64,000 nt of DNA from Candidatus Methanoliparum thermophilum (lineage in GTDB: Archaea; Halobacteriota; Methanoliparia; Methanoliparales; Methanoliparaceae). The notes below the pieces were generated by a model. It was given only the letters and a program-made list of their open reading frames with translations. It ran no database searches and was not told the origin of the DNA. Of this stretch, positions 1 through 64,000 are shown piece by piece (position 1 is the first letter of the stretch; each line of letters opens with the position of its first letter). Position numbers and translations under genes: made by a program. The stretch spans positions 62,001 through 126,000 of the forward strand of contig RXIF01000012.1 in assembly GCA_004212075.1 (NCBI GenBank), written 5' to 3'.

Positions 1-38
1 ATGAGAAAGAAACCTCCAGATACCGTGGGTATGAATGA
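1..38 (+). CDS. 3' end of an upstream gene (partial)
   Basis: Reading from base 3, eleven codons stay open and end in TGA at 36-38, giving a short charged tail (EKETSRYRGYE). The stop overlaps the ATG of the next gene in an ATGA arrangement, which is typical of translationally coupled archaeal genes. Too little is visible to identify the product. Confidence 0.4.
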   Translation, partial: EKETSRYRGYE

Positions 39-1327
39 TGTATCTAAAAAAGATATCTGTATCTATTGCAATATTATACGATGTAAAAGTAGCCACGGCT
101 ATAAAAGAGAACATAAGAAAATCATCTAAAATAATAAAAGAAGGCTTTTTTGCTCTGATTATTGCTATTTTAATAGAACTTTTTGCAGGTGTTTTTCTCG
201 GCGGTATCAAAGATCTTTTTTTTACTCTTCCTGGACTGATGGTTATAATTCCTGCTACAAGAGCCTCATGTGGAAACATATTCTCCTCTATTGGATCTAG
301 AATCTCTACAAGGATGCATACCGGTGAGATAAATCTGGTAGAATTCAAGAATATATATAAAGACCCGATAATTAAAAAAAATAGGATCGTTTCAATCATA
401 CAGACATTAAATATATCTTTTTTAATAGCATTGATTGGATATATCATCGGTAAAGTCTTCAAATTTAAAATGATGCCTTTTCAGGATTTGATAATGATAT
501 CTATGACTACAGGAATCCTAGCAAATATTATATTAAGGCATTACACAGTATTCATAGCATCTAAGAGTTTTGAAAGAGGATGGGATCCTGATAACATCAG
601 TACTCCTTTAATCGCGGCATTCGGTGATCTCGTTACGATACCGATACTTTTTTTTGCATCAATCTTCTGCTCTTTCATAAAAGGATACAATACAGCATAC
701 GTAATCTTACTACTTGTTTTTATATCAGCCAGTGTCTTATCGTTAATATATGGATTAACCAAGAAAAATTTGGCAGATACTATTATTCAGTCGCTCCCTG
801 TATTGATGATCTGTATCATTATCACAATAGTGAGTGGTATCGTCTTGGAATACAATATTAATATGATAACAGTAGTTTATCTTGTTATACTGATAGCAGT
901 ACCATCTTTTTCTACATGGGGTGGCAATTTAGGAGGAGTTTTTGCATCAAGGATGATATCATCACTTTATACAGGAATGACTATAAAATTTAGATTTTTA
1001 CCAAGTTTTGATGCAGTTAAAGGATTTTTTCCGTATATCTTTTTATCTATATGTATATCTCTTGTATTGTCTATAATATTGCATATCATCTCTTTTATTT
1101 TTGGTATATCCAGTCCAGGATTCTCTAATCTCTTTTATATCTGTGTTATAACGGGAATGATCATAAGTTTAATCTCGCTCTTGATCTCGTATCTGCTAAT
1201 CTATTTATCTTGGCAATTTGGATTAGATCCCGATAACATAGTCATCCCGCTCATTGCAAGTATAATGGATGTTATTGGAACGACCTGTCTGATTATATCA
1301 TCGAACATAATATATTTAATAGGATAA
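35..1327 (+). CDS. MgtE/SLC41-type divalent cation (Mg2+) transporter, tandem-domain
   Basis: A 430-residue polytopic membrane protein built from two homologous halves, each with about five hydrophobic segments. Each half repeats two signatures: a glycine/serine pore motif (PATRASCGNIFSSIGSRIST near residue 73 and VPSFSTWGGNLGGVFASRM near 297) and a later helix beginning GWDPDNISTPLIA or GLDPDNIVIPLIA. This is the duplicated MgtE integral domain (PF01769) found in archaea and in eukaryotic SLC41, without the bacterial N and CBS domains. The expected role is Mg2+ or related divalent cation transport at the plasma membrane. In-frame stops lie just upstream, so the start is ATG 35 or 38, coupled by ATGA overlap to a preceding gene. 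Family assignment is firm; the substrate is inferred. Confidence 0.85.
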   Translation: MMYLKKISVSIAILYDVKVATAIKENIRKSSKIIKEGFFALIIAILIELFAGVFLGGIKDLFFTLPGLMVIIPATRASCGNIFSSIGSRISTRMHTGEINLVEFKNIYKDPIIKKNRIVSIIQTLNISFLIALIGYIIGKVFKFKMMPFQDLIMISMTTGILANIILRHYTVFIASKSFERGWDPDNISTPLIAAFGDLVTIPILFFASIFCSFIKGYNTAYVILLLVFISASVLSLIYGLTKKNLADTIIQSLPVLMICIIITIVSGIVLEYNINMITVVYLVILIAVPSFSTWGGNLGGVFASRMISSLYTGMTIKFRFLPSFDAVKGFFPYIFLSICISLVLSIILHIISFIFGISSPGFSNLFYICVITGMIISLISLLISYLLIYLSWQFGLDPDNIVIPLIASIMDVIGTTCLIISSNIIYLIG

Positions 1328-1350
1328 AAATAGGTACTTTACTATTAAGA

Positions 1351-1462
1351 TGCCGGGGGCGGGATTCGAGCCCGCGACCTTCAGATTGCCCAGGCGTCTT
1401 TTTAATCATTTATCAGATTCACCCTATGAGTCTGACGCCCTAACCAGCTAGGCCACCCCGGC
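1351..1462 (-). tRNA. tRNA-Met (CAU) with a 38-nt intron
   Basis: The minus strand folds as a cloverleaf: acceptor GCCGGGG/CCCCGGC with discriminator A, D stem GCCT/GGGC, anticodon stem TCAGA/TCTGA, loop CTCATAA and T stem GCGGG/CCCGC. The anticodon is CAU. The loop is interrupted after position 37 by an intron at about 1387-1424, the canonical archaeal site cut by the bulge-helix-bulge endonuclease. Exact boundaries may shift by a base because A residues flank the junction, and AATCTGA occurs both in the intron and at the exon 2 junction. Elongator Met is the likeliest identity; an Ile2 (lysidine/agmatidine type) CAU tRNA cannot be excluded from sequence alone. Confidence 0.92.
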
Positions 1463-1711
1463 ATTAAAACATCGTCTATTATTAATACTTTATCTTTGTA
1501 ACAAGGTAAATAACAAAGATCTTCTGTTTATATATAATCTTTTTGTTTATTGCTATGGGAAGTTTTGATATAAAAACCTCGCCATTTAAAGCCATTAGTT
1601 TACACACTCCGTACTTCGACATTATTCTTAAGTATATCTTGATAATATATTTTAATAATAAATTAGATGATAAAATATAACAGAATAGATTGAGAATGGA
1701 GAGATTTACTT

Positions 1712-2908
1712 ATGAAAAGAGGATTAAATAATCTGATATCTATAGAAAGAGCAATAGAAATAATAAAGGATAATATTAATCCGATCGATAGGAATAATAG
1801 AGTAACTATCGAAAAGGTTACTGGTAGGGTGTTGGCTACAGATATAGTAGCAAATTTTGACCATCCTCGATATAACAGATCTGAAATGGACGGATATGCA
1901 TTAAAATCGGAAGAAACAACGGATAAAAGAAGGTTTAAGATTGTGGGAACTATCTTTGCAGAAGATACTATGAATATAGTTATAGAACCTGGTTGTTGTG
2001 TAAAAGTGGCAACAGGTGCGAGGATTTCATATGGAACCGATGCTGTAGTAAAATTTGAAGATACTAGAAGAATAGGTGATGAGATAGAGATTTTTGAGCC
2101 TGTTAAACCCTTTCTTAATGTCTCAAAAAAAGGATCCGATTTTAAGAGAGGCGAGATTGTTTTAAAGAGTAAAGAGGTATTAAGTCCTAACAAGATAGGT
2201 GTTATTGCTGCATTAGGTCTGAAAGAGATAAATGTCTTTGATAAACCACGAATCGGGATAATATCCACAGGCAACGAGATAAAACCGATAGGGTCCATAT
2301 TGAACAAAGGAGATAGATATGACGTCAATACATATACGTTAAGTTCTCTCATATCATGTAATGGTGGGATAGCCCGATCGTATGGAATTGCTAAAGATAG
2401 GTTTGATGATGTAAAAAATCTTATAAAAAAGGCTCTAAAAGAAGATATGATAATCTTATCTGCAGGATCTTCTGTAGGAAGTAGAGATATTTTAACCGAG
2501 GTTATAGAAGATTTGGGTGAGATAAAATTTCATGGTGTCTCGATGAAACCAGGAAAACCAGTATTTTTCGGTATCGTTGATAATAAACCCATATTTGGGT
2601 TGGCAGGCAATCCAACATCTTGTTTTATCAATGCATATATTCTCTTATTACCAGCACTTAGGATTATGGCACGATTGCCTGAAAAAAAATTTATAAAGGT
2701 GAGAGCAAAAATGTCTGAAAAGGTTATATTAAAAGATGAACGGACGATGATCTATCCTGTAAAGTTGCATAATGGGGATGCTATACCAATATTCAAAGGA
2801 TCGAGCATGATAACAAGCATATCTAATTCGGATGGATTTATCTATATACCAGGCGATTTAAAAATAGTTGAGAAAGGATCGGAGGTATTTGTATATCTAT
2901 GGCAATAA
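1712..2908 (+). CDS. moeA: Molybdopterin molybdenumtransferase MoeA
   Basis: MoeA inserts molybdate or tungstate into adenylated molybdopterin, the last common step of Mo/W cofactor synthesis. The 398-residue protein shows the MoeA order: N-terminal domain with NFDHPRYNRSEMDGYAL near residue 50, a MoCF-like fold starting PRIGIISTGNEIKPIG near 188, the SAGSSVGSRD loop near 251, KPGKPVFF near 279, GLAGNPTS near 295 and a beta-rich C-terminal domain from about 325. The usual GLPGNP is GLAGNP here. A GGAG Shine-Dalgarno lies 8-10 bases before ATG 1712. The stop overlaps the start of the MobB-like gene, so the two are probably co-transcribed. Methanogen-type formylmethanofuran dehydrogenase is a plausible client. 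Confidence 0.95.
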   Translation: MKRGLNNLISIERAIEIIKDNINPIDRNNRVTIEKVTGRVLATDIVANFDHPRYNRSEMDGYALKSEETTDKRRFKIVGTIFAEDTMNIVIEPGCCVKVATGARISYGTDAVVKFEDTRRIGDEIEIFEPVKPFLNVSKKGSDFKRGEIVLKSKEVLSPNKIGVIAALGLKEINVFDKPRIGIISTGNEIKPIGSILNKGDRYDVNTYTLSSLISCNGGIARSYGIAKDRFDDVKNLIKKALKEDMIILSAGSSVGSRDILTEVIEDLGEIKFHGVSMKPGKPVFFGIVDNKPIFGLAGNPTSCFINAYILLLPALRIMARLPEKKFIKVRAKMSEKVILKDERTMIYPVKLHNGDAIPIFKGSSMITSISNSDGFIYIPGDLKIVEKGSEVFVYLWQ

Positions 2909-3558
2909 TCGGTTTTATTGGAAGATCAAACTCAGAAAAGACCAGTATGATTGTATCTATTGCACATAGATTAATGGAAAAAGGTTTCAAGGTGGCTACT
3001 ATAAAACATATTGCAGGGGCTGAAGTCAAAACGATGGATAATGCAGGCGTTAGTGTTATTGTCGGTTCATCAGATAAAGAGACTATCATCATTCTTAAAC
3101 GATCTCTAAATTTTATAGATACCGTTAATCTAGTAGAACATATGTCTTCTCCTAATGTCATCCTTGTAGAGGGGTTTAATGATGAAGATAACCTCAAGAT
3201 AGCATTGGATAATATTAACGCTAAGAATATAGTATTGGAAGGGGATAATAAAGAAGAAATTTTGAATTATATTATACAAGAGATCGAGATAGAACGAATA
3301 TACAAAAAATTACCCAGATTAAATTGTTTGAAATGTGGATTAGACTGTAAAAAGATGGCCGAATGTATCTATAAAGGGGACGCATCATTAAACGAGTGTA
3401 TCTATCTCTCAGATATAAAAGATATAAAAATAATAATGAATGATGAAGAGATACCTATGGGTAAACTCGTTAGAGAATTGACTAAAAATACACTTATAGG
3501 TCTACTATCATCATTAAATAATATCGAAAAACTTGAATTGGTATATAAGAATAGTTGA
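2899..3558 (+). CDS. MobB-like protein with C-terminal 4Fe-4S motif
   Basis: The N-terminal ~125 residues match the MobB family (P-loop protein linked to molybdopterin guanine dinucleotide formation), including GFxGRSNSEKTS at 5-16, KVATIKH at 30-36 and VILVEGFN near 95. The Walker A is abnormal: the second glycine of GxxxxGKT is Glu13 (G8-R-S-N-S-E-K14-T15). Residues about 140-165 carry CLKCGLDCKKMAECIYKG followed by another Cys, the spacing of the four-cysteine Fe-S domain PF04060. It overlaps moeA by 10 bases and has a GGAGGT Shine-Dalgarno 12 bases upstream. Nucleotide binding is uncertain because of the altered P-loop. Involvement in Mo/W cofactor metabolism follows from family and operon context. 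Confidence 0.8.
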   Translation: MAIIGFIGRSNSEKTSMIVSIAHRLMEKGFKVATIKHIAGAEVKTMDNAGVSVIVGSSDKETIIILKRSLNFIDTVNLVEHMSSPNVILVEGFNDEDNLKIALDNINAKNIVLEGDNKEEILNYIIQEIEIERIYKKLPRLNCLKCGLDCKKMAECIYKGDASLNECIYLSDIKDIKIIMNDEEIPMGKLVRELTKNTLIGLLSSLNNIEKLELVYKNS

Positions 3559-3713
3559 TCAGGAGTTTATTATCTTATAGATGTCCTGTAATCTATCACA
3601 AATTGATAACGATAGTATTATATCAAGGGATAAGGATGTTGAATATAAAAAATTATATTAAAACGTGAAAAACTTCGATTTTTTATTAATGCAAAAGATA
3701 GAGTGATTTAATA

Positions 3714-4376
3714 ATGACAATATTAACAATTGTTTATGACGACCGTACAAACTACTATGGAGGAAACATTAAAGCCGATAGGGGATTGTCTTATTTTATA
3801 AATGGAGAGAATTTACTATTTGATGCGGGAAGAGATGGAAGAATCTTGTTAGATAATATGGAAGCATTAGGAGTAGATGTAAAAAGCATTAAAAAGATTG
3901 TAATATCTCATGATCATGAGGAACATATAGGTGGTCTCTTCGATATACTTGAACTTAATTCTGACATAGATGTTTATGGATTAAGCTCTTTTTCACCCGA
4001 TATCCTTAAAAAGATCAAAAAAATGGCAAATCTAATCATAGTAGAAGAGCCTACATATATAAGCGAGAAAATATTTTCTACAGGCCCGCTTGGTAAATCG
4101 ATAAAGGAACAATCTTTGGCAATAAAAACGGGCGAAGGATTTCTGGTTTTAACTGGTTGTGCCCATTCAAGTATTGCTCAGATATTTAAAATTGTGTCTA
4201 AAAAAGGAAATATATTTGGTATCATTGGCGGAGTTCATTCTTTGGACGAGACGGATATATTCATGTTAAAAAATCTTCCTTTTTTAGCATTCATGCACTG
4301 TACACCTATTGAAGAGATCGAAAAAATTTCATCAAACATTAAAAAAATAGGTGTAGGTAACGTTATTTTTCTATGA
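3714..4376 (+). CDS. Metallo-beta-lactamase-fold hydrolase, dihydropterin-RFAP synthase-like
   Basis: A 220-residue MBL-fold protein. The metal motif is SHDHEEHIGG near residue 64 (H-x-H-x-D/E-H type), with further ligands in TGCAHSS near 148 and GGVHS near 172. This arrangement, with a lone C-terminal HCTP, matches archaeal proteins annotated as 7,8-dihydropterin-6-methyl-4-(beta-D-ribofuranosyl)aminobenzene-5'-phosphate synthase, which joins pterin and RFAP halves in tetrahydromethanopterin synthesis. The RFAP synthase of the same pathway lies at 23.5 kb. The start at ATG 3714 has only a weak GAGTGAT upstream. Family is clear; the exact reaction is inferred because many close MBL paralogues exist. 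Confidence 0.75.
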   Translation: MTILTIVYDDRTNYYGGNIKADRGLSYFINGENLLFDAGRDGRILLDNMEALGVDVKSIKKIVISHDHEEHIGGLFDILELNSDIDVYGLSSFSPDILKKIKKMANLIIVEEPTYISEKIFSTGPLGKSIKEQSLAIKTGEGFLVLTGCAHSSIAQIFKIVSKKGNIFGIIGGVHSLDETDIFMLKNLPFLAFMHCTPIEEIEKISSNIKKIGVGNVIFL

Positions 4377-4391
4377 GATTCCGCTATCAGA

Positions 4392-4814
4392 TCAATTAAC
4401 TATTGTTATAACGCCCGAATATTCTGTATCTGGATAAGATCCTCTTATCTGCATCATATATTCTCCACTGTAAGGTACGATATATTGATAAGGCTGTCCG
4501 TTATAGACAGATGTCCACCTCGGATAAATATCACTCTGTGGGGACATCCTGTCGAGTATCCTTATCTTTGCGCTATCTCCATAAGTTTTTGGTTGATCTA
4601 ATTCAATAGTAACAGCCGCTCCTTTTCTAAGATATTCGAGAGAGTAAAAATCTATCTTATTTGGGCTAACCTCACCTTGAATGTATATTATCTTTGGATA
4701 TACACTTTTTTCTCCGATCTTGTCTATCTCTACTGCATTCACAGATTGCAGAATGAGAAGCATTGATGGGATCATCAAAAGGCATCCTATGCATTTTAAG
4801 AGATTTTTTCTCAT
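4392..4814 (-). CDS. Small secreted or membrane-anchored hypothetical protein
   Basis: A 140-residue protein with a clear Sec-type signal: MRKN, a hydrophobic run from about residue 5 to 24, then VNAVE as a likely cleavage region. The remainder is beta-rich and looks like a pre-peptidase C-terminal/jelly-roll type domain (GEVSPNKIDFYSLEYLRKGAAVTIEL near 47 and YIVPYSGEYMMQI near 110). I do not recognise a specific family. It is convergent with the MBL gene and divergent from the ATP synthase operon. A TATA-like element on the minus strand lies around 4825-4838, some 15-25 bases before the start. Confidence 0.6.
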   Translation of the reverse strand: MRKNLLKCIGCLLMIPSMLLILQSVNAVEIDKIGEKSVYPKIIYIQGEVSPNKIDFYSLEYLRKGAAVTIELDQPKTYGDSAKIRILDRMSPQSDIYPRWTSVYNGQPYQYIVPYSGEYMMQIRGSYPDTEYSGVITIVN

Positions 4815-4944
4815 TTGTATTCCTCTTTTTATAATATATGATAGACAATAATAATCTATTTAAATATATGTCTAACGATTAAACAAAAGAGATTTATCGA
4901 TGCATCTTTTTGTTTTATAGTTTGGCTATAATACTTAGACAAAA

Positions 4945-4985
4945 TTTAAATAATAGTAATAATTTTCATATGGGTAGGGAGAAGG
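4945..4985 (+). promoter_or_regulatory. Promoter and Shine-Dalgarno of the ATP synthase operon
   Basis: A TTTAAATA box at 4945-4952, preceded by an A-rich BRE-like stretch, lies about 35-40 bases before ATG 4988. GGGAGAAGG at 4978-4986 is a strong ribosome-binding site and decides the start of atpH, excluding the in-frame upstream start at 4910. A second TTTAAATATA box at about 4859-4868 could give a longer leader. Confidence 0.55.
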
Positions 4986-4987
4986 AA

Positions 4988-5299
4988 ATGGTTATAGAGG
5001 TTCTAAGGGAGATTAAAGATAAAGAGGATGATTGTATTAAACAGGTTAGAGATGCCGAAGAGGAGGCAAAAAAGCGGATAAGTGATGCGGAAAAAGATGC
5101 GGATCTTTTTTATGATAAAATTGTTTCTGATGCGGAAAAAGAGGCGGATGCTGAGATAGAAAAAGCAAGAAGCAGTGCAGAAAAGGATGCTGAAAAGATA
5201 ATATCCCAAAGCAAGAGGGATATTGCACGACTTAAAGAGATATCAAGACCAAAAATCGATGATGCAGTAGATTATGCTATAGATTTCTTGTTTAGGTGA
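4988..5299 (+). CDS. atpH: A-type ATP synthase subunit H (peripheral stalk)
   Basis: A 103-residue, almost wholly charged helical protein with right-handed coiled-coil periodicity (DAEEEAKKRISDAEKDAD and similar runs), the expected size and character of AhaH. It pairs with subunit E to form the peripheral stalk that connects the A1 head to the membrane sector. The ATG at 4988 is preferred over an upstream in-frame ATG because it follows a strong Shine-Dalgarno and gives the family's usual length. First gene of the H-I-K-E-C-F-A-B-D operon; the next gene starts 4 bases after the stop. Confidence 0.92.
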   Translation: MVIEVLREIKDKEDDCIKQVRDAEEEAKKRISDAEKDADLFYDKIVSDAEKEADAEIEKARSSAEKDAEKIISQSKRDIARLKEISRPKIDDAVDYAIDFLFR

Positions 5300-5303
5300 T
5301 TCA

Positions 5304-7310
5304 ATGTCAAGAACAGTTAAAATGAAAGAGATTCATCTGATATCGACAGATGAATACAAAGATCGGATTATTAAAGAGTTGCATCGGCAAGGTGCCATCC
5401 AAATAAATGATGCAAGTAGAAGATTGGATGACGAAGAATGGAGTTCTATCTTAAAACATCATGATGTAGATCCTGATATCGGTGAGATTAATAATAAGAT
5501 TGGATTGCTAAATAAGATATTGGAAAGTTTCAAATCGGTTAAACCTAAACAAGAGGATGGCTTTTTTAAAAAATTATTCAATCCATCACCACCAGAATTG
5601 GTGAAAACATCCGATTTATATGGAGCTACCCTCTTAACTGAGACGGATAAAATAATAAAACAAGTTAAAATTGAGATAGATGACCCTTTAGATAAGATAA
5701 ATGAGATCAATAAGAGGTTAGATGATATAAACAAGTTTGCCCAAGAGATAAATAGAATTGCTTTCTTTGATATCGATCTTGGACTACTATCCGATCGGAG
5801 ATATACTTCTTCCCTTATAGGTATTGTCAAAACAGAATTTATCGATAAGTTGATCGACGAGATCGGGCAGATAACAGATAAAATATTTTTCTACAGAGAA
5901 GATATTCCAGATTCCAAAGAGGCCGTAATTGTAGTTGTATCTCTAAAAGAAGATTTTGATGCGGTGTTGAATACATTAAGACGCAGTAAGTTTGAAAGGA
6001 TACATACAGAGTTTAATGGAGAGAGCGTGGAAGGAAGACCGCGGGATATATTAAATAATCTTGAAAAAGAGAAAGAAGGGCTGAACAATAAAAAACGTGA
6101 ATATCAGAATATAATTATTGGTGCATCAGATAAATATCGAAAGGATTTAGAGGCGTATCTGGAACTTTTATCTCTGGAGAAAGATAGACGGGATGTTAAA
6201 TCTAACTTTTTAAAAACCGATAAAACATTTTTGTTAGAGGGATGGATTCCAGAATCAAGCGTTAGCCAACTCGATTATTTAACCAATATCACTAATGGAC
6301 GAGTGTATTTTAGCCTTTCAGATCCAGATCCGTCTGAGGATGTACCGGTTAAATTAAATAACAGATGGATATTTAAGAATTATGAACTTATAACAAGATT
6401 ATTCTCTATTCCACGATACGGATCTTACGATCCGACACCTATTCTTGCAATAGGGTTCATGATATTCTTCTCTCTGATGCTCACGGATGCTATGTATGGC
6501 TTCATAAACCTGATACTTGGTCTTTTACTTTTAAGAGGCGGAGGAAAATATAACACAGTCTATAGAGATTTCGGGGTTATATTTACTAGCACTGGGATTG
6601 TATCCATGATAATAGGCGCTATCACAGGAGGATGGTTTGGAGATCTATTCGTAGAGTACTTTGGCTGGACAGGATTGAATTCAATCGTGCTTTTTGAGAC
6701 CATGGGTGAAGGAGGTATATTACCACAACTCATAGGGCAACCAGGCATCATAATATTCCTGATACTTTCCATTCTTATCGGGGTTATTCATCTTGATATC
6801 GGCATCATAATAAGCATGATAGAGAATTTTAAAGAAAGAAAGATCAAAGATGCTTTCTTGGGAGATTTCTGGTTCATTTTAATCCAACCAGCGATCTTGT
6901 TACTATTGTTCAACTCATCTTATATCTTTATCGTTGCTTTATGTGTAGTTGCTTTGATTCTACTAGTATGGGGTCATAAAGGTATGTTCTTCTTCCAGAT
7001 AACTGGTATGCTCGGTGATACTTTATCCTATGTCAGATTGATGGCGCTCGGTCTCTGTACATATGGTATGGCTTTAACTTTCAACGCATTGGCCAATTTG
7101 GCAGGAGGTCCGGGTATCGGGATAATTATTGCAGCTATTATAGCTATCTTGGGACATCTGCTTAATTGGGCATTACAAACGCTTGGTGGTTTTGTACATA
7201 CTATGCGACTACATTATGTAGAATTTTTTGGTAAGTTTTTTAAAGGAGAAGGTAGCGAATTTATACCTTTTAAAGAAAGAAGAGAGAAAACTTTATTAAT
7301 GGAGGAATAA
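5304..7310 (+). CDS. atpI: A-type ATP synthase subunit I/a (membrane stator)
   Basis: A 668-residue protein with a soluble N-terminal half (about 1-350, coiled-coil stretches at 90-130 and 235-280) and a C-terminal half of about eight membrane helices from 380 on. The stator helix SYVRLMALGLCTYGMAL near residue 575 holds the arginine that releases the ion from the c-ring glutamate. SLMLTDAMYGFINLILG near 390 and HTMRLHYVEFFGKFF near 632 are typical of the family. It forms the ion half-channels and anchors two peripheral stalks. The gene has a GGTGATT ribosome-binding site overlapping the atpH stop. Confidence 0.96.
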   Translation: MSRTVKMKEIHLISTDEYKDRIIKELHRQGAIQINDASRRLDDEEWSSILKHHDVDPDIGEINNKIGLLNKILESFKSVKPKQEDGFFKKLFNPSPPELVKTSDLYGATLLTETDKIIKQVKIEIDDPLDKINEINKRLDDINKFAQEINRIAFFDIDLGLLSDRRYTSSLIGIVKTEFIDKLIDEIGQITDKIFFYREDIPDSKEAVIVVVSLKEDFDAVLNTLRRSKFERIHTEFNGESVEGRPRDILNNLEKEKEGLNNKKREYQNIIIGASDKYRKDLEAYLELLSLEKDRRDVKSNFLKTDKTFLLEGWIPESSVSQLDYLTNITNGRVYFSLSDPDPSEDVPVKLNNRWIFKNYELITRLFSIPRYGSYDPTPILAIGFMIFFSLMLTDAMYGFINLILGLLLLRGGGKYNTVYRDFGVIFTSTGIVSMIIGAITGGWFGDLFVEYFGWTGLNSIVLFETMGEGGILPQLIGQPGIIIFLILSILIGVIHLDIGIIISMIENFKERKIKDAFLGDFWFILIQPAILLLLFNSSYIFIVALCVVALILLVWGHKGMFFFQITGMLGDTLSYVRLMALGLCTYGMALTFNALANLAGGPGIGIIIAAIIAILGHLLNWALQTLGGFVHTMRLHYVEFFGKFFKGEGSEFIPFKERREKTLLMEE

Positions 7311-7313
7311 AAA

Positions 7314-7799
7314 ATGGTTGTAGAAGGAATTAGTGGTTTAGGGCTTGCCGCTATTGGGGCAGGATTAGCAATGGGTATCTCTGCAATCGGTTCCGGTCTT
7401 GGTGTAGGTATAGCGGGTGAGGCTGGAGCGGGTGTTCTTGCTGAAGACCCGAACAAATTTGGGCAGGTATTGATATATCAAGCCTTGCCACAGACGCAAG
7501 GAATATACGGATTTCTTACAGGTGTATTGATAATGATCGGTATAGGACTGCTCGGTGGCACGATAGGGGAAGTACCTATAGAAGTGGGTATGGTAGCATT
7601 GGGTGCAGGCCTTTGTTCCGGTTTAGGTGGTATAACTGCTATTGGACAAGGAATAACTGCAGGTGCTGCTGCAGGAATGGCTGCTAAAAAGCCTGAAACT
7701 TTTGGTTCTGGAATGGTTTTAACAGTTATGTCAGAGACTTTTGCGGTATTCTCTTTGCTTGTTGCAATACTATTGTTAGTAGGTATAGGATTGATGTAG
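7314..7799 (+). CDS. atpK: A-type ATP synthase subunit K/c (rotor ring), two-hairpin form
   Basis: A 161-residue proteolipid made of two fused helical hairpins (about 8-80 and 88-161). Only the second hairpin has the ion-binding carboxylate, Glu141 in VMSETFAVF; the first has the loop ALPQTQGIYGF instead. Thr61, Gln62, Tyr65, Gln112 and Glu141 reproduce the Na+ ligand pattern of the Enterococcus hirae NtpK ring, including the 29-residue Gln-Glu spacing. By analogy each subunit carries one Na+ site per four helices, which predicts Na+ coupling and a low ion-to-ATP ratio. Family assignment is seen directly; coupling ion is inferred. The gene follows atpI by 3 bases. Confidence 0.96.
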   Translation: MVVEGISGLGLAAIGAGLAMGISAIGSGLGVGIAGEAGAGVLAEDPNKFGQVLIYQALPQTQGIYGFLTGVLIMIGIGLLGGTIGEVPIEVGMVALGAGLCSGLGGITAIGQGITAGAAAGMAAKKPETFGSGMVLTVMSETFAVFSLLVAILLLVGIGLM

Positions 7800-7855
7800 A
7801 TTAAGAATACTTCATTCTTATATCTTCAAATTTTTTTTAGGAGGTATGATTTACA

Positions 7856-8452
7856 TTGTCAACAGGTGCCGAGCTTATTATCAAGGATATAGAGACAAGA
7901 ACAAAAGAAGAGATCGGAAAGATTATGGAGGATGCCGAAAAAAAGATCGCAGAAATTAGAAGAAAAAAAGAAGAAGATGCTGAAAAAGAGAAAAATAAGA
8001 TCTTAGATCGAGGTAAAAACTTAGCAGAGCGGGAAAAACAGAGAATTTTAGCGGATGCGCGAATAAAAGCAAAAAAAGAGTTTTTAGAGGAGAAAGAGCG
8101 CATTATACAAGAAGTTATAGATAAAGCAATCGATAAACTAAGAGAGATTGTGAAATCGAAAGAGTATGAAAAAAAGCTATTAGATCTTATTAAATCCTCT
8201 GTAGATATTATAGATGAAAAAAAGGTGGATATCTTGGTAAACAAGAGAGATAAAGAGACCTTAGAGAAGCATGCAGATAGATTAAATAAGATTCTTGGTA
8301 ATATAAATTATATTATAGGCAAACCAATAGATTGTATCGGTGGAGTGATTGTTAGATCTGAAAATGTCGAGGTGGATAACACCTTGGAGACGAGATTGGA
8401 AAGGTCTATGGAGAGACTTAGAGCAGATATTGCTAAGATGTTGTTTGAATAA
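7856..8452 (+). CDS. atpE: A-type ATP synthase subunit E (peripheral stalk)
   Basis: A 198-residue protein with a long charged N-terminal helix (about 1-95, rich in EEIGKIMEDAEKKIAEI-type heptads) and a globular C-terminal half ending in LERSMERLRADIAKMLFE, the usual AhaE organisation. It forms the peripheral stalk with H and contacts the head. The start is TTG 7856, placed 10 bases after AGGAGGT at 7839-7845; the ATG at 7846 is in another frame. The 56-base spacer after atpK contains a T-tract, which could reduce read-through between the rotor gene and the rest of the operon. Confidence 0.93.
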   Translation: MSTGAELIIKDIETRTKEEIGKIMEDAEKKIAEIRRKKEEDAEKEKNKILDRGKNLAEREKQRILADARIKAKKEFLEEKERIIQEVIDKAIDKLREIVKSKEYEKKLLDLIKSSVDIIDEKKVDILVNKRDKETLEKHADRLNKILGNINYIIGKPIDCIGGVIVRSENVEVDNTLETRLERSMERLRADIAKMLFE

Positions 8453-8466
8453 AAAAGGTAGATATT

Positions 8467-9612
8467 ATGGCATTATCTGGATTTTTAGGTGTTGTCGATA
8501 GTGAGGCTCTATCGATCTTTGTGATAATCTTGGGTATTGCAGGGCTTTTATTTCTTTATGCATCTATAAAGAAGTTGAAAAATATAGTACCGTATATATA
8601 CCCTAATGCAAGGATAAGAGCCAAAGAGGCTAGATTCATTCAAAAAGATCTTTTTGATGAGATGATTGCTGTATCATCTCTATCTGAAGTCTTTTCTATA
8701 TTGGAGAATACCGATTATGCGGAATATTTGCAGAATATTCCATCAAACAATCCTGAAGATTTCGAGATCTCGATCGATAGCTATCTATCAAATCTTTATC
8801 ATGAGATCGAAGGTTTTATACCTAAAAAAGATCTGAATCTTATGAAGATATTGATGACAAGATGGGATGCAAGAAACCTAAAATATGTTTTAAGAGATAT
8901 ATATCTCAAAGAGGTCAGAAAAAAGGGTATGAATCTGGAAGATCTCACAAAAAACATAATTAAAAGCCCGTTATATGATAAAATCGTAAGTAGTGTGGAC
9001 TTGCAAACGATTGATGAGTTTCTGGTGAGCTTAGATGGAACATACTTTGATCTAAAGGATTATCTTCCACAATACAGAGAGACAAAAAATCTGGCTTATT
9101 TGGAGAATGCGCTATACAAAGTTGTCTACGAAAGAATTTTGAATGCTCTTCCGTCTAACGAATTTGAGGTTAAGAAATATTTTACTACTATGTTAGAAGC
9201 AGAGAACATTAAATTGCTCTTAAGAGCTAAAAAAGATAGAATAAGTTATGAAGAGATTAAACCTTTTTTGATAGACGGATTACTTGAAAATATCGGCAAA
9301 AATTTTGATGAACTTGATATAGATGGCATAATCAACGAATTAGATAATACAGAGTTTTATAAACCACTAGAAGAGGTTTTACCTCTATACAACAGCACAA
9401 AAAGTTTATCGGTCTTTGATGATGCGTTAAAAAAATTGATTTTAAGTATTGGTAAATCTATCTCAGTTAGTCATCCTTTTGGTATGGGACCGATAATTGG
9501 GTTTTTAGCTGTAAAGACCGCAGAGGCAGAAAATATTAAAAAGATATTGACTGCAAAATATTTTGGCCTGCCACCAGAAAGTATAAGATCGTTAATTATT
9601 ACAACAAGCTGA
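8467..9612 (+). CDS. atpC: A-type ATP synthase subunit C (rotor socket)
   Basis: A 381-residue mostly helical protein with the repeated three-helix-bundle pattern of the V/A-ATPase d/C family. Recognisable pieces are MTRWDARNLKYVLRDIY near residue 137, LEAENIKLLLRAKKD near 243 and KTAEAENIKKILTAKYFGL near 350. The N-terminus has a hydrophobic stretch (about 14-35) absent from many homologues, so part of it may contact the membrane. It sits in the cavity of the K ring and couples it to the D/F shaft. A GGTAG ribosome-binding site precedes ATG 8467. Confidence 0.92.
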   Translation: MALSGFLGVVDSEALSIFVIILGIAGLLFLYASIKKLKNIVPYIYPNARIRAKEARFIQKDLFDEMIAVSSLSEVFSILENTDYAEYLQNIPSNNPEDFEISIDSYLSNLYHEIEGFIPKKDLNLMKILMTRWDARNLKYVLRDIYLKEVRKKGMNLEDLTKNIIKSPLYDKIVSSVDLQTIDEFLVSLDGTYFDLKDYLPQYRETKNLAYLENALYKVVYERILNALPSNEFEVKKYFTTMLEAENIKLLLRAKKDRISYEEIKPFLIDGLLENIGKNFDELDIDGIINELDNTEFYKPLEEVLPLYNSTKSLSVFDDALKKLILSIGKSISVSHPFGMGPIIGFLAVKTAEAENIKKILTAKYFGLPPESIRSLIITTS

Positions 9613-9626
9613 GAGATGATATAAAA

Positions 9627-9950
9627 ATGGTTGAAAAGATAGCAATAATAGGCGATGATATTACAAACACTGGTTTTAAATTAGGCGGGATTGGTTATAC
9701 CTTCGGTGAGGAAAACCTGCAAGAGAGATTATACGAGTTAGAAAAAGATAATTTTGGAATTATTTTTATCACTGAAAGAATAGAAGAGAGGAATAGAACA
9801 ATTGTAGAAGATTTTAAAAGATCAAAGAGAGGGGTCTTACCTCTTATTATAGAGATTCCTGATTATATGGGACCGATAGAAAGGGAAGATAGGATATCTA
9901 TGCTTATTAAAAGAGCTATTGGTGTTGATATTATTAAAAATGAGGGATAA
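9627..9950 (+). CDS. atpF: A-type ATP synthase subunit F (central stalk)
   Basis: A 107-residue Rossmann-like protein: KIAIIGDDITNTGFKLGGI at the N-terminus, FGIIFITERI near 48 and LPLIIEIPD near 70 are characteristic of the V/A-type F subunit. It binds subunit D in the rotating shaft and is thought to modulate catalysis. The gene ends 3 bases before atpA. Confidence 0.94.
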   Translation: MVEKIAIIGDDITNTGFKLGGIGYTFGEENLQERLYELEKDNFGIIFITERIEERNRTIVEDFKRSKRGVLPLIIEIPDYMGPIEREDRISMLIKRAIGVDIIKNEG

Positions 9951-9953
9951 AAC

Positions 9954-11702
9954 ATGGTATTAAAAGGAAAAATTATAAAAGTTGCAGGCCCGCTTGTTGT
10001 TGCAGAAGGGATGAAAGGTTCTGCAATGTACGAGGTTGTGAGGGTTGGCGAAGATAAGCTTTTAGGAGAAAATATTGGTTTAAATGGAGATCAAGCATCA
10101 ATCCAAGTATATGAGGATACTTCTGGTATAAAACCGGGTGAAAACGTTTTTGGGACGGGATCGCCTTTAAGCGTCTTGTTAGGTCCTGGTTTGCTAACGA
10201 ATATATATGATGGTGTACAGAGACCACTTCCAGAGATTTTCAATATTGCAGGTGAGTTTATAAAGAGAGGGCTTGATGTTCCGGCTTTAGATAAGAATAA
10301 AAAATGGGATTTTGTTCCATCTGTAAAAAAAGGAGAGAAGGTTAAAGCAGGAGATATAATCGGTACAGTAGATGAGACAAAAGTTGTAAAACATAGAATT
10401 TTAATACCTCCAAACGTTAATGGTTTATTAAAAGAGATTAATGGGGGTAAATTTACTATAAATGAGCCTATAGGTATTGTAGAACAAGACAAAAAAGATG
10501 TAGAGATTTATCTTGCACATAGTTGGCCTGTGAGGATGGCAAGACCATATATTACTAAAATTGAGCCGAACGAGCCGATGTTTACCGGTCAAAGGGTATT
10601 AGATACATTCTTTCCTGTTACAAAAGGAGGTACAGCAGCGATTCCGGGTGGATTTGGCACAGGTAAGACGGTCACACAACATCAACTTGCCCGTTGGAGT
10701 GATGCAGATATAATTGTCTATATCGGTTGTGGTGAGAGGGGTAACGAAATGACTGAGGTATTAAGAGATTTTCCTAAACTTATCGATCCTAAAAGTGGAG
10801 AACCTCTAATGCAGAGGACGGTTCTTATAGCAAACACTTCTAATATGCCTGTGGCGGCAAGGGAAGCATCGGTATATACAGGGATTACTATAGCCGAATA
10901 CTATCGAGATATGGGATACAATGTAGCTCTTATGGCAGACTCTACCAGTAGGTGGGCAGAGGCATTACGAGAAATTTCAGGTAGGATGGAAGAGATGCCT
11001 GGAGAAGAGGGATATCCTGCATATTTAGCAAGTAGGATAGCGGGTTTCTATGAGAGAGCTGGAAGAGTTACCACTCTTTGTGGAAAAGAGGGTACAATAT
11101 CTGTGATAGGGGCAGTCTCCCCACCAGGTGGGGATTTTTCCGAACCTGTAACACAGAACACTTTGAGGATTACCAAGGTTTTCTGGGCGTTAGACTCCTC
11201 GTTGGCTGATAGGAGGCACTTCCCTGCAATTAACTGGCTTAGAAGTTATTCGCTTTATTCTGAAAATCTTTCTAAATGGTTCAATAATAATATTGCAGAA
11301 GATTTTACGGATAATAGAAAAAATGCTATGAAACTGTTGCAACAAGAGTCAGAATTACAAGAGATAGTTCAACTTGTCGGTCCAGATGCTCTTCCTGAGA
11401 GAGAACGGGTTGTGTTAGAGACTGCAAGGATAATCCGAGAGGATTTTCTACAACAGAATGCGTATCATGATATCGATACCTATTGTGATATAAAAAAGCA
11501 GTATCGCATGTTAAAGATAATATTAAAGTTTCATAAATATGCATTGGATGCGGTGAATAGAGGAATAAAAATAAGAAAAATTACAGAAATGCCTATTTTG
11601 GATGAGATTGCAAGGATGAAGTATATTCCATTGGAAGAATTTGATAAAAGAGCAGATGAGATTGTGAATGAGATTGATTTAGTATCCAAGGAGATAGAAT
11701 AA
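9954..11702 (+). CDS. atpA: A-type ATP synthase catalytic subunit A
   Basis: A 582-residue catalytic subunit. The Walker A loop is P231-G-G-F-G-T-G-K238-T-V, followed by [14 protein letters not shown] (Glu261 and Arg262 region) and the Walker [17 protein letters not shown] near 323. The archaeal bulge (non-homologous) region spans about 110-190. No intein is present at the P-loop, a frequent intein site in archaea. It hydrolyses or makes ATP at the A/B interface. The stop at 11702 is followed after one base by the ATG of atpB. Confidence 0.98.
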
Positions 11703-11703
11703 G

Positions 11704-13110
11704 ATGGAATCTATTAAGATTAGAGAATACACTTCGGTAAGCGAGGTTAAAGGTCCTTTAATCATAGTTCAGGGTATAAAAGGGGCTGCTTATAACGAAG
11801 TGGTAGAAATTGAGGCTCCTAGCGGAGAAAAAAGGATAGGTCAGGTTTTAGAGGCGAGAAAAGATGCTGCTGTGGTTCAGGTATTCGAAGGAACGAGTGG
11901 GTTGGATACATCCGGAACGAAGGTAAGGTTTACTGGGGAAACGATGAAGATATCTGTATCTTTGGAGATGTTGGGAAGGTTTTTTGATGGATTAGGAAGA
12001 CCTATAGATAAAGGTCCTGAGATCATATCAGAGAACAAATACGATATCAACGGTTTTCCTATAAATCCTTTCAACAGAGATTATCCAAACGAGTTTATCC
12101 AGACAGGTATCTCTACTATCGACTGTATGAATACACTTGTCAGAGGACAAAAGCTTCCTATATTCAGTGGTTCAGGACTTCCTCATAATGAGCTCGCTGC
12201 ACAGATAGCAAGGCAGGCAAAGGTATTGGGAAAAGAAGAACAGTTTGCGGTTATATTTGCTGCAATGGGAATTACATATGAAGAAGCGAACTTCTTTATG
12301 AAAGATTTTGAGTCGACGGGTGCAATGGAGAACATCGTGGTATTTATGAATTTAGCCAACGATCCTGCAATAGAACGTATCATCACTCCGAAGATGGCAT
12401 TGACTACTGCTGAATATCTTGCTTTCGAAGAGGATATGCATGTCTTGGTTATCTTGACTGATATGACAAACTACTGTGAGGCATTAAGAGAGATATCCGC
12501 ATCGAGAGATGAGGTGCCTGGACGAAGGGGTTATCCTGGATACATGTATACAGATCTTGCAACTAATTATGAACGTGCTGGTAGAATAATTGGTAAAAAA
12601 GGATCTATTACTCAAATGCCAGTTCTTTCAATGCCAGACGATGATATAACTCATCCTATTCCGGATTTAACTGGGTATATTACAGAAGGACAGTTTGTAT
12701 TATCCAGAGAACTTCACCGAAAAGGGATTTATCCTCCAGTGGATGTCTTACCATCGCTATCCAGGCTAATGAATGAGGGAATAGGCAAAGGCAAGACAAG
12801 GGAGGACCATTCTGGTGTTTCTAATCAGTTATATTCTGCATATGCTGAGGGAAGAGATATGAGGGACCTTGTTGCTGTAGTAGGAGAGGAGGCACTTACA
12901 GATAGGGATAAAAAATATCTTGAGTTTGCTGATAGGTTTGAAAGAGAGTTCGTTACGCAAGGAAGGGATGAGAATAGGAGTATCGAAGAGACTCTCAGTC
13001 TTGGTTGGGAACTTCTTTCAATGTTACCTGAGAGAGAATTGAAAAGAATAGACGATGCAATAATCAAAAAATACCATCCAAACTATAATAAGCCCAAATC
13101 GCAGGTATAA
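11704..13110 (+). CDS. atpB: A-type ATP synthase regulatory subunit B
   Basis: A 468-residue non-catalytic subunit, with [21 protein letters not shown] near 150 replacing a canonical Walker [29 protein letters not shown] near 249 and [26 protein letters not shown] near 300. It alternates with subunit A in the hexamer and contributes residues to the catalytic site without hydrolysing ATP itself. Length and motifs are standard. Confidence 0.97.
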
Positions 13111-13147
13111 AAGGCGTTTGTCAGCTGTATCAAAAGGAGGATTTTGA

Positions 13148-13804
13148 ATGTCTGAAATAATTGAAGGAACGAAACCAACCAGGATGGAACTCCTTAACTT
13201 GAAAAGAAGAGAAAAACTGGCTGAAAAAGGCTATAAACTCTTGAAAGAGAAACGGGATGCATTGATCTTAGAATTTTTAAACATAGTTAAAGAGGTTCGG
13301 ACATTAAGGAGAGAAGCGGAGAAGGCATTAGAAGAGGCATATAAAGATCTCTTAATTGTTCAAGCCGAGTTAGGTGTTTTCAATGTAAAACAGATAGCAG
13401 ATATCATACCACCGACAGTAGAAATTAATTTTTATTCAAGGAACATCATGGGAGTTAGTGTTCCTAATATAGAGATACCTGAGACTACTAGGACTATTAT
13501 GGAGAGAGGGTATGGATTATTAGATACTTCATCAAGATTGGATGATACAGCAAAAAAATTTGAATGGGCTATCAAGAAGCTTATAATGCTGGCCGAAATA
13601 GAAGGAACGGTTATTGCGCTTGGTGAGGAGGTAGAAAAGACGAAAAGACGGGTCAATTCGTTAGAATATATAATGATTCCAAAATTGTCGGCTACTGTTA
13701 GATACATATCAATGCGGCTTGAGGAGATGGAGCGAGAGAACATACCTCGGTTGAAGAAGATAAAAAAGATCTTGGAAGAGAAGAAAGAATTAAGAGAAGG
13801 ATAG
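13148..13804 (+). CDS. atpD: A-type ATP synthase subunit D (central shaft)
   Basis: A 218-residue protein beginning with the family signature (PTRMELLNLKRREKLAEKGYKLLKEKRD) and containing the long antiparallel coiled coil of the rotor axle, closing with RRVNSLEYIMIPKL near 175 and EERENIPRLKKIKKILEEKK-like helices. Start ATG 13148 follows AAAGGAGG at 13133-13140. It is the last of the canonical nine genes; a T-rich stretch at 13812-13836 follows. Confidence 0.95.
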   Translation: MSEIIEGTKPTRMELLNLKRREKLAEKGYKLLKEKRDALILEFLNIVKEVRTLRREAEKALEEAYKDLLIVQAELGVFNVKQIADIIPPTVEINFYSRNIMGVSVPNIEIPETTRTIMERGYGLLDTSSRLDDTAKKFEWAIKKLIMLAEIEGTVIALGEEVEKTKRRVNSLEYIMIPKLSATVRYISMRLEEMERENIPRLKKIKKILEEKKELREG

Positions 13805-13859
13805 AGTAGCAATTTTTTTGTTATTACCTCCTTTTTTATATAATTAAAAAAATTTGTAA

Positions 13860-14027
13860 ATGAAAAATACAAAAAAAAGTTTATTCGATCGATATCTTTC
13901 GAACGAAGATATTAGAACTAGGATGTATATGTTTGTATGGATTTCACAGATAATTGCAGATATTTTATTGTTGATTGGTGGATGTTTTCTGATTTTTAAG
14001 ATACTACAACATATAGGTGTAATTTAA
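13860..14027 (+). CDS. AhaG-like small membrane peptide at the end of the ATP synthase operon
   Basis: A 55-residue ORF. It begins MKNTKKSLFDRYLSNEDIRT, then has a single hydrophobic segment from about residue 24 to 53. In Methanosarcina mazei the operon is ahaHIKECFABDG, where ahaG encodes a small hydrophobic peptide of unknown function directly after ahaD; position and size agree. I infer homology from these features only. A TATA-like TTTTTATATAATTA at about 13833-13846 sits ~20 bases before the ATG and a T-tract lies between atpD and this ORF, so it may have its own leaderless transcript. Confidence 0.6.
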   Translation: MKNTKKSLFDRYLSNEDIRTRMYMFVWISQIIADILLLIGGCFLIFKILQHIGVI

Positions 14028-14723
14028 ATAGTTTCTGATTTTGCCAGAAAGAGTAAGCGCGGATCTTGATCATTACGAGTACTGCAAGCAGAACGGGGTT
14101 ACGCCTGACGATATAAAAAACGAGGAGGATTCTCTCGAGCTTTTTTAATCTTGAAACCTTTAGAAGAGAAGTTAACCTGTTAAATAAGTATGAATCTTCG
14201 TATCTTCACCTTCAAACCTTTCCAGTGGCGGTAAAGATGGTTAAATCTCCAGATAAAAAATGCTCCGTTCGAAACCTGATATGCACCACCTACAAGCCAA
14301 ACACAATTACATTCATCTTTTATCTTCTCTGCTCATCATATTAACGAGATTTATTTTTTGTTAATGTTTTTGTTTTACTTCTTTTTGTCTTACATATTAA
14401 GTTTTGTCAGACAGTCAGAAAAGTAGTCATATTGATTTTAGATGACTAAATATGATATGATTTACACATACACTTACACCTACCCCTACCCCCTTTAGTC
14501 AGGTGTATACACCTGCACATCAACCTATCCTTGATATATAAATCTATTGATTATGCTATGGTATTGTATAATCCCGACGGAGTGCATGTCTACAAGACGG
14601 TTAAACCTACTGAAGCAATTTCCGTAATGCTTAATTGGGTGTGTTGGTCGCCAGTATTGCCAATGTAACAGTTAAGGAATAGATGGTTTTATATACTTTA
14701 AAGTAGATATAAACATCAAATCA
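14028..14723 (+). other. Long spacer with gene debris and low-complexity sequence
   Basis: No intact gene was found. Open from TTG 14041 to TAA 14148 is a 35-codon stretch of higher GC reading LPERVSADLDHYEYCKQNG onward, which looks like the tail of a decayed gene. On the minus strand about 14160-14310 an unassigned open stretch includes GAYQVSNGAFFIWRFNHLY. Around 14416-14445 there is a TAGTCAT/ATGACTA hairpin, and 14463-14492 is a pyrimidine-rich CA/CCTACC tract. The region leads into an IS607 remnant and is probably insertion debris. Confidence 0.45.
14500..14515. repeat. Perfect 16-bp palindrome
   Basis: CAGGTGTATACACCTG is an uninterrupted palindrome lying just after a pyrimidine-rich tract and about 210 bases before the IS607 remnant. 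It could be a protein-binding site or an old element end; nothing nearby decides. Confidence 0.5.
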
Positions 14724-14985
14724 ATGGAAAAACTTTACACTTTAAAGGAAGCCAAGAAGATGCTTGAAAAACTGCTCCAGATGTGGGTGTGTGAATAAAG
14801 ACCTGAAAGGAGAAAAGTTTGAGTGTAAAAAGTGTGGGTTGGTAATAGACCGACAGATGAATGCAGCTGTAAACATATATCTAAAAATGGAGGGTCTTCC
14901 CCACAATATTGGATGGTTTGATGACAATGTTGTGGGTAGGTTCACCCAGACAGGGGTGGAATGGAAGAAACCGATGAACCCGTGA
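14724..14985 (+). pseudogene. IS607-family remnant: tnpA start joined to tnpB 3' end
   Basis: The ATG at 14724 begins MEKLYTLKEAKKML, which matches the MerR-type N-terminus of IS607 serine recombinases (TnpA). After about 14 codons the sequence jumps into another frame that encodes the last ~73 residues of TnpB: a zinc finger (CSRCGCVNKDLKG...CKKCGLVIDRQMNAAVNI) with the final RuvC aspartate in DRQ, then a typical tail to the stop at 14985. A single internal deletion of roughly 1.5-2 kb explains the structure. A TTTATATACTTTAAAG promoter-like sequence precedes tnpA. Not functional on its own, but its ends could have been mobilised in trans. Confidence 0.85.
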
Positions 14986-15168
14986 GGTTTCTGTATGATA
15001 TGATGAAACCCCAGGTTTATGTAGTCGTTTAAATATGAATGGCTACTTAAACTAGAACCCTTTAACTCTTTTTGCACTTTGTATTATGTTGGTCTTTATA
15101 ACGAATATAGACCGTTAATATTATATTATTATATTATATAATAAAGAAAAGAAGTGATGTGAATATAA

Positions 15169-15570
15169 ATGGTAAAAATGTCAAAAGAAGTTATGGATAT
15201 ATTTAACGATACAGAAGCATCTAAAGTTATGGCAACAGTTGATGAAAAAGGAGTGTTGAATGTAGCCCCTATAGGAACTTTATCAGCGATAGATGAAGAG
15301 ACAATAGCTTTTGCGGAAGTATTTGGAGGGAAGACGAAGGAAAATTTGGAGAAGACAAAGAAGGCTGCAGCAACTGCTTTCAAAATGCCCTTCGAAGGCT
15401 ACCAAATAAAAGGCACTTTTGTAGGCTTTCAAACTTCTGGTGCCTTATTCGACAAAATGAATAAAGCAGTGAAAGAGACGTTAGGAAAAGATATAAAGCG
15501 AGTAGGAACGATAAAGGTAGAGGCAGTCTATTCAGTGGCTCGTCCGGAACCGGGGAAGAAGCTGGCATAA
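15169..15570 (+). CDS. Pyridoxamine 5'-phosphate oxidase-like FMN-binding protein
   Basis: A 133-residue split-barrel protein of the PNPOx-like superfamily: SKVMATVDEKGVLNVAPIGTLSAIDEETIAFAE is the typical first half of the flavin-binding barrel, followed by KTKENLEKTKKAAATAF and YQIKGTFVGFQTSG. Such proteins bind FMN or F420 and often act as small oxidoreductases or flavin carriers. ATG 15169 and ATG 15178 are both possible starts. It stands alone between the IS607 remnant and the CRISPR-like sequence. The flavin and substrate cannot be told from sequence. Confidence 0.8.
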   Translation: MVKMSKEVMDIFNDTEASKVMATVDEKGVLNVAPIGTLSAIDEETIAFAEVFGGKTKENLEKTKKAAATAFKMPFEGYQIKGTFVGFQTSGALFDKMNKAVKETLGKDIKRVGTIKVEAVYSVARPEPGKKLA

Positions 15571-15743
15571 TCTCCATTTTTTCCTTTTATGGATTGAAAT
15601 TTTCATGATGACGTAGGTTTCGTAGGAACGTCCATGGATAAGGGTGCGGTTTTTTGGGGGTTTTTGCTCGTTTTTTGCCCGTTTGTTTTTCCGCACCTCC
15701 TCCTACGATGCAAGTTTTTAGATTACCTATAAGGGATTGAAAT
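15571..15743 (+). repeat. Orphan CRISPR-repeat-like pair
   Basis: A 30-base segment at 15714-15743 ends AAGGGATTGAAAT and begins GTTTTTAGATTACC, the look of an archaeal/bacterial type I repeat with the ATTGAAA(N) 3' handle. A second, degenerate match ends in GGATTGAAAT at 15600; it agrees at 18 of 30 positions, mostly in the 3' half. The 113 bases between them are too long for one spacer and contain no third repeat. No cas gene is present in the window. Either a relic of an array or chance resemblance. Confidence 0.35.
15621..15707 (+). other. Two-tier inverted repeat between the CRISPR-like sequences
   Basis: CGTAGGA (15621-15627) pairs with TCCTACG (15701-15707), and inside it GGTGCGG (15643-15649) pairs with CCGCACC (15691-15697), leaving a G/T-rich loop of about 41 bases. 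The stem is far more GC-rich than its surroundings. It may encode a structured RNA or be a recombination end. No coding frame crosses it. Confidence 0.4.
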
Positions 15744-15760
15744 GTTTTTTCATTCCTTTC

Positions 15761-16327
15761 CTATTCTTGATTCTTTCCCAAATATACTGCAAGCCCATTC
15801 TTAACAAGTTCATCGCTCAAACTCTTTCCATCTACAAGTAGGTCTCCAAGTATGCGTCCGTACTTATCATTCTTCACATAGTGCCCCCAGTTTGCCCCAT
15901 CCACGATGTAGATTTTAACTGATACGTTGCCATTCTTCAAGAAGTTTTCTGTGAATGTTTTTGCCTCATTTCCTCCGCTTTCATTCATCTCTGGACAGTC
16001 CACTTTTTCAAGCCTTATTCTTTCAGTTGCATGCAAGACGCAGCCGTATGATGTATCATGCAGATCCTCTTCTTTATTAATCTTATCATAAGATGGTATA
16101 GCCACTTCTATCGTATCTCCATCGATCACTTCGATAACCGTGCAAGGAACGTTTTTTGTCTCACTTTTAATTTTTTTGCCAATCCTATCACCCATTATTT
16201 TTTCATTATGGTCTTCTATATTTTTTTCAAATTTATAGTCTCGCCGCGTCTTCATCGAACGGGTCCCAAAAAAACCTCTACATATCATAAAATGCGCCCC
16301 CAATAAAATATTTATTAATATCAACAT
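15761..16327 (-). CDS. Staphylococcal-nuclease-like (thermonuclease) protein
   Basis: The C-terminal ~125 residues form an SNase domain (PF00565): VIEVIDGDTIEV near residue 65 with the metal-binding aspartate, ERIRLEKVDCPEMN near 101 with the catalytic Arg and Glu, and DKYGRILGDLLVDGKSLSDELVKNGLA near 153 with the second arginine. Such enzymes cut DNA and RNA with Ca2+. The N-terminal ~55 residues are variable; a hydrophobic start (MLILINILLGAHF) could be a membrane segment, but TATA-like sequence at 16306-16320 makes a later Met (codon at about 16288 or 16255) plausible. It lies at the edge of the degenerate island and seems intact. Confidence 0.82.
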   Translation of the reverse strand: MLILINILLGAHFMICRGFFGTRSMKTRRDYKFEKNIEDHNEKIMGDRIGKKIKSETKNVPCTVIEVIDGDTIEVAIPSYDKINKEEDLHDTSYGCVLHATERIRLEKVDCPEMNESGGNEAKTFTENFLKNGNVSVKIYIVDGANWGHYVKNDKYGRILGDLLVDGKSLSDELVKNGLAVYLGKNQE

Positions 16328-16369
16328 TTATAATCTTTTGGAAATGATAACAAGTCTGATTATATATAG

Positions 16370-16474
16370 TTATACAAAGAATTCGTTATTAATCGTGATT
16401 CTAAATTTATTTGTCTTTGCCTCCTCCTTTAAGGTGCCGAGCATCTTCTTTTGTAACTCCTTTAAAGATTCCAT
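16370..16474 (-). CDS. Short unassigned ORF or gene tail
   Basis: On the minus strand an ATG-initiated 34-residue ORF (MESLKELQKKMLGTLKEEAK and 14 more residues) has a normal charged composition. The frame stays open a further ~25 codons upstream without a start, so this may be the 3' end of a decayed gene. It occupies the 350-base spacer between the nuclease and the methylase remnant. I do not recognise it. Confidence 0.3.
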   Translation of the reverse strand: MESLKELQKKMLGTLKEEAKTNKFRITINNEFFV

Positions 16475-16677
16475 GTTAAATCTACTGCCGGTTGTAAGTT
16501 TTAAAATAGATACGGGATTATATTTTATTTTACCAATTCTTACATTTTATCACTACTCTTTTTTCAAAATTTTTAATATTCTTGCACCCTGCTAGCCCTT
16601 AAAGACAGGATGATAGACACACAGAGTTTTAGAAGAGATAAATGGATTCGTTAGGCAAAAACGGCGATTAGTTTATA

Positions 16678-17301
16678 ATGAGTGATGACAATATGAGAAC
16701 AACAATGAAATCACAAATAAAATCTTCTGAAGAAATTATGCATTTATTCGATAAGAAAAAGATAGATAACGATTGGTCATTCGTGGGGTATAAACCCTCA
16801 GATACGGGCAAATGGACGCACGATTACCATCGATACCCAGCTAAATTTATTCCACAATTAGTTGAAAAATTAATTGACGAGTATGTGTTATGCGACTCTG
16901 CCCATATAAATGACCCGTTTTACGGTTGTGGAACAACAATCGTTACAGCGATAGCAAGAGGATATAAGGCAAGCGGAACTGATATTAATAAGATAGCCTA
17001 TCTGATAACCAAAGTAAAATCAACACCAATAGAGCCAGATTATCTTGATGGAAAAGTAAAACAATTTTTATCTACAATAAGAGGTTTAAAAAGTGCCCAA
17101 ACAACATTGTTTCATAGGAATATTGAACCCATCATACCAGAAAGACATGTTGAAAGAATTAATTATTGGTTTACTGAAGAAAATAAAGCTGAACTTGGCA
17201 AAATATTAAGAGTTATTTATGAGGAAGATGATAAAACGATAAGAGATTTCTTGCTTGTTGCTTTTAGCCATCTTTTTATAAACGCTTTATCATCCCTGTA
17301 A
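16678..17301 (+). pseudogene. Truncated DNA (N4/N6) methyltransferase
   Basis: The 207-residue frame has the N-terminus of a DNA modification methylase: WTHDYHRYPAKFIPQLVEKLI near residue 45 and the SAM-binding motif INDPFYGCGTTIVTAIARGY near 78. The catalytic (D/N)PP(Y/F) motif and the rest of the enzyme are missing; the frame ends at TAA/TGA debris and passes directly into sequence of a different protein. Deletion has fused it to the helicase-like remnant downstream, so it cannot methylate DNA. Confidence 0.8.
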
Positions 17302-17982
17302 CGGGCAATTTTTATCCGAGACAATTTGATAGATATGGGATAAAGGGATTTAGTCGTACGCGGGATTTCCCATCCCAATATAACCAACTAAAGAGCCGTT
17401 GCATTTCTATTCCCATCCAGAAAGGGAAGTCCAAACAAAAGGATCCTACTCCTAAAAACTTCCAAGAAATAAGAGATAAACTCTATGTTCTCATACTGAA
17501 AGAGCATGAGAAAGTAAAAGAGGCATATAAAAACATAAAGGATGGAGATGTTTTACAGGGTAGAAATGCGGATATATTTTATCCTCTGCTCTCTATAGCT
17601 AAATTGGCTGAGGATGAGGCACTTTATGAGTGAATTGTAGAGCATGCAAAAAAGAGTGAAAAAGAATCTATCGAAGAAAACTTGGATGAATGAAATAAGA
17701 TCCTTATAAAAACCCTCGCTGATGAGAATTTGAAGGGGCACAGCATTAACTGATATTACTGAAGCATTCACTATAGCTCTTTTCAGGGAGGGACTAATAA
17801 CAGAAGATGAAAAGATCTCTGGGAAGAGGATGAGTAATAGGATAAAAAAGTTAGGGTTTAAGAAAAAAGATAAGAAGACAGAACATAAAACCTGGTATCG
17901 AATCAACACAGATCTTGTTAATGAGCTGATGGAACAATATGGATTAAAAGGACCAGATAAAAAAGATACCCCTATACCTTAG
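17301..17982 (+). pseudogene. Helicase/primase-like replication protein remnant
   Basis: A broken frame reads NFYPRQFDRYGIKGFSRTR, then LKSRCISIPIQKGK and EIRDKLYVLILKEHEKVKE, resembling the C-terminal part of archaeal plasmid/virus helicase-primase proteins that end in a winged-helix-like region (EHKTWYRINTDLVNELM). It is interrupted by TGA at 17631 and 17691 and by a frameshift near 17735. This suggests an integrated plasmid or virus once occupied the island. The assignment rests on motif resemblance only. Confidence 0.5.
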
Positions 17983-17994
17983 ATTCTTTTACTT

Positions 17995-18620
17995 TTGTTA
18001 TCTTTCTTCAAACTTCAAAAAGAGATATTTTATGAACAAGAGAAAAAACCTTTACCTTATCTCATAAGGATGATGAATTGTATTCTGCACGATATATTAA
18101 CACCGAATATTGTGAGAAAGAATACGCTTGAAGAAGACGTAAGAAATATCCCAGAAACCTATCGTTATGATGTTATCCTGACAAATCTCCCTTTCGGTGG
18201 AAAAGAGGGTAAACAAGTTCAACAGAATTATCCAATAAAAAGCAATGCAACGGAACTTTTAGCATTACAATATGTGATTAAGAAGCTGAGAAAAGAGGGA
18301 CGATGTAGAATAGTAGTTTCAGAAGGAGTTTTGTTTAGAGGTGATGCCTTTGCTAAGGTAAAAAAAAGAGCTGTTAGAAAATTATAACTTACATACAATA
18401 ATAGGTTTACCTACAGGTATTTTTGCTAATGTGACCGCATTAGGCCAAGGACCCAAAACTAATCTTCTATTTTTTTTTGATAAGACTGGTAAGACTAAAA
18501 AAATTTGATATTACGATTTTGTTGGCTGTTCTGAGGATGTTCTAAAGAAAAATTACACTAATACAAATCCAGTGCTTGATGAGAATTTGAAAGAGGGAAT
18601 ACAATGAACAAGAAAGCTTT
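17995..18620 (+). pseudogene. Type I restriction methylase subunit HsdM, decayed
   Basis: The frame encodes the second half of HsdM: KKPLPYLIRMMNCILHDI, then DVILTNLPFGGKEGK, which is the NPPFGG catalytic motif with Pro changed to Leu, and ATELLALQYVIKKLRKEGRC. A frameshift in an A-run near 18360 is needed to continue into LPTGIFANVTALGQGPKTNLLFFF and YYDFVG. TGA at 18506 lies where HsdM proteins usually have Trp before YY. The SAM-binding N-terminal part is absent. Inactive. Confidence 0.85.
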
Positions 18621-19274
18621 GAAAGATTTGCAAGAAAAAAAGAAATCCAAAGATCTTACGAATTGCCAAAAGGATGATGATGGGTGAGGTTGGGGAGCAC
18701 TACAAAAATAAATCCGAGTAAAAAAGAAATTTCTCATATTTCTGACGAGTTAGGAGTATCTTTCATTCCCATGATGGCAGTTAATGAGGAAATAGGCAAA
18801 ATTGTAAATTTAGATAGTAGAAAGTTAGGAAAAATAAGGAAGAGGTACACTTATTTTTAAGATGGAGATGTAATTTTCGCCAAAATAACACCGTGTATGA
18901 AGAACGGTAAATGTACGATTGCAAAAAACTTAATCAATGGATTGGGCTTTGGTTCAACAGAGTTTCATGTAATAAGGCCAGAAAATTCTATATTAAAGAA
19001 GTGGATTTGGCATTATTTAAGACAAAAACGAATTAGAAAAGAAGCAACAAAATATTTTACAGAATTTGTTGGTCAATAAAGGGTTCTCCAAGAATTTTTA
19101 GAGAACCTTCAAATTCTACTTCCTCCCCTTCCTGAACAAAAGCGAATCGTAGCAAGGATTGATAAGATACAGAAAAAAGCTCAAACATTTCGAAAACTTC
19201 AGAAAGAGACGGAAAAAGATATTGAAATGTTGAGAGAATCGATTTTGTATGAGACGTTTAGGGGAGAGTTCTAA
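18610..19274 (+). pseudogene. Type I restriction specificity subunit HsdS, decayed
   Basis: One frame carries the HsdS opening ELPKG-stop-stop-WVRLG, where LPxGWxWVxLG is the family norm, then GDVIFAKITPCMKNGKC, STEFHVIRP and the conserved segment LLPPLPEQKRIVARIDKI near 19125. In-frame stops are TGA 18675, TGA 18678, a TAA near 18858 and a TAA at 19077. Only one target-recognition domain is present. Its final TAA overlaps the ATG of a 54-codon ORF (TAATG). Confidence 0.85.
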
Positions 19275-19438
19275 TGCAGGGACGAACTTGGAGAAATGTT
19301 GAGAGTGATAGAGCAGAGAAAATTAGAAGTTATCTTTTAGAAAAAGATGGAATTAAGGAGGAGACAAAGAGCGCTCCTGAAGTATGGCGAATTAAGTTAT
19401 CAAAATCCACTTTTACTTATAATACAGAGACATTTTAA
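19274..19438 (+). CDS. Short ORF coupled to the hsdS remnant
   Basis: A 54-residue ORF starting MQGRTWRNVESDRAEKIRSY and containing EVWRIKLSKSTFTYNTETF before TAA. The TAATG overlap indicates it was once translated after hsdS. It looks like the first part of a larger protein that has been cut off. I do not recognise the family. Confidence 0.35.
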   Translation: MQGRTWRNVESDRAEKIRSYLLEKDGIKEETKSAPEVWRIKLSKSTFTYNTETF

Positions 19439-19457
19439 TATTCTCTGGTTTTGAAGT

Positions 19458-19553
19458 TTATTTCTTCTCTCTACCCTTAACTTCAGAGATCTCTAGATTG
19501 CCTCTCTCATTAAAACCTATCAGGAGCTTTTCTCCTTTTTCCAGTGTTTTCAT
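19458..19553 (-). pseudogene. Unassigned gene tail on the minus strand
   Basis: A 31-codon frame (MKTLEKGEKLLIGFNERGNL...) ends in KGREKK-stop, and the frame continues upstream as SEWKVLFEHTKGVCE, so this is probably the C-terminus of a small decayed protein. Nothing else in 19439-19710 is assignable. Confidence 0.3.
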
Positions 19554-19710
19554 TTCACATACTCCTTTGGTATGCTCAAAAAGAACCTTCCATTCACTTC
19601 TTAAAGTTTTACCATAATACTAAGTATATCCTTAGACTATCCAATAGTTATGCTTTTTGTATACTTTCAACCAGCTGTTTATCCTATGGTTTTATTATAC
19701 TAAAGTTAAC

Positions 19711-19914
19711 AAAAATATTATAGCTGCTATAAAGACGAGGGAGAACAGCTCTACGATAGTAGAGAAAAGAAAGAGATAGGCTATGATGCATGGAGAGATA
19801 TGGGGAGAGGTGGGCTGTAGAGAGCTATTTTTCTGCTGTGAAGAGGCTCTTTGGAGAAGAAATAAGAGCTACAAGTATTGAGGGAGCAATACAGGAAGTA
19901 GCTATGAAAGTATG
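19711..19914 (+). pseudogene. DDE transposase C-terminal remnant (IS5-like)
   Basis: Broken frames read NIIAAIKTRENSSTIVEKRK and then YGERWAVESYFSAVKRLFGE followed by IRATSIEGAIQEVAMKV-stop. The second stretch is the C-terminal catalytic-glutamate region (R-W-x-V-E-x-x-F-S-x-x-K-R) of IS5-type DDE transposases. At least one frameshift and a TGA interrupt it and the N-terminal two thirds are missing. It shows that a second, unrelated insertion sequence contributed to the island. Confidence 0.7.
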
Positions 19915-19996
19915 AGGTAGATCTATTCAATTGTTCGACACAGCAGAAGGGTGAAAAAAGAAAAACATATATAGCACAGGTCCTATGAGAGATGGA

Positions 19997-20317
19997 ATGG
20001 AAAAATATATCCAGGTTATTACAACAGTAGAGAGCAAAAGAGATGCTGAAAGGATAGCTAATGTTCTGGTAGAGAAAAATCTTGCTGGCTGCGTTCAGAT
20101 ATTGGGACCAATAGAAAGCGTATACTGGTGGGAGAATAGAATTGAAAGAACAGAAGAATGGTTATGTGTTATCAAGAGTGAACAGAGCATCTATGATGAA
20201 GTTGAAAAAACTATTAAGGAGAACCATCCTTACGAGATACCAGAGATATTAGCTATACCTGTTATAAAGGGGGATAAGAATTATCTAGAATGGCTGAGTA
20301 AAGAGCTTAAGAAATAA
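19997..20317 (+). CDS. cutA: CutA-type divalent cation tolerance protein
   Basis: A 106-residue trimeric ferredoxin-like protein of the CutA1 family: EKYIQVITTVESKRDAERIA at the start, LAGCVQILGPIESVYWWENRIE near 29 and HPYEIPEILAIPVIKGDKNYLEWL near 75. CutA binds divalent metals; its physiological role remains debated. The ATG at 19997 is preferred over 19985 because a TATATA element near 19968-19974 lies about 27 bases upstream, fitting leaderless transcription. It closes the degenerate island and is 2 bases from the next gene. Confidence 0.92.
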   Translation: MEKYIQVITTVESKRDAERIANVLVEKNLAGCVQILGPIESVYWWENRIERTEEWLCVIKSEQSIYDEVEKTIKENHPYEIPEILAIPVIKGDKNYLEWLSKELKK

Positions 20318-20319
20318 AA

Positions 20320-20721
20320 ATGAGCACGAACCTGCTAAAGGATTTTTTGAGGAAAGAGAACGTTTTCGCCGTTATTGGAGTTTCGATCAACCCTAAGAAA
20401 TATGGGCATCAAGTCTATAAAGACCTGAAAGAAGCGGGCTATACCGTCTATCCCGTGAATTCCCATCTTGATGAGATATTAGGTGACCGATGCTATCACT
20501 CGCTGAGCGAGCTGCCTGAAATCCCCGATGTTGTTAATATCGTTGTTCCACCAGAGGTTACCGAAAAGATCGTTGCGGAATGCAAAGCGTTAGGTATAGA
20601 ACGGATATGGATGCAGCCTGGCTCTGAATCCGAGCAGGCAATAGAGTTCTGCAGACGAAACAATATAAAAGTAGTGCATGATCTCTGTGTGATGGTGAAG
20701 AGGATGGAATTGGAGAAGTAA
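20320..20721 (+). CDS. CoA-binding (YccU/HIT-like Rossmann) protein
   Basis: A 133-residue single-domain CoA-binding protein (PF13380): FAVIGVSINPKKYGHQVYKDLKEAGY near residue 16, VYPVNSHLDEILG near 40, PDVVNIVVPPEVT near 69 and IWMQPGSES near 96. These small proteins bind CoA in a Rossmann fold; function is unknown. The gene is visibly richer in G and C at third positions than its neighbours (for example CTGAGCGAGCTGCC), which may mean recent acquisition. It is probably co-transcribed with cutA. Confidence 0.88.
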   Translation: MSTNLLKDFLRKENVFAVIGVSINPKKYGHQVYKDLKEAGYTVYPVNSHLDEILGDRCYHSLSELPEIPDVVNIVVPPEVTEKIVAECKALGIERIWMQPGSESEQAIEFCRRNNIKVVHDLCVMVKRMELEK

Positions 20722-21055
20722 TTATTCTACCACGCTCCGTGCCACCCTCAAATCCTCATCGGTAGATAAGATACTCTAAACAGTCTTCGTCCTGTACAAT
20801 AAACCTGAATATCCATACAAAGCTTTATATTGGCTATGCTTCTACTTATGTTGGCTCCATTAAACTTAACTTATGCTTCTTTGCTGGATAATATTTAATT
20901 TGATGAGGGTCCATTGATAGCAACACAAACCCCATCTAGTTCAAATTCATAATATGGGATTTTTAGCTTTAGTTGTATATTAGGGTGCTTATTCAATAAA
21001 TGACATACATAACCTAAAATTATATATATTATTAAATATAATTACAAATAATAAT
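20722..21055. other. Spacer with minus-strand gene debris
   Basis: There is no intact gene. On the minus strand around 20890-20990 a short frame (LKLKIPYYEFELDGVCVAIN) is interrupted by stops, consistent with another decayed insertion. The last 30 bases hold the AT-rich promoter of the next gene (TATTATTAAATATAATTA ending about 16 bases before its ATG). Confidence 0.4.
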
Positions 21056-22171
21056 ATGGTATTAGAAATATTGGAAGGAGTAAAAGTATTAGACTTAACT
21101 AGGCTTTTACCAGGCCCGTATTGTACATGGATACTGTCCAGATTGGGCGCGGATGTCATCAAGATAGAAGCACCGAATGATGAAGATTTTACAAGGTTCA
21201 TACCTCTTTTTAATCTTATAAATAATAACAAAAAGAGTATTACATTAAACTTGAAGAAAGAAGATGGTAAGAAGATCTTTTTGGACTTAGTATCTAGGTC
21301 TGACGTTGTAGTGGAAGGATTTCGACCTGGCGTCATGGATAAACTCGGGTTAAGATATGACGAGTTAAAAAGATACAACGATAACATAATACTTTGTTCG
21401 ATCAGTGGTTACGGCCAGGACGGACCATATAGAGATTTCCCAGGACATGATATAAACTATATAGGTATTTCTGGATTGTTGGGGATAAATAAAGCGTTTG
21501 ATATCCCTGTAATTCCAGGAATAACGATTGCCGATCTGTCTGGAGGAGCTTTTGGAGCGTTATCTATTATATCGAGTCTTTATATCAGAGAACGGCGAAG
21601 AGGCGGCTTTTATATAGATGTATCTATGACAGACGTTGTGACACAATTTTTTGCGATAATGTTCGAAGGAGCTCTCAATCAAACACTCTTAACGGGTGAT
21701 AGACCGTTTTACAACATTTATAAAACAAAAGATGATAAATTCATTGCAGTAGGTGCAGTAGAGGATAAATTCTGGCGAAATTTTTGCTTGGCAATAGGAC
21801 GAGAGGATTTTATAGAAAAACAGTATGATAAATCGATTATGAACGATATAAAGGAGATCTTCTCAAAAAAGACAAGAGAAGAATGGCTTAATTTATTTAA
21901 AAAAGAAGATAACATAGTTTCTCCTGTGTATTCCCCTGAAGAGGTGTTTGAGGATCCACAAATAAAATATAGAGGGGTGTTTAATAAAAAAGATAATATT
22001 TTAAACTTTCCTGTTAAATTTAGCAATAGAGAAAAAGATTTCAAAAAAATTAACGACAAAGATATTTCAAATAAAGGACCTGAGAAAGGAGAGAATACAA
22101 AAGAAATACTCATGAATATAGGATATAACGAGGAAGATATAGAAAGACTAAAGAGAGAAGAAGTTGTCTGA
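21056..22171 (+). CDS. CaiB/BaiF family CoA enzyme, alpha-methylacyl-CoA racemase-like
   Basis: A 371-residue class III CoA-transferase fold protein: LEGVKVLDLTRLLPGPYCTW at the N-terminus, GADVIKIEAP near 31 and SISGYGQDGPYRDFPGHDINY near 115. His131 and Asp160 (IADLSGG) align with the catalytic His126/Asp156 pair of mycobacterial methylacyl-CoA racemase, so racemisation of a branched acyl-CoA is a better guess than CoA transfer, whose members use the Asp at the GHD-type position. The gene stands alone and appears leaderless. In an archaeon it hints at acyl-CoA metabolism, but no beta-oxidation genes are nearby. Confidence 0.85.
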   Translation: MVLEILEGVKVLDLTRLLPGPYCTWILSRLGADVIKIEAPNDEDFTRFIPLFNLINNNKKSITLNLKKEDGKKIFLDLVSRSDVVVEGFRPGVMDKLGLRYDELKRYNDNIILCSISGYGQDGPYRDFPGHDINYIGISGLLGINKAFDIPVIPGITIADLSGGAFGALSIISSLYIRERRRGGFYIDVSMTDVVTQFFAIMFEGALNQTLLTGDRPFYNIYKTKDDKFIAVGAVEDKFWRNFCLAIGREDFIEKQYDKSIMNDIKEIFSKKTREEWLNLFKKEDNIVSPVYSPEEVFEDPQIKYRGVFNKKDNILNFPVKFSNREKDFKKINDKDISNKGPEKGENTKEILMNIGYNEEDIERLKREEVV

Positions 22172-22290
22172 AGGAAATGAAAAATGGATAACGATTATAA
22201 TGTCTTTATGCTTCCTTAAACTGTGTTAAAATCGATTATAAAGAGAAAATTTAAATCTTCAAATAACAGATATAACAAATCTTAGATTTT

Positions 22291-22310
22291 GCAGAACCTA
22301 CGGTTCTTGC
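22291..22310 (+). repeat. Family 2 palindromic repeat (purM upstream copy)
   Basis: GCAGAACC-TAC-GGTTCTTGC is a variant of the GCAGGAACC/GGTTCTGC hairpin found at 35.7, 44.4 and 57.0 kb. This copy lacks the Shine-Dalgarno extension. It lies between the racemase-like gene and purM. Confidence 0.6.
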
Positions 22311-22359
22311 GTCTTAGATCGATCAGAAAATATTTAACAGATAAAAATTTTGATCCTTT

Positions 22360-23412
22360 ATGAGATACAAAGATGCTGGAGTGGATATAGATAAAGCCGG
22401 ACGGTTTATCAAGATTCTAACCTCTGAAATAAGATCAAAAAGGAAAGGATTTGGTAGTTCGTTAACTGAAATAGGTCATTATTCAGGATTAATCGATTTG
22501 GATTATTTTTCACTCGCTATAACAACAGATGGTGTGGGTACCAAGATTATAGTGGCTAACGAATTGAAAAAATGGTATACTATCGGTATAGACTGTGTCG
22601 CAATGAATGTTAACGATTTAATAGCAATCGGGGCGACACCTCTCGCACTCGTTGATTATATAGCAATTGGTAAGATAGACGAGGAATATATCTTTTTGAA
22701 TACCGATAAAGGGATCATAAAAGAACCTTTTGAAAAATTGGCTAGAGAAATAGGTAAAGGGCTTAATGCAGGGGCTAAACTCTCTAATATAACTATAGTT
22801 GGAGGAGAGACTGCAATTATTCCAGATCTTGTAAAAGGGATAGATCTGGCAGGAACAGCCGTTGGCGTAGTTAATAAGAACAGCATAATAGATGGGCAAG
22901 ATATATCCCCTGGAGATTCCATCATTGCTATTGGTAGTAACGGGGTACATAGCAACGGTTTTACACTTGTAAGAAAGATTATCGATTCATCCCATTATAC
23001 GTACAATGATATGTTTCCTGATAGTGATAAAACGATAGGAGAAGAGCTGTTGATACCTACAAGGATTTATAGTGAGGTAATTGATATCATAAAAGAGTTT
23101 AAAGTAAACGGATTGGTACATATCACGGGTGGTGGCTTTTTAAATTTAAAAAGGATAACCAAGTATGGATTTGATATATACGATCCTATAGAACCACAGT
23201 CTATCTTTAAATTTTTAGAGACGGTCGGATGTGTTGATAAAGAAGAGATGTATCGTACATTTAACATGGGAGTAGGATTTATAATGATAGTGCATCCTGA
23301 TGATGAGAAGAAAATCTTGGATAGGATAGATTGTAAAAAAATCGGAAAAGTGACCGAGCATCCTGGAATAAGATTAAACCTTAAGGAAGAAGGTAGATAT
23401 ATATATTTATAA
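22360..23412 (+). CDS. purM: Phosphoribosylformylglycinamidine cyclo-ligase (AIR synthetase)
   Basis: PurM closes the imidazole ring of aminoimidazole ribonucleotide using ATP in purine synthesis. The 350-residue protein shows family motifs: YKDAGVDIDKAGRFIKIL at the start, LAITTDGVGTKIIVANEL near 52, GIDCVAMNVNDLIAIGATPL near 76, VGGETAIIPDLV near 147, GSNGVHSNGFTLVRK near 193 and VHITGGGFLNLKRI near 253. A TATTTAA box at about 22330-22337 lies some 27 bases before the ATG, indicating a leaderless mRNA. Another purine gene, purF, is at 39.8 kb. Confidence 0.96.
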   Translation: MRYKDAGVDIDKAGRFIKILTSEIRSKRKGFGSSLTEIGHYSGLIDLDYFSLAITTDGVGTKIIVANELKKWYTIGIDCVAMNVNDLIAIGATPLALVDYIAIGKIDEEYIFLNTDKGIIKEPFEKLAREIGKGLNAGAKLSNITIVGGETAIIPDLVKGIDLAGTAVGVVNKNSIIDGQDISPGDSIIAIGSNGVHSNGFTLVRKIIDSSHYTYNDMFPDSDKTIGEELLIPTRIYSEVIDIIKEFKVNGLVHITGGGFLNLKRITKYGFDIYDPIEPQSIFKFLETVGCVDKEEMYRTFNMGVGFIMIVHPDDEKKILDRIDCKKIGKVTEHPGIRLNLKEEGRYIYL

Positions 23413-23544
23413 ATTATCTCTTTATAAGGATTTGATACGCTGTATAATGATTAACAGAGATCGATACAAGAACACTGAACTAAGATTTTATATAAAATTT
23501 TGATATGATATCTGTCCTTATCAAAAAGAATAAAAGGTTTAAGG

Positions 23545-25077
23545 ATGATAGAAAAGATAAAAAATATTGAAAAAGATGTTGGAAAATTAAGCTCCCTACA
23601 AAAGCTTCTTTTAACCACGGATGGTTCTATAACAGATATTTTAGAGATACTTACTGGTAGTGAAGTTAAAATAGAGACTATATATCAGAAAATAGGTAAA
23701 GCAGACGAGTATCTTGCAGAAAGACTCAATATATCCGAAGGGGATGAGATAAACGAGCGAGTTGTAAGAATTTACAATAGCAACAACGATAAAACTTTGA
23801 TCTATGCCAAATCTTACGCTCCGTTAAAACGAACAAACGATCAATTTAGTAACGATCTATTCAAAGCAGATATTCCGATCGGCAAGATCTTAAAGAGATA
23901 TAAGATAGAATCTAGACGAGAGATAAAAGATATAAATTTTTTGCGTGCCGATAAAAATATCAGCCAAGTTTTTGGAATATTTGAGAACGAGATTCTCTTA
24001 TGGAGAAATTATAGTATAATAAAAGATGGAGAGGTACTGATAGATATATACGAGATGTTTCCCTATAACAGTTTTCAAAACGAGTTTAAAGTGGTAATAG
24101 AGACACCATCCAGATTGCATCTGACCTTAATAGACCTTAATGGGATGGATAAAAGGATAGATGGTGGTATTGGTATAACTCTAAGCAAACCTACTTTTTT
24201 ACTTGAAGCAAAAATCTCAGATAAGTTACAGGTTTTTGGTCTTAAAAGATCTGAAGATCATTTAATCGATCAAAAAAACCATATTTTAACTGCTGCAAAG
24301 AGAATGTTAGATTATCTGGGCATTAAGACGAACGTGGAGTTTAAAATAAGAGAGGATTATCCATTTCATATAGGTCTGGGTGCAGGTACTCAAACGTCTC
24401 TTGCAGTAGGAAGGTCCGTGGCTGAATTGTTTGACAAAGAGTTAAATGCAACCGATATTTCAAAGATAGTTGGAAGAGGAGGAACATCTGGTATAGGTAC
24501 TGCATCATTCGAGAGTGGTGGTTTTATACTTGATGGTGGGCATAGTTTTGGAGAGTTAGGTGATAAAAAAGATTATTTACCATCATCAATCTCTGTTGCA
24601 GCTCCTCCTCCCGTGATTGCACGATATAATTTTCCAGAAGAATGGGATATAGTGATTGCAACGCCGAATATTAAAAGAACGTATGGCAGGGAAGAAGTGG
24701 ATATATTCAAAAATTATTGTCCTATCGATATATCAGAAATTAGAGAACTGAGTCATATAATCCTGTTAAAGATGATTCCTTCGTTACTGGAGAGGGATAT
24801 TTACTCTTTTGGAGAGAGTATAAACCGAATTCAGAAGATTGGTTTTAAGAAGATAGAGTTAGATTTGCAACCCCAGATAACAAAGGAATTAATAGAGTTA
24901 ATTAGGGATTATGGGGCAATAGGTGCAGGTTTAAGCTCTTTTGGCCCAACAGTATATGGAATTACTGATAAAAATGCAAAAGAAATAGAGACAAAGGTAA
25001 AAAATTTTCTGGAGAAGGAGGGAGAAGTATTCGTGACAAAAGCGAGAAATTTTGGAGCAAGAGTACGAAAGTTTTGA
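23545..25077 (+). CDS. Chorismate lyase-like (DUF98) domain fused to beta-RFAP synthase
   Basis: A 510-residue two-domain protein. Residues 1-178 match the chorismate-pyruvate-lyase/DUF98 fold (LQKLLLTTDGSITDILEIL at 18, ERVVRIY at 71, IPIGKILKRYKIESRREI at 110, IDIYEMFP at 166). Residues 183-510 are a GHMP-kinase-fold beta-ribofuranosyl(hydroxy/amino)benzene 5'-phosphate synthase, with PSRLHLTLIDLNG at 188, the GLGAGTQTS loop at 277 and GLSSFGPTVYG near 464. Chorismate lyase makes 4-hydroxybenzoate, and RFAP synthase condenses a hydroxy/aminobenzoate with PRPP, so the fusion joins consecutive steps of methanopterin synthesis. Domain calls are confident; the lyase activity is inferred. Confidence 0.85.
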   Translation: MIEKIKNIEKDVGKLSSLQKLLLTTDGSITDILEILTGSEVKIETIYQKIGKADEYLAERLNISEGDEINERVVRIYNSNNDKTLIYAKSYAPLKRTNDQFSNDLFKADIPIGKILKRYKIESRREIKDINFLRADKNISQVFGIFENEILLWRNYSIIKDGEVLIDIYEMFPYNSFQNEFKVVIETPSRLHLTLIDLNGMDKRIDGGIGITLSKPTFLLEAKISDKLQVFGLKRSEDHLIDQKNHILTAAKRMLDYLGIKTNVEFKIREDYPFHIGLGAGTQTSLAVGRSVAELFDKELNATDISKIVGRGGTSGIGTASFESGGFILDGGHSFGELGDKKDYLPSSISVAAPPPVIARYNFPEEWDIVIATPNIKRTYGREEVDIFKNYCPIDISEIRELSHIILLKMIPSLLERDIYSFGESINRIQKIGFKKIELDLQPQITKELIELIRDYGAIGAGLSSFGPTVYGITDKNAKEIETKVKNFLEKEGEVFVTKARNFGARVRKF

Positions 25078-25096
25078 GAGATAAAACTTTCGAATA

Positions 25097-26362
25097 TCAA
25101 CCAAGAAACTTTTCAAGATTACTGCCTACTACAGCAACATCACCGAGTTCTTCTTCTATTATTAAAATTCGGTTGTATTTTGCGACTCTTTCTCCTCTTG
25201 CAGGAGATCCTGTCTTTATTTGACCGCAATTGAGAGCAACAGCCAAGTCGGCTATATATGTATCCTCTGTCTCTCCTGATCTATGGCTCACAATCACGTT
25301 ATATTTTGATCTAAAAGCCATATTAGCAGCATCTAATGCTTCAGATACCGTTCCTATCTGGTTTAATTTTAAAAGTAAAGCATTAGCTGCTCCAATATTA
25401 AATCCTGTCTTTAATCTCTCCGTATTTGTTACAAAAAGATCGTCACCTACTATTTGAATATCTGTCTCATTGGTCATCTTTGCAAAACTTGAAAAATCTT
25501 CTTCCATAAATGGGTCTTCTATCGAGACGATATTGTACTCTTTTATAAGATCTTTATAATAGTCTAACAATTCCATATTGTCCAATTTTTTTCCATCAAT
25601 CTCGTAATATCCTTTATCTTTTAAATAAAACTCTGTTGCTGCTGCATCTAACGCAAAAAAAATTTTTTTCGTATAACCACTCTCATCCACCGCTCTCTCC
25701 ATCAAGTTCAATGCCTCTCTTGTATCTCCTATTGGTGGTGCAAACCCTCCCTCATCCCCAACGTTTATAGCAGTTTTACCATATTTTTTAATTAAGATGT
25801 TTTTAAGCGTGGTATATACTTCAGAAGCGATTTGAAGAATATCTGAAAATTTTTTCTCAATAGGTATTATCATAAATTCTTGGATTGATAGATCATTTCC
25901 TGCATGTAAACCGCCGTTGATAAAATTCATCAAAGGATAAGGCAGTATTCTCGAGTTTGCTCCACCAAGATACTTGTACAATGGAATATTCAATGAATCT
26001 GCTGCAGCCTTAGCTACACTCAACGATATGCCTAATATTGCATTGGCACCAAGATTTGATTTATTATTAGTTCCATCTAGCCTAATCATCGTCTCGTCGA
26101 TAAGACGCTGATCTCTCACATCGTATCCTATTAGTTTCGGTCTTATTATTCTGTTTATATTATCTACCGCCTTTTTTACTCCTTTACCCATGTATCTTCT
26201 ATCTTTATCTCTCAGTTCTAAAGCCTCATTCGTCCCGGTAGACGCACCTGATGGTACTGAAGCCCTTCCAAACCCTAAATCTGTGATTACGTCCACTTCT
26301 ACAGTAGGTTGACCTCTTGAATCTAAAATCTCTCTCGCTTTTATCTCTTTTATTTCGAACAT
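25097..26362 (-). CDS. eno: Enolase
   Basis: Interconverts 2-phosphoglycerate and phosphoenolpyruvate. The 421-residue protein has IKAREILDSRGQPTVEVDV at the start, SVPSGASTGTNEALELRD-type loop near 36, SLSVAKAAA, the metal ligands in FALDAAATEF, IEDPFMEEDF and QIVGDDLF, and the active-site lysine region ALLLKLNQIGTVSEAL followed by SHRSGETEDTYIADLAV. It fits the gluconeogenic direction suggested by PEP synthase at 50.9 kb. The gene reads in the same direction as NFACT, and a double-hairpin repeat separates the pair. Confidence 0.97.
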   Translation of the reverse strand: MFEIKEIKAREILDSRGQPTVEVDVITDLGFGRASVPSGASTGTNEALELRDKDRRYMGKGVKKAVDNINRIIRPKLIGYDVRDQRLIDETMIRLDGTNNKSNLGANAILGISLSVAKAAADSLNIPLYKYLGGANSRILPYPLMNFINGGLHAGNDLSIQEFMIIPIEKKFSDILQIASEVYTTLKNILIKKYGKTAINVGDEGGFAPPIGDTREALNLMERAVDESGYTKKIFFALDAAATEFYLKDKGYYEIDGKKLDNMELLDYYKDLIKEYNIVSIEDPFMEEDFSSFAKMTNETDIQIVGDDLFVTNTERLKTGFNIGAANALLLKLNQIGTVSEALDAANMAFRSKYNVIVSHRSGETEDTYIADLAVALNCGQIKTGSPARGERVAKYNRILIIEEELGDVAVVGSNLEKFLG

Positions 26363-26394
26363 AATTTAGCTCCTAAACTTTAGCATTGATTTAT

Positions 26395-26435
26395 TACGAA
26401 TCTTTGATTCGTAGTTCACAAATTAAAATTTGTGA
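26395..26435 (-). repeat. Family 1 double-hairpin repeat, copy A
   Basis: Two adjacent perfect hairpins: TACGAATC/GATTCGTA (loop TTT, 26395-26413) and TCACAAATT/AATTTGTGA (loop AA, 26416-26435). It fills the space between enolase and NFACT, and the NFACT stop codon is part of the second hairpin. Other copies: 26505, 41281, 54274, 55939. Confidence 0.8.
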
Positions 26436-28509
26436 TAATTCTTGAGTTTCCTGGTGGCATAAAATTGGCAATATCCTCCTGTGTAAAAAGTTTTTTTGGA
26501 ATATCACAAACCAAAGGTTTGTGGTTTACGAAGCTTCGCTTCGTAATATCTCTAATCTCCTTCATGAAATATCTGTATATCCTCTTGGCTACATCGTTTG
26601 GATTTAATTCACCAGGTTCTAGTTCTACAATGTATTTTGCTCTTTTAGATATTGCACTCTTTGGTCCACCAATCACTCCACTGATATTATCCAAGATCAA
26701 ACCTTTTTGGTCTTTTTGGTCTGCATTACCTATAACCTGAAGGCTTAATCCGATAGAAACGTCCATCTTTACCTCCTTAAAATAGTTTCTTTTGCCTCTG
26801 ATAATAAAACTACCTTTTGGTACATATTCTCCTGATTCAGGCGTTTTAGATACCTGTTCTGGATAAACCCAGTAACAATCTCCCGAAAATGCTCCTATCT
26901 TCCAGAAATTAGAATAACTTGTGGCGAATATTGCCGCCTCCTCCATTGTTGTTAGAGGTACTTCTTTGTTATTAGTTTTAATAACAGTTGCAGGTGCACC
27001 TTGAATATCTGCATGGAAGAAGATATCGTTCTTCTCCATATATTTACTTACAATCTCCTCGTTGCTATCGGCATCTTTTCCTCCTATTATTAGAAAACCA
27101 TCCGATGAGTAGAACCACCTAAATCTATGATACCATCTTTTATCTCGTCTTCTGATAACCAATATTCTATTCGCATCTTGTTTTTCTTTTTTTTTCGCTT
27201 TTTCTAGCTCTTTTAAGAAGATATCTCTGGATTTGATAGCTCCATCCATCTTTTTCTTGAACTTTTTACTTTTTTCATAGTACTCTTCAGCATTATTGGA
27301 TAAATTTTTTTCGAGGAAGAGATCTATCGATCTTCCGTCTATATTAAGAGTTATCTTTTTTGCAGCACCATCTATATCCTTTATATAATCCAATCCTTTT
27401 ATTCCTGCATCTCTCTTCTTATTCAACAACTTTTTTATATCGTCAAAAGAATATCTTTCTGTTGCTTTATTTATGATACTCAATATCTCGTTGATCAGTG
27501 TGTATCTCTCATAAATTAGATCTCCTATCTCCTTGTTCTCCTCCGATCTGTTTTTATACTCCTTAATTGCTGCCTCTTGCCTAGAGATTATTCTTTCTAC
27601 CTTTGAACCTCCGTTTTTTTTCTTATCTTTATTCTTAAGCTCTACCGTCTTTTTCTCTTCTATGCTTTGAAAATATTCATCAATACAATTATTGAACCTT
27701 TCAAAATATCTTTTTTCATATTTTGAGAAAGATTGCATATCAATAGGAAAGAAACCGATCGGTTTTTTAGATGAATAGACGATGTTTGGTTTGATCTCTC
27801 CTGCATTTACCGATGATAGTAGTTTATATATCTCATTTGTCAATCTTTCTATCTCTTCTTCAGATAAATCTTTTATACTCGCTTTTTTATCGACGTTACA
27901 CCTTATACAGATCTCTTCTGCATAAACTCCACCAAATCCAAGAGTTAATGCTATCGTCTCTACAATATTTTTTTCAGACGTTAAAAAGATAGAATGGAGA
28001 TGCTCTCTTAAAAAATCCAAATATAAGGGGGTAAAAATCTCCTCAGGAAACGTATAACGATCTCCTGTCTTTATCTTTATACTACCTTGAATTACGTTAT
28101 CTTTCCAGCCAACTATCTCGAAGTTATCATCTAATAATAGGACGTTTCCGCCTGCAAAAAGTTCTACAAGAAGATTATATCTTTTTCCACCACGTCCTAT
28201 CTCTATGATTACTATCCTATCTAAGAGATACTGATATATAGATAATATAGCCCCGCCGGATATATATTTTCGAAGAAGCATTGCAAAACCTGTAGGGTTC
28301 TTTGGTGCTGGTGGAGGCGTATTTGAGATATAGATTTTACCATTAATATCAATTATAATATCTTTTCTGCCAAATGTATAGGAATAAAATCTGACCCTGA
28401 TTATATCATCGATCTGATATATCTTATCAATTTTACCTCCTATTATCTCCTCAAACTCTTTGACAATCGCTAAAATATCGAGACCTGACATCTCTTTTTT
28501 TTGCTGCAT
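26416..28509 (-). CDS. NFACT/RqcH-type ribosome quality control protein
   Basis: A 697-residue archaeal NFACT protein (NEMF/Rqc2/RqcH relative), which recognises nascent peptidyl-tRNA on stalled large subunits. It has the FbpA-like N domain with LLDRIVIIEI near residue 103 (the conserved tRNA-contacting Asp-Arg), helix-hairpin-helix segments, a coiled coil about 370-440, and the NFACT-R domain (WYHRFRWFYSSDGFLIIGG near 456, FFHADIQGAPATVIK near 497 and YVPKGSFIIRGKRNYF near 568). The C-terminal ~60 residues are odd: a palindromic repeat lies in frame (see copy B) and another supplies the stop. TATA-poor upstream; start ATG 28509 agrees with homologues. Confidence 0.93.
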   Translation of the reverse strand: MQQKKEMSGLDILAIVKEFEEIIGGKIDKIYQIDDIIRVRFYSYTFGRKDIIIDINGKIYISNTPPPAPKNPTGFAMLLRKYISGGAILSIYQYLLDRIVIIEIGRGGKRYNLLVELFAGGNVLLLDDNFEIVGWKDNVIQGSIKIKTGDRYTFPEEIFTPLYLDFLREHLHSIFLTSEKNIVETIALTLGFGGVYAEEICIRCNVDKKASIKDLSEEEIERLTNEIYKLLSSVNAGEIKPNIVYSSKKPIGFFPIDMQSFSKYEKRYFERFNNCIDEYFQSIEEKKTVELKNKDKKKNGGSKVERIISRQEAAIKEYKNRSEENKEIGDLIYERYTLINEILSIINKATERYSFDDIKKLLNKKRDAGIKGLDYIKDIDGAAKKITLNIDGRSIDLFLEKNLSNNAEEYYEKSKKFKKKMDGAIKSRDIFLKELEKAKKKEKQDANRILVIRRRDKRWYHRFRWFYSSDGFLIIGGKDADSNEEIVSKYMEKNDIFFHADIQGAPATVIKTNNKEVPLTTMEEAAIFATSYSNFWKIGAFSGDCYWVYPEQVSKTPESGEYVPKGSFIIRGKRNYFKEVKMDVSIGLSLQVIGNADQKDQKGLILDNISGVIGGPKSAISKRAKYIVELEPGELNPNDVAKRIYRYFMKEIRDITKRSFVNHKPLVCDIPKKLFTQEDIANFMPPGNSRIITNFNL
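26505..26546 (-). repeat. Family 1 double-hairpin repeat, copy B, inside the NFACT coding sequence
   Basis: CACAAACC/GGTTTGTG (loop AAA, 26505-26523) followed by TTACGAAGC/GCTTCGTAA (loop TTC, 26526-26546). It lies in frame in the last 45 codons of NFACT and encodes about ITKRSFVNHKPLVCD. Both stems differ from the other copies yet remain perfectly paired. Confidence 0.75.
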
Positions 28510-28683
28510 CTTAAATCCGTACTTATTTTTATCTTTAATGGTAATGAAATCTTACGGTGGTTTAATATTCATATTGATATACTTTATTTCCAGACTACTG
28601 ATACCGATGAGAACAATTAATAATATATATTAAAAATATTTTATTATCTCTAAATTTAAATATCTTTGAAGATAGATAAAGAT

Positions 28684-28765
28684 GCGGAGGTTGCCGAGTG
28701 GAAAAGGCGCTAGATTTAGGGTCTAGTTCCGTAGGGATCCGTGGGTTCAAATCCCACCCTCCGCA
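28684..28765 (+). tRNA. tRNA-Leu (UAG)
   Basis: Acceptor GCGGAGG/CCTCCGC with discriminator A, anticodon stem CTAGA/TCTAG, loop TTTAGGG giving anticodon UAG (CUA codons), a long class II variable arm (TTCCGTAGGGATCC region) and T loop TTCAAAT. No intron. CCA is not encoded. Confidence 0.95.
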
Positions 28766-28800
28766 TTAAAATAATTAGTATTTTGATACCTGAATAAACT

Positions 28801-29679
28801 ATGCCCAGAATAACCATAAACCAGGATCTATGCAATAAATGTAATTCTTGTGTCGAGGTCTGTCCAGCAGAGATCTTTGCATCCAATAAAGAGGATATTC
28901 CAATCTTTATGGATAGTATAGCAGATGAATTCTGTATCTCTTGCGGTCATTGTGTTGCCATCTGCCCAAAAAATGCGATAAATCATAAAAATTTCCAAGA
29001 AGGACAAGTAACTCCTATTAAAAAGGAATTGATACCATCTAGCGATCAGATTAAGGAGATCTTAAGATCGATTAGATCGATACGAGAGTTCAAGGATAAA
29101 CCGGTGGAAAAAGAGTTGATTGAAAAGATAATAGACGTAGCAAGATTTGCACCGAGTGCTACAAATTTTCAAACGACTGAATATGTTGTAGTCCAGAATA
29201 AAGAGGTATTAACAAAGATTATAAATTTGACATACTCATATCTAGCTAAAATGTCCAAGTTGCTTCATAATCAAATAGTAAGTTCTTTGATCAGGATAGT
29301 CTTACCAAAGAATGCTAAAGAGATCATATCATATCGTCAAAAATTTGATAGATATGTTAAAGCGTATAAACTAGGTAAAGATAAGATATTATACAATGCT
29401 CCCGTCCTTATCTTATTTCATGCCGATAAAAAGACTCCTTTTGCTGATGTAAACGCTAATCTTGCTCTACATAACGCTTACGTCTATTGCTGGAGCCTTG
29501 GTTTGGGATCTTTTTATACAGGATTTGTAGTTCAGGCATCTCATTATAATACAGAAATTAAAAGACTGGTATCTATTTCGACGTCAAATAAAATATACGG
29601 TGGCTTGGCGATAGGTTATCCAAAGGTTAAATATAATAAATGGGTCGAAAGAAAAAAGCCAAGAATTAAATGGGTTTAA
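28801..29679 (+). CDS. Nitroreductase-family protein with N-terminal ferredoxin domain
   Basis: A 292-residue fusion: residues 1-65 carry two 4Fe-4S motifs (CNKCNSCVEVCP at 11 and CISCGHCVAICP at 45), and residues 80-292 form an FMN-binding nitroreductase domain (RSIRSIREFKDKPVEKELI near 90, FAPSATNFQTTEYVV near 117, and SLGLGSFYTGFVV near 235). The iron-sulfur domain probably feeds electrons to FMN from ferredoxin. Substrate unknown. The gene follows tRNA-Leu closely and has no visible Shine-Dalgarno. Confidence 0.9.
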   Translation: MPRITINQDLCNKCNSCVEVCPAEIFASNKEDIPIFMDSIADEFCISCGHCVAICPKNAINHKNFQEGQVTPIKKELIPSSDQIKEILRSIRSIREFKDKPVEKELIEKIIDVARFAPSATNFQTTEYVVVQNKEVLTKIINLTYSYLAKMSKLLHNQIVSSLIRIVLPKNAKEIISYRQKFDRYVKAYKLGKDKILYNAPVLILFHADKKTPFADVNANLALHNAYVYCWSLGLGSFYTGFVVQASHYNTEIKRLVSISTSNKIYGGLAIGYPKVKYNKWVERKKPRIKWV

Positions 29680-29701
29680 AAATACAATAATTAAAATAGA
29701 A

Positions 29702-30190
29702 ATGAGATCGTATAAAGGAATAAATGGGTTGATAACCGCTTTTGCAGAGGTTATCAATGGTTTTAGTAGTAAAAAAAAGGTTGCATTTGCAGGATCGGTC
29801 GGAGTCTGTACGCCTTTTGTAGAATTGCTTGCATATGGTGTCAGAAAAAAAGGGTTGGATATGGTATTCATCCCTGATGCTATTATCGAGAAGACAAAAA
29901 CGATGAGATTGATAGAAGATATCGGGTATCAAGTCACAGAAGATAAAGGTAATGCAGAAGGTAGCGATATTATCGTGGTACTCGGAGGGCTTGCAATGCC
30001 CTTTGCCAAAAAGACCATCAAAGATATAAACGATATGATAAATAGGATAAATCCCGATGCAAAGGTGATAGGCGTTGGATTTATGAAAATATTTGAAAGA
30101 GAAGGATGGATCAAGAATATTGGTTTCGATGTAGTGATAGACTCTACGTTAGATCCCGTGAAGGTTATAACCAAGGACGATGAGCTATAA
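29702..30190 (+). CDS. DUF2124 family protein
   Basis: A 162-residue protein matching the DUF2124 family known from methanogens and relatives: KKVAFAGSVGVCTPFVELLAYGVR near 25, SDIIVVLGGLAMPFAK near 87 and AKVIGVGFMKIFER near 120. A Rossmann-like alternation of strands and glycine-rich loops is visible, but no catalytic motif. Function is unknown. It lies 22 bases after the nitroreductase and may share its transcript; it converges on ribL. Confidence 0.8.
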   Translation: MRSYKGINGLITAFAEVINGFSSKKKVAFAGSVGVCTPFVELLAYGVRKKGLDMVFIPDAIIEKTKTMRLIEDIGYQVTEDKGNAEGSDIIVVLGGLAMPFAKKTIKDINDMINRINPDAKVIGVGFMKIFEREGWIKNIGFDVVIDSTLDPVKVITKDDEL

Positions 30191-30613
30191 TATTTTTTTC
30201 TCTACCTCATAGATCTTTTTACGTATTCTTCCACTTGAACAGAGCTCACAATCTAAAGATCTTGTAATTCGAACTATTTTAGCATTTATTCCCCTCTTTT
30301 CGAGCTCTTTTTTAAGCCAATCCTCTTTAAAATGTTGATCATATCCCAAAGCGATTATATCTGGATTTATATCATTTAAACTCTCAAACATATCGTTTTC
30401 ACTGCCTAATATTGCTTTATCTACGATTTTTAAAGATGATACCATCTTTAATCGTTGATTTTCCGATATTACGGGTTTAGGTTTGTGTTTTACGTTCTTA
30501 TCACGGGCAACTATCACATATAGTTCGTCTCCAAAAGATTTTGCATTTTCTAAATATAACAAATGGCCCGGATGTAGTATCTCAAAAGTTCCTGTCGCTA
30601 AAACTCTTACCAT
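30185..30613 (-). CDS. ribL: FAD synthase (FMN adenylyltransferase), archaeal RibL type
   Basis: Transfers AMP or CMP from the nucleotide to FMN to make FAD. The 142-residue nucleotidyltransferase has VLATGTFEILHPGHLLYL (HxGH at 14-17), VIVARDKNVKHKPKPVIS near 33, the ISENQR loop near 49, and a C-terminal CELCSSGRIRKKI. Two cysteines there are the conserved C-terminal pair of RibL. The 3' end overlaps the convergent DUF2124 gene by 6 bases, and the upstream JAMM gene overlaps its start, so the two minus-strand genes form an operon. Confidence 0.9.
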   Translation of the reverse strand: MVRVLATGTFEILHPGHLLYLENAKSFGDELYVIVARDKNVKHKPKPVISENQRLKMVSSLKIVDKAILGSENDMFESLNDINPDIIALGYDQHFKEDWLKKELEKRGINAKIVRITRSLDCELCSSGRIRKKIYEVEKKIL

Positions 30614-31029
30614 TCTTCATCATCTCTATATTCAAACTCGATATCTATCACAGGAATCGTTATCTTCTCTCCGTTAGAGTTATAGGACTGCCACGACTTG
30701 TTATCATACGGATAACACGTTATGATATGAACGGATCCTTTTTTCCTAAATAATGCCAAATCTACACTGGATGGGGTATAAATTATAGATGGATGGCTAT
30801 GAACGGTTCCCACGGTTCTAATACCTATAGGTATATTATAAAAATCCATTAATGCTCCTTTAGTTGAGCTATACGTACCAGGAATCAGGATAACCTCATT
30901 TACGACTCCATCTTTCTCCTTCAAAAGTCCTGAAAACTCATTGGGATATGAGGATTTACTGATCTCAAGTATTAAATGTAAGGTAGATTTAGCAATACCT
31001 TTGATATATCTTTTAGATACTCTTTTCAT
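30607..31029 (-). CDS. JAB1/MPN (JAMM) metalloprotease
   Basis: The JAMM zinc motif is complete: an upstream Glu in PNEFSGLL, then TVHSHPSIIYTPSSVD (H-S-H, seven residues, S-x-x-D). In archaea such proteins remove ubiquitin-like SAMP modifiers. The frame is open back to a TTG at 31125, but ATG 31029 gives the usual ~140 residues and lies about 28 bases after a CTTATAAG box, so I chose it. It overlaps ribL by 7 bases. Confidence 0.85.
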   Translation of the reverse strand: MKRVSKRYIKGIAKSTLHLILEISKSSYPNEFSGLLKEKDGVVNEVILIPGTYSSTKGALMDFYNIPIGIRTVGTVHSHPSIIYTPSSVDLALFRKKGSVHIITCYPYDNKSWQSYNSNGEKITIPVIDIEFEYRDDEEW

Positions 31030-31151
31030 TAAGATAGACTCAAGTTGTTTTATCCGACTTATAAGTTTTTTGTCTTTCAGACAAATAATAACTTTTATAA
31101 AAGTCTTAATATATAAAATCTCCAACTAATTAACATACAAAAAATAATAAA

Positions 31152-31949
31152 ATGAGCAAAAAAGCGATCGTATTTGATAGCTCTGGTACGCTTGTAGAAG
31201 TATTTCGTATCTTAAAAGATTTGGATAACAATCTATTTATTTACAACGTATCATCTACTTACTTAGTAAGCAAGAAAGATACCTGTGCGTTAATCGCGAT
31301 TGATGAAGATATAGATTGGATATTAAGCCAAGATTCTAACAAATTGATCTCTTCGTTAGATCTTGATTTTAAAGTAAGTTGTTCCTCATCAAAAATAATG
31401 GAAGATTTGATATATAATGCTTTAAAAAGAGATAAACGGGCAAAACTTTTGGATATTAAAGAGTTAGTGGATAAAGTATATCCAGTCCATAAAAAGATAT
31501 ATTATATAAACGTTGGTATCATAATAGATGTGTCAAGGAGAGAGAATACGATACATTTTTTGGTAGGATCGTCTGGCAAGATATTTAAAAACGTCTTTCT
31601 TTTGTTCGAGTCATTAAAAAAAGATTTTGATATATATATTGCAACAGGTGATACCAGAAGATCTGCAATTAAACTTGCAAATATTTTAAATATCGACAGT
31701 AGTAGAATATTCTCGCTTGCTACGCCTGTTATCAAAGAAAAAATTATTTTAGATTTAAAAAAAGAGTATGATACTGTAATAATGGTTGGAGATGGTATAA
31801 ACGATCTGTTGGCATTTAGAGCTGCGGATTTAAGCATATTAACGAGACAACAAGATCAAAAGGTTCCCAGTATTCTTATAAAATCTGCCGATCATGTAGT
31901 TTTAGACATGCTCCAGATACCAAAGATAATCGAGCTTTATGAAAAATAA
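31152..31949 (+). CDS. HAD-superfamily protein, P-type-ATPase-like soluble domain
   Basis: A 265-residue HAD phosphohydrolase-type protein. The motifs are KAIVFDSSGTLVEV (motif I, where the aspartate is followed by SSGT, resembling the DKTGT of P-type ATPases), IYIATGDTRRSA near 158 and VIMVGDGINDLLAFRAADLSIL near 212. There are no membrane segments, so it acts in the cytosol. The substrate is unknown. The gene ends 11 bases into the tfx-like gene, indicating one transcript. Confidence 0.8.
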   Translation: MSKKAIVFDSSGTLVEVFRILKDLDNNLFIYNVSSTYLVSKKDTCALIAIDEDIDWILSQDSNKLISSLDLDFKVSCSSSKIMEDLIYNALKRDKRAKLLDIKELVDKVYPVHKKIYYINVGIIIDVSRRENTIHFLVGSSGKIFKNVFLLFESLKKDFDIYIATGDTRRSAIKLANILNIDSSRIFSLATPVIKEKIILDLKKEYDTVIMVGDGINDLLAFRAADLSILTRQQDQKVPSILIKSADHVVLDMLQIPKIIELYEK

Positions 31950-32361
31950 TAATACAATATTAACAGATAAGCAGATTAAGATATTAAAGCTTAGAAAAGA
32001 AGGATTATCCCAGACAGAGATAGCAAAAATGATGAGAACGACCAAGCAGAATATTTCCTCTATCGAGCGAACCGTATGGCGGAAGATAGAACAGGCTAAA
32101 AATACGTTGCTATTTGCCAAGATATTAGAATCGCCTCTTATTATTACTATTAAAAAGAACTCTACTATAGATGAAGCTATAAAAAAGATATATGAGACGG
32201 CGGATAAGAATGGTATTCATATAATCTACGATAAGATCTCGCTTATTAAGAATATAAAAGAAAGTATAGGTGAGAGGATACATCATAGAAAGATCTTGAT
32301 AGATTTAACGATAGGTATAACAGATACAGGAGACGTATTGATCTTTAACTGTAATAGTTAA
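31939..32361 (+). CDS. Tfx-family transcriptional regulator
   Basis: A 140-residue protein with an N-terminal helix-turn-helix (TDKQIKILKLRKEGLSQTEIAKMM, residues 9-32, then TTKQNISSIERTVWRKIEQA) and an alpha/beta C-terminal domain (IHIIYDKISLI and LIDLTIGITDTGDVLIFN). This is the Tfx architecture; in Methanothermobacter Tfx binds near the molybdenum formylmethanofuran dehydrogenase operon. Its convergent neighbour here is mobA, supporting a link to Mo/W metabolism. The target in this genome cannot be seen. Confidence 0.85.
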   Translation: MKNNNTILTDKQIKILKLRKEGLSQTEIAKMMRTTKQNISSIERTVWRKIEQAKNTLLFAKILESPLIITIKKNSTIDEAIKKIYETADKNGIHIIYDKISLIKNIKESIGERIHHRKILIDLTIGITDTGDVLIFNCNS

Positions 32362-32365
32362 GAAC

Positions 32366-33001
32366 CTAATTTTTAAAGTCAGGGCTCAATCGGTGCTGCT
32401 GTCTTATTAAATTTATATCTTCTTTCGTGTTGATATTGAAAAAGCTCTTTAATTCAGGATCTATCTTTTTAATTAGTTCAATAGGGATATAATTGACATT
32501 TTTTAACAACTTAACGCACGAAAAAATTTTTTTAGAATTTTTATCGATCGAGACTTTGCATGCCCTCATCATTGGGTCTCTTCTATAGACAGCATGAAGA
32601 GGCTCCCTATATTTTTCGTTCCACACAGTAATAGCCGCATCAAAACCCTTACACGATTGGAAGAAGAAATTTATCAGATCTTTGTTCAAAAACGGAAGAT
32701 CTGTGGCAAAAACTCCGCAATATTCTGTTTTAGCATGTTTTAATCCTTCGTATATCCCAGCTACGGGTCCAAAATCTTTAACAGAATCTACTACTATAGA
32801 TATGTTGTAACTCTTTAAAACTTTTTCAACATCTTCTTTTTTTTTCATCTCATCGACTACTACTATTAAATCGCTAACGCATTCTGTTAATCTCTGAACA
32901 ACCAATTCAATCAACATCCTGCCGTTTATCTTGATAAAAGATTTGTCGATGCCCAATCTAAGACTTTTTCCTCCCGCCAGAACGATACCAGTCCGATCCA
33001 T
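32366..33001 (-). CDS. mobA: Molybdenum cofactor nucleotidyltransferase MobA
   Basis: Transfers GMP (or another nucleotide) to molybdopterin. From ATG 33001 the 211-residue protein begins TGIVLAGGKSLRLGIDKSFI, the family's GGxSxRxGxDK loop, then has IVVDSVKDFGPVAGIYEGLK near 72, FATDLPFLNKDL near 99 and EPLHAVYRR near 134. An in-frame start 105 bases upstream would add an unrelated N-terminus and is rejected. Together with moeA and the MobB-like gene it completes the late Mo cofactor pathway. Confidence 0.88.
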   Translation of the reverse strand: MDRTGIVLAGGKSLRLGIDKSFIKINGRMLIELVVQRLTECVSDLIVVVDEMKKKEDVEKVLKSYNISIVVDSVKDFGPVAGIYEGLKHAKTEYCGVFATDLPFLNKDLINFFFQSCKGFDAAITVWNEKYREPLHAVYRRDPMMRACKVSIDKNSKKIFSCVKLLKNVNYIPIELIKKIDPELKSFFNINTKEDINLIRQQHRLSPDFKN

Positions 33002-33091
33002 AATTGTACCCATAATCTTTCTCATTATAATACTTTTTATAGTCTGAATTATACTTTTATTATATTTAATCTTACAAAGACGGAGATACAG

Positions 33092-33697
33092 ATGAATCTT
33101 ACACAATATAGAGATAAATTATCTGTTCATATAGACAAGGTTAGCAGACCGTTCAATAGATTTACACCAAACCAGATCACACTTTTATCTTTTATTTTCG
33201 CATTGGTATCGATGATCCTTTATTATAAGAGAGTTCTATATTTGGCACCTATCTTTCTATTTATCTCGGCAATATTAGACCTGGTCGATGGCAACATTGC
33301 CAGAAGAGTAGGACTGGAGAGTAAATTTGGTGCCACTATAGATTGGATCGTCGACAAATATATCGATTGTCTTATAATAATAAGTATAACCCTGGGAGGA
33401 TTCGTATCGGCAAAGATTGCCTTGTTTGCAGTCTTCGGTTCTATGATAAATACGTTTATAAAACCAGTAACCTACATAGAGATAGGATTTGAAAAAAGAG
33501 TGGACGGAAAAATTATAGATCCTTTAGAGGGGATTGGATTTTTCGGAAGACCCGAGACGATAATAGTTATATTAATCGCTTCAGTCATAGAGATATTCTT
33601 TTCAAACGCCCTCTTATACGGGATTTATGTGATCGCAATAATGACCAATTTATCCGCCATAGACAGAATTATCTATCTATACAAAACTTACGGCTAG
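33092..33697 (+). CDS. CDP-alcohol phosphatidyltransferase family membrane enzyme
   Basis: A 201-residue integral membrane enzyme with about six helices and the complete motif DLVDGNIARRVGLESKFG plus ATIDWIVDKYID (D-x2-D-G-x2-A-R-x8-G-x3-D-x3-D, residues ~64-92). The family joins a CDP-activated lipid to an alcohol; in archaea this usually means archaetidylinositol-phosphate, archaetidylserine or archaetidylglycerol synthesis. The product cannot be chosen from sequence alone. Divergent from mobA and convergent with prs, overlapping its end by 4 bases. Confidence 0.88.
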   Translation: MNLTQYRDKLSVHIDKVSRPFNRFTPNQITLLSFIFALVSMILYYKRVLYLAPIFLFISAILDLVDGNIARRVGLESKFGATIDWIVDKYIDCLIIISITLGGFVSAKIALFAVFGSMINTFIKPVTYIEIGFEKRVDGKIIDPLEGIGFFGRPETIIVILIASVIEIFFSNALLYGIYVIAIMTNLSAIDRIIYLYKTYG

Positions 33698-34551
33698 AAC
33701 ATCGTCTTTAATTTTTCTGTAATCATCGGAGCGATGGATACTCTGCTCGTTATTTTCTCGATCGTATCGGTGGATATTACCTCTTTGATACCAGCGGCAT
33801 ACAACCGTAACAGAGTATCTCTGACCAGGACAGGATGCACACAGAGAGCGTAGATATCGTTTGCACCGTTTTCTTTCATCATTTTTGCGGTCTCTAAGAC
33901 AGTACCTCCTGTAGAGATCATATCATCCATTATGACAATGTCTCTTCCTCTAACATCCAATTTCTTTGGTTTAATAACTACTTTATCTGAAGATATTCTA
34001 GTCTTTTCCATATAATCGAAATCATAATAATTCGATGCTGCATTAAAGACGGTGTCGGCAGATCCCTCATCCGGTGCTACAACAACGGGGTCGGTCAGGC
34101 TCGTATCTTTAATATGATCTACTAATAGAGGCATAGCATTTAGGTCATCTACAGGAGATCCAAAAAAATTAAGAACTGATCTACTATGTATATTTACCGT
34201 ATAAATCTTATCCGCTTTTATCAAACCTGCAATTACTCTCGCACTTATAGGCTCTCCTATCTCAAATATCTTATCCTGCCTGGCATACCCAAAATATGGT
34301 ATCAAAACGATTTTTTTACCTACTTCCAGATTTTTACAGGCATCTATGATCTCTAAAAGATATATAAGATCGGAATCGGATGAGATACTCTGTACAACCA
34401 GAACGTCTTCCCCCTCTATATCCTCTAAAATTCTGCAATATTTTTCTCCGTCAGGAAACGTCTTGTATTCGATAGCGACAATAGGAATATCGAGTTTATC
34501 GGATATACGCTTGGATAAAGATTGAGAACTGATCCCTCCAATAATCTTCAT
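33694..34551 (-). CDS. prs: Ribose-phosphate pyrophosphokinase (PRPP synthetase)
   Basis: Makes PRPP from ribose 5-phosphate and ATP for purine, pyrimidine, tryptophan and RFAP synthesis, all partly encoded in this window. From ATG 34551 it has 285 residues, the short archaeal class. Motifs: YKTFPDGEKYCRI near 29, IPYFGYARQDKIFEIGEPIS near 82, VVAPDEGSADTVFNAA near 152, KPKKLDVRGRDIVIMDDMISTGGT near 191 (PRPP-binding loop). Its start overlaps the end of the hydrogenase-like small subunit gene. Confidence 0.95.
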   Translation of the reverse strand: MKIIGGISSQSLSKRISDKLDIPIVAIEYKTFPDGEKYCRILEDIEGEDVLVVQSISSDSDLIYLLEIIDACKNLEVGKKIVLIPYFGYARQDKIFEIGEPISARVIAGLIKADKIYTVNIHSRSVLNFFGSPVDDLNAMPLLVDHIKDTSLTDPVVVAPDEGSADTVFNAASNYYDFDYMEKTRISSDKVVIKPKKLDVRGRDIVIMDDMISTGGTVLETAKMMKENGANDIYALCVHPVLVRDTLLRLYAAGIKEVISTDTIEKITSRVSIAPMITEKLKTMF

Positions 34552-34556
34552 AATCA

Positions 34557-35744
34557 TCAACAATCTGTAATCGCTCTTTTAATCATCGCTCTTAGATATT
34601 TTCCGCTTGCTGGTGCCTCTACGATCGATATTCTGTTATTTTTGCTTAATACGGCAATAAAAGAGTTTAGATCCTCAGCCATTCTCTTTTCTCTCACGAT
34701 AACCGGAATGTTCATGCCAAACATCCGATCGTAATACAAACTTGCATTCTTACCTATGTTTTTATATAACAAGCTGATCACATCTAAAACAGTTTTTTCT
34801 GTATCGAAAGATGTTATCCATCCCATAGTAGCTGGTAACAAGACGGTTACTCCAAGCGTATCCTTATTCTCTTCCAAGATATTATAAACAACCGTTTTCA
34901 GATTATTACAGCTGGCTAAATCTAACCCAGTAGCTGTTTCAGGCGAGATAGTAGTATAAATCTCTTCTAACTCGATATTATCGACCGATTCATCATAACA
35001 ATGAGAGTTGATTATCTGTTTCCAACTTCTGCTGAATGTGCATGTTCTTCCTATTCTATCGTATTTAGTCTCTAAGTCTCTCATATCTATCCCGTATTTA
35101 TCAAGAACAGAGAGAAAATAATCCATATTTCTATCATCCAAAGGTCCTCTACAACCTTCGCATGGTTTTCCGCTACTTGTACAGATAGCATTGCACCCCG
35201 CCTCTGTAATCGGGCCAAGACAGAGTTCTCCTCTCTCAAGAAGACACGGCGTCCCGCTCATCCGGCATTCTGCACAGACAGGAAAATGCTTTCTAAACGG
35301 CTTTCTTTTTATAATTACAGAACGAATATAGTAGGTCAGTTCATCTATATTAATAGGACAGCCTTTTATATAATATTTTACATTTACCACGCTATTAACC
35401 GGTTTTAATCTCCAAGGTGGATTAAATGGGATATCTATACCAAAAAAATCCTCATAAGAAGGAATACCTCCAAAACATGCACACGACCCAACCGCTATAA
35501 TGGTATCCGATCTCTTACCAAGATCTTTTACCAAATCTTCCTCCCCTTTATTAGCTATTCCTCCCTCAATCAAGATGACATCGTATCTCTCTTCTAACTC
35601 ATTCTTTTTAGGATAAGAAAGATCTAAATGCTTTAGAATCTCCTCAAACTCCTTGCTTTTTTTATACAATTCAAATTGACACGTACCACAGGTTGTCAAT
35701 CGTATAATTGCAATTTTTTTCTTATCTACATCATGCAGAACCAA
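34557..35744 (-). CDS. Sulfhydrogenase delta (small)-like subunit with an extra C-terminal domain
   Basis: Residues 1-255 resemble the [NiFe]-hydrogenase small subunit of the HydD/MvhG type: TTCGTCQFELYK at 17, ILIEGGIANKGEE near 55, VGSCACFGGIPSY near 87, and cysteines in CAECRMSGTPCLLERGELCLGPITEAGC and CEGCRGP. Residues about 285-395 form an extension (VTVLLPATMGWITSFDTEKT... and SLYYDRMFGMNIPVIVREKR) I cannot assign. No large subunit is encoded anywhere in the window. The start is TTG 35744, placed 9 bases after GGAGGT within a palindromic repeat. It is the third gene of a B-G-D operon. Confidence 0.8.
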   Translation of the reverse strand: MVLHDVDKKKIAIIRLTTCGTCQFELYKKSKEFEEILKHLDLSYPKKNELEERYDVILIEGGIANKGEEDLVKDLGKRSDTIIAVGSCACFGGIPSYEDFFGIDIPFNPPWRLKPVNSVVNVKYYIKGCPINIDELTYYIRSVIIKRKPFRKHFPVCAECRMSGTPCLLERGELCLGPITEAGCNAICTSSGKPCEGCRGPLDDRNMDYFLSVLDKYGIDMRDLETKYDRIGRTCTFSRSWKQIINSHCYDESVDNIELEEIYTTISPETATGLDLASCNNLKTVVYNILEENKDTLGVTVLLPATMGWITSFDTEKTVLDVISLLYKNIGKNASLYYDRMFGMNIPVIVREKRMAEDLNSFIAVLSKNNRISIVEAPASGKYLRAMIKRAITDC

Positions 35745-35811
35745 GGTTCCTGCACCTCCTTAAGCAGTGTAGATTTATCCTACACAAGAGTGAAGAACAT
35801 TTGTTTTTCAT
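35735..35811 (-). repeat. Family 2 composite repeat carrying a Shine-Dalgarno and TTG start
   Basis: Read on the minus strand: AAACAAATGTTCTTCACTCTT (near 35808-35787), a GTGTAG/CTACAC hairpin (35767-35785), then AGGAGG and GCAGGAACCTTGGTTCTGC (35753-35735). The TTG in the last palindrome is the only plausible start for the delta-like subunit. The same order recurs at 56978-57084. Confidence 0.75.
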
Positions 35812-36632
35812 TATAGAGCCTCCGGCTGTTTTTTCATCTCTTCGTATGTGAATACAGGCCCATCTACACATACATATTTTGATCCCACGTTGCAGTGGCC
35901 ACACTTACCAACACCGCATTTCATATGCCTCTCAAGCGTGGAAATTATAACATCATCTGCAAACCCAAGTTTTTTAAGGTCTATCGTTACAAAGCGGAAC
36001 ATGATCGGGGGCCCGCATATAAAAGCCATCGTATTCTCAACCTGTATATCTGTCTTATATAATAAGCTTCCTACAACACCAACATTGCCATTCCATGTAT
36101 CGTCAGCCCTATCAACAGTAGTCAAGACTTCAAATCCGTCTATACTATTCCACCTATTCCATTCCGATCTGAAAAGATGATCTTTTGGTGTTCTTGCCCC
36201 TGATAATATCCATACCTTCCCGTAATCATCCCTTTTATCGACTATATAATTGATCAACGATCTTAAAGGGGCAAGGCCAAGACCTCCTGCAACAAATACG
36301 GCATTTTTACCCTTTAATCTATCTATAGGAAAACCATTCCCCCATGGACCTCTTATCCCGACTTTATCACCGATATCCAATCTATGAAGGGCACTGGTAA
36401 CATTTCCTACGTTTCTAACACATAGTTGAAAGTAATCTTTCTGTGTAGGCGACGAAGTGATCGATATGGGCGCCTCTCCGTATCCAAAAACGGTTAATTG
36501 CAGACATTGCCCTGGAATATGATTTAGATTTCCTCCTTCTGGCAAGATGAATGTAAAAGTAGAAGTGTCTGGTGTTTCATCCATTTTATTTTTTAAAATA
36601 GCAATCCTTGGAAGGTATAACTCTTTATCCAT
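35811..36632 (-). CDS. Sulfhydrogenase gamma-like FAD/NAD(P) oxidoreductase subunit
   Basis: A 273-residue ferredoxin-reductase-fold protein: FAD-binding LTVFGYGEAPISITSSP near residue 48, NAVFVAGGLGLAPLRSLI near 109 for NAD(P), and a C-terminal 2Fe-2S site in HMKCGVGKCGHCNVGSKYVCVDG near 236. It matches HydG of archaeal sulfhydrogenase and would connect the iron-sulfur subunits with NAD(P)H. It lies between the beta-like and delta-like genes, 6 bases from the former. Confidence 0.88.
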   Translation of the reverse strand: MDKELYLPRIAILKNKMDETPDTSTFTFILPEGGNLNHIPGQCLQLTVFGYGEAPISITSSPTQKDYFQLCVRNVGNVTSALHRLDIGDKVGIRGPWGNGFPIDRLKGKNAVFVAGGLGLAPLRSLINYIVDKRDDYGKVWILSGARTPKDHLFRSEWNRWNSIDGFEVLTTVDRADDTWNGNVGVVGSLLYKTDIQVENTMAFICGPPIMFRFVTIDLKKLGFADDVIISTLERHMKCGVGKCGHCNVGSKYVCVDGPVFTYEEMKKQPEAL

Positions 36633-36638
36633 ATTATT

Positions 36639-37622
36639 TTAACCTCGTATCATATTAATTATCCTTGTACAATCTATATCTGAAGGACAGACATTTATAC
36701 ATCTTCCGCATCCGGTACAACCAAAATTTCCGTATCTTTCTGGATAATAGGAGAACTTATGCAGTATCCTTTGTTTAAGCCGAGAGGTTCTATCAGCTCG
36801 AAAGTTGCCACCACCTGCGACAGCTGCAAAATCTGTCAATACACATCCATCCCAAAATCTCTCTCTCTTTCCACTATTAAATTCTATATCTGTATCTTCT
36901 ACCACATTATAGCAGTAGCATGTCGGGCAGATAAAGACGCATTTCCCACAACCGAGGCATCTCTCTCCAAAATAATTCCAGATCTTATTATCATATTCCT
37001 TCATCATTATCTCTGGAAGTTTATCGGTATCGACTTCTCTTACAAATCCTTTTAGTCTTGGTTTTTTTATCTCTTCCTCATCTTTGAAAAGGTTTATAGA
37101 ATTTACCAATTCTTCACCCTCTTTACTACCTATCTCTACCCCATATTTTTCTCCATCATCTATCAACATAAGATCGTAGCCTTCTTTGATGGTATCCGTA
37201 CCCATAGATCCGCAAAAACAAAACTCGTTTGGTTTGGTGCAGTATACGCCAATAATCAAAGAATTCTTTCGCCTTGCCTCATAAAATGGGTCTGGTTTAA
37301 ACGTTAAATAAGCTTCATCAAATCTTAGAAGCGCGTGTATATCACATGGATGAAGCCCAATAAGACATATTTCCTCTACCTCAGGAGTGCTTTTCAGCTG
37401 TATAGTCTCGCCTAAATCGTACTCCAAAATTACCTCTTTCTGTGGAAAGAAGAACTCTTTCGCAGATAAGATCGTAGTGGGATATTCTAAAATTACATCT
37501 TCTGCATCTTCGATATCATCAAAAACATATTCTGCATCCTTTTTAACGGGTGCAACAACTCTATATGACTCCTTTAGCCTTTCTATGAAAGAAAAGAGCT
37601 CTTTTTTATATAGTACTCTCAT
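36639..37622 (-). CDS. Sulfhydrogenase beta-like 4Fe-4S subunit
   Basis: A 327-residue protein of the HydB family. The N-terminal two thirds has the family sequence CLIGLHPCDIHALLRFDEAY near 86 and CFCGSMGTDT near 137; the C-terminal third carries two 4Fe-4S motifs, CLGCGKCVFICPTC near 219 and CTGCGRCINVCPSDIDC near 305. It would pass electrons between the flavin subunit and the small subunit. First gene of the B-G-D set; a GGAGG lies upstream (CCTCC at 37631-37635 on the plus strand). Confidence 0.88.
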   Translation of the reverse strand: MRVLYKKELFSFIERLKESYRVVAPVKKDAEYVFDDIEDAEDVILEYPTTILSAKEFFFPQKEVILEYDLGETIQLKSTPEVEEICLIGLHPCDIHALLRFDEAYLTFKPDPFYEARRKNSLIIGVYCTKPNEFCFCGSMGTDTIKEGYDLMLIDDGEKYGVEIGSKEGEELVNSINLFKDEEEIKKPRLKGFVREVDTDKLPEIMMKEYDNKIWNYFGERCLGCGKCVFICPTCYCYNVVEDTDIEFNSGKRERFWDGCVLTDFAAVAGGGNFRADRTSRLKQRILHKFSYYPERYGNFGCTGCGRCINVCPSDIDCTRIINMIRG

Positions 37623-37637
37623 CTTTTTACCTCCTTA

Positions 37638-38840
37638 TCAGATTATTAAAGATTCTCCTTTGTAAACATATTGATTCATAACATCCATTATCTTATCCAG
37701 CCTATCTTCGGCTAATTCGATTATTTCATGTGTATCCACTTTATTAATAGGATATAACGATATTTTTGTCACCATCGGATCGTCGATTGTACGGCCTATT
37801 TGAGATAATATGCTGACATACACCTCGTCTACATCGGTTAGGTTCCATATCTCTTCTGCCATATTGTGTGATAACATATTATAAATCTTACCTACATGGC
37901 TTATCGGATTTTTCCCAGCAGCTGCCTCTAAACTGACCGGTCTATTGTATGATGATACACCATTAAACCTGTTTCCTCTTCCTACTTGACCGTCATCTCC
38001 CATTTCAGCCGATGTTCCAGTAACTGTCAAATATATCCCGTTCAAACCCCTGTCTCTCCTATCTAACGCGTTTAATATAATATCAGTCTTTTTATCGCTT
38101 ATATTTGATATATAAGATTTGATATCTTCCAAAATCTCTTCTTTCTGTCTAAAATAATCTTTTTCATCCTCAACAAATCTATCGATAAAAGAGTTGGCAA
38201 CGGTTATTGTCAGTTTATCATCGATTCTGCAACCCATTACTTTAACATCCTCTCCACTCACAGGATATCGCCGTTTAAAATCTTTTGAGTTTAAATATTG
38301 TTCTAACTCAAAAACGGCTTTTTCAGTAGATGAAAACGGTGCGTATCCTATTCCTAAAGATGTATCATTCGCCTCTGGAATCTTACCGTCTCTTTTAAAG
38401 ATATCTCCAAGGTTTCCTGATCCACCTTTTGTCTCTACCTGATACACTATATCCTTTTCAGGATCTAAAAATCTGAATTTTTTTTTAATCCAGTCTTTGG
38501 CAGAAGTGATGGCAATATCTTTAATAGGTATCTCTTCCCCGTCTATTGTTCTAGTCGCTCTGCCTGAAAAGAGTATTTTACTCGGTATTACAACCTTACC
38601 ACCGCCAAACATAGGCTCAGTTTCGCCACCTATTATATCCCCTTTATCCACATTATGATGCAATATCCTTCCAAACCGCTTTAAATATTCTCGACATAAC
38701 GCCAAAGAAAACTCTTCCATAATACTATCTATCATAAAATCCGGATGTCCCAAGCCTTTCCTCTCCGCAATCTCCACTTTCTGATCTTCTATTAAAGTTC
38801 CGCCGATCTCATCTATGACAATATTCTTCAAAATAATCAC
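37638..38840 (-). CDS. mat: S-adenosylmethionine synthetase, archaeal type
   Basis: Makes SAM from methionine and ATP. About 400 residues with the archaeal MAT layout: QKVEIAERKGLGHPDFMIDSI near 19, HHNVDKGDIIGGETEPMFGGGKVVIP near 55, GYAPFSSTEK near 165, TGTSAEMGDDGQVGRGNRFNGV near 277 and AAGKNPISHVGKIYN near 311. The start is uncertain: GTG 38840 (chosen) or TTG 38831 give homologue-like N-termini, while TTG 38864 would overlap sepF further. It follows sepF and precedes the hydrogenase-like genes. Confidence 0.93.
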   Translation of the reverse strand: MIILKNIVIDEIGGTLIEDQKVEIAERKGLGHPDFMIDSIMEEFSLALCREYLKRFGRILHHNVDKGDIIGGETEPMFGGGKVVIPSKILFSGRATRTIDGEEIPIKDIAITSAKDWIKKKFRFLDPEKDIVYQVETKGGSGNLGDIFKRDGKIPEANDTSLGIGYAPFSSTEKAVFELEQYLNSKDFKRRYPVSGEDVKVMGCRIDDKLTITVANSFIDRFVEDEKDYFRQKEEILEDIKSYISNISDKKTDIILNALDRRDRGLNGIYLTVTGTSAEMGDDGQVGRGNRFNGVSSYNRPVSLEAAAGKNPISHVGKIYNMLSHNMAEEIWNLTDVDEVYVSILSQIGRTIDDPMVTKISLYPINKVDTHEIIELAEDRLDKIMDVMNQYVYKGESLII

Positions 38841-38847
38841 CGAAAGA

Positions 38848-39216
38848 TTATATTTTTCCTCCAAACAGTTTATTTCTGTCTATTCTTATAGATTTTGATG
38901 TTATAACAATGTAATTTTCTCCTATACCAGCAATATCACCGTTTATATCCTCAACAACCATTTTTATCTCTCTTAAAAATCTTTTCATAACTATTTCATC
39001 ACTCTTTAAAAATGAGATATCAAGAATGACTATATTCCCATCAAAAATTTCCCGTTTGACTATAGGAAGCTCATTCATCTCTGAAATCTTACCAAATTTT
39101 ACATAAGTTTTTACTTCAGTCTCCATTTCGTATTCGGAGAGATCGATCTCCTTATATTCATCTAATTTTGAAGCGGTCTCCTCGGAACTTTTACTAAACC
39201 ACTTTGGCATTTTCAT
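38848..39216 (-). CDS. sepF: Archaeal cell division protein SepF
   Basis: A 122-residue SepF-like protein: a short N-terminal amphipathic segment (MKMPKWFSK) for membrane contact, a variable acidic linker, then the SepF core (VKREIFDGNIVILDISFLK near 55, MKRFLREIKMVVEDINGDIAGIGENYIVITSKSI). In archaea it anchors FtsZ to the membrane. It reads opposite to the LSm gene and overlaps the start region of the SAM synthetase gene, so the two are likely co-expressed. Confidence 0.88.
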   Translation of the reverse strand: MKMPKWFSKSSEETASKLDEYKEIDLSEYEMETEVKTYVKFGKISEMNELPIVKREIFDGNIVILDISFLKSDEIVMKRFLREIKMVVEDINGDIAGIGENYIVITSKSIRIDRNKLFGGKI

Positions 39217-39329
39217 TTTTAATCCTCTTCCAATCTTTATTAATACACTTGTATTTTAATATATTGGTTTTACAAAGATTTAAATATAGAGGGAGTTTAC
39301 ATTTTCTTGTCGAGTAATTTTTTTATTAA

Positions 39330-39563
<234 letters not shown>

Positions 39564-39614
39564 CGGTTAAAATGTTTTAATCAAGATTAAAAATAGCTAA
39601 AGAGGATAAACAAG

Positions 39615-39788
39615 ATGACAAAAGGAACGCCTTCGATGGGAAAAAGGAATAAAACAGTTCATATAAGATGTAGAAGATGCGGCAAAGTTGCATTTCATAA
39701 AAGTAAAAGAGTTTGTGCCGCTTGTGGTTTTAAAAGAGGAAGCAAAAGAACAAGCTATAATTGGCGTAAAAAAAGTAAAAAAGGATAG
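39615..39788 (+). CDS. rpl37e: Ribosomal protein L37e
   Basis: A 57-residue basic protein with the L37e zinc finger (CRRC...CAAC) and the family start MTKGTPSMGKRN. Component of the large ribosomal subunit. Between LSm and purF. Confidence 0.95.
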   Translation: MTKGTPSMGKRNKTVHIRCRRCGKVAFHKSKRVCAACGFKRGSKRTSYNWRKKSKKG

Positions 39789-39833
39789 ATGATTTTAATT
39801 TAATAATTTTGCTGATTTGAGATAAAGATCTTG

Positions 39834-41195
39834 ATGATAAAAGAAGATTGTGGTGTTGTAGGTATTAGCCTACAGGAAGATTCGCCATTAATTTTTGATT
39901 ATTTGTATTATGCTCTCTATACGCTACAACATAGAGGCCAAGAATCTGCCGGAATTGCTATAAACAACAAGGAAGGTATATTTATACAAAAGGGGATGGG
40001 TCTCGTCTCGGAGGTTTTTAATAAAAAGAGAGAAAGTATAAAGGGAGATGTGGGGATTGGCCATGTTAGATACTCCACTTCAGGGGAGTCAAATTTAGAA
40101 AACTGCCAACCATCTCTTATAGAGAAAGAAGATGAGTTATTCATTCTTGCACACAATGGAAATATAGTAAATTATAAAATAATCAAAAAAGAACTTGAGA
40201 GTAAAGGGCATATAATCAATTCTTCATCCGATTCGGAAATTATAGGACACCTTTTTATTGAAAGATTAAAAGAGACGCATGATATAACAGGCGCAGTTGC
40301 TCGACTTATGGAAGAATTAAAAGGAGCATACTCTGTTGTAATGTTATATAAAAATAAGATCGTTGCTTTTAGGGATCCTTTAGGAATAAGACCTCTTTGT
40401 ATAGGTGAATTATATCCAAAAGGTCTTATCATTGCATCAGAGAGCGTAGCTATCGATACATTGAATGGACGATTGATTCGAGACATTAAGCCAGGAGAGG
40501 TTGTAATACTTGAGTTTGGTAATATAATAGAGGAAAAACATCTTGTAAAACTCGAACATAATTCCCATTGTATGTTTGAATATGTATATTTTGCCCGACC
40601 AGATTCTGTCATAGATGGAAGATCTGTATATGAGGTCAGAATGGCCATCGGAAAACTTCTTGCTCAAAAGGCTAAAATAAATGCTGATTTTGTCTCTCCA
40701 ATGCCTGATTCTGGTGTTACATTTGCTATAGGTTATGCGATCTCTTCAGGACTCCCTTATATAGAGAGTTTAATTAAAAACAGGTATGTTGGACGAACAT
40801 TTATAATACCTAATCAAGAAGAGAGAGAACTAATGGTCAAGATAAAACTGAATCCTATTCGTAATAACATAGATGGAAAGAGGATAGTCTTGGTAGATGA
40901 TAGTATCGTAAGAGGTACAACATCAAAGAGGGTTGTAAATATATTAAGAAAGGCAGGTGCTAAAGAAGTTCATCTCTGTATTGGCTGTCCTCCCTTGATA
41001 TCTCCATGCTACTTTGGCGTAGATTTTACAACAAACGATGAATTAGTTGCGTCTCAGAAGAATATAGCAGAAATATCAAAAATTATTGGAGCGGATTCTA
41101 TCACTTATGCCAGTATTGATGATATAGTAAAGGCAATAAATATAGAAAGAGACGATCTCTGTATATCCTGTCTAACCGGGATATACCATATATAA
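39834..41195 (+). CDS. purF: Amidophosphoribosyltransferase
   Basis: First committed enzyme of purine synthesis, moving glutamine nitrogen to PRPP. 453 residues. The propeptide is short (MIKED), exposing the N-terminal nucleophile Cys6 in CGVVGIS. Other motifs are ALYTLQHRGQESAGIA near 27, GHVRYSTSGES, FVSPMPDSGVTFAIGYA near 284 and the PRPP loop KRIVLVDDSIVRGTTSKR near 346. Cys in HCMFEYVYFARPDS, CIGCPPL and CISCLTG match the Fe-S ligands of the Bacillus-type enzyme. Confidence 0.96.
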   Translation: MIKEDCGVVGISLQEDSPLIFDYLYYALYTLQHRGQESAGIAINNKEGIFIQKGMGLVSEVFNKKRESIKGDVGIGHVRYSTSGESNLENCQPSLIEKEDELFILAHNGNIVNYKIIKKELESKGHIINSSSDSEIIGHLFIERLKETHDITGAVARLMEELKGAYSVVMLYKNKIVAFRDPLGIRPLCIGELYPKGLIIASESVAIDTLNGRLIRDIKPGEVVILEFGNIIEEKHLVKLEHNSHCMFEYVYFARPDSVIDGRSVYEVRMAIGKLLAQKAKINADFVSPMPDSGVTFAIGYAISSGLPYIESLIKNRYVGRTFIIPNQEERELMVKIKLNPIRNNIDGKRIVLVDDSIVRGTTSKRVVNILRKAGAKEVHLCIGCPPLISPCYFGVDFTTNDELVASQKNIAEISKIIGADSITYASIDDIVKAINIERDDLCISCLTGIYHI

Positions 41196-41280
41196 GATTA
41201 AATATAAATATAGAAATGCAAAGTAGATTATTTAACCTTTATTCGCTTTTATTTGCCTCGTTAATTTTTGTCAAGATGTT

Positions 41281-41320
41281 GCAAATCAAAGATTTGCAGC
41301 TCACGAATCTTCGATTCGTG
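41281..41320 (-). repeat. Family 1 double-hairpin repeat, copy D
   Basis: GCAAATC/GATTTGC (loop AAA, 41281-41297) then CACGAATC/GATTCGTG (loop TTC, 41302-41320), joined by AGCT. It supplies the last codons and stop of the 131-residue gene on the minus strand. About 85 bases beyond the purF stop. Confidence 0.8.
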
Positions 41321-41696
41321 ATGATTTTTTGCGTATTCTTGGTTGGCGATTTTTGATCTCTAAGAAATGATCTTTAGCAGTCTCCGTAAACAATTTGTTT
41401 TCTGGTACTTCTAATGGCGGTAATGCACTTATAACTGTATTTTGATCCGTTTTAATGATAATATTCTCTATAATCAACTCTTCTAGGATAGAGATCAAAG
41501 ATTCGACAGGGAGATCCACACTAATCTTTGAATCTTTCTCAATATAATTGTAAAAGAAATATATTATATCATCTATAGCAACTCCTCTCATTCCCAGAAA
41601 GGACATTAAAAATTGGTAATTTGAGTTTTGCATGAATCCATTAACCGCATAAACTATCAACGATCTAATAGCCAGTTCATCATATTCTTCTATCAT
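41301..41696 (-). CDS. Hypothetical protein, 131 residues
   Basis: Unrecognised soluble helical protein. The first half is hydrophobic-patterned (LAIRSLIVYAVNGFMQNSNYQFLMSFLGM) and the middle resembles a small winged-helix-like or regulatory segment (IDDIIYFFYNYIEKDSK, LISILEELIIENIIIK). The final residues (RIRKKSSRIEDS) are basic and run into a palindromic repeat, which contributes the TGA. It stands alone between purF and the PEBP gene. Composition and codon use are like its neighbours, so it is probably real. Confidence 0.6.
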   Translation of the reverse strand: MIEEYDELAIRSLIVYAVNGFMQNSNYQFLMSFLGMRGVAIDDIIYFFYNYIEKDSKISVDLPVESLISILEELIIENIIIKTDQNTVISALPPLEVPENKLFTETAKDHFLEIKNRQPRIRKKSSRIEDS

Positions 41697-41824
41697 TTTA
41701 TAAATCCATTTAACATTTTTTATAAAATTTATAAATATACTTGTTTACATTAATACTTCTTTACATTATGTAACATATATTAAGATAGCATAAATAACTT
41801 ACTGAAGGCTTGAGACAAAAGAGC

Positions 41825-42292
41825 CTAACGTCGAGAATAAGTGCCTCTTAATAATGTATGCTGTATTATATGCCCTTCCATCTTTTTTTCCAGATCTTTT
41901 TTGGTAGCGCCTGCATTTAAATCAAGTTTAATATCCAATGTATAAAGCTTAAATCGATAAGTATGCGTTCCATACGGTGGACATGGTCCCATGTAGCCTA
42001 TCCTTCTTGCACTGTTTCTTCCCTGGACAGCGCCTCTTAAAACATTTTCTTGTTTAGGAACGTTCTCTTCTATCTCTCGTATTTTGGGATCTATGTTCCA
42101 TATCAACCAATGATCAAAAACACCCATAGGTGCATCCGGATCGTCCAGTATCAGAGCAAAACTCTTTGTACCTTCATCTGGTCCTTTAATTTTCAAAGGC
42201 GGGGATATATCCAAACCATCACACGTGTATCTCTCGGGAATTCTCTCTCCATTTTTAAATGCTTTACTTAAAAGGATTAATTCCTCCTTCAT
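41825..42292 (-). CDS. PEBP/YbhB family protein
   Basis: From ATG 42292 the 155-residue protein matches the phosphatidylethanolamine-binding family (YbhB/YbcL, PF01161): IPERYTCDGLDISPPLKI near 18, ALILDDPDAPMGVFDHWLIWNI near 46, GRNSARRIGYMGPCPPYGTHTYRFKLYTLD near 90. Ligand-binding residues D-P-D-A-P and H-W are intact. Cytosolic; function in archaea unknown. The frame is open to 42337 but ATG 42292 follows a good AAGGAGG and matches homologues. Confidence 0.9.
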   Translation of the reverse strand: MKEELILLSKAFKNGERIPERYTCDGLDISPPLKIKGPDEGTKSFALILDDPDAPMGVFDHWLIWNIDPKIREIEENVPKQENVLRGAVQGRNSARRIGYMGPCPPYGTHTYRFKLYTLDIKLDLNAGATKKDLEKKMEGHIIQHTLLRGTYSRR

Positions 42293-42391
42293 AATACTCC
42301 TCCAACCATTTTTTTTTATCCTCGATAAACAATTCAATAAAATCCAGTATAATAATATTTATGTTATCTTCTTTCAATAATGAGATATAGA

Positions 42392-43186
42392 CTATAGATA
42401 AAGCGCGCTTTTCAATTCTTTAGCCTTTTCTTTCAGCTTCAATATAACATCTTCTTTATTTTTACCGCTTCCTATCAAATCTACGAAGGTACTTCCAACG
42501 ACCACACCATCCGTGCCTGCTTTTACCAAAGACGCCACCTGTTCCTGGTTAGATATACCGAACCCTACAAACAAGGGATTTCTACATATGTCTTTTGTCC
42601 TCTTTAAAAGTTCTAGCGCCTCGTTAGATACGGTATTCCTCACACCAGTCGTGCCATAGAGCGATATAAGATATATAAATCCTGTAGTTGAGTTGTCTAT
42701 ATCTACTATTCTATCCCTAGAAGTATTGGGGGCAATCAAGAAGATTGTATCCAGATCAAGGTTTTTACAGCACTTTATATACTCTTTTCCCTCCTCCACA
42801 GGGAGATCTACAACGATCAATCCATCTACTCCGACAGATTTTGCCTCTTTTAAAAACTTTTCTAAACCTCTAATATAAACTATATTATAGTAAGTCATCA
42901 AGACGATAGGCGTATCTGATCTCTCTCTAAATTTTTTAACTATATCGAACACGTCAGATACTTTAAAACCGTTCTTCAATGCTCTTACGTATCCTTCTTG
43001 TATCGTCCTTCCATCTGCCACAGGATCGGAAAAAGGTATTCCTAGTTCTATAATATCTGAACTCTCATCTAATGCATACAAATATTCTATTGTATCTTCT
43101 TTATCGGGATCTCCTGCTATTATGAATGATACTAAAACACCCTCATTTCTTTCCTTTGATTCAGAAATCTTCTCAGATATCCTCAT
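42392..43186 (-). CDS. trpA: Tryptophan synthase alpha subunit
   Basis: Cleaves indole-3-glycerol phosphate to indole and glyceraldehyde 3-phosphate. 264 residues with the catalytic Glu in [19 protein letters not shown] near 48 and Asp in [14 protein letters not shown] near 126, [16 protein letters not shown]-like loop near 143 and [27 protein letters not shown] near 208. Last gene of trpCDFEGBA, overlapping trpB by 4 bases. Confidence 0.96.
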
Positions 43187-44361
43187 ATTGTTATAACACC
43201 TCTATCAATGCTATTTTTTACTATATCTACATCCTTGTCTCCTCTACCAGATAGACATACGACTATCTTCTCATCTTTATCCATATTTTTTGCAAGTTCT
43301 ATAGCAAAAGCAACAGCATGTGCAGATTCTAAGGCAGGAATAATCCCTTCTTCTTTCGAAAGAATTAAAAAAGCTTCTAAAGCCTTTTTATCATCTACTG
43401 CCGTATATTTTACCCTTCCCTCATCTTTTAAAAATGAATGCTCAGGACCTACTCCAGGATAATCGAGACCAGGAGCTATACTCGAAGTTTGAGTTACCTG
43501 CCCATCTTCATCTTGTAGTAAATATGTTAAAGATCCATGAAGCACTCCTTTTTTACCAGCACAAAGACTTGCAGAATGTTTTCCTGTATCTATCCCATTT
43601 CCACCAGCTTCAACCCCAATCAACTCGACTTTGTCGTTTAAAAATGGATGAAATATTCCTATAGCGTTGCTCCCTCCTCCAACACAAGCAACTATCTTAT
43701 CAGGTAAGCACCCTTCATCTTTGAGGATAGCCTCCCTTGTCTCTCTACCAATTATCGATTGAAAATCTCTGATCATCGTGGGATACGGATGAGGACCTAT
43801 AACCGAGCCTATCAGATAATGTGTATCCCGTACATTTGCAGCCCAATCTCTTAATGCCTCGTTCACAGCATCTTTTAGAGTTTTTGAGCCGGAGTTTACA
43901 GGGTGGATTATCCCTCCCATCAACTCCATACGGAATACGTTCATCTTCTGTCTCTGAATATCCTCCTCCCCCATATATATCTCTGTCTTTAATTTAAAGA
44001 GTGATCCAGCCATAACCGTAGCAGTACCATGTTGCCCAGCACCGGTCTCTGCTATTATCCGTTTTTTTCCCATTTTTTTTGCTAAAAGTGCCTGTGCTAT
44101 TGTGTTATTTAGTTTATGAGCCCCACCGTGAACTAAATCCTCTCTTTTTAGATATATCTTCGCTCCGCCAATCTTCTCTGTCAAATTTTTAGCGAGATAA
44201 AGAGGTGTTGGTCTTCCTGCAAAGTATCTGTAATAATATTCGAGCTCTTTATTAAAGACTTTATCCTCTTTGATCTCATTATAAAACCTTTCTAGTTCTA
44301 TCAAAGGTTCCATAAGAGTTTCTGGAACGTAAATTCCTCCAAATTCCCCAAATTTTCTCAT
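43183..44361 (-). CDS. trpB: Tryptophan synthase beta subunit
   Basis: Joins indole and serine with PLP. From ATG 44361, 392 residues: [60 protein letters not shown] (PLP-Lys in AHKLN), [12 protein letters not shown] for the phosphate and [15 protein letters not shown] near 284. It is the TrpB1 type that pairs with TrpA. ATG 44361 is chosen over TTG 44388 because GAAGGAG lies just ahead of it and homologues begin there. A family 2 repeat lies immediately upstream. Confidence 0.96.
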
Positions 44362-44380
44362 ATTAACTCCTTCTCTTGAT

Positions 44381-44429
44381 GAAAACAAATGTTCTTCACT
44401 CTCAAGGAAGTGCAGAAACGTAGTTTTGC
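44381..44429 (+). repeat. Family 2 composite repeat, trpB-trpG copy
   Basis: GAAAACAAATGTTCTTCACTC at 44381-44401 matches the same segment at 35.8 kb (minus) and 57.0 kb. It is followed by GCAGAAAC-GTA-GTTTTGC (44412-44429), a changed but still paired version of the GCAGGAACC hairpin. It points against the operon direction and has no Shine-Dalgarno use here. Confidence 0.65.
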
Positions 44430-44436
44430 TTGATAA

Positions 44437-45000
44437 TTATTTTATATAACAGTTGTACCAATTTTGGAGTATATCAAACCCTAAATCCGTAAGGATACTC
44501 TCAGGATGGAATTGAAACCCTTCTATATCCTTCTTTTTTGACCTTATACCCATAATAACATCGTTACATCTTGCTGATACCTCAAAAGATTCTGGAACGT
44601 CGGTAACAGCAAGTGAATGGTATCTTCCACCTTTAAAAGGGTTTTCTATCCCGGCAAAAACTTTTTTTCCATCATGATAAATCAGGCTACTCTTGCCATG
44701 AACAGGTAATACTCGCTCTACTCTGCCTCCAAACGCGACGGATATTATCTCTTGTCCAAGACAGATACCAAGAATTGGCAGATAATCAAACTCTTTTATG
44801 ATCTCGATAGAATTTCCTATGTACTTTTTATCATACGGTGTTCCTGGACCAGGAGAGATAATTATCGCATCTGGATCTTCTTTTCTTAAATCTGTAATAG
44901 ATATATCGTTTGAAACGACTTTAACGTCTCTGTCGATCATCGATATATAATCTACGATATTCCAAACGAAAGAATCTTTGTTATCTATAAATATAATCAT
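44437..45000 (-). CDS. trpG: Anthranilate synthase component II (glutamine amidotransferase)
   Basis: Supplies ammonia to TrpE. 187 residues of a class I amidotransferase: IISPGPGTPYDKKY near 48, the nucleophile elbow LGICLGQEIISVAFGG (Cys ~79) and the His-x-Glu dyad in FQFHPESILTDLG near 166. KSSLIYHDGK near 104 is also typical. It follows trpE by 4 bases and feeds the adjacent large subunit. Confidence 0.95.
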   Translation of the reverse strand: MIIFIDNKDSFVWNIVDYISMIDRDVKVVSNDISITDLRKEDPDAIIISPGPGTPYDKKYIGNSIEIIKEFDYLPILGICLGQEIISVAFGGRVERVLPVHGKSSLIYHDGKKVFAGIENPFKGGRYHSLAVTDVPESFEVSARCNDVIMGIRSKKKDIEGFQFHPESILTDLGFDILQNWYNCYIK

Positions 45001-45004
45001 TATA

Positions 45005-46369
45005 TCATACTCCTAAGACTGATTTAACCGCTTTAAGTTTTCTCTCAGTCTCTAAAAACTCATTTTCTGGAACAGAGTCAGCAACTATACCTGCTCCTGC
45101 CCTTATTCCTATCTTAAAATAGTCATTTAATTTTTTAACTATGGCAGACCTTATCACGATTGCAAAATCTGCGCTCCCGTCTATCGAGAAATAACCGATA
45201 CCACCGCCATAAGAATCCCGTCTGGATTTTTCTAACTCATCTATTATCTCAATAGCTCTAATTTTTGGTGCACCTGATAGCGTACCTGCCGGAAAAGTTG
45301 ATTCTATAGCCTTAAACTCGGAAATATCATCTCTTAACTCTCCAGAGATGACACTTTCTATATGTTGAAGGTGAGAGTATCGCAGAACGTTCAAATATTC
45401 TTCTATCTTGATACTTCCACTTTTAGAGACTCTTCTAACATCGTTTCTAGCTAAATCTACAAGCATATTATGTTCTGATAACTCTTTTTCATCTTTTATC
45501 ATATTTTTTTCTAAAATCTGGTCTTCTTTATCATTTTTGCCTCTATTGGTAGTTCCAGCTATCGGATTTATAGTTAACCTTCTATTAAAGATCGAAGCCA
45601 TTGTTTCTGGACTTGAACCGAATAAGATATCACCATAATCAAAATAAAACATATACGGGCTAGGATTTATCTGTCTAAGATTTAAATATAGGTTATATGG
45701 ATCAAAATAACCGGTTATATCCTCTTCTCTTGAAATTACAACCTGAAACACGTCGCCATCTTTTATATATTCTTTTGATCTTTCTACCATTTTTAAATAA
45801 TCATCTTTATCTGCATCCATCTCTATCTTTAAAATATCGCTATTTTTTCCATCAGGTTCTTTATCAAACTGTTTAATAGTAAAATAAGATTCTTCATCAT
45901 TTATAGACGATAAAAACAGTTTTTTGTTTCTGTTATCATACACAAAGACGTTATCATAAAATCCAAACGTTGCATATATCCCATCCACTTCTCGATTTAA
46001 CAGAGACGGAAATACAGAATCGTACTTGAAGACTCCTAATAAACCACCTAAAAAAGCCTTCTCTCCGAATGGATTTTTGATATCTGATATAATATCTTTG
46101 TATAATAAGTCCAAAGCGTTAAACGGGTTTTTCTCTTTTATCTCTCCAGAATATAAGTCTATCCCCTTAATATCTTTGAATACATCAATTTTCGTACCAT
46201 TATTACCCACGTTTATTATAGCTGCTGGATTGCACCCCAAAAAAGTAAATCTTGCCCTTCTATCCGTCTTACCTAAAGATTCTAATATAAAGTGGTATTT
46301 ATTCTCTTTTATACCTAAAAGTAACTGTAACGGGTCTATATACTCTATCTCTTTGATTTTAACCTTCAT
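45005..46369 (-). CDS. trpE: Anthranilate synthase component I
   Basis: Converts chorismate and ammonia to anthranilate. 454 residues of the chorismate-utilising family: SPSPYMFYFDYGDILFGSSPET-type core (NPSPYMFYF near 235), PIAGTTNRGKNDKEDQILE near 270, KELSEHNMLVDLARNDVRRVSKSGSIK near 296, FPAGTLSGAPKIRAIEIIDELE near 363 and IRAGAGIVADSVPENEF near 421. The N-terminal LESLGKTDRRARFTFLG contains part of the tryptophan feedback site. Overlaps trpF by 4 bases. Confidence 0.96.
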   Translation of the reverse strand: MKVKIKEIEYIDPLQLLLGIKENKYHFILESLGKTDRRARFTFLGCNPAAIINVGNNGTKIDVFKDIKGIDLYSGEIKEKNPFNALDLLYKDIISDIKNPFGEKAFLGGLLGVFKYDSVFPSLLNREVDGIYATFGFYDNVFVYDNRNKKLFLSSINDEESYFTIKQFDKEPDGKNSDILKIEMDADKDDYLKMVERSKEYIKDGDVFQVVISREEDITGYFDPYNLYLNLRQINPSPYMFYFDYGDILFGSSPETMASIFNRRLTINPIAGTTNRGKNDKEDQILEKNMIKDEKELSEHNMLVDLARNDVRRVSKSGSIKIEEYLNVLRYSHLQHIESVISGELRDDISEFKAIESTFPAGTLSGAPKIRAIEIIDELEKSRRDSYGGGIGYFSIDGSADFAIVIRSAIVKKLNDYFKIGIRAGAGIVADSVPENEFLETERKLKAVKSVLGV

Positions 46370-47007
46370 AAAAAGTCTCCTATCTTATTTAAAAGATATT
46401 TTATCTTTTTTTCATCCTTAAATCCATCTGTTTCGACCCCAGAAGACACATCTATCCCAAAAGGACACAATTTAATAAATTCACCTACATTGCTATAGTT
46501 TATCCCACCTGCAATAACTACCGGCTTTACTGCATCATTTAAAACAAGTTTACTGACTCTTAAATCATGCATCATACCAGTACCTCCCCCTTTTGTATCA
46601 AGCAAAAATCCATCCACATCGTACAGACGCATTAAGTTTAATATCTTATTATATTCATCAAAAGGATTTTTTATCGTCTTTTCTATCTCAAATACTTTAA
46701 AAATAAACCCAGAATATTCTTTTTTAATTTTATCAACCGTATCATACAAGATATCGCTATGCAACTGTATTCCGTCTGGTCTAAGATCGATCACTTTTTT
46801 TAAATCTTCGTAAGATTTATCCGATGTTACAGCTATAGCAGGTATATCAGCATTCTTTATCAATTCTTTCGCTTTTTCAAAGGTTATTCTTCGTTTTGAT
46901 ATAGTATTTCCGACTATCATACCAAAAGCGGTAATATAATCACTGAATTTCAAAACTATCTTCAATTCTGACTCTGTTTTAATTCCACAAATTTTGATGA
47001 ATACGAT
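46366..47007 (-). CDS. trpF: Phosphoribosylanthranilate isomerase with apparent ATC start
   Basis: Isomerises phosphoribosylanthranilate. The standard-start frame (TTG 46965) would begin after the first strand and lack the catalytic cysteine. Extending upstream in frame into trpD gives (M)VFIKICGIKTESELKIV..., which restores KICGI with Cys at position 7, the canonical residue. The codon at 47007-47005 is ATC, and GGAGG at 47019-47015 lies 7 bases before it; no ATG, GTG or TTG is available there. The acid Asp in LLDTKGGGTGMMHD and the phosphate site AGGINYSNVGEF are intact. So the gene appears to use a non-canonical start and overlaps trpD by about 46 bases; an ATG-to-ATC sequencing error is the alternative. 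Confidence 0.85.
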   Translation of the reverse strand: MVFIKICGIKTESELKIVLKFSDYITAFGMIVGNTISKRRITFEKAKELIKNADIPAIAVTSDKSYEDLKKVIDLRPDGIQLHSDILYDTVDKIKKEYSGFIFKVFEIEKTIKNPFDEYNKILNLMRLYDVDGFLLDTKGGGTGMMHDLRVSKLVLNDAVKPVVIAGGINYSNVGEFIKLCPFGIDVSSGVETDGFKDEKKIKYLLNKIGDFL

Positions 47008-47972
47008 CTTATCTCCTCCAATCTTTCACTGATCTTTCCATCATCAATACTATTTTCTACCATCTCCTTTGCATCTACAAAATTTTTTGCCTTTTTAGAA
47101 GAATATAATGCAAAAGAAGAGTTCAGAACTATAAAATCTCGTATAGAACCTTTTTTACCATAAAATACGTCTAATATTTTCTTTGAACTGGTTTTTTTAT
47201 CACATATAAGTAATTCTTTCAGATCACACCTTTTAAACCCTATCTCTTCCGGCTCCACGCTATAAGATTCTATCTTTTTATCATTGACCTCATATACAAG
47301 CGTTGGTCCATGTAATGCGACCTCATCAATACCACTACCATGTACAACCAATGCTCTCTTTATACCGACCATGGATAACGCTTCTGCGATAGTTTTGCAT
47401 AATCTTGGGTTATATACTCCGATTATTTGATACTCAGGTATTGCTGGATTTATAAGCGGACCTAAAATATTAAACACCGTCTCTATGCTAAGACTTCTTC
47501 GGATTGGCATTACCCTTGCCATAATTGGATTAAATGCTGGTGCTAATAAAAAAGCAAAATTAACTTTTTCAAGCATCTCTTTAGCTTTTAATGGATCTGA
47601 CGAAAAAGATATCCCTAATTCCTCTATAACATCTGCACTACCACAAATTGATGTAATAGAACGGTTTCCATGCTTTGCTACAGGGATAAATAGGGAAGAA
47701 ATAATTGCAGATGCAGTACTGGCATTTACTGTTCCTACGCCATCGCCGCCTGTTCCACATGTATCCATCTTTTCTTTATGTACATCCACCCTAACCGATT
47801 TATCTCTTATAGCGGAGATAAACCCGGCAAGCTCTGTCGATGTGAAACCCTTTGTTTGTAATGCTGTTAGATAGGCAGAGACTCTAACATCATTATCTCT
47901 TTCTATCATATTAATCAGTTCATAAGATTCATCAAAACTAAGATCAGTCTTCATAATTAATTTTTTAAGCAT
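46962..47972 (-). CDS. trpD: Anthranilate phosphoribosyltransferase
   Basis: Couples anthranilate to PRPP. From ATG 47972 it has 336 residues, the family norm; the longer frame to 48044 would overlap trpC and adds no homologous sequence. Motifs: MDTCGTGGDGVGTVNASTASAII near 77 (PRPP and Mg sites), KHGNRSITSICGSADVIEELG near 106, LLAPAFNPIMARVMPIRRSL near 147 and VYNPRLCKTIAEALSMVG near 190. Its 3' end contains the Shine-Dalgarno and first codons of trpF. Confidence 0.95.
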   Translation of the reverse strand: MLKKLIMKTDLSFDESYELINMIERDNDVRVSAYLTALQTKGFTSTELAGFISAIRDKSVRVDVHKEKMDTCGTGGDGVGTVNASTASAIISSLFIPVAKHGNRSITSICGSADVIEELGISFSSDPLKAKEMLEKVNFAFLLAPAFNPIMARVMPIRRSLSIETVFNILGPLINPAIPEYQIIGVYNPRLCKTIAEALSMVGIKRALVVHGSGIDEVALHGPTLVYEVNDKKIESYSVEPEEIGFKRCDLKELLICDKKTSSKKILDVFYGKKGSIRDFIVLNSSFALYSSKKAKNFVDAKEMVENSIDDGKISERLEEIRSYSSKFVELKQSQN

Positions 47973-47994
47973 AATAATACCACTAAAATGATTA

Positions 47995-48732
47995 TTAAGA
48001 TATAAAAGCCTTATTTCTCCCATAAAATACAAAAGATTTGACAAATTGCTCCGTATTCTCTGATTCCATGAATGATGTTCCTATAAGGACCGAGTCAGCA
48101 ATTTTAAGTGCTCTTTTTAAATCTTCAACGTTTTTTATTCCGCTCTCGCTTACTATAAGGTAGTCTTTGTTTTTAAAGATAAAATCTTTTTTTAAATAAT
48201 CTACAATATTTTCACTTACAGATACATCTCCATCATCAGTCTCCATCTTTAAAATATCTCTATTGTTTATTCCTATCATTTTTAGATTTGTATCTCTTAA
48301 ATAATGTACATCATCGATGTTATGGATCTCAACAAGTGGTTCTAACCCATTATCTAACGAATAATCTATGAATTCTCCTATTTTTTCTTTTAAGATTCCA
48401 GTTATAAGGAGAATGGCAGATGCACCAAGATTTGCAGTTAATTCGATCTCTTTTTTATCTGTAATGAAATCTTTCCGTAAAACAGGCAGATTAGAATACT
48501 TACAAATCTTTCTTAATATCTCAATATTCCCTCCAAAAATATTTTTCTCGGTTATATAAGAGATTCCTACTACGCCCGCTCTTTCATATTCTAAGAGAAT
48601 ATCGATAGGATCTCTCTTACGTAATAAATCTCCCTTGGTAGGAGACTTAACTTTTATTTCAGCTATTATTGGATTTTTAAACCTTGATGCTTCTTTGATA
48701 CATTCAAACATATTTTTAGTGCTTGTTCCCAT
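47995..48732 (-). CDS. trpC: Indole-3-glycerol phosphate synthase
   Basis: Closes the indole ring. 245 residues, TIM barrel: NPIIAEIKVKSPTKGDLLRK near 20 (catalytic Lys), ISYITEKNIFGGNIEILR near 57, PVLRKDFITDKKEIELTANLGASAILLI near 83, LVEIHNIDDVHYL near 133, IGINNRDILKMETD near 154 and VSESGIKNVEDL near 194. First gene of the operon. Its TATA box is overlapped by a near-perfect palindrome at 48743-48763 and the mRNA leader would be only a few bases. Confidence 0.95.
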   Translation of the reverse strand: MGTSTKNMFECIKEASRFKNPIIAEIKVKSPTKGDLLRKRDPIDILLEYERAGVVGISYITEKNIFGGNIEILRKICKYSNLPVLRKDFITDKKEIELTANLGASAILLITGILKEKIGEFIDYSLDNGLEPLVEIHNIDDVHYLRDTNLKMIGINNRDILKMETDDGDVSVSENIVDYLKKDFIFKNKDYLIVSESGIKNVEDLKRALKIADSVLIGTSFMESENTEQFVKSFVFYGRNKAFIS

Positions 48733-48742
48733 AATATATGGA

Positions 48743-48765
48743 TATATACAATATTAGTATATAAA
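48743..48765 (-). promoter_or_regulatory. trp promoter with overlapping palindromic operator candidate
   Basis: TATATAC at 48743-48749 and GTATATA at 48757-48763 are inverted copies around AATATTA. On the minus strand the distal arm is the TATA box (TTTATATAC, 48765-48757), about 25-30 bases from the trpC ATG at 48732. A protein bound to the palindrome would block TBP. The opposite promoter (TTTAAATA at about 48846-48853) drives the divergent ACT-domain regulator. Confidence 0.5.
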
Positions 48766-48874
48766 CTTTTTTAAAAAACTTAAATATCTTTTTTTAATGG
48801 TTATACTTTATAAATTAGAATAAAAGATCGTCTTGAGATTAAAAATTTAAATATGCGAATACTATTTATACAAC

Positions 48875-49375
48875 GTGTGGGAAAAAATAAAGAGAAAATT
48901 TGATCGTTTTCCATCTCAGTTAAAGGTTGCAAAAACGTTTTTAAAGTTGGGAATATCCGTCAAAGGTGGGAAAGCTTTCTGTGGTAATATAGAGCTCGTC
49001 CCGACTAAGATTGCGCGTGCATTGGATGTGGATAGAAACGTAGTAGTCTTAGCCATTGAGAATATAGAGAAGGATGAGGAACTTAAAACCGTATATGGAT
49101 CAATAAAGCCCGTGGCAGAGATCAGCGAGGTTTCTAAAATATTTGGTTATCCTGTACTGGAGGTCTTTGCAGACAGCATGGAGGCAGGGATTGTCGCTAA
49201 TATTACCGGTATTATAGCACGCAACAACATCTCTATAAGATACATACTGGCAGAAGATCCTGATATTAGTGTGATATCTAAGCTAACATTGGTAACCAAT
49301 GAAAAAATTCCTGGTGCTTTGGTAGACGAGTTTCTCACCGTAAAAGGTGTAAAAAAGATTGTAGTATCTACATAA
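48875..49375 (+). CDS. ACT-domain regulator of amino acid metabolism (COG2150-like)
   Basis: A 166-residue protein. Residues 1-75 form a helix-turn-helix-like domain (QLKVAKTFLKLGISV and VPTKIARALDVDRNVVVLAIENI), and 85-166 an ACT domain (YPVLEVFADSMEAGIVANITGIIARNNISIRYIL), which binds amino acids. It starts with GTG 48875 about 24 bases after a TTTAAATA box, so its mRNA is leaderless. Being divergent from the trp operon, it is the obvious candidate trp regulator, but this is inference from position. Confidence 0.8.
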   Translation: MWEKIKRKFDRFPSQLKVAKTFLKLGISVKGGKAFCGNIELVPTKIARALDVDRNVVVLAIENIEKDEELKTVYGSIKPVAEISEVSKIFGYPVLEVFADSMEAGIVANITGIIARNNISIRYILAEDPDISVISKLTLVTNEKIPGALVDEFLTVKGVKKIVVST

Positions 49376-49435
49376 ATAGGCTGAGGTTAAACAAAATGTT
49401 TAAATTAAAAAGTAATCTAACTTGATTTTTAGATT

Positions 49436-50443
49436 ATGAAAAGAGTAGCATTGATAAAAGGTGATGGAGTAGGGCCAGAGCTCGTTTCTTCTTTATTAAA
49501 AGTTTTAGATGTTATAAAACCGGATATAGAGTTCATTGAATGTAATGCCGGTGCCGAATGGTGGAAAAAGAACAAAGCGGACTCTTTAATTCCTGAAGAG
49601 ACCTGGGATATTTTAGATAGTTCTGATGCATGTTTTAAGGGTCCAACAACAACGCCAGGCGGTGAAGGAACCCCTAAAAGCGTTGCCGTATCAATCAGAC
49701 AGAAATACAACCTATATGCAAATGTCAGGCCTATAGAGACTATTACAGGTATAGAGCTATGTTGTGTTAGAGAGGCTACAGAAGGGTTTTATTTTGGTGG
49801 TGAGATGGAGATTACTGATAATGTCTTTATCTCAATTAGAAAAATAACGAGAGAATCATGCAGAAAGATCGCAAGATACGCATTTGAAGAGGCACGCCGT
49901 AGGAATTATAAAAATGTAGTAGCAATACATAAAAGCAACATTCTTAAAAAAACATGCGGTACATTTTTAGAAGAGGTACAAAATGTAAAAAAGAATTATC
50001 CAGATATAGATCTATCGGATTACCATATAGACGACATGGCACAACAGATAATTAAAAATATTCAACGATTCGATAAGAGTATTCTACTATCTACCAACCT
50101 TTTTATGGATATAATAAGCGAAGAATGTTCTGGTCTGGCTGGAAGTATCGGACTGATTCCTTCTGCTAACATAGGAGATAATTATGCAATGTTTGAGCCC
50201 GCACATGGATCTTCACCTAAATATAAAGGATTAAATAAAGTAAATCCAACAGCCACTATTCTTGCCGGTGCATGGATGTTAGAATACTTGGGCGATAAAG
50301 ATAATGCAGAAAAAATAAGATTGGCTACAAAGGATACGATAAGAGAGAAGAAACATGTAACTTACGATCTTGGTGGAAGTTCAAAGATGAGCGAGATGAC
50401 TGATGAGATAATAAGAAATCTAAAAAAGTATATGGAGGTATAA
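49436..50443 (+). CDS. Isocitrate/isopropylmalate dehydrogenase family enzyme, probably isocitrate dehydrogenase
   Basis: A 335-residue decarboxylating dehydrogenase: VALIKGDGVGPELV at the start, FKGPTTTPGGEGTPKSVAVSIRQKYNLYANVRPIET near 66-100 with the substrate-binding Ser and Arg residues, VVAIHKSNILKKTCG near 160 with the catalytic Lys, and EPAHGSSPKYKGLNKVNPTATILAGAWML near 257. TTTPGGEGTPKSVAVS resembles isocitrate dehydrogenases more than isopropylmalate or homoisocitrate enzymes. No other TCA or leucine gene is nearby to settle it. It is followed one base later by the NAC gene. Confidence 0.85.
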   Translation: MKRVALIKGDGVGPELVSSLLKVLDVIKPDIEFIECNAGAEWWKKNKADSLIPEETWDILDSSDACFKGPTTTPGGEGTPKSVAVSIRQKYNLYANVRPIETITGIELCCVREATEGFYFGGEMEITDNVFISIRKITRESCRKIARYAFEEARRRNYKNVVAIHKSNILKKTCGTFLEEVQNVKKNYPDIDLSDYHIDDMAQQIIKNIQRFDKSILLSTNLFMDIISEECSGLAGSIGLIPSANIGDNYAMFEPAHGSSPKYKGLNKVNPTATILAGAWMLEYLGDKDNAEKIRLATKDTIREKKHVTYDLGGSSKMSEMTDEIIRNLKKYMEV

Positions 50444-50444
50444 A

Positions 50445-50783
50445 ATGTTTCCAAAAGGGATGAATCCAAAAAAACTTAAACAAATGATGAAACAAATGGG
50501 AATAAACGTAGAGGTTATAAATGACGTAAAAGAGGTTAAAATAGTTACAAAAGATAAAGAGCTGATATTTAAAGACGCTGAAGTAACTATTATGGATGTA
50601 AAAGGCTCAAAAACATACCAGATTACTGGAATACCCGAAGAAAAAGAGATAAGCAGTATTAAAAGGGAGGATATAGATCTTGTTATGGAGAAAGCAGGTG
50701 TAACAGAGGAAGATGCTAAGAAAGCATTGGAAGAGACGGATGGAGATATAGCCGCGGCTATAATGAAATTAATGGATAATTAA
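50445..50783 (+). CDS. nac: Nascent polypeptide-associated complex protein (archaeal NAC)
   Basis: A 112-residue homodimeric ribosome-associated chaperone: N-terminal NPKKLKQMMKQMGINVEVINDVKEV, the NAC beta-barrel (EVTIMDVKGSKTYQITG) and a C-terminal UBA domain (EDIDLVMEKAGVTEEDAKKALEETDGDIAAAIMKLM). It binds nascent chains at the exit tunnel. Full length and canonical. Confidence 0.95.
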   Translation: MFPKGMNPKKLKQMMKQMGINVEVINDVKEVKIVTKDKELIFKDAEVTIMDVKGSKTYQITGIPEEKEISSIKREDIDLVMEKAGVTEEDAKKALEETDGDIAAAIMKLMDN

Positions 50784-50869
50784 TTATATTGATACTGATC
50801 TATACAAAATGCCAAACTTAAAATATAAGTTATAGATTTTAGTGTTGGAATAAAAGAAGGGATGATAAT

Positions 50870-53137
50870 TTGGACACCGTCTGGATAAAAGATGTAGGAA
50901 AAAAAGATATAGGGATTGCTGGTGGGAAAGGCGCTAATCTTGGTGAGATGATAAATAAGGGGTTACCTGTCCCGCCAGGATTTATTATCACGGCAAAAGC
51001 GTTTAGAAATTTTTTAAAGGAGAGCGGTATAGAGAAAAAACTGTTTGATATATTGATGATAGACATAGATGACGATGCTCAATTAAAAGATGCCGAAAAA
51101 AAGGCGAAACAGCTAATTTTCAATACGAAAATACCTGAAAATATTAAAAAAGAGATCTTAGATAAGTATAGGACTCTATGTAATGAAGAGGGAGGAGAAG
51201 TCTTTGTTGCAGTAAGATCAAGTGCCACAGCAGAAGATTTACCCGATGCAAGTTTTGCTGGACAACAAGATACCTTTTTGAATATCAAAGGAGAAGAGCA
51301 ACTGATAGATGCGGTAAAAAAATGTTGGGCATCGTTATACGGTGCAAGGGCAATATTTTACCGTGTAAAGAAGAATTTTGATCATGAAAAGGTAAACATT
51401 GCAGTAGTAGTACAGAAGATGGTTAATGCAGAGAAAGCAGGTGTAATGTTTACATCCCATCCGTCTAGCGGAGAAAATGTTGCTATAATAGAGTCTATAT
51501 GGGGTCTGGGTGAGGCGGTAGTATCTGGAATGGTATCTCCCGACAATTTTGTAATTGATAAAGAGACATATAGAATAATAGATAAAAAGATAAGCGAAAA
51601 AACAAAGATGTGTATCAAAGATCCTAAAACAGGAGATACCATCTATATAGATGTCCCACAAGATAAGAGAAACGCCGAATCTTTGACAGATGATGAGATC
51701 AAAGAACTGGTAAACCTAGGAAATAAAATAGAAAGGATATATAGATTCCCACAAGATGTAGAATGGGCTATCGAGAATGGGAAGATATTTATCCTCCAAT
51801 CAAGGGCTATAACCACGATAAATAATAATAACATAGTAAAAGAAGGAATCAGTAAAGAACCTATCCTTATAGGAACGGGTGCATCTCCAGGTATAGTCTC
51901 TGGTAGAGTAGTGATAATAAACAGCATTAAAGATCTGAACAAAGTGGAAAAAGGGGACATTATGGTTGCAAAGATGACTTCGCCTGATATGGTTCCAGCA
52001 ATGGAAAGAGCCTCAGGCATAGTAACGGATGAGGGGGGTATGACATGCCACGCTGCGATAGTATCGCGAGAACTTGGTACTCCGTGTATAGTTGGTTCAA
52101 AAAAAGCCACTAAAGTTTTGAAGAATGGAGATACCATAACTATAGATGGAGCAAAAGGTACGATATATAAAGGAAGGATCGATACAAAGACGGAGACTAA
52201 GGAAGAGGTCGTTATAAAAAATAAACCGATAATTACTGCTACAGAGGTAAAAGTAAATATATCTATACCTTCAGCGGCTGAGAGGGCTGCTAAAACTGGT
52301 GCAGATGGTGTAGGTCTCCTAAGGATAGAACATATGGTTCTTACGCTTCCAATGCATCCACAGAAGTATATAGATGAAGGAAGATCGGAAGAGTATGTAG
52401 ATGAGCTTGTTAAAGGCATAAAAACGGTTGCAGATGCATTTTATCCGAAACCGGTATGGGTTAGAACCATAGATGCGCCAACGGATGAGTTTAGAGCGAT
52501 GCCTGGTGGGGAAGGAGAGCCTATAGAGGCAAACCCGATGCTCGGCTGGAGAGGTATCAGAAGAGATCTGACTATAAAAGAGCATTTCAGGTTGGAGATG
52601 AGGGCATTCAAGAAACTCTTTAATATGGGATATGATAACGTGGGGATAATGTTGCCGTTGATTCAACATCCTTATGAGATCAGAGAGGCAAAGCAGATGA
52701 TGATCGATGAAGGGATAGATCTTAACAAGGTAGAGTGGGGCATAATGGTCGAGACACCAGCAGCTGCGATACTAATAGAGGATATCATCAAAGAAGGAAT
52801 AGACTACATATCCTTTGGTACAAACGATCTTATACAGTATACGCTAGCCATCGATAGAAACAACGAGAACGTATCATACATGTATGACGAGGAGCATCCT
52901 GCTGTGTTAAAACTGATCAAATATGTTATAGATAAGTGTAACGAGGCAGGAGTAAAGACTTCCGTATGTGGCCAGGCAGGATCTAACCCGAAGATAGTAG
53001 AAAAACTCGTCGAGTACGGTATAAAAAGCGTCTCTTCAAACATAGATGGAGTTGCAGATGTAAGAGAGGCAGTTGCACGAAAAGAGAGGCAAATAATGCT
53101 AGAATCGGCATTAAAATCTATAAAAAAAGATGGATAA
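50870..53137 (+). CDS. ppsA: Phosphoenolpyruvate synthase
   Basis: Makes PEP from pyruvate and ATP, the entry to gluconeogenesis, and works with enolase in this window. 755 residues: the ATP-grasp domain (KGANLGEMINKGLPVPPGF near 24, FVAVRSSATAEDLPDASFAGQQDTFLN near 112), the phospho-His domain with His394 in GGMTCHAAIVSRELGTPC, and the PEP barrel ending in VKTSVCGQAGSNP with the catalytic Cys. The start is TTG 50870 after GAAGGG; no ATG fits. The stop overlaps mfnA by 8 bases. Confidence 0.96.
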   Translation: MDTVWIKDVGKKDIGIAGGKGANLGEMINKGLPVPPGFIITAKAFRNFLKESGIEKKLFDILMIDIDDDAQLKDAEKKAKQLIFNTKIPENIKKEILDKYRTLCNEEGGEVFVAVRSSATAEDLPDASFAGQQDTFLNIKGEEQLIDAVKKCWASLYGARAIFYRVKKNFDHEKVNIAVVVQKMVNAEKAGVMFTSHPSSGENVAIIESIWGLGEAVVSGMVSPDNFVIDKETYRIIDKKISEKTKMCIKDPKTGDTIYIDVPQDKRNAESLTDDEIKELVNLGNKIERIYRFPQDVEWAIENGKIFILQSRAITTINNNNIVKEGISKEPILIGTGASPGIVSGRVVIINSIKDLNKVEKGDIMVAKMTSPDMVPAMERASGIVTDEGGMTCHAAIVSRELGTPCIVGSKKATKVLKNGDTITIDGAKGTIYKGRIDTKTETKEEVVIKNKPIITATEVKVNISIPSAAERAAKTGADGVGLLRIEHMVLTLPMHPQKYIDEGRSEEYVDELVKGIKTVADAFYPKPVWVRTIDAPTDEFRAMPGGEGEPIEANPMLGWRGIRRDLTIKEHFRLEMRAFKKLFNMGYDNVGIMLPLIQHPYEIREAKQMMIDEGIDLNKVEWGIMVETPAAAILIEDIIKEGIDYISFGTNDLIQYTLAIDRNNENVSYMYDEEHPAVLKLIKYVIDKCNEAGVKTSVCGQAGSNPKIVEKLVEYGIKSVSSNIDGVADVREAVARKERQIMLESALKSIKKDG

Positions 53138-54257
53138 TATAACTAAAGAAGAGGATATATTAAATCTTGTTAGAGAGGCGAAATCGGAAGATATACCATA
53201 TGAAAGAGTCTTTAGTTCGATGTGTACCCATCCTCATCCTATAGCTGTAAAAGCACATAACTTATTCTTGAGCTCTAATGCAGGGGATCCAGGTATATTC
53301 AAGGGTACTAATAAGCTGGAAAAGAAGGTTATCTCTATGATCGGAGATTTGTTGCATAAAAGAGATGCGTGTGGATATATTAGTACTGGCGGTACAGAAT
53401 CAAATATACAAGCGATAAGGATGGCACGAAATCTTAAACAAAGAAAAAAACCAAACTTTATAGTCTCTGAGATGGGACACTTTTCTTTTGAAAAGACCGC
53501 CGATATTCTTGGAATCAAACTAAAAAAAGCAGAGGTAAGAGACGATTTGACGATAGACCCTGATTCTGTAGAGAGACTTATAGATGATGACACCATAGCA
53601 ATAGTGGGCATTGCAGGAACAACCGAGTTTGGACAGATAGATCCTATAGAAGAATTATCAAAGATTGCTTTAGAAAACGATGTCTTCTTACATATAGATG
53701 GGGCCTTTGGTGGTTTTGTTATACCGTTCTTGGATAAAAAGTATATGTTCGACTTTGAACTTGATGGGGTATCGTCTATATCAGTCGATCCGCACAAGAT
53801 GGGAATGAGTGTTATTCCATCTGGTGCCTTATTGACAAGAGATAAAAAATATTTAAAACGTTTGGAAATATCTACTCCTTATTTATCATCTAAATCTCAA
53901 TTTACTCTTACAGGAACCAGAAGTGGTGCATCCATCGCGGCTACTTATGCGGTATTGATGTATCTTGGCTGGGATGGGTTCAAGAGTATTGTCAAGAGCT
54001 GTCTTCGTATGACTAATATTATCGTCGAAGGCATGAGAGATTTAGATATCAACCCTGTAATAGACCCAAAGATGAATGTTCTGGCTTTAAACGTACCAAA
54101 ACTATGTAAAGTTTTTAATACGTTGTGGAAAAAAGGATGGTGTGTATCTAAAACCAGAAAGCCAAAGGCATTACGGTTGGTGGTCATGCCTCATATTACC
54201 GAAGATATAATCGATGATTTTTTAAAAGATTTTAAGAGAGCATTAAGAGAAATTTAA
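53130..54257 (+). CDS. mfnA: L-tyrosine/L-aspartate decarboxylase MfnA
   Basis: PLP decarboxylase that makes tyramine for methanofuran or beta-alanine for CoA in archaea. 375 residues with STGGTESNIQAIRMARN near 85, SEMGHFSFEKTADILGI near 113 (His117 stacks on PLP), HIDGAFGGFVIPF near 188 and the PLP lysine 223 in SISVDPHKMGMSVIPSG. Whether tyrosine or aspartate is preferred cannot be read from these motifs. The start overlaps the ppsA stop. Confidence 0.92.
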   Translation: MDNITKEEDILNLVREAKSEDIPYERVFSSMCTHPHPIAVKAHNLFLSSNAGDPGIFKGTNKLEKKVISMIGDLLHKRDACGYISTGGTESNIQAIRMARNLKQRKKPNFIVSEMGHFSFEKTADILGIKLKKAEVRDDLTIDPDSVERLIDDDTIAIVGIAGTTEFGQIDPIEELSKIALENDVFLHIDGAFGGFVIPFLDKKYMFDFELDGVSSISVDPHKMGMSVIPSGALLTRDKKYLKRLEISTPYLSSKSQFTLTGTRSGASIAATYAVLMYLGWDGFKSIVKSCLRMTNIIVEGMRDLDINPVIDPKMNVLALNVPKLCKVFNTLWKKGWCVSKTRKPKALRLVVMPHITEDIIDDFLKDFKRALREI

Positions 54258-54273
54258 TAAGATAATTGATGTT

Positions 54274-54313
54274 GCAAATCGAAGATTTGCGGCTCACAAA
54301 TTAAAATTTGTGA
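54274..54313 (+). repeat. Family 1 double-hairpin repeat, copy E
   Basis: GCAAATC/GATTTGC (loop GAA, 54274-54290) then TCACAAATT/AATTTGTGA (loop AA, 54294-54313), joined by GGC. It lies between mfnA and dph2, 10 bases before the dph2 ATG, so it is part of the transcript. Confidence 0.8.
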
Positions 54314-54322
54314 TGTTTAAAG

Positions 54323-55321
54323 ATGGATGATACATACGTGGTAGATCTGGAAGAGCTTTTTGCTTTGATCGATAGAAAAAAAGCAAAGATAGTAGGATTA
54401 CAGTTCCCAGACGGTTTGGTACGTTTTTTTCAAGATATTAAGGAAAAATTGGAGGATAAAAGGGATATTTTAGTCTTATTATCTGGTAATTCCTCTTTTG
54501 GTAGTTGTGATATAGATTTTGATCTTTTAAATATTGTAGATCTTCTATTTCATTTCGGTCATACGAGTATGTTCAAGATTGATAAGGTGGAGTATATACC
54601 TGTTAAGATTAAATTGAGAGAGGATATTTTGGAAGATCTATTGAAAAAATCGCTTTCTTACATAATCTCAAATAAGATATCTCTGGTAACCACTCCTCAA
54701 TATAAAGACTATCTACTTAATATTAGAGATTTTTATGAAGAGAACGGCATAACATGCTCGATCAACGAAGGAGATAATCGGGTTAAAGATAGAGGTATAG
54801 TCTTGGGATGCAATTTTTCAGCCGCAAAAGGGGCTGGAAAAGAAGTAATCTTTTTAGGAGACGGAAGTTTTCATCCGATCGGTATAAAGATTGCAACTCA
54901 GAAGAGAGTGATTAGGATAGACCCTTTGATACAAGATATAGAAGAGATAAGAGTGGAAAAGTTGTTAAAACAGAGATATGCCCTCATATCTAAATCGATA
55001 GGATTTAAATCAGCAGGAATACTTGTAAGTAATAAAATAGGTCAAAATAGATTTGATTTGGCACAAAGATTGTATAAAGAGACGTTAAATAGAGGATACA
55101 AAGCGTATCTTATATACATGAATTTAATACGCCCTGAATCAATTGGATTAAAAGTAGATATTCTTGTAAATACAGCATGCCCTAGAATTGCAATAGATGA
55201 TTATATCTCGTTTGATAAACCAATCTTGACTCCAATAGAGTTTAACATGATACTAAAAGATAAAATTATGGAATATCGGATGGATGAGATAAGGGAAGAG
55301 GATATTTATCCAACATTTTAA
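54323..55321 (+). CDS. dph2: Diphthamide synthase Dph2
   Basis: A radical (ACP-forming) SAM enzyme that starts diphthamide on elongation factor 2. 332 residues with the three cluster cysteines in SSFGSCDIDFDLLN near 58, GCNFSAAK near 163 and NTACPRIAIDDY near 284, and IVGLQFPDGLVRFFQDI at the start. All archaea with diphthamide have this single-gene homodimer. Followed 9 bases later by the methylase gene. Confidence 0.93.
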   Translation: MDDTYVVDLEELFALIDRKKAKIVGLQFPDGLVRFFQDIKEKLEDKRDILVLLSGNSSFGSCDIDFDLLNIVDLLFHFGHTSMFKIDKVEYIPVKIKLREDILEDLLKKSLSYIISNKISLVTTPQYKDYLLNIRDFYEENGITCSINEGDNRVKDRGIVLGCNFSAAKGAGKEVIFLGDGSFHPIGIKIATQKRVIRIDPLIQDIEEIRVEKLLKQRYALISKSIGFKSAGILVSNKIGQNRFDLAQRLYKETLNRGYKAYLIYMNLIRPESIGLKVDILVNTACPRIAIDDYISFDKPILTPIEFNMILKDKIMEYRMDEIREEDIYPTF

Positions 55322-55330
55322 ATTTTTAAA

Positions 55331-55921
55331 ATGAAAAAGAAAAGATTGGAGATTTTTTTAGAAGGATTAGAAAAGTTTTCGTATCCTAAAGCATATTTAG
55401 AGCAATATAGCACTCCTGCTAATATAGCTGCAGAACTTTTGGTTTATGCCAAATTAAAAGGGGATTTAAGCGGGTCTGTATGTGATCTCGGATGTGGAAC
55501 AGGTATTTTTGCCATCGGTGCCAAAATTTTAGGTGCAGAGAAGGTATATGCTATCGATGTTGATGAGAATGCATTGGAGATCGCACGGAGAAACGCAGAC
55601 AAGTATGATTGTGGGATAGATTTTATCCGTATGGATATAGCTGATATTGATAAGAACGATCTACAGGTAGATACCGTGTTGATGAACCCGCCATTTAAAT
55701 CCCATAAAGATATAAAATTCTTAAATAAGTCATTAGAATTGGCAGATGTTGTATATTCGATGCATAATGGAGTTACAGAAGAATTTATAAACAATTATGT
55801 AGTAGATATATGTAATGGTTTTGAGATACGAAAGATAAGATTTCCAATAAAAAGAACGTTTGAGTTTCATAGGAAAAATGTTAAAGAGATAGATGTTAAT
55901 ATATACAGGTTTCAGCGTTGA
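55331..55921 (+). CDS. METTL5-like RNA methyltransferase
   Basis: A 196-residue SAM-dependent methylase with LEQYSTPANIAAELL near 23, SVCDLGCGTGIFAIGAKILGAEKVYAIDVDE near 50 (SAM site), and the catalytic MNPPFKSHKD near 120, followed by VYSMHNG. The layout matches archaeal relatives of METTL5, which makes N6-methyladenine in small-subunit rRNA. The substrate is inferred. Confidence 0.88.
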   Translation: MKKKRLEIFLEGLEKFSYPKAYLEQYSTPANIAAELLVYAKLKGDLSGSVCDLGCGTGIFAIGAKILGAEKVYAIDVDENALEIARRNADKYDCGIDFIRMDIADIDKNDLQVDTVLMNPPFKSHKDIKFLNKSLELADVVYSMHNGVTEEFINNYVVDICNGFEIRKIRFPIKRTFEFHRKNVKEIDVNIYRFQR

Positions 55922-55938
55922 AACTAAGTTTTAAACAT

Positions 55939-55979
55939 CACGAATCGAAAATTCGTGAGCTTCAAATCTTCGATTTGAA
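55939..55979 (+). repeat. Family 1 double-hairpin repeat, copy F
   Basis: CACGAAT/ATTCGTG (loop CGAAA, 55939-55957) then TTCAAATC/GATTTGAA (loop TTC, 55961-55979), joined by AGC. The order of the two hairpins is the reverse of copies D and E, so this copy is inverted. It lies between the methylase and csl4 genes. Confidence 0.8.
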
Positions 55980-56039
55980 ACATAAATTGGTATAAATTCC
56001 GTCTTTAATACCGGATTATAATTTTTACGAGGTGATTAT

Positions 56040-56612
56040 ATGGAAAAGAAGATAGAAATTGAGGAAAAAATCGTACTTCCAGGCGATTTTATATGTACCA
56101 CTGAAGAATATGTACCTGGAAGCAATACTTATAACAATGAGGGAGGTATCTGTTCTTCCATTATTGGTATTGTAAAATTAGATGATAAACTACACAAGAT
56201 AGATGTACTACCACTGGTTATGGTTCCACCTGAAATAAAACAAGACTCTATTGTTCTTGGTAAGATTATTCTTCTAAAAAATTCGTTTGCAGTCTTAAAC
56301 ATAGAGAGAGTTAAAGGATACGAGAATAGATCCGCAAACGTGGAAGGGACTATACATATATCGAATATACAACTTACATATATAAAGACGATAGACAAAG
56401 CGTTTAATGTCGGTGATATTGTGAAAGCAAAGGTAATAAGCAACAACCCACTACGATTAACAACTCGAGACAAGAATCTGGGTGTTATAAAGGCATTCTG
56501 TCCTGTTTGTGGAGAGGCTTTGGAGAAGAAGGGAAAAGGATTGAAATGTTCCAGATGTAATACCATATATCAACGAAAAATATCCGAAGATTATGGATGG
56601 GGGATGTTTTAG
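56040..56612 (+). CDS. csl4: Exosome subunit Csl4
   Basis: RNA-binding cap protein of the archaeal exosome. 190 residues: N-terminal barrel (VLPGDFICTTEEYVPGSNTYNN), an S1 domain (about 75-135) and a C-terminal zinc ribbon (CPVCGEALEKKGKGLKCSRC). Start ATG 56040 follows a GAGGTGAT ribosome-binding site. Its TAG stop shares a base with the GTG start of rpo11. Confidence 0.93.
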   Translation: MEKKIEIEEKIVLPGDFICTTEEYVPGSNTYNNEGGICSSIIGIVKLDDKLHKIDVLPLVMVPPEIKQDSIVLGKIILLKNSFAVLNIERVKGYENRSANVEGTIHISNIQLTYIKTIDKAFNVGDIVKAKVISNNPLRLTTRDKNLGVIKAFCPVCGEALEKKGKGLKCSRCNTIYQRKISEDYGWGMF

Positions 56613-56899
56613 TGGAATTAAAAGTATTTGATCGAACAGAAAAGGAATTAAAGGTAGAAATTAGGGAAGAAGATGACACTTTGCTGAACCTTTTACAAGA
56701 TGCATTATTGAAAGATAAACGTGTTTTAAGGGTGGTATATAATATAAGATTCCCATATTCGAGCAACCCCCTCCTTTATTTAAGGACGGATGGGACTGAT
56801 CCGGTAAAGGTTTTGTTAGATACATGTAACAATCTGTTAGATGAGTTATCCGAATTTAAATCCTCTTTTAACAGATCTTTCTCTAACAATGATGATTGA
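56612..56899 (+). CDS. rpo11: RNA polymerase subunit Rpo11 (L)
   Basis: A 95-residue homologue of eukaryotic RPB11. The GTG at 56612 gives (M)ELKVFDRTEKELKVEI, the normal Rpo11 start; GGGGGA lies about 7 bases upstream. The core is the family's LLNLLQDALLKDKRVLRVVYNIRFP segment, followed by PLLYLRTDGTDPVKVL. It pairs with Rpo3 to seed polymerase assembly. An ATG at 56597 would add five residues. Overlaps csl4 as TAGTG. Confidence 0.93.
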   Translation: MELKVFDRTEKELKVEIREEDDTLLNLLQDALLKDKRVLRVVYNIRFPYSSNPLLYLRTDGTDPVKVLLDTCNNLLDELSEFKSSFNRSFSNNDD

Positions 56900-56904
56900 A
56901 AACC

Positions 56905-57084
56905 TCGATTTGCAACATCATAAAGCTGGACTATGTTTTATCATTACGTTTCGTAAAATCTGTTTTCAAAGGGAGGTGCAGGAACCTTGGTTCTGCTTGA
57001 AAACAAATGTTCTTCACTCTTGTCCAGCGCAAGGCTGGACTGTGCTTTATCAATCGCAAGGAGGTGCAGGAACCTTGGTTCTGC
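56905..57084 (+). repeat. Tandem array of family 2 repeats with half a family 1 unit
   Basis: After rpo11 come: a half family 1 unit (TCGATTTGCAACATC, 56905-56919); GCTGGACTATGTTTTATCA; a TTACG/CGTAA hairpin; GGGAGGTGCAGG... with the 19-base palindrome at 56978-56996; GAAAACAAATGTTCTTCACTC at 56999-57019; a GTCCAGC/GCTGGAC hairpin (57022-57040); TGTGCTTTATCA; then AAGGAGG and a second identical palindrome at 57066-57084. The 3' copy supplies ribosome-binding site and TTG start of the next gene. Confidence 0.75.
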
Positions 57085-57656
57085 ATACAATGAGATTTAA
57101 AGAGAACATACGGGTTATTGGCATAGATGATGCATTTCTTGATGATAGATACTCTATATTGATAGGCGTCATATTGAGAGGCAGATATGTTTTAGAGGGA
57201 GTTTTATCATCAAAGATACATATCGATGGGCTCGATGCTAATGAGAAAATAAGAGAGATGATAATCGGCTCGACTTATCTAAAACAGATAAAAGTGATTA
57301 TGCTGGATGGAATAACCGTCGGTGGATTCAACCTTGTAGATATAAAGTTATTGTACGATGAGACGAATATTCCAGTGATAGCAGTAATAAAAAGACAACC
57401 CGATTTTGATAAGATATACAGTGCATTGGAAAATTTAGCAGATAAAGATAAAAGAATGGCAATAATAAAAAACTGTGGTGATATAAACTCTTTTTTGTAT
57501 AAAGGTAATAAGATACTATATCAAATGTCAGGATTCGATAAAAAAGAGGATTGTGAGTTTCTTATAAAAAAATTTTCCGTTAATTCGATTATTCCTGAGC
57601 CTATACGGATAGCCCATTTGGTGGCATCAGGAATAACAAAAGGGCGAAATAGATAA
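57075..57656 (+). CDS. UPF0215/DUF99 family protein
   Basis: A 193-residue archaeal DUF99 protein with an endonuclease V-like fold: IRVIGIDDAFLDDRYSILIGVILRG near 10, VLSSKIHIDGLDANEKI near 45, VIMLDGITVGGFNLVDI near 77, IPVIAVIKRQPDFDKIYSAL near 101 and EPIRIAHLVASGITKGR at the end. Function unknown. TTG 57075 lies 9 bases after GGAGG inside a repeat and is in frame; ATG 57090 is possible but lacks a site. A longer upstream frame is only repeat sequence. Confidence 0.88.
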   Translation: MVLHTMRFKENIRVIGIDDAFLDDRYSILIGVILRGRYVLEGVLSSKIHIDGLDANEKIREMIIGSTYLKQIKVIMLDGITVGGFNLVDIKLLYDETNIPVIAVIKRQPDFDKIYSALENLADKDKRMAIIKNCGDINSFLYKGNKILYQMSGFDKKEDCEFLIKKFSVNSIIPEPIRIAHLVASGITKGRNR

Positions 57657-57667
57657 ATCGCATAAAA

Positions 57668-57739
57668 CGGGCTTGCCGGGAATCGAACCCGGATCATTGG
57701 GTCCGAAGCCCAATAGGATATCCGTTACCACACAAGCCC
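57668..57739 (-). tRNA. tRNA-Arg (UCG)
   Basis: Minus-strand cloverleaf: acceptor GGGCTTG/CAAGCCC with discriminator G, anticodon stem TTGGG/CCCAA, loop CTTCGGA giving UCG (CGA codons), T stem CCGGG/CCCGG. No intron and no encoded CCA. Confidence 0.95.
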
Positions 57740-57822
57740 AATTGATAGGATTGATCGGTTGTATTATTTTTATATTTATATACATAAACCATAAATATTA
57801 ATAAATACTACTATTTAAAGAA

Positions 57823-58356
57823 ATGTACAGATTAAGAGAGATTCTTGCACATAGAGAGAGAGATTTAATATTGGATAATAATTTAAAACAATCCGCTGTT
57901 TTAGTGCCTCTTTTTAAAAAGGATCATGATTATGATATACTTTTTATTAAGAGAGCCGAAAATCTAACCTATCATAAAGGAGAAGTATCTTTTCCAGGTG
58001 GAGCGAGAGAAAATAACGAAGATTTGAAAGATACTGCTTTAAGGGAAAGTTACGAAGAGATCGGGCTAAAACCGAAAGATGTCGATGTATTGGGTGTATT
58101 GGATGATATAAAGACGATATCATCTTCGTTTATAGTCACTTCCTTTGTCGGAATTATTCCGTATCCATACAATTTCTTGATCAATAAAAAAGAGGTGCAA
58201 CGAATTATCAGTGTGCCTCTATCCTTCTTCATAGATAATTCAGATACTGTTGTATGGAATTATAAGGGGGATACTATATGGGGTGGCACTGCATTCATAC
58301 TAAAAAACTTTTTATCTATTTTAGAGGAGTATAAAATCGAGATAGAAGAGTTTTAA
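57823..58356 (+). CDS. Nudix hydrolase, CoA pyrophosphatase-like
   Basis: A 177-residue Nudix protein. The Nudix box G-x5-E-x7-R-E-x2-E-E-x-G is intact in GGARENNEDLKDTALRESYEEIGL (residues ~61-84, shown here in shortened form as GGAREN...REsYEEIGL). YHKGEVSFPGG just before it is typical of NudL-type CoA diphosphatases, as is the lack of other domains. Substrate preference is inferred. It appears leaderless, with TTTAAA-rich sequence 10-25 bases upstream. Confidence 0.88.
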   Translation: MYRLREILAHRERDLILDNNLKQSAVLVPLFKKDHDYDILFIKRAENLTYHKGEVSFPGGARENNEDLKDTALRESYEEIGLKPKDVDVLGVLDDIKTISSSFIVTSFVGIIPYPYNFLINKKEVQRIISVPLSFFIDNSDTVVWNYKGDTIWGGTAFILKNFLSILEEYKIEIEEF

Positions 58357-58374
58357 TCTTTGTAGTATGATCTT

Positions 58375-59304
58375 TTGTTTATAAATATTATGATAAAATT
58401 CGTTAGTGAAAAAGATGGTTGCTTATATAAGGATGGTAGGATAGACCGGATAATAGAGAGGCTTTATAGATTATTAGAGAGTTGTAGGTTATGCCCCAGA
58501 GAGTGTAAAGTTAATAGATTAGAAGATAACAAAGGATTCTGTAGATCTGGTAAAGATCTTATAATCTCAAGCTACGGACCTCATTTTGGAGAAGAGAGAC
58601 CTTTGGTAGGATTTAGCGGCTCCGGAACTATTTTTTTGACGAATTGTAATTTACGCTGTGTTTATTGTCAGAATTATGAGATAAGTCATCTAGGAATTGG
58701 CAAAAAAGTAAAGATAGAAGATATGGCAGAAATTATGATAAAACTACAAAATATGGGATGCCATAACATAAATTTTGTCACTCCTACCCATTTTCTTCCT
58801 CAAATAGTAAAATCTGTCGGATATGCTATAAAAAGGGGGCTAAATATTCCACTTATTTATAATTCTGGTGGATACGAGAAAGTAGAGACTATAAAGTTGC
58901 TTGATGGAGTATTCGACATATATATGCCCGATATAAAGTATGGTTCTAACGATATGGCAAAAAAATATTCCAATGCACCAGATTATTTTGAAAGATGTAC
59001 GGATGCGGTACGAGAGATGCACCGCCAAGTCGGGGATTTAAAGATTGAGAATGGGATTGCATATAAAGGACTCTTAATCAGACATTTAGTCCTTCCAAAT
59101 GGTATAGCAGGCAGCGATAAAGTTTTAAAATTTGTTAAATCCTTATCGGATAACACATTCATCAATATAATGGATCAATATAGACCATATGGAGATATTT
59201 CCGAATATAACGAATTGAAAAGGCGGATTACTAAGAAAGAATTCTATGAGGTGTTAAATTTAGCTAAAAAATACGGTTTAAAACGTGTTTATCCAACTGT
59301 ATAA
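58375..59304 (+). CDS. Radical SAM protein, PflA-related
   Basis: A 309-residue radical SAM enzyme. It has an N-terminal cysteine set (CRLCPRECKVNRLEDNKGFC near 37) and the cluster motif CNLRCVYCQNYEISHLG near 93. The arrangement belongs to the PflA-like 'radical SAM with extra N-terminal cysteines' group found beside or apart from AMMECR1/Memo proteins. The target is unknown. ATG 58375 or ATG 58390 may start it; the latter gives MIKFVSEKDG. Confidence 0.88.
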   Translation: MFINIMIKFVSEKDGCLYKDGRIDRIIERLYRLLESCRLCPRECKVNRLEDNKGFCRSGKDLIISSYGPHFGEERPLVGFSGSGTIFLTNCNLRCVYCQNYEISHLGIGKKVKIEDMAEIMIKLQNMGCHNINFVTPTHFLPQIVKSVGYAIKRGLNIPLIYNSGGYEKVETIKLLDGVFDIYMPDIKYGSNDMAKKYSNAPDYFERCTDAVREMHRQVGDLKIENGIAYKGLLIRHLVLPNGIAGSDKVLKFVKSLSDNTFINIMDQYRPYGDISEYNELKRRITKKEFYEVLNLAKKYGLKRVYPTV

Positions 59305-59328
59305 GATAGCATCTCGGTACAAATCATA

Positions 59329-59985
59329 TTACAAGTACCGTTTAAACCACTCGAGACTTAAATTGATCGCCTCTTCCCGGTTTACTGGGTTTAAAAATCT
59401 GTGGTCAGCACCTTTGATGATTTTTAGCTCTTTAGGTTGATTTGCATGATTGTAAAGTTTTATAGCATGCTCTAAAGGAACGATTTCATCCTTATCGCCG
59501 TGGATTATCAAGATAGGTGATTTGATCCTCTTTATTACATCTCTTGCATCTATATTAATAGACGGTAAAGTCTCATCGTCTATGATATACGGAGCAGACC
59601 ACGTTACTACCGCGCTAATATTCTCTTTATCAGCCGCTATGATCGATAAATAACCACCCATACTACTCCCTAATAACCCTATTCTATCAACATAAGGTTT
59701 TTTCTTCATAAGATCGATCGCAGCCATAAGATCATATATCCTATTTGGAAGGTTTTTGATCGGATCTCCTTCGCTCTCGCCGCATCCACTAAAATCAAAC
59801 CTAAAGACAGAAAAATCGTTAGTAAATCTCTCTGCTATTTGGAGATATTTATCACTATCTTTATAACTTTCGAGTCCATGGCATGTAATAACCAACGGTG
59901 CCTTCTCTTTATTTTTTACCTGGTGGAATACACCAACCAATCGTCTCTTCTGACTGAAAAATTCGATTCGTCTCATAGATAACAC
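59329..59985 (-). CDS. Alpha/beta hydrolase
   Basis: A 218-residue serine hydrolase: LVGVFHQVKNKEKAPLVITCHGLESYKDS near 14 (oxyanion region), the nucleophile elbow GLLGSSMGGYLSII near 104, the acid HGDKDEIVPLEHA near 161 and His in GADHRFLNP near 191. It resembles BAAT/acyl-CoA thioester hydrolase-like or esterase proteins such as YcjY/FrsA-like. Substrate unknown. Confidence 0.88.
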   Translation of the reverse strand: MLSMRRIEFFSQKRRLVGVFHQVKNKEKAPLVITCHGLESYKDSDKYLQIAERFTNDFSVFRFDFSGCGESEGDPIKNLPNRIYDLMAAIDLMKKKPYVDRIGLLGSSMGGYLSIIAADKENISAVVTWSAPYIIDDETLPSINIDARDVIKRIKSPILIIHGDKDEIVPLEHAIKLYNHANQPKELKIIKGADHRFLNPVNREEAINLSLEWFKRYL

Positions 59986-60094
59986 AACTTGGTATAAGAA
60001 ATTATTTATCTAATTATGCCTATAAATATTTATCTAATCATTATAAAAAATAAAACAAAAAATTTTTATATAATACTTATCTTCTATATATTGG

Positions 60095-60460
60095 ATGAAA
60101 ATCAAGGCTACCCATTTTGGTTCTATAATTATAGATGGAGTAGAATATAAAAAAGACATTGTATTAGATCGAGGTAAGATTTTAAAAAGAGATAAAAAAA
60201 GATCGAAGAAGTATAAAGACGAATTTGATGGGCATACCCCCTTAACCAAGAAAGAAAATATACCATGGGATTGTAAAATTCTTGTAATAGGTACTGGTTA
60301 TTATGGTTCTCTCCCAATATCAGATGATTTTAAGCAAGAAGCGGAGAAACGTGGTGTAGAATTAAAGGTTTTAAAAACTCCAGAAGCGGTTGATTTTTTG
60401 AATAAATTTAATAAAGAAGATCTTAAAGAGATAAACGCTATACTACATTTGACGTGTTGA
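60095..60460 (+). CDS. MTH938-like (DUF498) protein
   Basis: A 121-residue single-domain protein of the MTH938/NDUFAF3-like fold: FGSIIIDGVEYKKDIVLDRGKI near 8, KILVIGTGYYGSLPISDDFKQEAEKRG near 61, VDFLNKFNKEDLKEINAILHLTC at the end. The archaeal function is unknown. A TATATAATACTTAT box 20-25 bases before the ATG suggests a leaderless mRNA, and the stop codon overlaps the region of the next gene's start. Confidence 0.9.
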   Translation: MKIKATHFGSIIIDGVEYKKDIVLDRGKILKRDKKRSKKYKDEFDGHTPLTKKENIPWDCKILVIGTGYYGSLPISDDFKQEAEKRGVELKVLKTPEAVDFLNKFNKEDLKEINAILHLTC

Positions 60461-60462
60461 TC

Positions 60463-61173
60463 ATGAGAGATAATACTGAGATTAATGGCAGGTTGATAGT
60501 GGTAGAAGGGCTTGATGGATCTGGTAAATCCACTCAAGTCTCTTTATTAAGAAAGTGGTTGGAATCACAGGATGTAAAGGTATCTTTTACCGTTTGGAAC
60601 AGTTCCGATTTGGTCAAGAAGGCAACACGAAGAGGTAAGAAGAAACAGATGTTTACACCCACCACGTTTAGTTTGTTACATTGTACCGATTTTGCGGATA
60701 GGTACGAACAAATGATACTTCCTCAATTAAAAGCAGGATATATCGTTCTTGCTGATAGATATGCATATACAGCATTTGCACGAGACGTTGTGCGAGGTTG
60801 TGATAGAGAATGGGTAAGAAAAATATATAATTTTGCAATAGAACCTCATATCTCATTCTTCTTTAGATTACCTCTAGAAGTTGCGCTTGGAAGAGTTATG
60901 ATCGGTAGAAGCATGATTAAATTTTATGAAGCTGGAATGGATATGGGGTTTTCCGTAGATCCAAAAGAGAGTTTCAGGATATTTCAAGATAAGATATCGG
61001 AAGAGTATGAAAGAATCATCAAAGAGTTTAATTTTGAAGTGATAGATGCTACCCGTCCTATAAAAGAACAACAAGACAATATAAGAGAGATAGTATCTAA
61101 AAAGATAGACCTTTATGATTTTAAATATAAAAGTTTGAATATTGTAAAATTTGATAGAAGAGGCATATTATGA
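60463..61173 (+). CDS. Thymidylate kinase-like protein, first paralogue
   Basis: From ATG 60463 (GTG 60454 is possible) this 236-residue P-loop kinase has GRLIVVEGLDGSGKSTQVSLL (intact Walker A), FADRYEQMILPQLKAGYIVLADRYAYTAFARD with the DRY motif near 105, and an unusual lid region (IGRSMIKFYEAGMDMGFS). It ends with VIDATRPIKEQQDNIRE. It resembles dTMP kinase, but it is followed by a second diverged copy and a CHAD-HD gene, so a non-canonical substrate is possible. ATGA overlap with the next gene. Confidence 0.82.
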   Translation: MRDNTEINGRLIVVEGLDGSGKSTQVSLLRKWLESQDVKVSFTVWNSSDLVKKATRRGKKKQMFTPTTFSLLHCTDFADRYEQMILPQLKAGYIVLADRYAYTAFARDVVRGCDREWVRKIYNFAIEPHISFFFRLPLEVALGRVMIGRSMIKFYEAGMDMGFSVDPKESFRIFQDKISEEYERIIKEFNFEVIDATRPIKEQQDNIREIVSKKIDLYDFKYKSLNIVKFDRRGIL

Positions 61174-61934
61174 GATTTTATGGCAACGGTATCCCTTATC
61201 TAAAGGATGATAAGATATACAACGATGGCAAATTAATCGTGATAGAAGGGGCAGATGGCTCAGGCAGATCTACTCATATAGGTTTTCTGATTTATTGGTT
61301 AGGGATAAACGGATATGCAACGGCAAATGTAGGATTAAGACGATCTAATCTGGTAAGCAATGAGCTTTCAAAAGCTAAAGAGGGGAATACCCTTGGGAGA
61401 TTAACATACGAGTTATTTTACGCTACAGATTTTGCAGATCAGCTTGAAAATGTAATAATTCCGAATCTAAAAGCTGGTGCTATCGTGCTTGCAGATCGAT
61501 ATATATTCACGTTAATTGCAAGAGGGGTTGCGAGAGGGTTAGAGCGAGAATGGTTGGAGGAGATATATGGTATAGCCTTGGTACCAGACCTTATTTTTTA
61601 TCTGGATGTTGATCCGCAGATATTGGTGGAACGAAATTTTGAGGAGAAAGGAAGGTTGGATTATTGGGAATCTGGGTTGGATATAGGATTATCGGATAAT
61701 ATATTCGACAGTTTTATGGCATATCAGGAAAAAATACGCAACGAATTTCATTTTATGGCAGAAAAGTATGGTTTCATAAAGGTTAATGGAAATAGATCTG
61801 TAGAAGATGTACAAAAGGATTTAAGAAACAAAATAGTACATTTTTTGCAAATAAATGATAAAAATAACAATACAAACAAAAAATCGTTTAGTTTTAAAAA
61901 TATTTTCAAAAAAATAGATTTTATTCAGAAATAA
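61170..61934 (+). CDS. Thymidylate kinase-like protein, second paralogue with altered Walker A
   Basis: A 254-residue paralogue of the preceding protein. The P-loop reads G27-A-D-G-S-G-R33-S-T, so the nearly invariant lysine is arginine. The DRY motif (LADRYIFTLIARG near 107) and LDVDPQILVERN near 148 remain. The C-terminal ~30 residues are basic and low-complexity (NKKSFSFKNIFKKIDF). It could be an inactive partner or use a different phosphate donor. The ATG overlaps the upstream TGA and the CHAD gene follows within 18 bases. Confidence 0.82.
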   Translation: MRFYGNGIPYLKDDKIYNDGKLIVIEGADGSGRSTHIGFLIYWLGINGYATANVGLRRSNLVSNELSKAKEGNTLGRLTYELFYATDFADQLENVIIPNLKAGAIVLADRYIFTLIARGVARGLEREWLEEIYGIALVPDLIFYLDVDPQILVERNFEEKGRLDYWESGLDIGLSDNIFDSFMAYQEKIRNEFHFMAEKYGFIKVNGNRSVEDVQKDLRNKIVHFLQINDKNNNTNKKSFSFKNIFKKIDFIQK

Positions 61935-61952
61935 TGGAGAGTAGTTGTAATT

Positions 61953-63338
61953 ATGAGTTATATTATCAAACAGATGTTTGAAGATAGAGTAGATCTCTTT
62001 TTTAAGAGATTAGAGGAGACAAAAAAAGAAATAACAGCCGACTCACTTCATAATTTAAGAGTAGCTACAAGAAGATTGAATGCGGTATTAACTCTTGTAA
62101 GTTCGCTATCCAACAAAAAAATAAAGATTAAAGATCTCAAAATACTGATGAGGTCGACAAGCGATCTTAGAGATTTTCATGTCCAGCTTCAACTGCTAAA
62201 TAAAATTAGAGACGACGAGAGTTATGATTTCATAAAAATCTGTGAAGAGATTATTAATAGAGAGATAGGAAGACGAGAGGTGATAGTCTTTCAAGAGATT
62301 AGAGATTTTCCTATATCAAAGATCAAAAAAAAGTTAAAAGATGTAACTGTTCCAAAAGATAATAAAGATATGGTCTTAAATATCTTAGCAGAACTATTTG
62401 AAGATTTTTACTCGTATAAAGATGATGCGATCAACGGTGATGATTTCTTTTTACATAAGATGAGAATAGCCTTAAAAAGGCTCAGATATACTGCAGAGAT
62501 TATAGATCCTTTGTTTCCATTTATCAACAAAGATATACTCGGCAAAATGCAGCAATTACAGCAATTGATGGGAGATATCCATGATATTAACGTTTTGAAG
62601 AATTTTATGGAGCAGATAAACATACCATCAGAATTAGATAAGTATAGAGAGAAGTGTATAGATAAGCTTCTCTCAAGAAAGGATGAGCTTTTTAACATAT
62701 TTTTTGAGAGTGTTGGCGATATAATAGAATTTGGTAAGCTTTTCAGTGTAAAGTTATTTGAGAAAGAGATTTTTAACGAGAAGTTTTACAAACTGGTTGA
62801 TAATCTAGATAATAAAAATAAAATAGTAGAATCATTACGGTATGCCGAGTGTGTACATATAGCGCATCCGTTGAGAACTTCTCTAATAATATCTAATGAA
62901 TTAGCCATAAAAAATGAGGATCTCATAATTGCAGCATTGTTACATGATACACTTGAACAGAAAGGAACTATTGCCACTATGGACGAGATAATGGATAAAT
63001 TTGGTAAACAAGTTGCAGATCTTGTATGGAGCGTTACACGAGAGACGACGGATGATAGGGAGAGCTATATAGAAAAAATAAAGATGATCGGGAAGGATGC
63101 AATAATATTAAAACTTTCAGATCGGCTCGATTCGACGAGATATATAGACTCGAAAAGCAACGGAGATAGGAGAAAATATTGGAAGATTACTATTGAGGAC
63201 TTTTTACCATTGGGTAAGACTTTAGATAAGGATATCTTCTATTTCTTTTATAATGAGTATAAAAAATTGTGGGATAACTCTTCCAAAGATATAAAAGAAG
63301 GTTTGGTGTTTCCAAATATAGAATTATTTTGTACATAA
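61953..63338 (+). CDS. CHAD domain protein fused to a RelA/SpoT-type HD domain
   Basis: A 461-residue fusion. Residues 1-250 form a CHAD (conserved histidine alpha-helical) domain with His33 in LHNLRVATRRL, His168 in FLHKMRIALKRLRY and His210 in GDIHDINVL; CHAD domains bind polyphosphate. Residues 295-461 match the HD hydrolase half of RelA/SpoT: HIAHPLRTSLII at 302, ALLHDTLEQKGT at 328 (His331-Asp332), FGKQVADLVWSVTRE at 350 and LKLSDRLDSTRY at 386 with Asp390. No synthetase domain follows. It may hydrolyse an alarmone or another nucleotide, perhaps at polyphosphate. Co-transcribed with the two kinase-like genes. Confidence 0.88.
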   Translation: MSYIIKQMFEDRVDLFFKRLEETKKEITADSLHNLRVATRRLNAVLTLVSSLSNKKIKIKDLKILMRSTSDLRDFHVQLQLLNKIRDDESYDFIKICEEIINREIGRREVIVFQEIRDFPISKIKKKLKDVTVPKDNKDMVLNILAELFEDFYSYKDDAINGDDFFLHKMRIALKRLRYTAEIIDPLFPFINKDILGKMQQLQQLMGDIHDINVLKNFMEQINIPSELDKYREKCIDKLLSRKDELFNIFFESVGDIIEFGKLFSVKLFEKEIFNEKFYKLVDNLDNKNKIVESLRYAECVHIAHPLRTSLIISNELAIKNEDLIIAALLHDTLEQKGTIATMDEIMDKFGKQVADLVWSVTRETTDDRESYIEKIKMIGKDAIILKLSDRLDSTRYIDSKSNGDRRKYWKITIEDFLPLGKTLDKDIFYFFYNEYKKLWDNSSKDIKEGLVFPNIELFCT

Positions 63339-63462
63339 ATTTTTACGCACTTTTTAAACAGAGTATATACAAAGATACAAAGCAAAACATACAAAAAGTT
63401 TTAAATATGGTAACGGATTTAATCGATGGATACTAATATATCCCTGGATAGATCATAATCAA

Positions 63463-63537
63463 GCTCCGGTAGTGTAGCTCGGCCAATCATGTAGGGCTCT
63501 CAATCCTACGACACGGGTTCAAATCCCGTCCGGAGCA
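63463..63537 (+). tRNA. tRNA-Glu (CUC)
   Basis: Acceptor GCTCCGG/CCGGAGC with discriminator A, anticodon stem TAGGG/TCCTA with a terminal G-T pair, loop CTCTCAA giving CUC (GAG codons), T stem ACGGG/CCCGT. No intron. A TTTTAAATATGG box lies about 60 bases upstream. Confidence 0.93.
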
Positions 63538-63813
63538 TCCAACGTTAAAATTTAAAATCGACATAGTTTAAATAGATGCTTTATTATATTAGATATCTGG
63601 TTTAGCGTAGCAGGCATCGTTGGCAACAAAATCCCTCCTTTTTATGTTATTCACTCTTTATATTTAAAGTTTGTTTATTGGAGGGAAAAATGTGAGAGTA
63701 CTCAAAAGACTCTATTTTTAAAATACAGGTACCAAGAATATACTGTTAAGAACGCCTCTGAAATGTAGATGTTACTGAAGCAACAGGTTATGAAACCAGC
63801 GCATCAAATCTTT
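63538..63813 (+). other. Spacer with a start-stop motif and hairpin
   Basis: No gene is visible. GGAGGG at 63680-63685 is followed by overlapping ATG (63690) and GTG (63692); the ATG is followed at once by TGA, while the GTG opens nine codons (MRVLKRLYF). AGAGT/ACTCT (about 63696-63714) then forms a hairpin followed by TTTTT, like a terminator. Possibly a leader peptide or gene debris. Confidence 0.3.
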
Positions 63814-64000
63814 CTATACATTTTTAATCAATTTTCTCCCAGAATCTAAAAGGTTTTTTGCTTTTTTTTCATCTTTAGATTCGGCATAAATCCTTAAAAT
63901 AGGTTCTGTTCCGCTCTTTCTTATCAAAATCCAATCTTTTTCATCACAATATATTTTTATACCATCTCTCTCCATATGAACTCTTTCATCTCCAAAATAC
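63814..64000 (-). CDS. Phosphohexomutase (phosphomannomutase/phosphoglucosamine mutase) C-terminus, partial
   Basis: The minus-strand frame runs off the window and ends in TAG at 63814. It encodes the last domain of an alpha-D-phosphohexomutase: RVHMERDGIKIYCDEKDWIL, then IRKSGTEPILRIYAESKD, where the RxSGTEP loop binds the substrate phosphate. Substrate specificity (mannose, glucosamine or glucose phosphate) cannot be read from this part. Confidence 0.9.
   Translation of the reverse strand, partial: YFGDERVHMERDGIKIYCDEKDWILIRKSGTEPILRIYAESKDEKKAKNLLDSGRKLIKNV

Follow-up and report, generated by a model that had tools for sequence, protein, structure and literature searches.

The double hairpins scattered along the genome of Candidatus Methanoliparum thermophilum, an oil-degrading, methane-making archaeon, are very probably copies of a very small, non-autonomous, MITE-like palindromic mobile element, about 43 bp in length. 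These short palindromes are mobile and are not conserved regulatory structures. Their main feature, overlooked in an earlier sequence-only reading that had described five full copies and a half copy with covarying stems, is in-frame insertion inside genes. Below, "the window" is the whole stretch of DNA analyzed, 64,000 nucleotides in length.

All five full copies were found in the window within one base of the starts that the sequence-only reading had given, in both orientations as it had claimed. They are double hairpins with perfect or nearly perfect pairing, with stems of 7–9 bp, loops of 2–5 nt, and linkers of 2–3 nt. Copy 1 (26392..26437, + strand) consists of TA, a 42-bp element at 26394-26435 with a second loop of 2 nt, and TA again, the double hairpin lying at 26395-26435; copy 2 (26502..26548, - strand) is a 43-bp element at 26504-26546 with TA on both flanks and a double hairpin at 26505-26546. 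Both involve the same gene, an ORF on the - strand (26416..28509) with the Pfam domains NFACT_N and NFACT-R_1. Copy 2 lies in frame close to its C-terminus and adds 15 codons with the core peptide ITKRSFVNHKPLVCD, and copy 1 forms the 3' end of the gene, providing the final codons and the stop (ORF end 26416). The sister species G001 lacks copy 1, its C-terminus differs, and its NFACT protein is without most of the copy 2 insert, in a tail that is poorly conserved in the alignment. Copy 3 (41277..41323, + strand; TG, a 43-bp element at 41279-41321, TG; double hairpin 41280-41321) contains the 3' end and stop of a 131-aa ORF on the - strand (41301-41696) for which a Pfam search gave zero matches; the copy is missing from the orthologous place in G001, where the site is otherwise diverged. 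The remaining two are intergenic. Copy 4 (54270..54315, + strand; TG, a 42-bp element at 54272-54313, TG; double hairpin 54274-54313) lies between a pyridoxal-dependent decarboxylase gene and a diphthamide synthesis gene, at a site that is an assembly gap in G001, and is left out of the comparison with that genome. Copy 5 (55936..55982, - strand; a 43-bp element at 55938-55980 with TG on both flanks; double hairpin 55938-55979) has a methyltransferase gene on one side and the exosome Csl4 gene on the other, and is missing from the orthologous G001 site.

The "half copy" that had been placed at 56905 turned out to be a degenerate arm only (56900..56925, no strand assigned; GATTTGCAACATC read on the + strand) and not a hairpin of this family; it is missing among the matches of the covariance-model search, and its surroundings, from about 56900 to 57080, are a patchwork of further short hairpin repeats. 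Imperfect hairpins of a second family, GCAGGAACC..GGTTCTGC, occur at 56900-57090 of the window and at loci L003, L012, and L014; they form mosaics with GAAAACAAATG and TTCTTCACTC blocks, and several double hairpins lie within or adjoining these. An Rfam search of the window matched tRNAs and one CRISPR repeat and nothing else. A TnpB-like zinc-ribbon fragment is found ~850 bp from the single CRISPR-DR2 repeat match (14764-14877 and 15714-15743).

The copies in the window belong to a genome-wide family, as the earlier reading had supposed, and its statement that no named family could be recognized stands. Searched at E < 0.005 with a covariance model made from 22 copies, the 1.26-Mb genome shows the element at about 45 separate locations. 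The stem core CACRAATY-NNN-RATTYGTG is present 25 times, against zero occurrences of the reversed control pattern, and CRAATC-NNN-GATTYG is present 64 times, again against zero for its reversed control. The claimed covariation of the stem arms is borne out: across the 22 copies 96.2% of cells pair, with eight pairs and 32 cells altered on both sides, whereas control structures slid along the sequence pair in merely 28–43%, and none of 500 shuffles matched the covariation score. In 42 copies, 647 of 672 stem pairs are Watson-Crick, eight are G-T, and 17 are mismatches.

The unit can be written T-[8-bp stem, 3-nt loop]-3 nt-[8-bp stem, 3-nt loop]-A, about 43 bp, and in its canonical orientation reads dinucleotide, T, hairpin 1, 3-nt linker, hairpin 2, A, dinucleotide. 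Both hairpins have the core ACRAATC, with an outer pair that is usually T-A in hairpin 1 and is C-G in hairpin 2. The element has terminal inverted repeats, as a MITE does, and these are imperfect (TTACRAATC / TCACRAATC). The linker is not constant (GCT, AAC, GTT, ACT, and others). Of 76 loops of 3 nt, 75 consist of purines only or of pyrimidines only, and several were seen either way round on identical arms (GAA/TTC, AAA/TTT, and GGA/TCC). Within an element the two arms differ in all 42 copies, where 4.3 copies with identical arms would be expected (p = 0.006). No copy has G in both cores. Single hairpins also exist, in which the left arm of hairpin 1 is joined to the right arm of hairpin 2; these look like deletion products, and elements with two identical hairpins may have been lost through such deletion.

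Each element is bounded by a copy-specific 2-bp direct repeat, with TG, TA, AG, AA, or AC on both sides. The left and right flanks agree at positions 1 and 2 in 39 and 37 of 43 copies, compared with about 31 and 19 expected, and when flanks were shuffled among copies none of 5000 permutations gave match counts as high; the copies are related, so that these p-values overstate independence and are indicative. Position 3 is also coupled (21 matches vs. 15 expected), mostly in copies sharing one composite context, and positions farther out show no left-right coupling. The same matching, including an AA/AA case and with one TG/TA exception, is seen in copies from G001 and from the Methanolliviera genome G002. 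The matching flanks are most simply read as a short target duplication of 2 bp, although 3 bp is possible. Because a 43-bp element comes with a 2-bp duplication, each insertion adds 45 bp net, equal to 15 codons.

Comparison with the sister species, which belongs to the same genus, shares about 80% DNA identity, and was compared over about half of its genome, indicates that the elements have moved. Most copies that could be compared are missing there, and clean empty orthologous sites were found for several, among them C2:160641, C3:79996, C3:80287, C7:3163, C3:77010, and C6:136645. At C3:77010, deleting the element and one dinucleotide yields exactly the G001 sequence, GAAGAGATAATTAAA, and the same deletion gives the orthologous frame at C6:136645, C3:80287 (thymidylate kinase), C2:160641 (F420 ligase), and C7:3163 (Mut7-C). 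Terminal inverted repeats, target-site duplication, and empty sites are all present, so that the elements fit the definition of a MITE in everything but a partner element. One copy, at C2:81935, is apparently common to both species; its first hairpin has decayed in G001, and pairing is therefore not kept up after insertion. Together with the empty sites, this decay ties the pairing to the lineage that spreads, as opposed to a role for the host at individual sites. The compensatory change noted in the sequence-only reading is real, but the view of each copy as a structure conserved in place is not supported, since most compared copies are missing from G001.

About a third of the clean copies (15/42) lie inside long open reading frames. 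All 15 have a net length of 45 bp, compared with 19 of 27 elsewhere, and all preserve the frame and contain no stops, in either orientation; the product of the frame chances is about 1e-5, a figure that is partly circular, as "internal" was itself called via the open frame. The splitting of conserved genes offers an independent check: no gene that is conserved in relatives was seen to be split by any of the remaining 28 copies, as judged from about half of G001 and parts of other genomes. One apparent gene-splitting match among these 28 was rejected as an antisense 83-aa ORF. ORFs were called mechanically, in a genome (G000) that is 86% complete and was examined in stretches. Hosts named by Pfam are F420 ligase, thymidylate kinase (two internal copies, with a third at the 3' end), a TPP/POR enzyme, Mut7-C, a DUF92 membrane protein, thymidylate synthase, CobN chelatase, a PHP protein, a T2SSE ATPase, mevalonate kinase (GHMP), the RNA polymerase Rpb2 subunit, an ABC ATPase, and NFACT; one further host has no Pfam family above the cut-off. 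Some internal copies lie near protein ends, those of RpoB and the PHP protein near the N-terminus and that of NFACT near the C-terminus. The gene for DNA gyrase subunit B also holds a degenerate in-frame copy of 41 nt (L087:136-2028, C2:16336). At several insertion points the G001 orthologues are exactly 15 residues shorter, and solved F420 ligases and thymidylate kinases are without the inserted residues. The two orientations encode similar peptides (VTNQRFVAHKSKICD and ITNQRFVSYESEIRN), and NVTNQRFVAHKSKICD is an example of the peptide predicted across an insert (Tmk, CofE, or CobN).

Related elements occur in all five Methanoliparales genomes, which make up one taxonomic family. A further 290 genomes were sampled from the phylum, and a single one of them has related elements (G133, a member of another family). 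Among the related hairpins of G133 (L198), one keeps the frame of a 233-aa ORF resembling a transposase, without Pfam support. An exact-pattern scan of GTDB genome contigs found the motif only in Candidatus Methanolliviera hydrocarbonicum (Methanoliparales), which shares its family but not its genus with the organism studied here, and a scan of viral contigs gave zero matches. Insertions in frame were also found in G001 (mevalonate kinase and dUTPase), G002 (mevalonate kinase, HMG-CoA reductase, and aconitase X), and G003 (a DDE transposase), so that mevalonate kinase carries one in three species, at three different positions (L015, L155, and L057). The Methanolliviera genomes (G002-G004; L046-L066, L208-L217) have longer chains of three to four hairpins, with a common core AAATC-NNN-GATTT and other linkers.

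We propose that the element targets A/T-rich sites, favors TG or TA, and duplicates 2 bp on insertion, and that insertion would be roughly random, with selection purging copies that break genes and leaving those that are intergenic, at gene ends, or in frame; the 15 added residues are presumably translated and tolerated. Movement is probably the work of an enzyme acting in trans, which would make cuts with a 2-nt stagger and recognize both hairpins as a cruciform or as single-stranded DNA. Such an enzyme would explain the near-perfect Watson-Crick pairing with few G-T pairs, the compensatory change between copies, and the decay after insertion. Given the scarcity of G-T pairs and the loss of pairing after insertion, the hairpins probably matter as DNA during movement. 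In the organism's own genome (86% complete), searches for Y1_Tnp, DDE_Tnp_1, DDE_3, and Resolvase (serine recombinases) gave no match. TnpB genes are present, and the hairpins listed around three of them have no ends in common and do not match; on contig C11 a related double hairpin adjoins a TnpB fragment.

An engine without any transposase seems unlikely. In this alternative, a single strand from displaced or broken DNA would fold back and be copied into breaks or forks via template switching, with fold-back repair keeping the arms complementary. The fruitless search of the four transposase and recombinase families, the nearly perfect arms with their few G-T pairs, the loops of uniform base class present in both orientations, as expected from hairpin flipping, and the single hairpins that fuse the outer arms of a pair would all fit such spread. 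The copy-specific 2-bp duplication and the constant ends, however, fit a dedicated enzyme better, and the absence of an enzyme was seen in an incomplete genome. This alternative concerns the engine alone and leaves mobility and in-frame insertion unaffected. The sequence-only reading had suggested a REP-associated Y1 transposase (RAYT), which would make the elements REP or REPIN-type. Their size, short stems, adjacent hairpin pairs, and intragenic copies do recall REP dimers (PMC3733652), and the Methanolliviera genome G003 carries one Y1 gene. However, no Y1 gene was found in the organism's own genome (86% complete), G001, or G002, and linker and flanks vary, leaving no conserved GTAG or CGTC tag. 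Moreover, Y1 transposition is not known to make target duplications, whereas these elements have them, and we regard a Y1-driven origin as quite improbable.

It is very improbable that the hairpins are RNA or DNA structures that serve the host, such as terminators or regulator sites. Several copies do lie at gene 3' ends or between genes, as such structures might, but many sit within coding frames, most of the compared sister-species sites are empty, the apparently common copy decays there, and the A/T-rich stems come without a T run. An insert that is excised from the transcript or bypassed in translation, and hence never reaches the protein, has a precedent in the byp elements of yeast mitochondria, which are likewise hairpin inserts in genes (PMC6649704, PMC8211752). 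A skipped or spliced insert would not need to be 45 bp and stop-free in frame, as all 15 internal copies are, and we consider this reading extremely improbable.

The double hairpins can be set beside several known systems. Fungal mitochondrial double-hairpin elements have two adjacent hairpins, covarying stems, and a scattered, variable presence; they share these features with the elements described here but are organellar. Rickettsia palindromic elements (RPEs; Ogata et al. 2000, via PMC2229807 and PMC10969869) are palindromic repeats in and between bacterial genes, alike in their in-frame insertion in conserved genes, with the host gene's frame kept open through them, in their intergenic copies, and in the lack of a known transposase. 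Judged by published descriptions, however, each RPE is one long stem-loop of 105–150 bp in bacteria, with the target duplication entered as unknown (PMC2229807), whereas the archaeal elements have two hairpins in about 43 bp, a 2-bp duplication, and empty sites. The REP dimers tagged with CGTC or GTAG, which include RPE-4 and RPE-6 and were surveyed in bacterial phyla only (PMC3733652), share stem length (8–9 bp in CGTC repeats), adjacent hairpin pairs, intragenic units, and gene ends supplied by the repeat, and CGTC repeats are, as here, without a transposase; the archaeal elements differ in having neither tag and in loops of 3 nt instead of the 4–5 nt of CGTC repeats. They resemble RPEs and intragenic REP dimers, yet fail the size or tag definitions and are not counted here as members of either. 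Archaeal MITEs (in Sulfolobus, Haloquadratum, and others; PMC10969869) are likewise short and non-autonomous with imperfect terminal inverted repeats and a target duplication, but the present elements are smaller, have two hairpins, lie in frame within genes, and have no partner insertion sequence that we could find. A literature search returned no archaeal RPE-like case of in-frame palindromes and no report on Methanoliparum repeats.

In bacteria, selfish palindromes that sit in protein genes are known from Rickettsia, Wolbachia, and some REP families. The archaeal elements described here are very small, show clean empty sites and a target duplication of few bases, and add exactly 15 codons to core genes such as those for thymidylate kinase and mevalonate kinase. 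It is conceivable, if doubtful, that they represent protein-coding palindromes of archaea whose size (43 + 2 bp) and stop-free frames on both strands make them tolerable in essential genes either way round, possibly spreading by fold-back without a transposase. They supply natural 15-residue insertions at known sites of solved protein folds, and offer a tractable case for asking how palindromes orphaned of a transposase are mobilized and why the hairpins of a pair always differ.

Follow-up and report, generated by a model that had tools for sequence, protein, structure and literature searches.

A short modular palindromic element in Candidatus Methanoliparia genomes is probably tolerated in frame within protein genes, with start signals captured locally

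Results

A dispersed palindromic element that enters genes

We analyzed a stretch of 64,000 nucleotides from Candidatus Methanoliparum thermophilum (the window) together with its host assembly, a draft of 1.26 Mb in 12 contigs that is 86% complete (G000). The repeat preceding a hydrogenase-like delta gene in this window is, very probably, one copy of a short palindromic element of modular build, which spreads in Candidatus Methanoliparia genomes and is tolerated in frame within genes, its delivery of translation starts being a by-product that was captured locally.

A first-pass annotation had placed the palindrome GCAGGAACCTTGGTTCTGC before the delta gene and before a UPF0215 gene. Both copies are exact, at 35735-35753 (-) and 57066-57084 (+), and a third exact copy, overlooked at that time, lies at 56978-56996 (+). 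Three or more matches to GCAGGAACCTTGGTTCTGC with at most three mismatches were found in 0 of 100 shuffles of the window. The shared string reported ahead of the palindrome, AGGAGGTG, does adjoin it at 35753-35760 (-) and 57059-57066 (+), and the third copy has GGGAGGTG in its place. Furthermore, the central TTG is in frame with delta (35742-35744, -) and with UPF0215 (57075-57077, +), and both proteins open with (M)VLH, encoded in each case by TTG-GTT-CTG-CAT, just as had been described. The repeat has a full Shine-Dalgarno match; the spacing of 9 bases given for GGAGG applies from GGAGGT to the TTG, the spacing from GGAGG itself being 10 nt. The family-2 features of the window are as follows.

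35734..35810 (-): 77-bp family-2 element, beginning with the first base past the gamma-subunit stop and reaching the 5' end of the delta ORF, aligned with genomic copies
35735..35753 (-): 3' terminal palindrome GCAGGAACCTTGGTTCTGC, exact match
35753..35760 (-): AGGAGGTG, Shine-Dalgarno-like, also predicted to pair with the element's 5' arm (sequence and RNA fold)
35742..35744 (-): TTG, sole in-frame start upstream of the conserved delta RLTTCGTCQFEL (frame and orthologue comparison)
34557..35744 (-): hydrogenase/oxidoreductase delta-like gene (ORF and Pfam Oxidored_q6) with a probable element-donated start
56897..56997 (+): degenerate family-2 unit whose TGA closes the upstream ORF 56597-56899 (genomic copies and comparison with the same-genus genome G001)
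56998..57085 (+): full-length family-2 unit, 88 bp, in tandem with the preceding unit and directly before the native ATG at 57090; absent in G001
57066..57084 (+): palindrome, exact match; UPF0215 (Pfam Endo_dU) is read in the frame of its TTG 57075-57077
44380..44430 (+): degenerate family-2 copy TGAAAACAAATGTTCTTCACTCTCAAGGAAGTGCAGAAACGTAGTTTTGC, antisense in the trpB 5' region, boundaries approximate

Chained hairpins in two families

GCAGGAACCTTGGTTCTGC is the 3' hairpin of a modular palindromic element of 65-90 bp (family 2), whose full unit reads TGAAAACAAATGTTCTTCACTCTTG-TCCAGC..GCTGGA-...-AGGAGGTGCAGGAACCTTGGTTCTGCA. The elements are chains of 19-21 nt hairpins: three make up family 2, and family 1 is a double hairpin of ~42 bp with the core CRAATCNNNGATTYG and the full form TACGAATCNNNGATTCGTA-GC-TCACAAATCNNNGATTTGTGA. 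In some family-2 copies a family-1 double hairpin is nested, flanked by GAGGTG and CAGGAACC in one arrangement and by AAATGTT and CTTCAC in the other. DNA folding of the four most complete family-2 copies gave three hairpins in three of them and nearly so in the fourth, and in the delta copy the middle stem has diverged in sequence with its pairing kept. The family-1 double hairpin folds strongly (z -5.4). Examined for the terminal inverted repeats of a MITE, family 2 has only the short, imperfect ends TGAAAAC / TGCAGAAC. Both families are stop-free in several frames, which would make insertions into genes tolerable.

RNA folding of one full family-2 copy paired GGAGGTGCAGGAAC with GTTCTTCACTC, the Shine-Dalgarno-like string thus being a palindrome arm as well. 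GGAGGTGCAGGAAC is also able to pair with the family-2 5' arm TTCTTCACTC, and this pairing would account for the Shine-Dalgarno match without selection for translation.

Start signals are probably captured at individual genes

At the delta locus the element adjoins the gamma-subunit stop with no base between them and has its other end within the delta start region. In genomes G002 and G004, delta has its own ATG ~10 bp past the gamma stop. In the host, the one ATG close to where delta formerly began is out of frame (GATGTAGATAAG), and the frame is shut by a TAA just before GGAGG. The element's TTG is therefore the only usable start before the conserved RLTTCGTCQFEL, and it is probably the start that delta uses. 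The earlier suggestion that the repeat delivers a start to unrelated genes probably holds for delta, and it weakens at UPF0215 and NrdD, both of which have alternative in-frame ATGs. The stop-to-stop ORF of UPF0215 (56841-57656) extends well upstream, and an in-frame native ATG lies 15 nt downstream of the element's TTG, with the Shine-Dalgarno string favoring the TTG. At the same junction in G001 the ATG overlaps the upstream gene as TAATG, in a translationally coupled arrangement, and both tandem units are absent; in the host these two family-2 units part the upstream gene from the native ATG. In NrdD (C1:68614) the element's TTG is in frame, and so is an upstream ATG-AAA-ACA.. at the element's 5' end.

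Across the genome, 7-8 copies retain an intact GGAGG...TTG. Three of these stand in frame at a gene 5' end (delta, UPF0215 and NrdD), one lies in the middle of FeoB with the frame reading through as GGAGTLVLH, and the others are antisense, in an upstream tandem unit or adjoining a tRNA. Many further family-2 copies have GTA or TAG for TTG, or a nested hairpin that splits GGAGG from TTG. With in-frame starts at only 3 of the 7-8 intact copies, and ~25 sites in total, start delivery is not supported as the purpose of the element; in-frame starts make up the minority of genomic copies, an outcome that the first-pass annotation had itself named as speaking against its proposal.

A dedicated regulatory module, kept at gene 5' ends for its Shine-Dalgarno sequence and TTG and perhaps controlling access to the former through a hairpin, would explain why, at all three genes, a full anti-Shine-Dalgarno match (AGGAGGTG) is set 10 nt ahead of an in-frame TTG, and why GGAGGTG pairs with the 5' arm in RNA folding. 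It would also suit a genome in which Shine-Dalgarno motifs are in use, which is plausible since such motifs precede 22 of 42 ATG-start genes of the window against a background of ~10%. However, copies occur equally in the middle of genes, at 3' ends, antisense and between genes, and such a module would have to accommodate the GTA and TAG variants, the in-frame ATGs upstream in NrdD and downstream in UPF0215, and relatives that have the same genes without the element. We consider a module of this kind improbable, and adaptive start delivery is unlikely to be the primary role; at delta, UPF0215 and NrdD, signals that are present in the element by chance seem to have been captured locally.

Elements lie in frame within protein genes

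Comparison with orthologues that are without the elements places them, with high confidence in both the element and its in-frame insertion, inside protein-coding genes. FeoB contains a 22-aa element insert (..YENRRSSLLVEKSPGGAGTLVLHENR-LKPQ..) that separates the G domain from the cytosolic helical domain (Pfam FeoB_N / FeoB_Cyto), and none is found in the G001 FeoB, which is 79% identical. Inserts of 15 aa derived from family 1 occur once each in CofE, IorA and a CobN-like chelatase and twice (15 + 15 aa) in Tmk, the relatives again being without them. Where the edges are clean and the orthologous site is empty, internal copies lengthen the gene by complete codons, the net gain commonly being 45 bp exactly. 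Insertions are also probable in DNA polymerase D, an NFACT-domain protein and an ABC ATPase, with insert edges blurred by other length changes: relative to orthologues the insert amounts to 11 aa in the ABC ATPase and ~12 aa in NFACT, and in the DNA polymerase D large subunit the C-terminal QKKLSYFL motif is still in frame downstream. The reverse case is seen in G002 (Methanolliviera), where PurD, TldD and MetAP have inserts of 18, 16 and 32 aa that are lacking in G003/G004 and in the host genome. Family 1 mostly yields the recurring peptide TNxRFVxxxSxIx; the reading of family 2 differs by gene, with GGAGTLVLH in FeoB and RRCGNVVLH in DNA polymerase D. Of the other copies, some give a protein its C-terminal tail together with the stop codon, and some fall between genes. 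The window contains the following family-1 and family-1-like copies.

26505..26546 (-): family-1 double hairpin, in frame in the NFACT-domain gene, ~12 aa net, GATATT direct-repeat flanks; G001 and G004 orthologues without it
26395..26435 (-): family-1-like hairpins giving the same NFACT gene its C-terminus and TGA stop
41280..41321 (-): family-1 double hairpin whose TGA ends ORF 41301-41696
54274..54313 (+): two family-1-like hairpins, paired, within the leader of the gene that begins at 54323
55938..55981 (+): intergenic pair of family-1-like hairpins

The placement census covered family 1 on contigs 1-5 and family 2 through its search matches. Sorting of ORFs by eye, with orthologue support for some of the clusters only, placed 41 family-1 clusters on contigs 1-5: ~7 are internal and in frame, 6 are C-terminal with the element often giving the stop, ~5 are ambiguous N-terminal cases and the others are apparently intergenic.

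From the open frames and preserved downstream domains we infer that translation turns the inserts into additional surface loops or termini; AlphaFold2 models of Tmk and CofE had a mean pLDDT of ~40, too poor for loop placement. Alternatively, the inserts might be cut from the RNA, in the manner of introns or fragment-excising hairpins, leaving the proteins unchanged. Hairpin introns are spliced from tRNA and a few mRNAs in archaea, and the hairpins found here are strong. Yet the open frames and whole-codon additions of the internal copies would be needless under excision, and at 3' ends the element stops fit the gene ends, so that we regard removal from RNA as very improbable.

Separately, Methanolliviera Tmk (G002, L223) has its own, different insert at the site of the host's second Tmk insert, which suggests a tolerated hot spot, plus an NQRF-type insert. 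LysS of the same genome (L137) has a 33-aa insert near its N-terminus with the motifs NRRFAYA and KNQRFLS, probably another insertion of family-1 type. In a mevalonate-kinase-like ORF (L229:2996-4051, -) the C-terminus is replaced by two family-1 elements, one of them FTNQGFVSNESLIRTS and the other terminal.

Distribution and signs of mobility

BLAST found 19-26 family-2 matches in the host assembly, and ~25 distinct sites when variants were counted, bearing out the earlier description of a dispersed, mobile-looking repeat. In the host genome the family-1 core CRAATCNNNGATTYG is counted 64 times, with 8 copies in G001 and 109, 61 and 78 in three genomes of the same family; elsewhere in the phylum, 55 genomes contain 0-4 cores, and a backward-pattern control gave 0 in the host's family. 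By lysyl-tRNA synthetase, the nearest named relatives of the host are archaeon UBA8915 (87% identical) and Candidatus Methanolliviera (62-67%), in keeping with a host from Candidatus Methanoliparia. Errors of assembly, or palindromes arising by chance in AT-rich DNA, are extremely improbable as an explanation, despite the 12 contigs and incompleteness of the draft: the 64 cores stand against none in the control, and the independent assemblies of relatives bear their own copies at other sites, observations that already contradict it.

The exact element core had no match across all GTDB contigs or viral contigs, phage records gave no match to the element, and Rfam gave no family at it. CRISPR repeats were rejected as its identity, there being no spacer array at the elements. 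Elsewhere in the window, a single CRISPR-DR2 direct repeat passed the Rfam gathering score at 15714-15743 (-), and a tRNA match of 112 nt lies at 1351-1462 (-), a length that suggests an intron-containing tRNA gene.

Direct repeats of ~4-6 nt recur on the two sides of 18-21 double-hairpin copies, beyond the level given by permuting the flanks among 18 copies (mean 4.0 versus 3.26 permuted, p ~0.0008; the flanks are GAT-biased and the empty sites diverged); GATATT in NFACT, GAGATA in the chelatase gene and ATGTT at a nested copy are examples. This suggests insertion with target duplication, through a direct-repeat signal that is modest and comes from flanks sharing a GAT-like bias. The single-strand transposase Y1_Tnp (RAYT) was found in neither G000 (86% complete), G001 nor G002, and is present in G003 and G004.

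Discussion

Under the explanation that we favor, element copies would spread through Methanoliparia genomes, including into housekeeping genes, and purifying selection would remove insertions that break the frame. A copy landing at a gene 5' end could replace lost native signals with AGGAGGTG...TTG, as is best seen in delta, and at a gene 3' end its TGA may become the stop codon. Start delivery would therefore be a by-product captured locally by selection.

A bolder reading, which we hold only tentatively and think less probable than not, is that of an archaeal selfish DNA family that evolved to live inside genes, arose independently of Rickettsia and moves by an undescribed mechanism. In that case the stop-free modules, the 45-bp whole-codon insertion and the Shine-Dalgarno-TTG and TGA signals would together make even essential genes colonisable.

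Mobile-looking DNA appears to add peptide segments to core proteins (DNA polymerase, thymidylate kinase, cofactor genes) in another domain of life. The paired filled and empty orthologues form a natural set for direct tests of how well proteins tolerate such inserts and of how start and stop codons turn over.

Among known systems, the REP/RAYT palindromes (PMC3733652) resemble the Methanoliparia element in being imperfect palindromes of 20-40 nt that are often paired; in contrast, many Methanoliparia copies lie in coding sequence and the host genome has no Y1 transposase. MITEs, including ERIC and the archaeal MITEs reviewed in PMC10969869, are likewise short, non-autonomous and hairpin-forming, can fuse in frame when intragenic, and possibly share target-site duplications with the element, which differs from them in its weak, imperfect terminal inverted repeats, its chained short hairpins and the lack of a parent transposon in the search for the Y1_Tnp family.

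Protein-coding palindromic repeats are also described from Wolbachia (Ogata, Suhre, Claverie 2005, as summarized in PMC3733652), a likeness from outside Rickettsia, although Wolbachia is still an alphaproteobacterium. The open literature, which leaves out most subscription papers, gave no report of palindromes in archaeal coding genes, and as far as we found the in-frame habit was earlier described only in Rickettsia and Wolbachia. In-frame palindromic insertion, once a peculiarity of the former and then of the latter, is now seen in a class of oil-degrading archaea.

As far as the accounts in PMC10969869 and PMC3733652 go, Rickettsia palindromic elements (RPEs; Ogata et al. 2000, 2002) are dispersed palindromes, many of them in frame in unrelated housekeeping genes, with several families per genome and intergenic copies as well. 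The host genome likewise has repeated palindromic, hairpin-forming DNA in many copies, inserted in frame in unrelated protein genes with element-free orthologues. By the same accounts RPEs belong to an intracellular bacterium and measure ~150 bp, whereas the tolerated element of this archaeon consists of modular nested hairpins of 42-90 bp and additionally gives starts and stops. The comparison is one of behavior, with the use of a recurring frame only partly matched, and we accordingly say that the element works like an RPE and claim no membership. Altogether, RPEs would be its closest functional analogue, and the phenomenon is best likened to an archaeal counterpart of them with occasional capture of start signals and no dedicated regulatory module.
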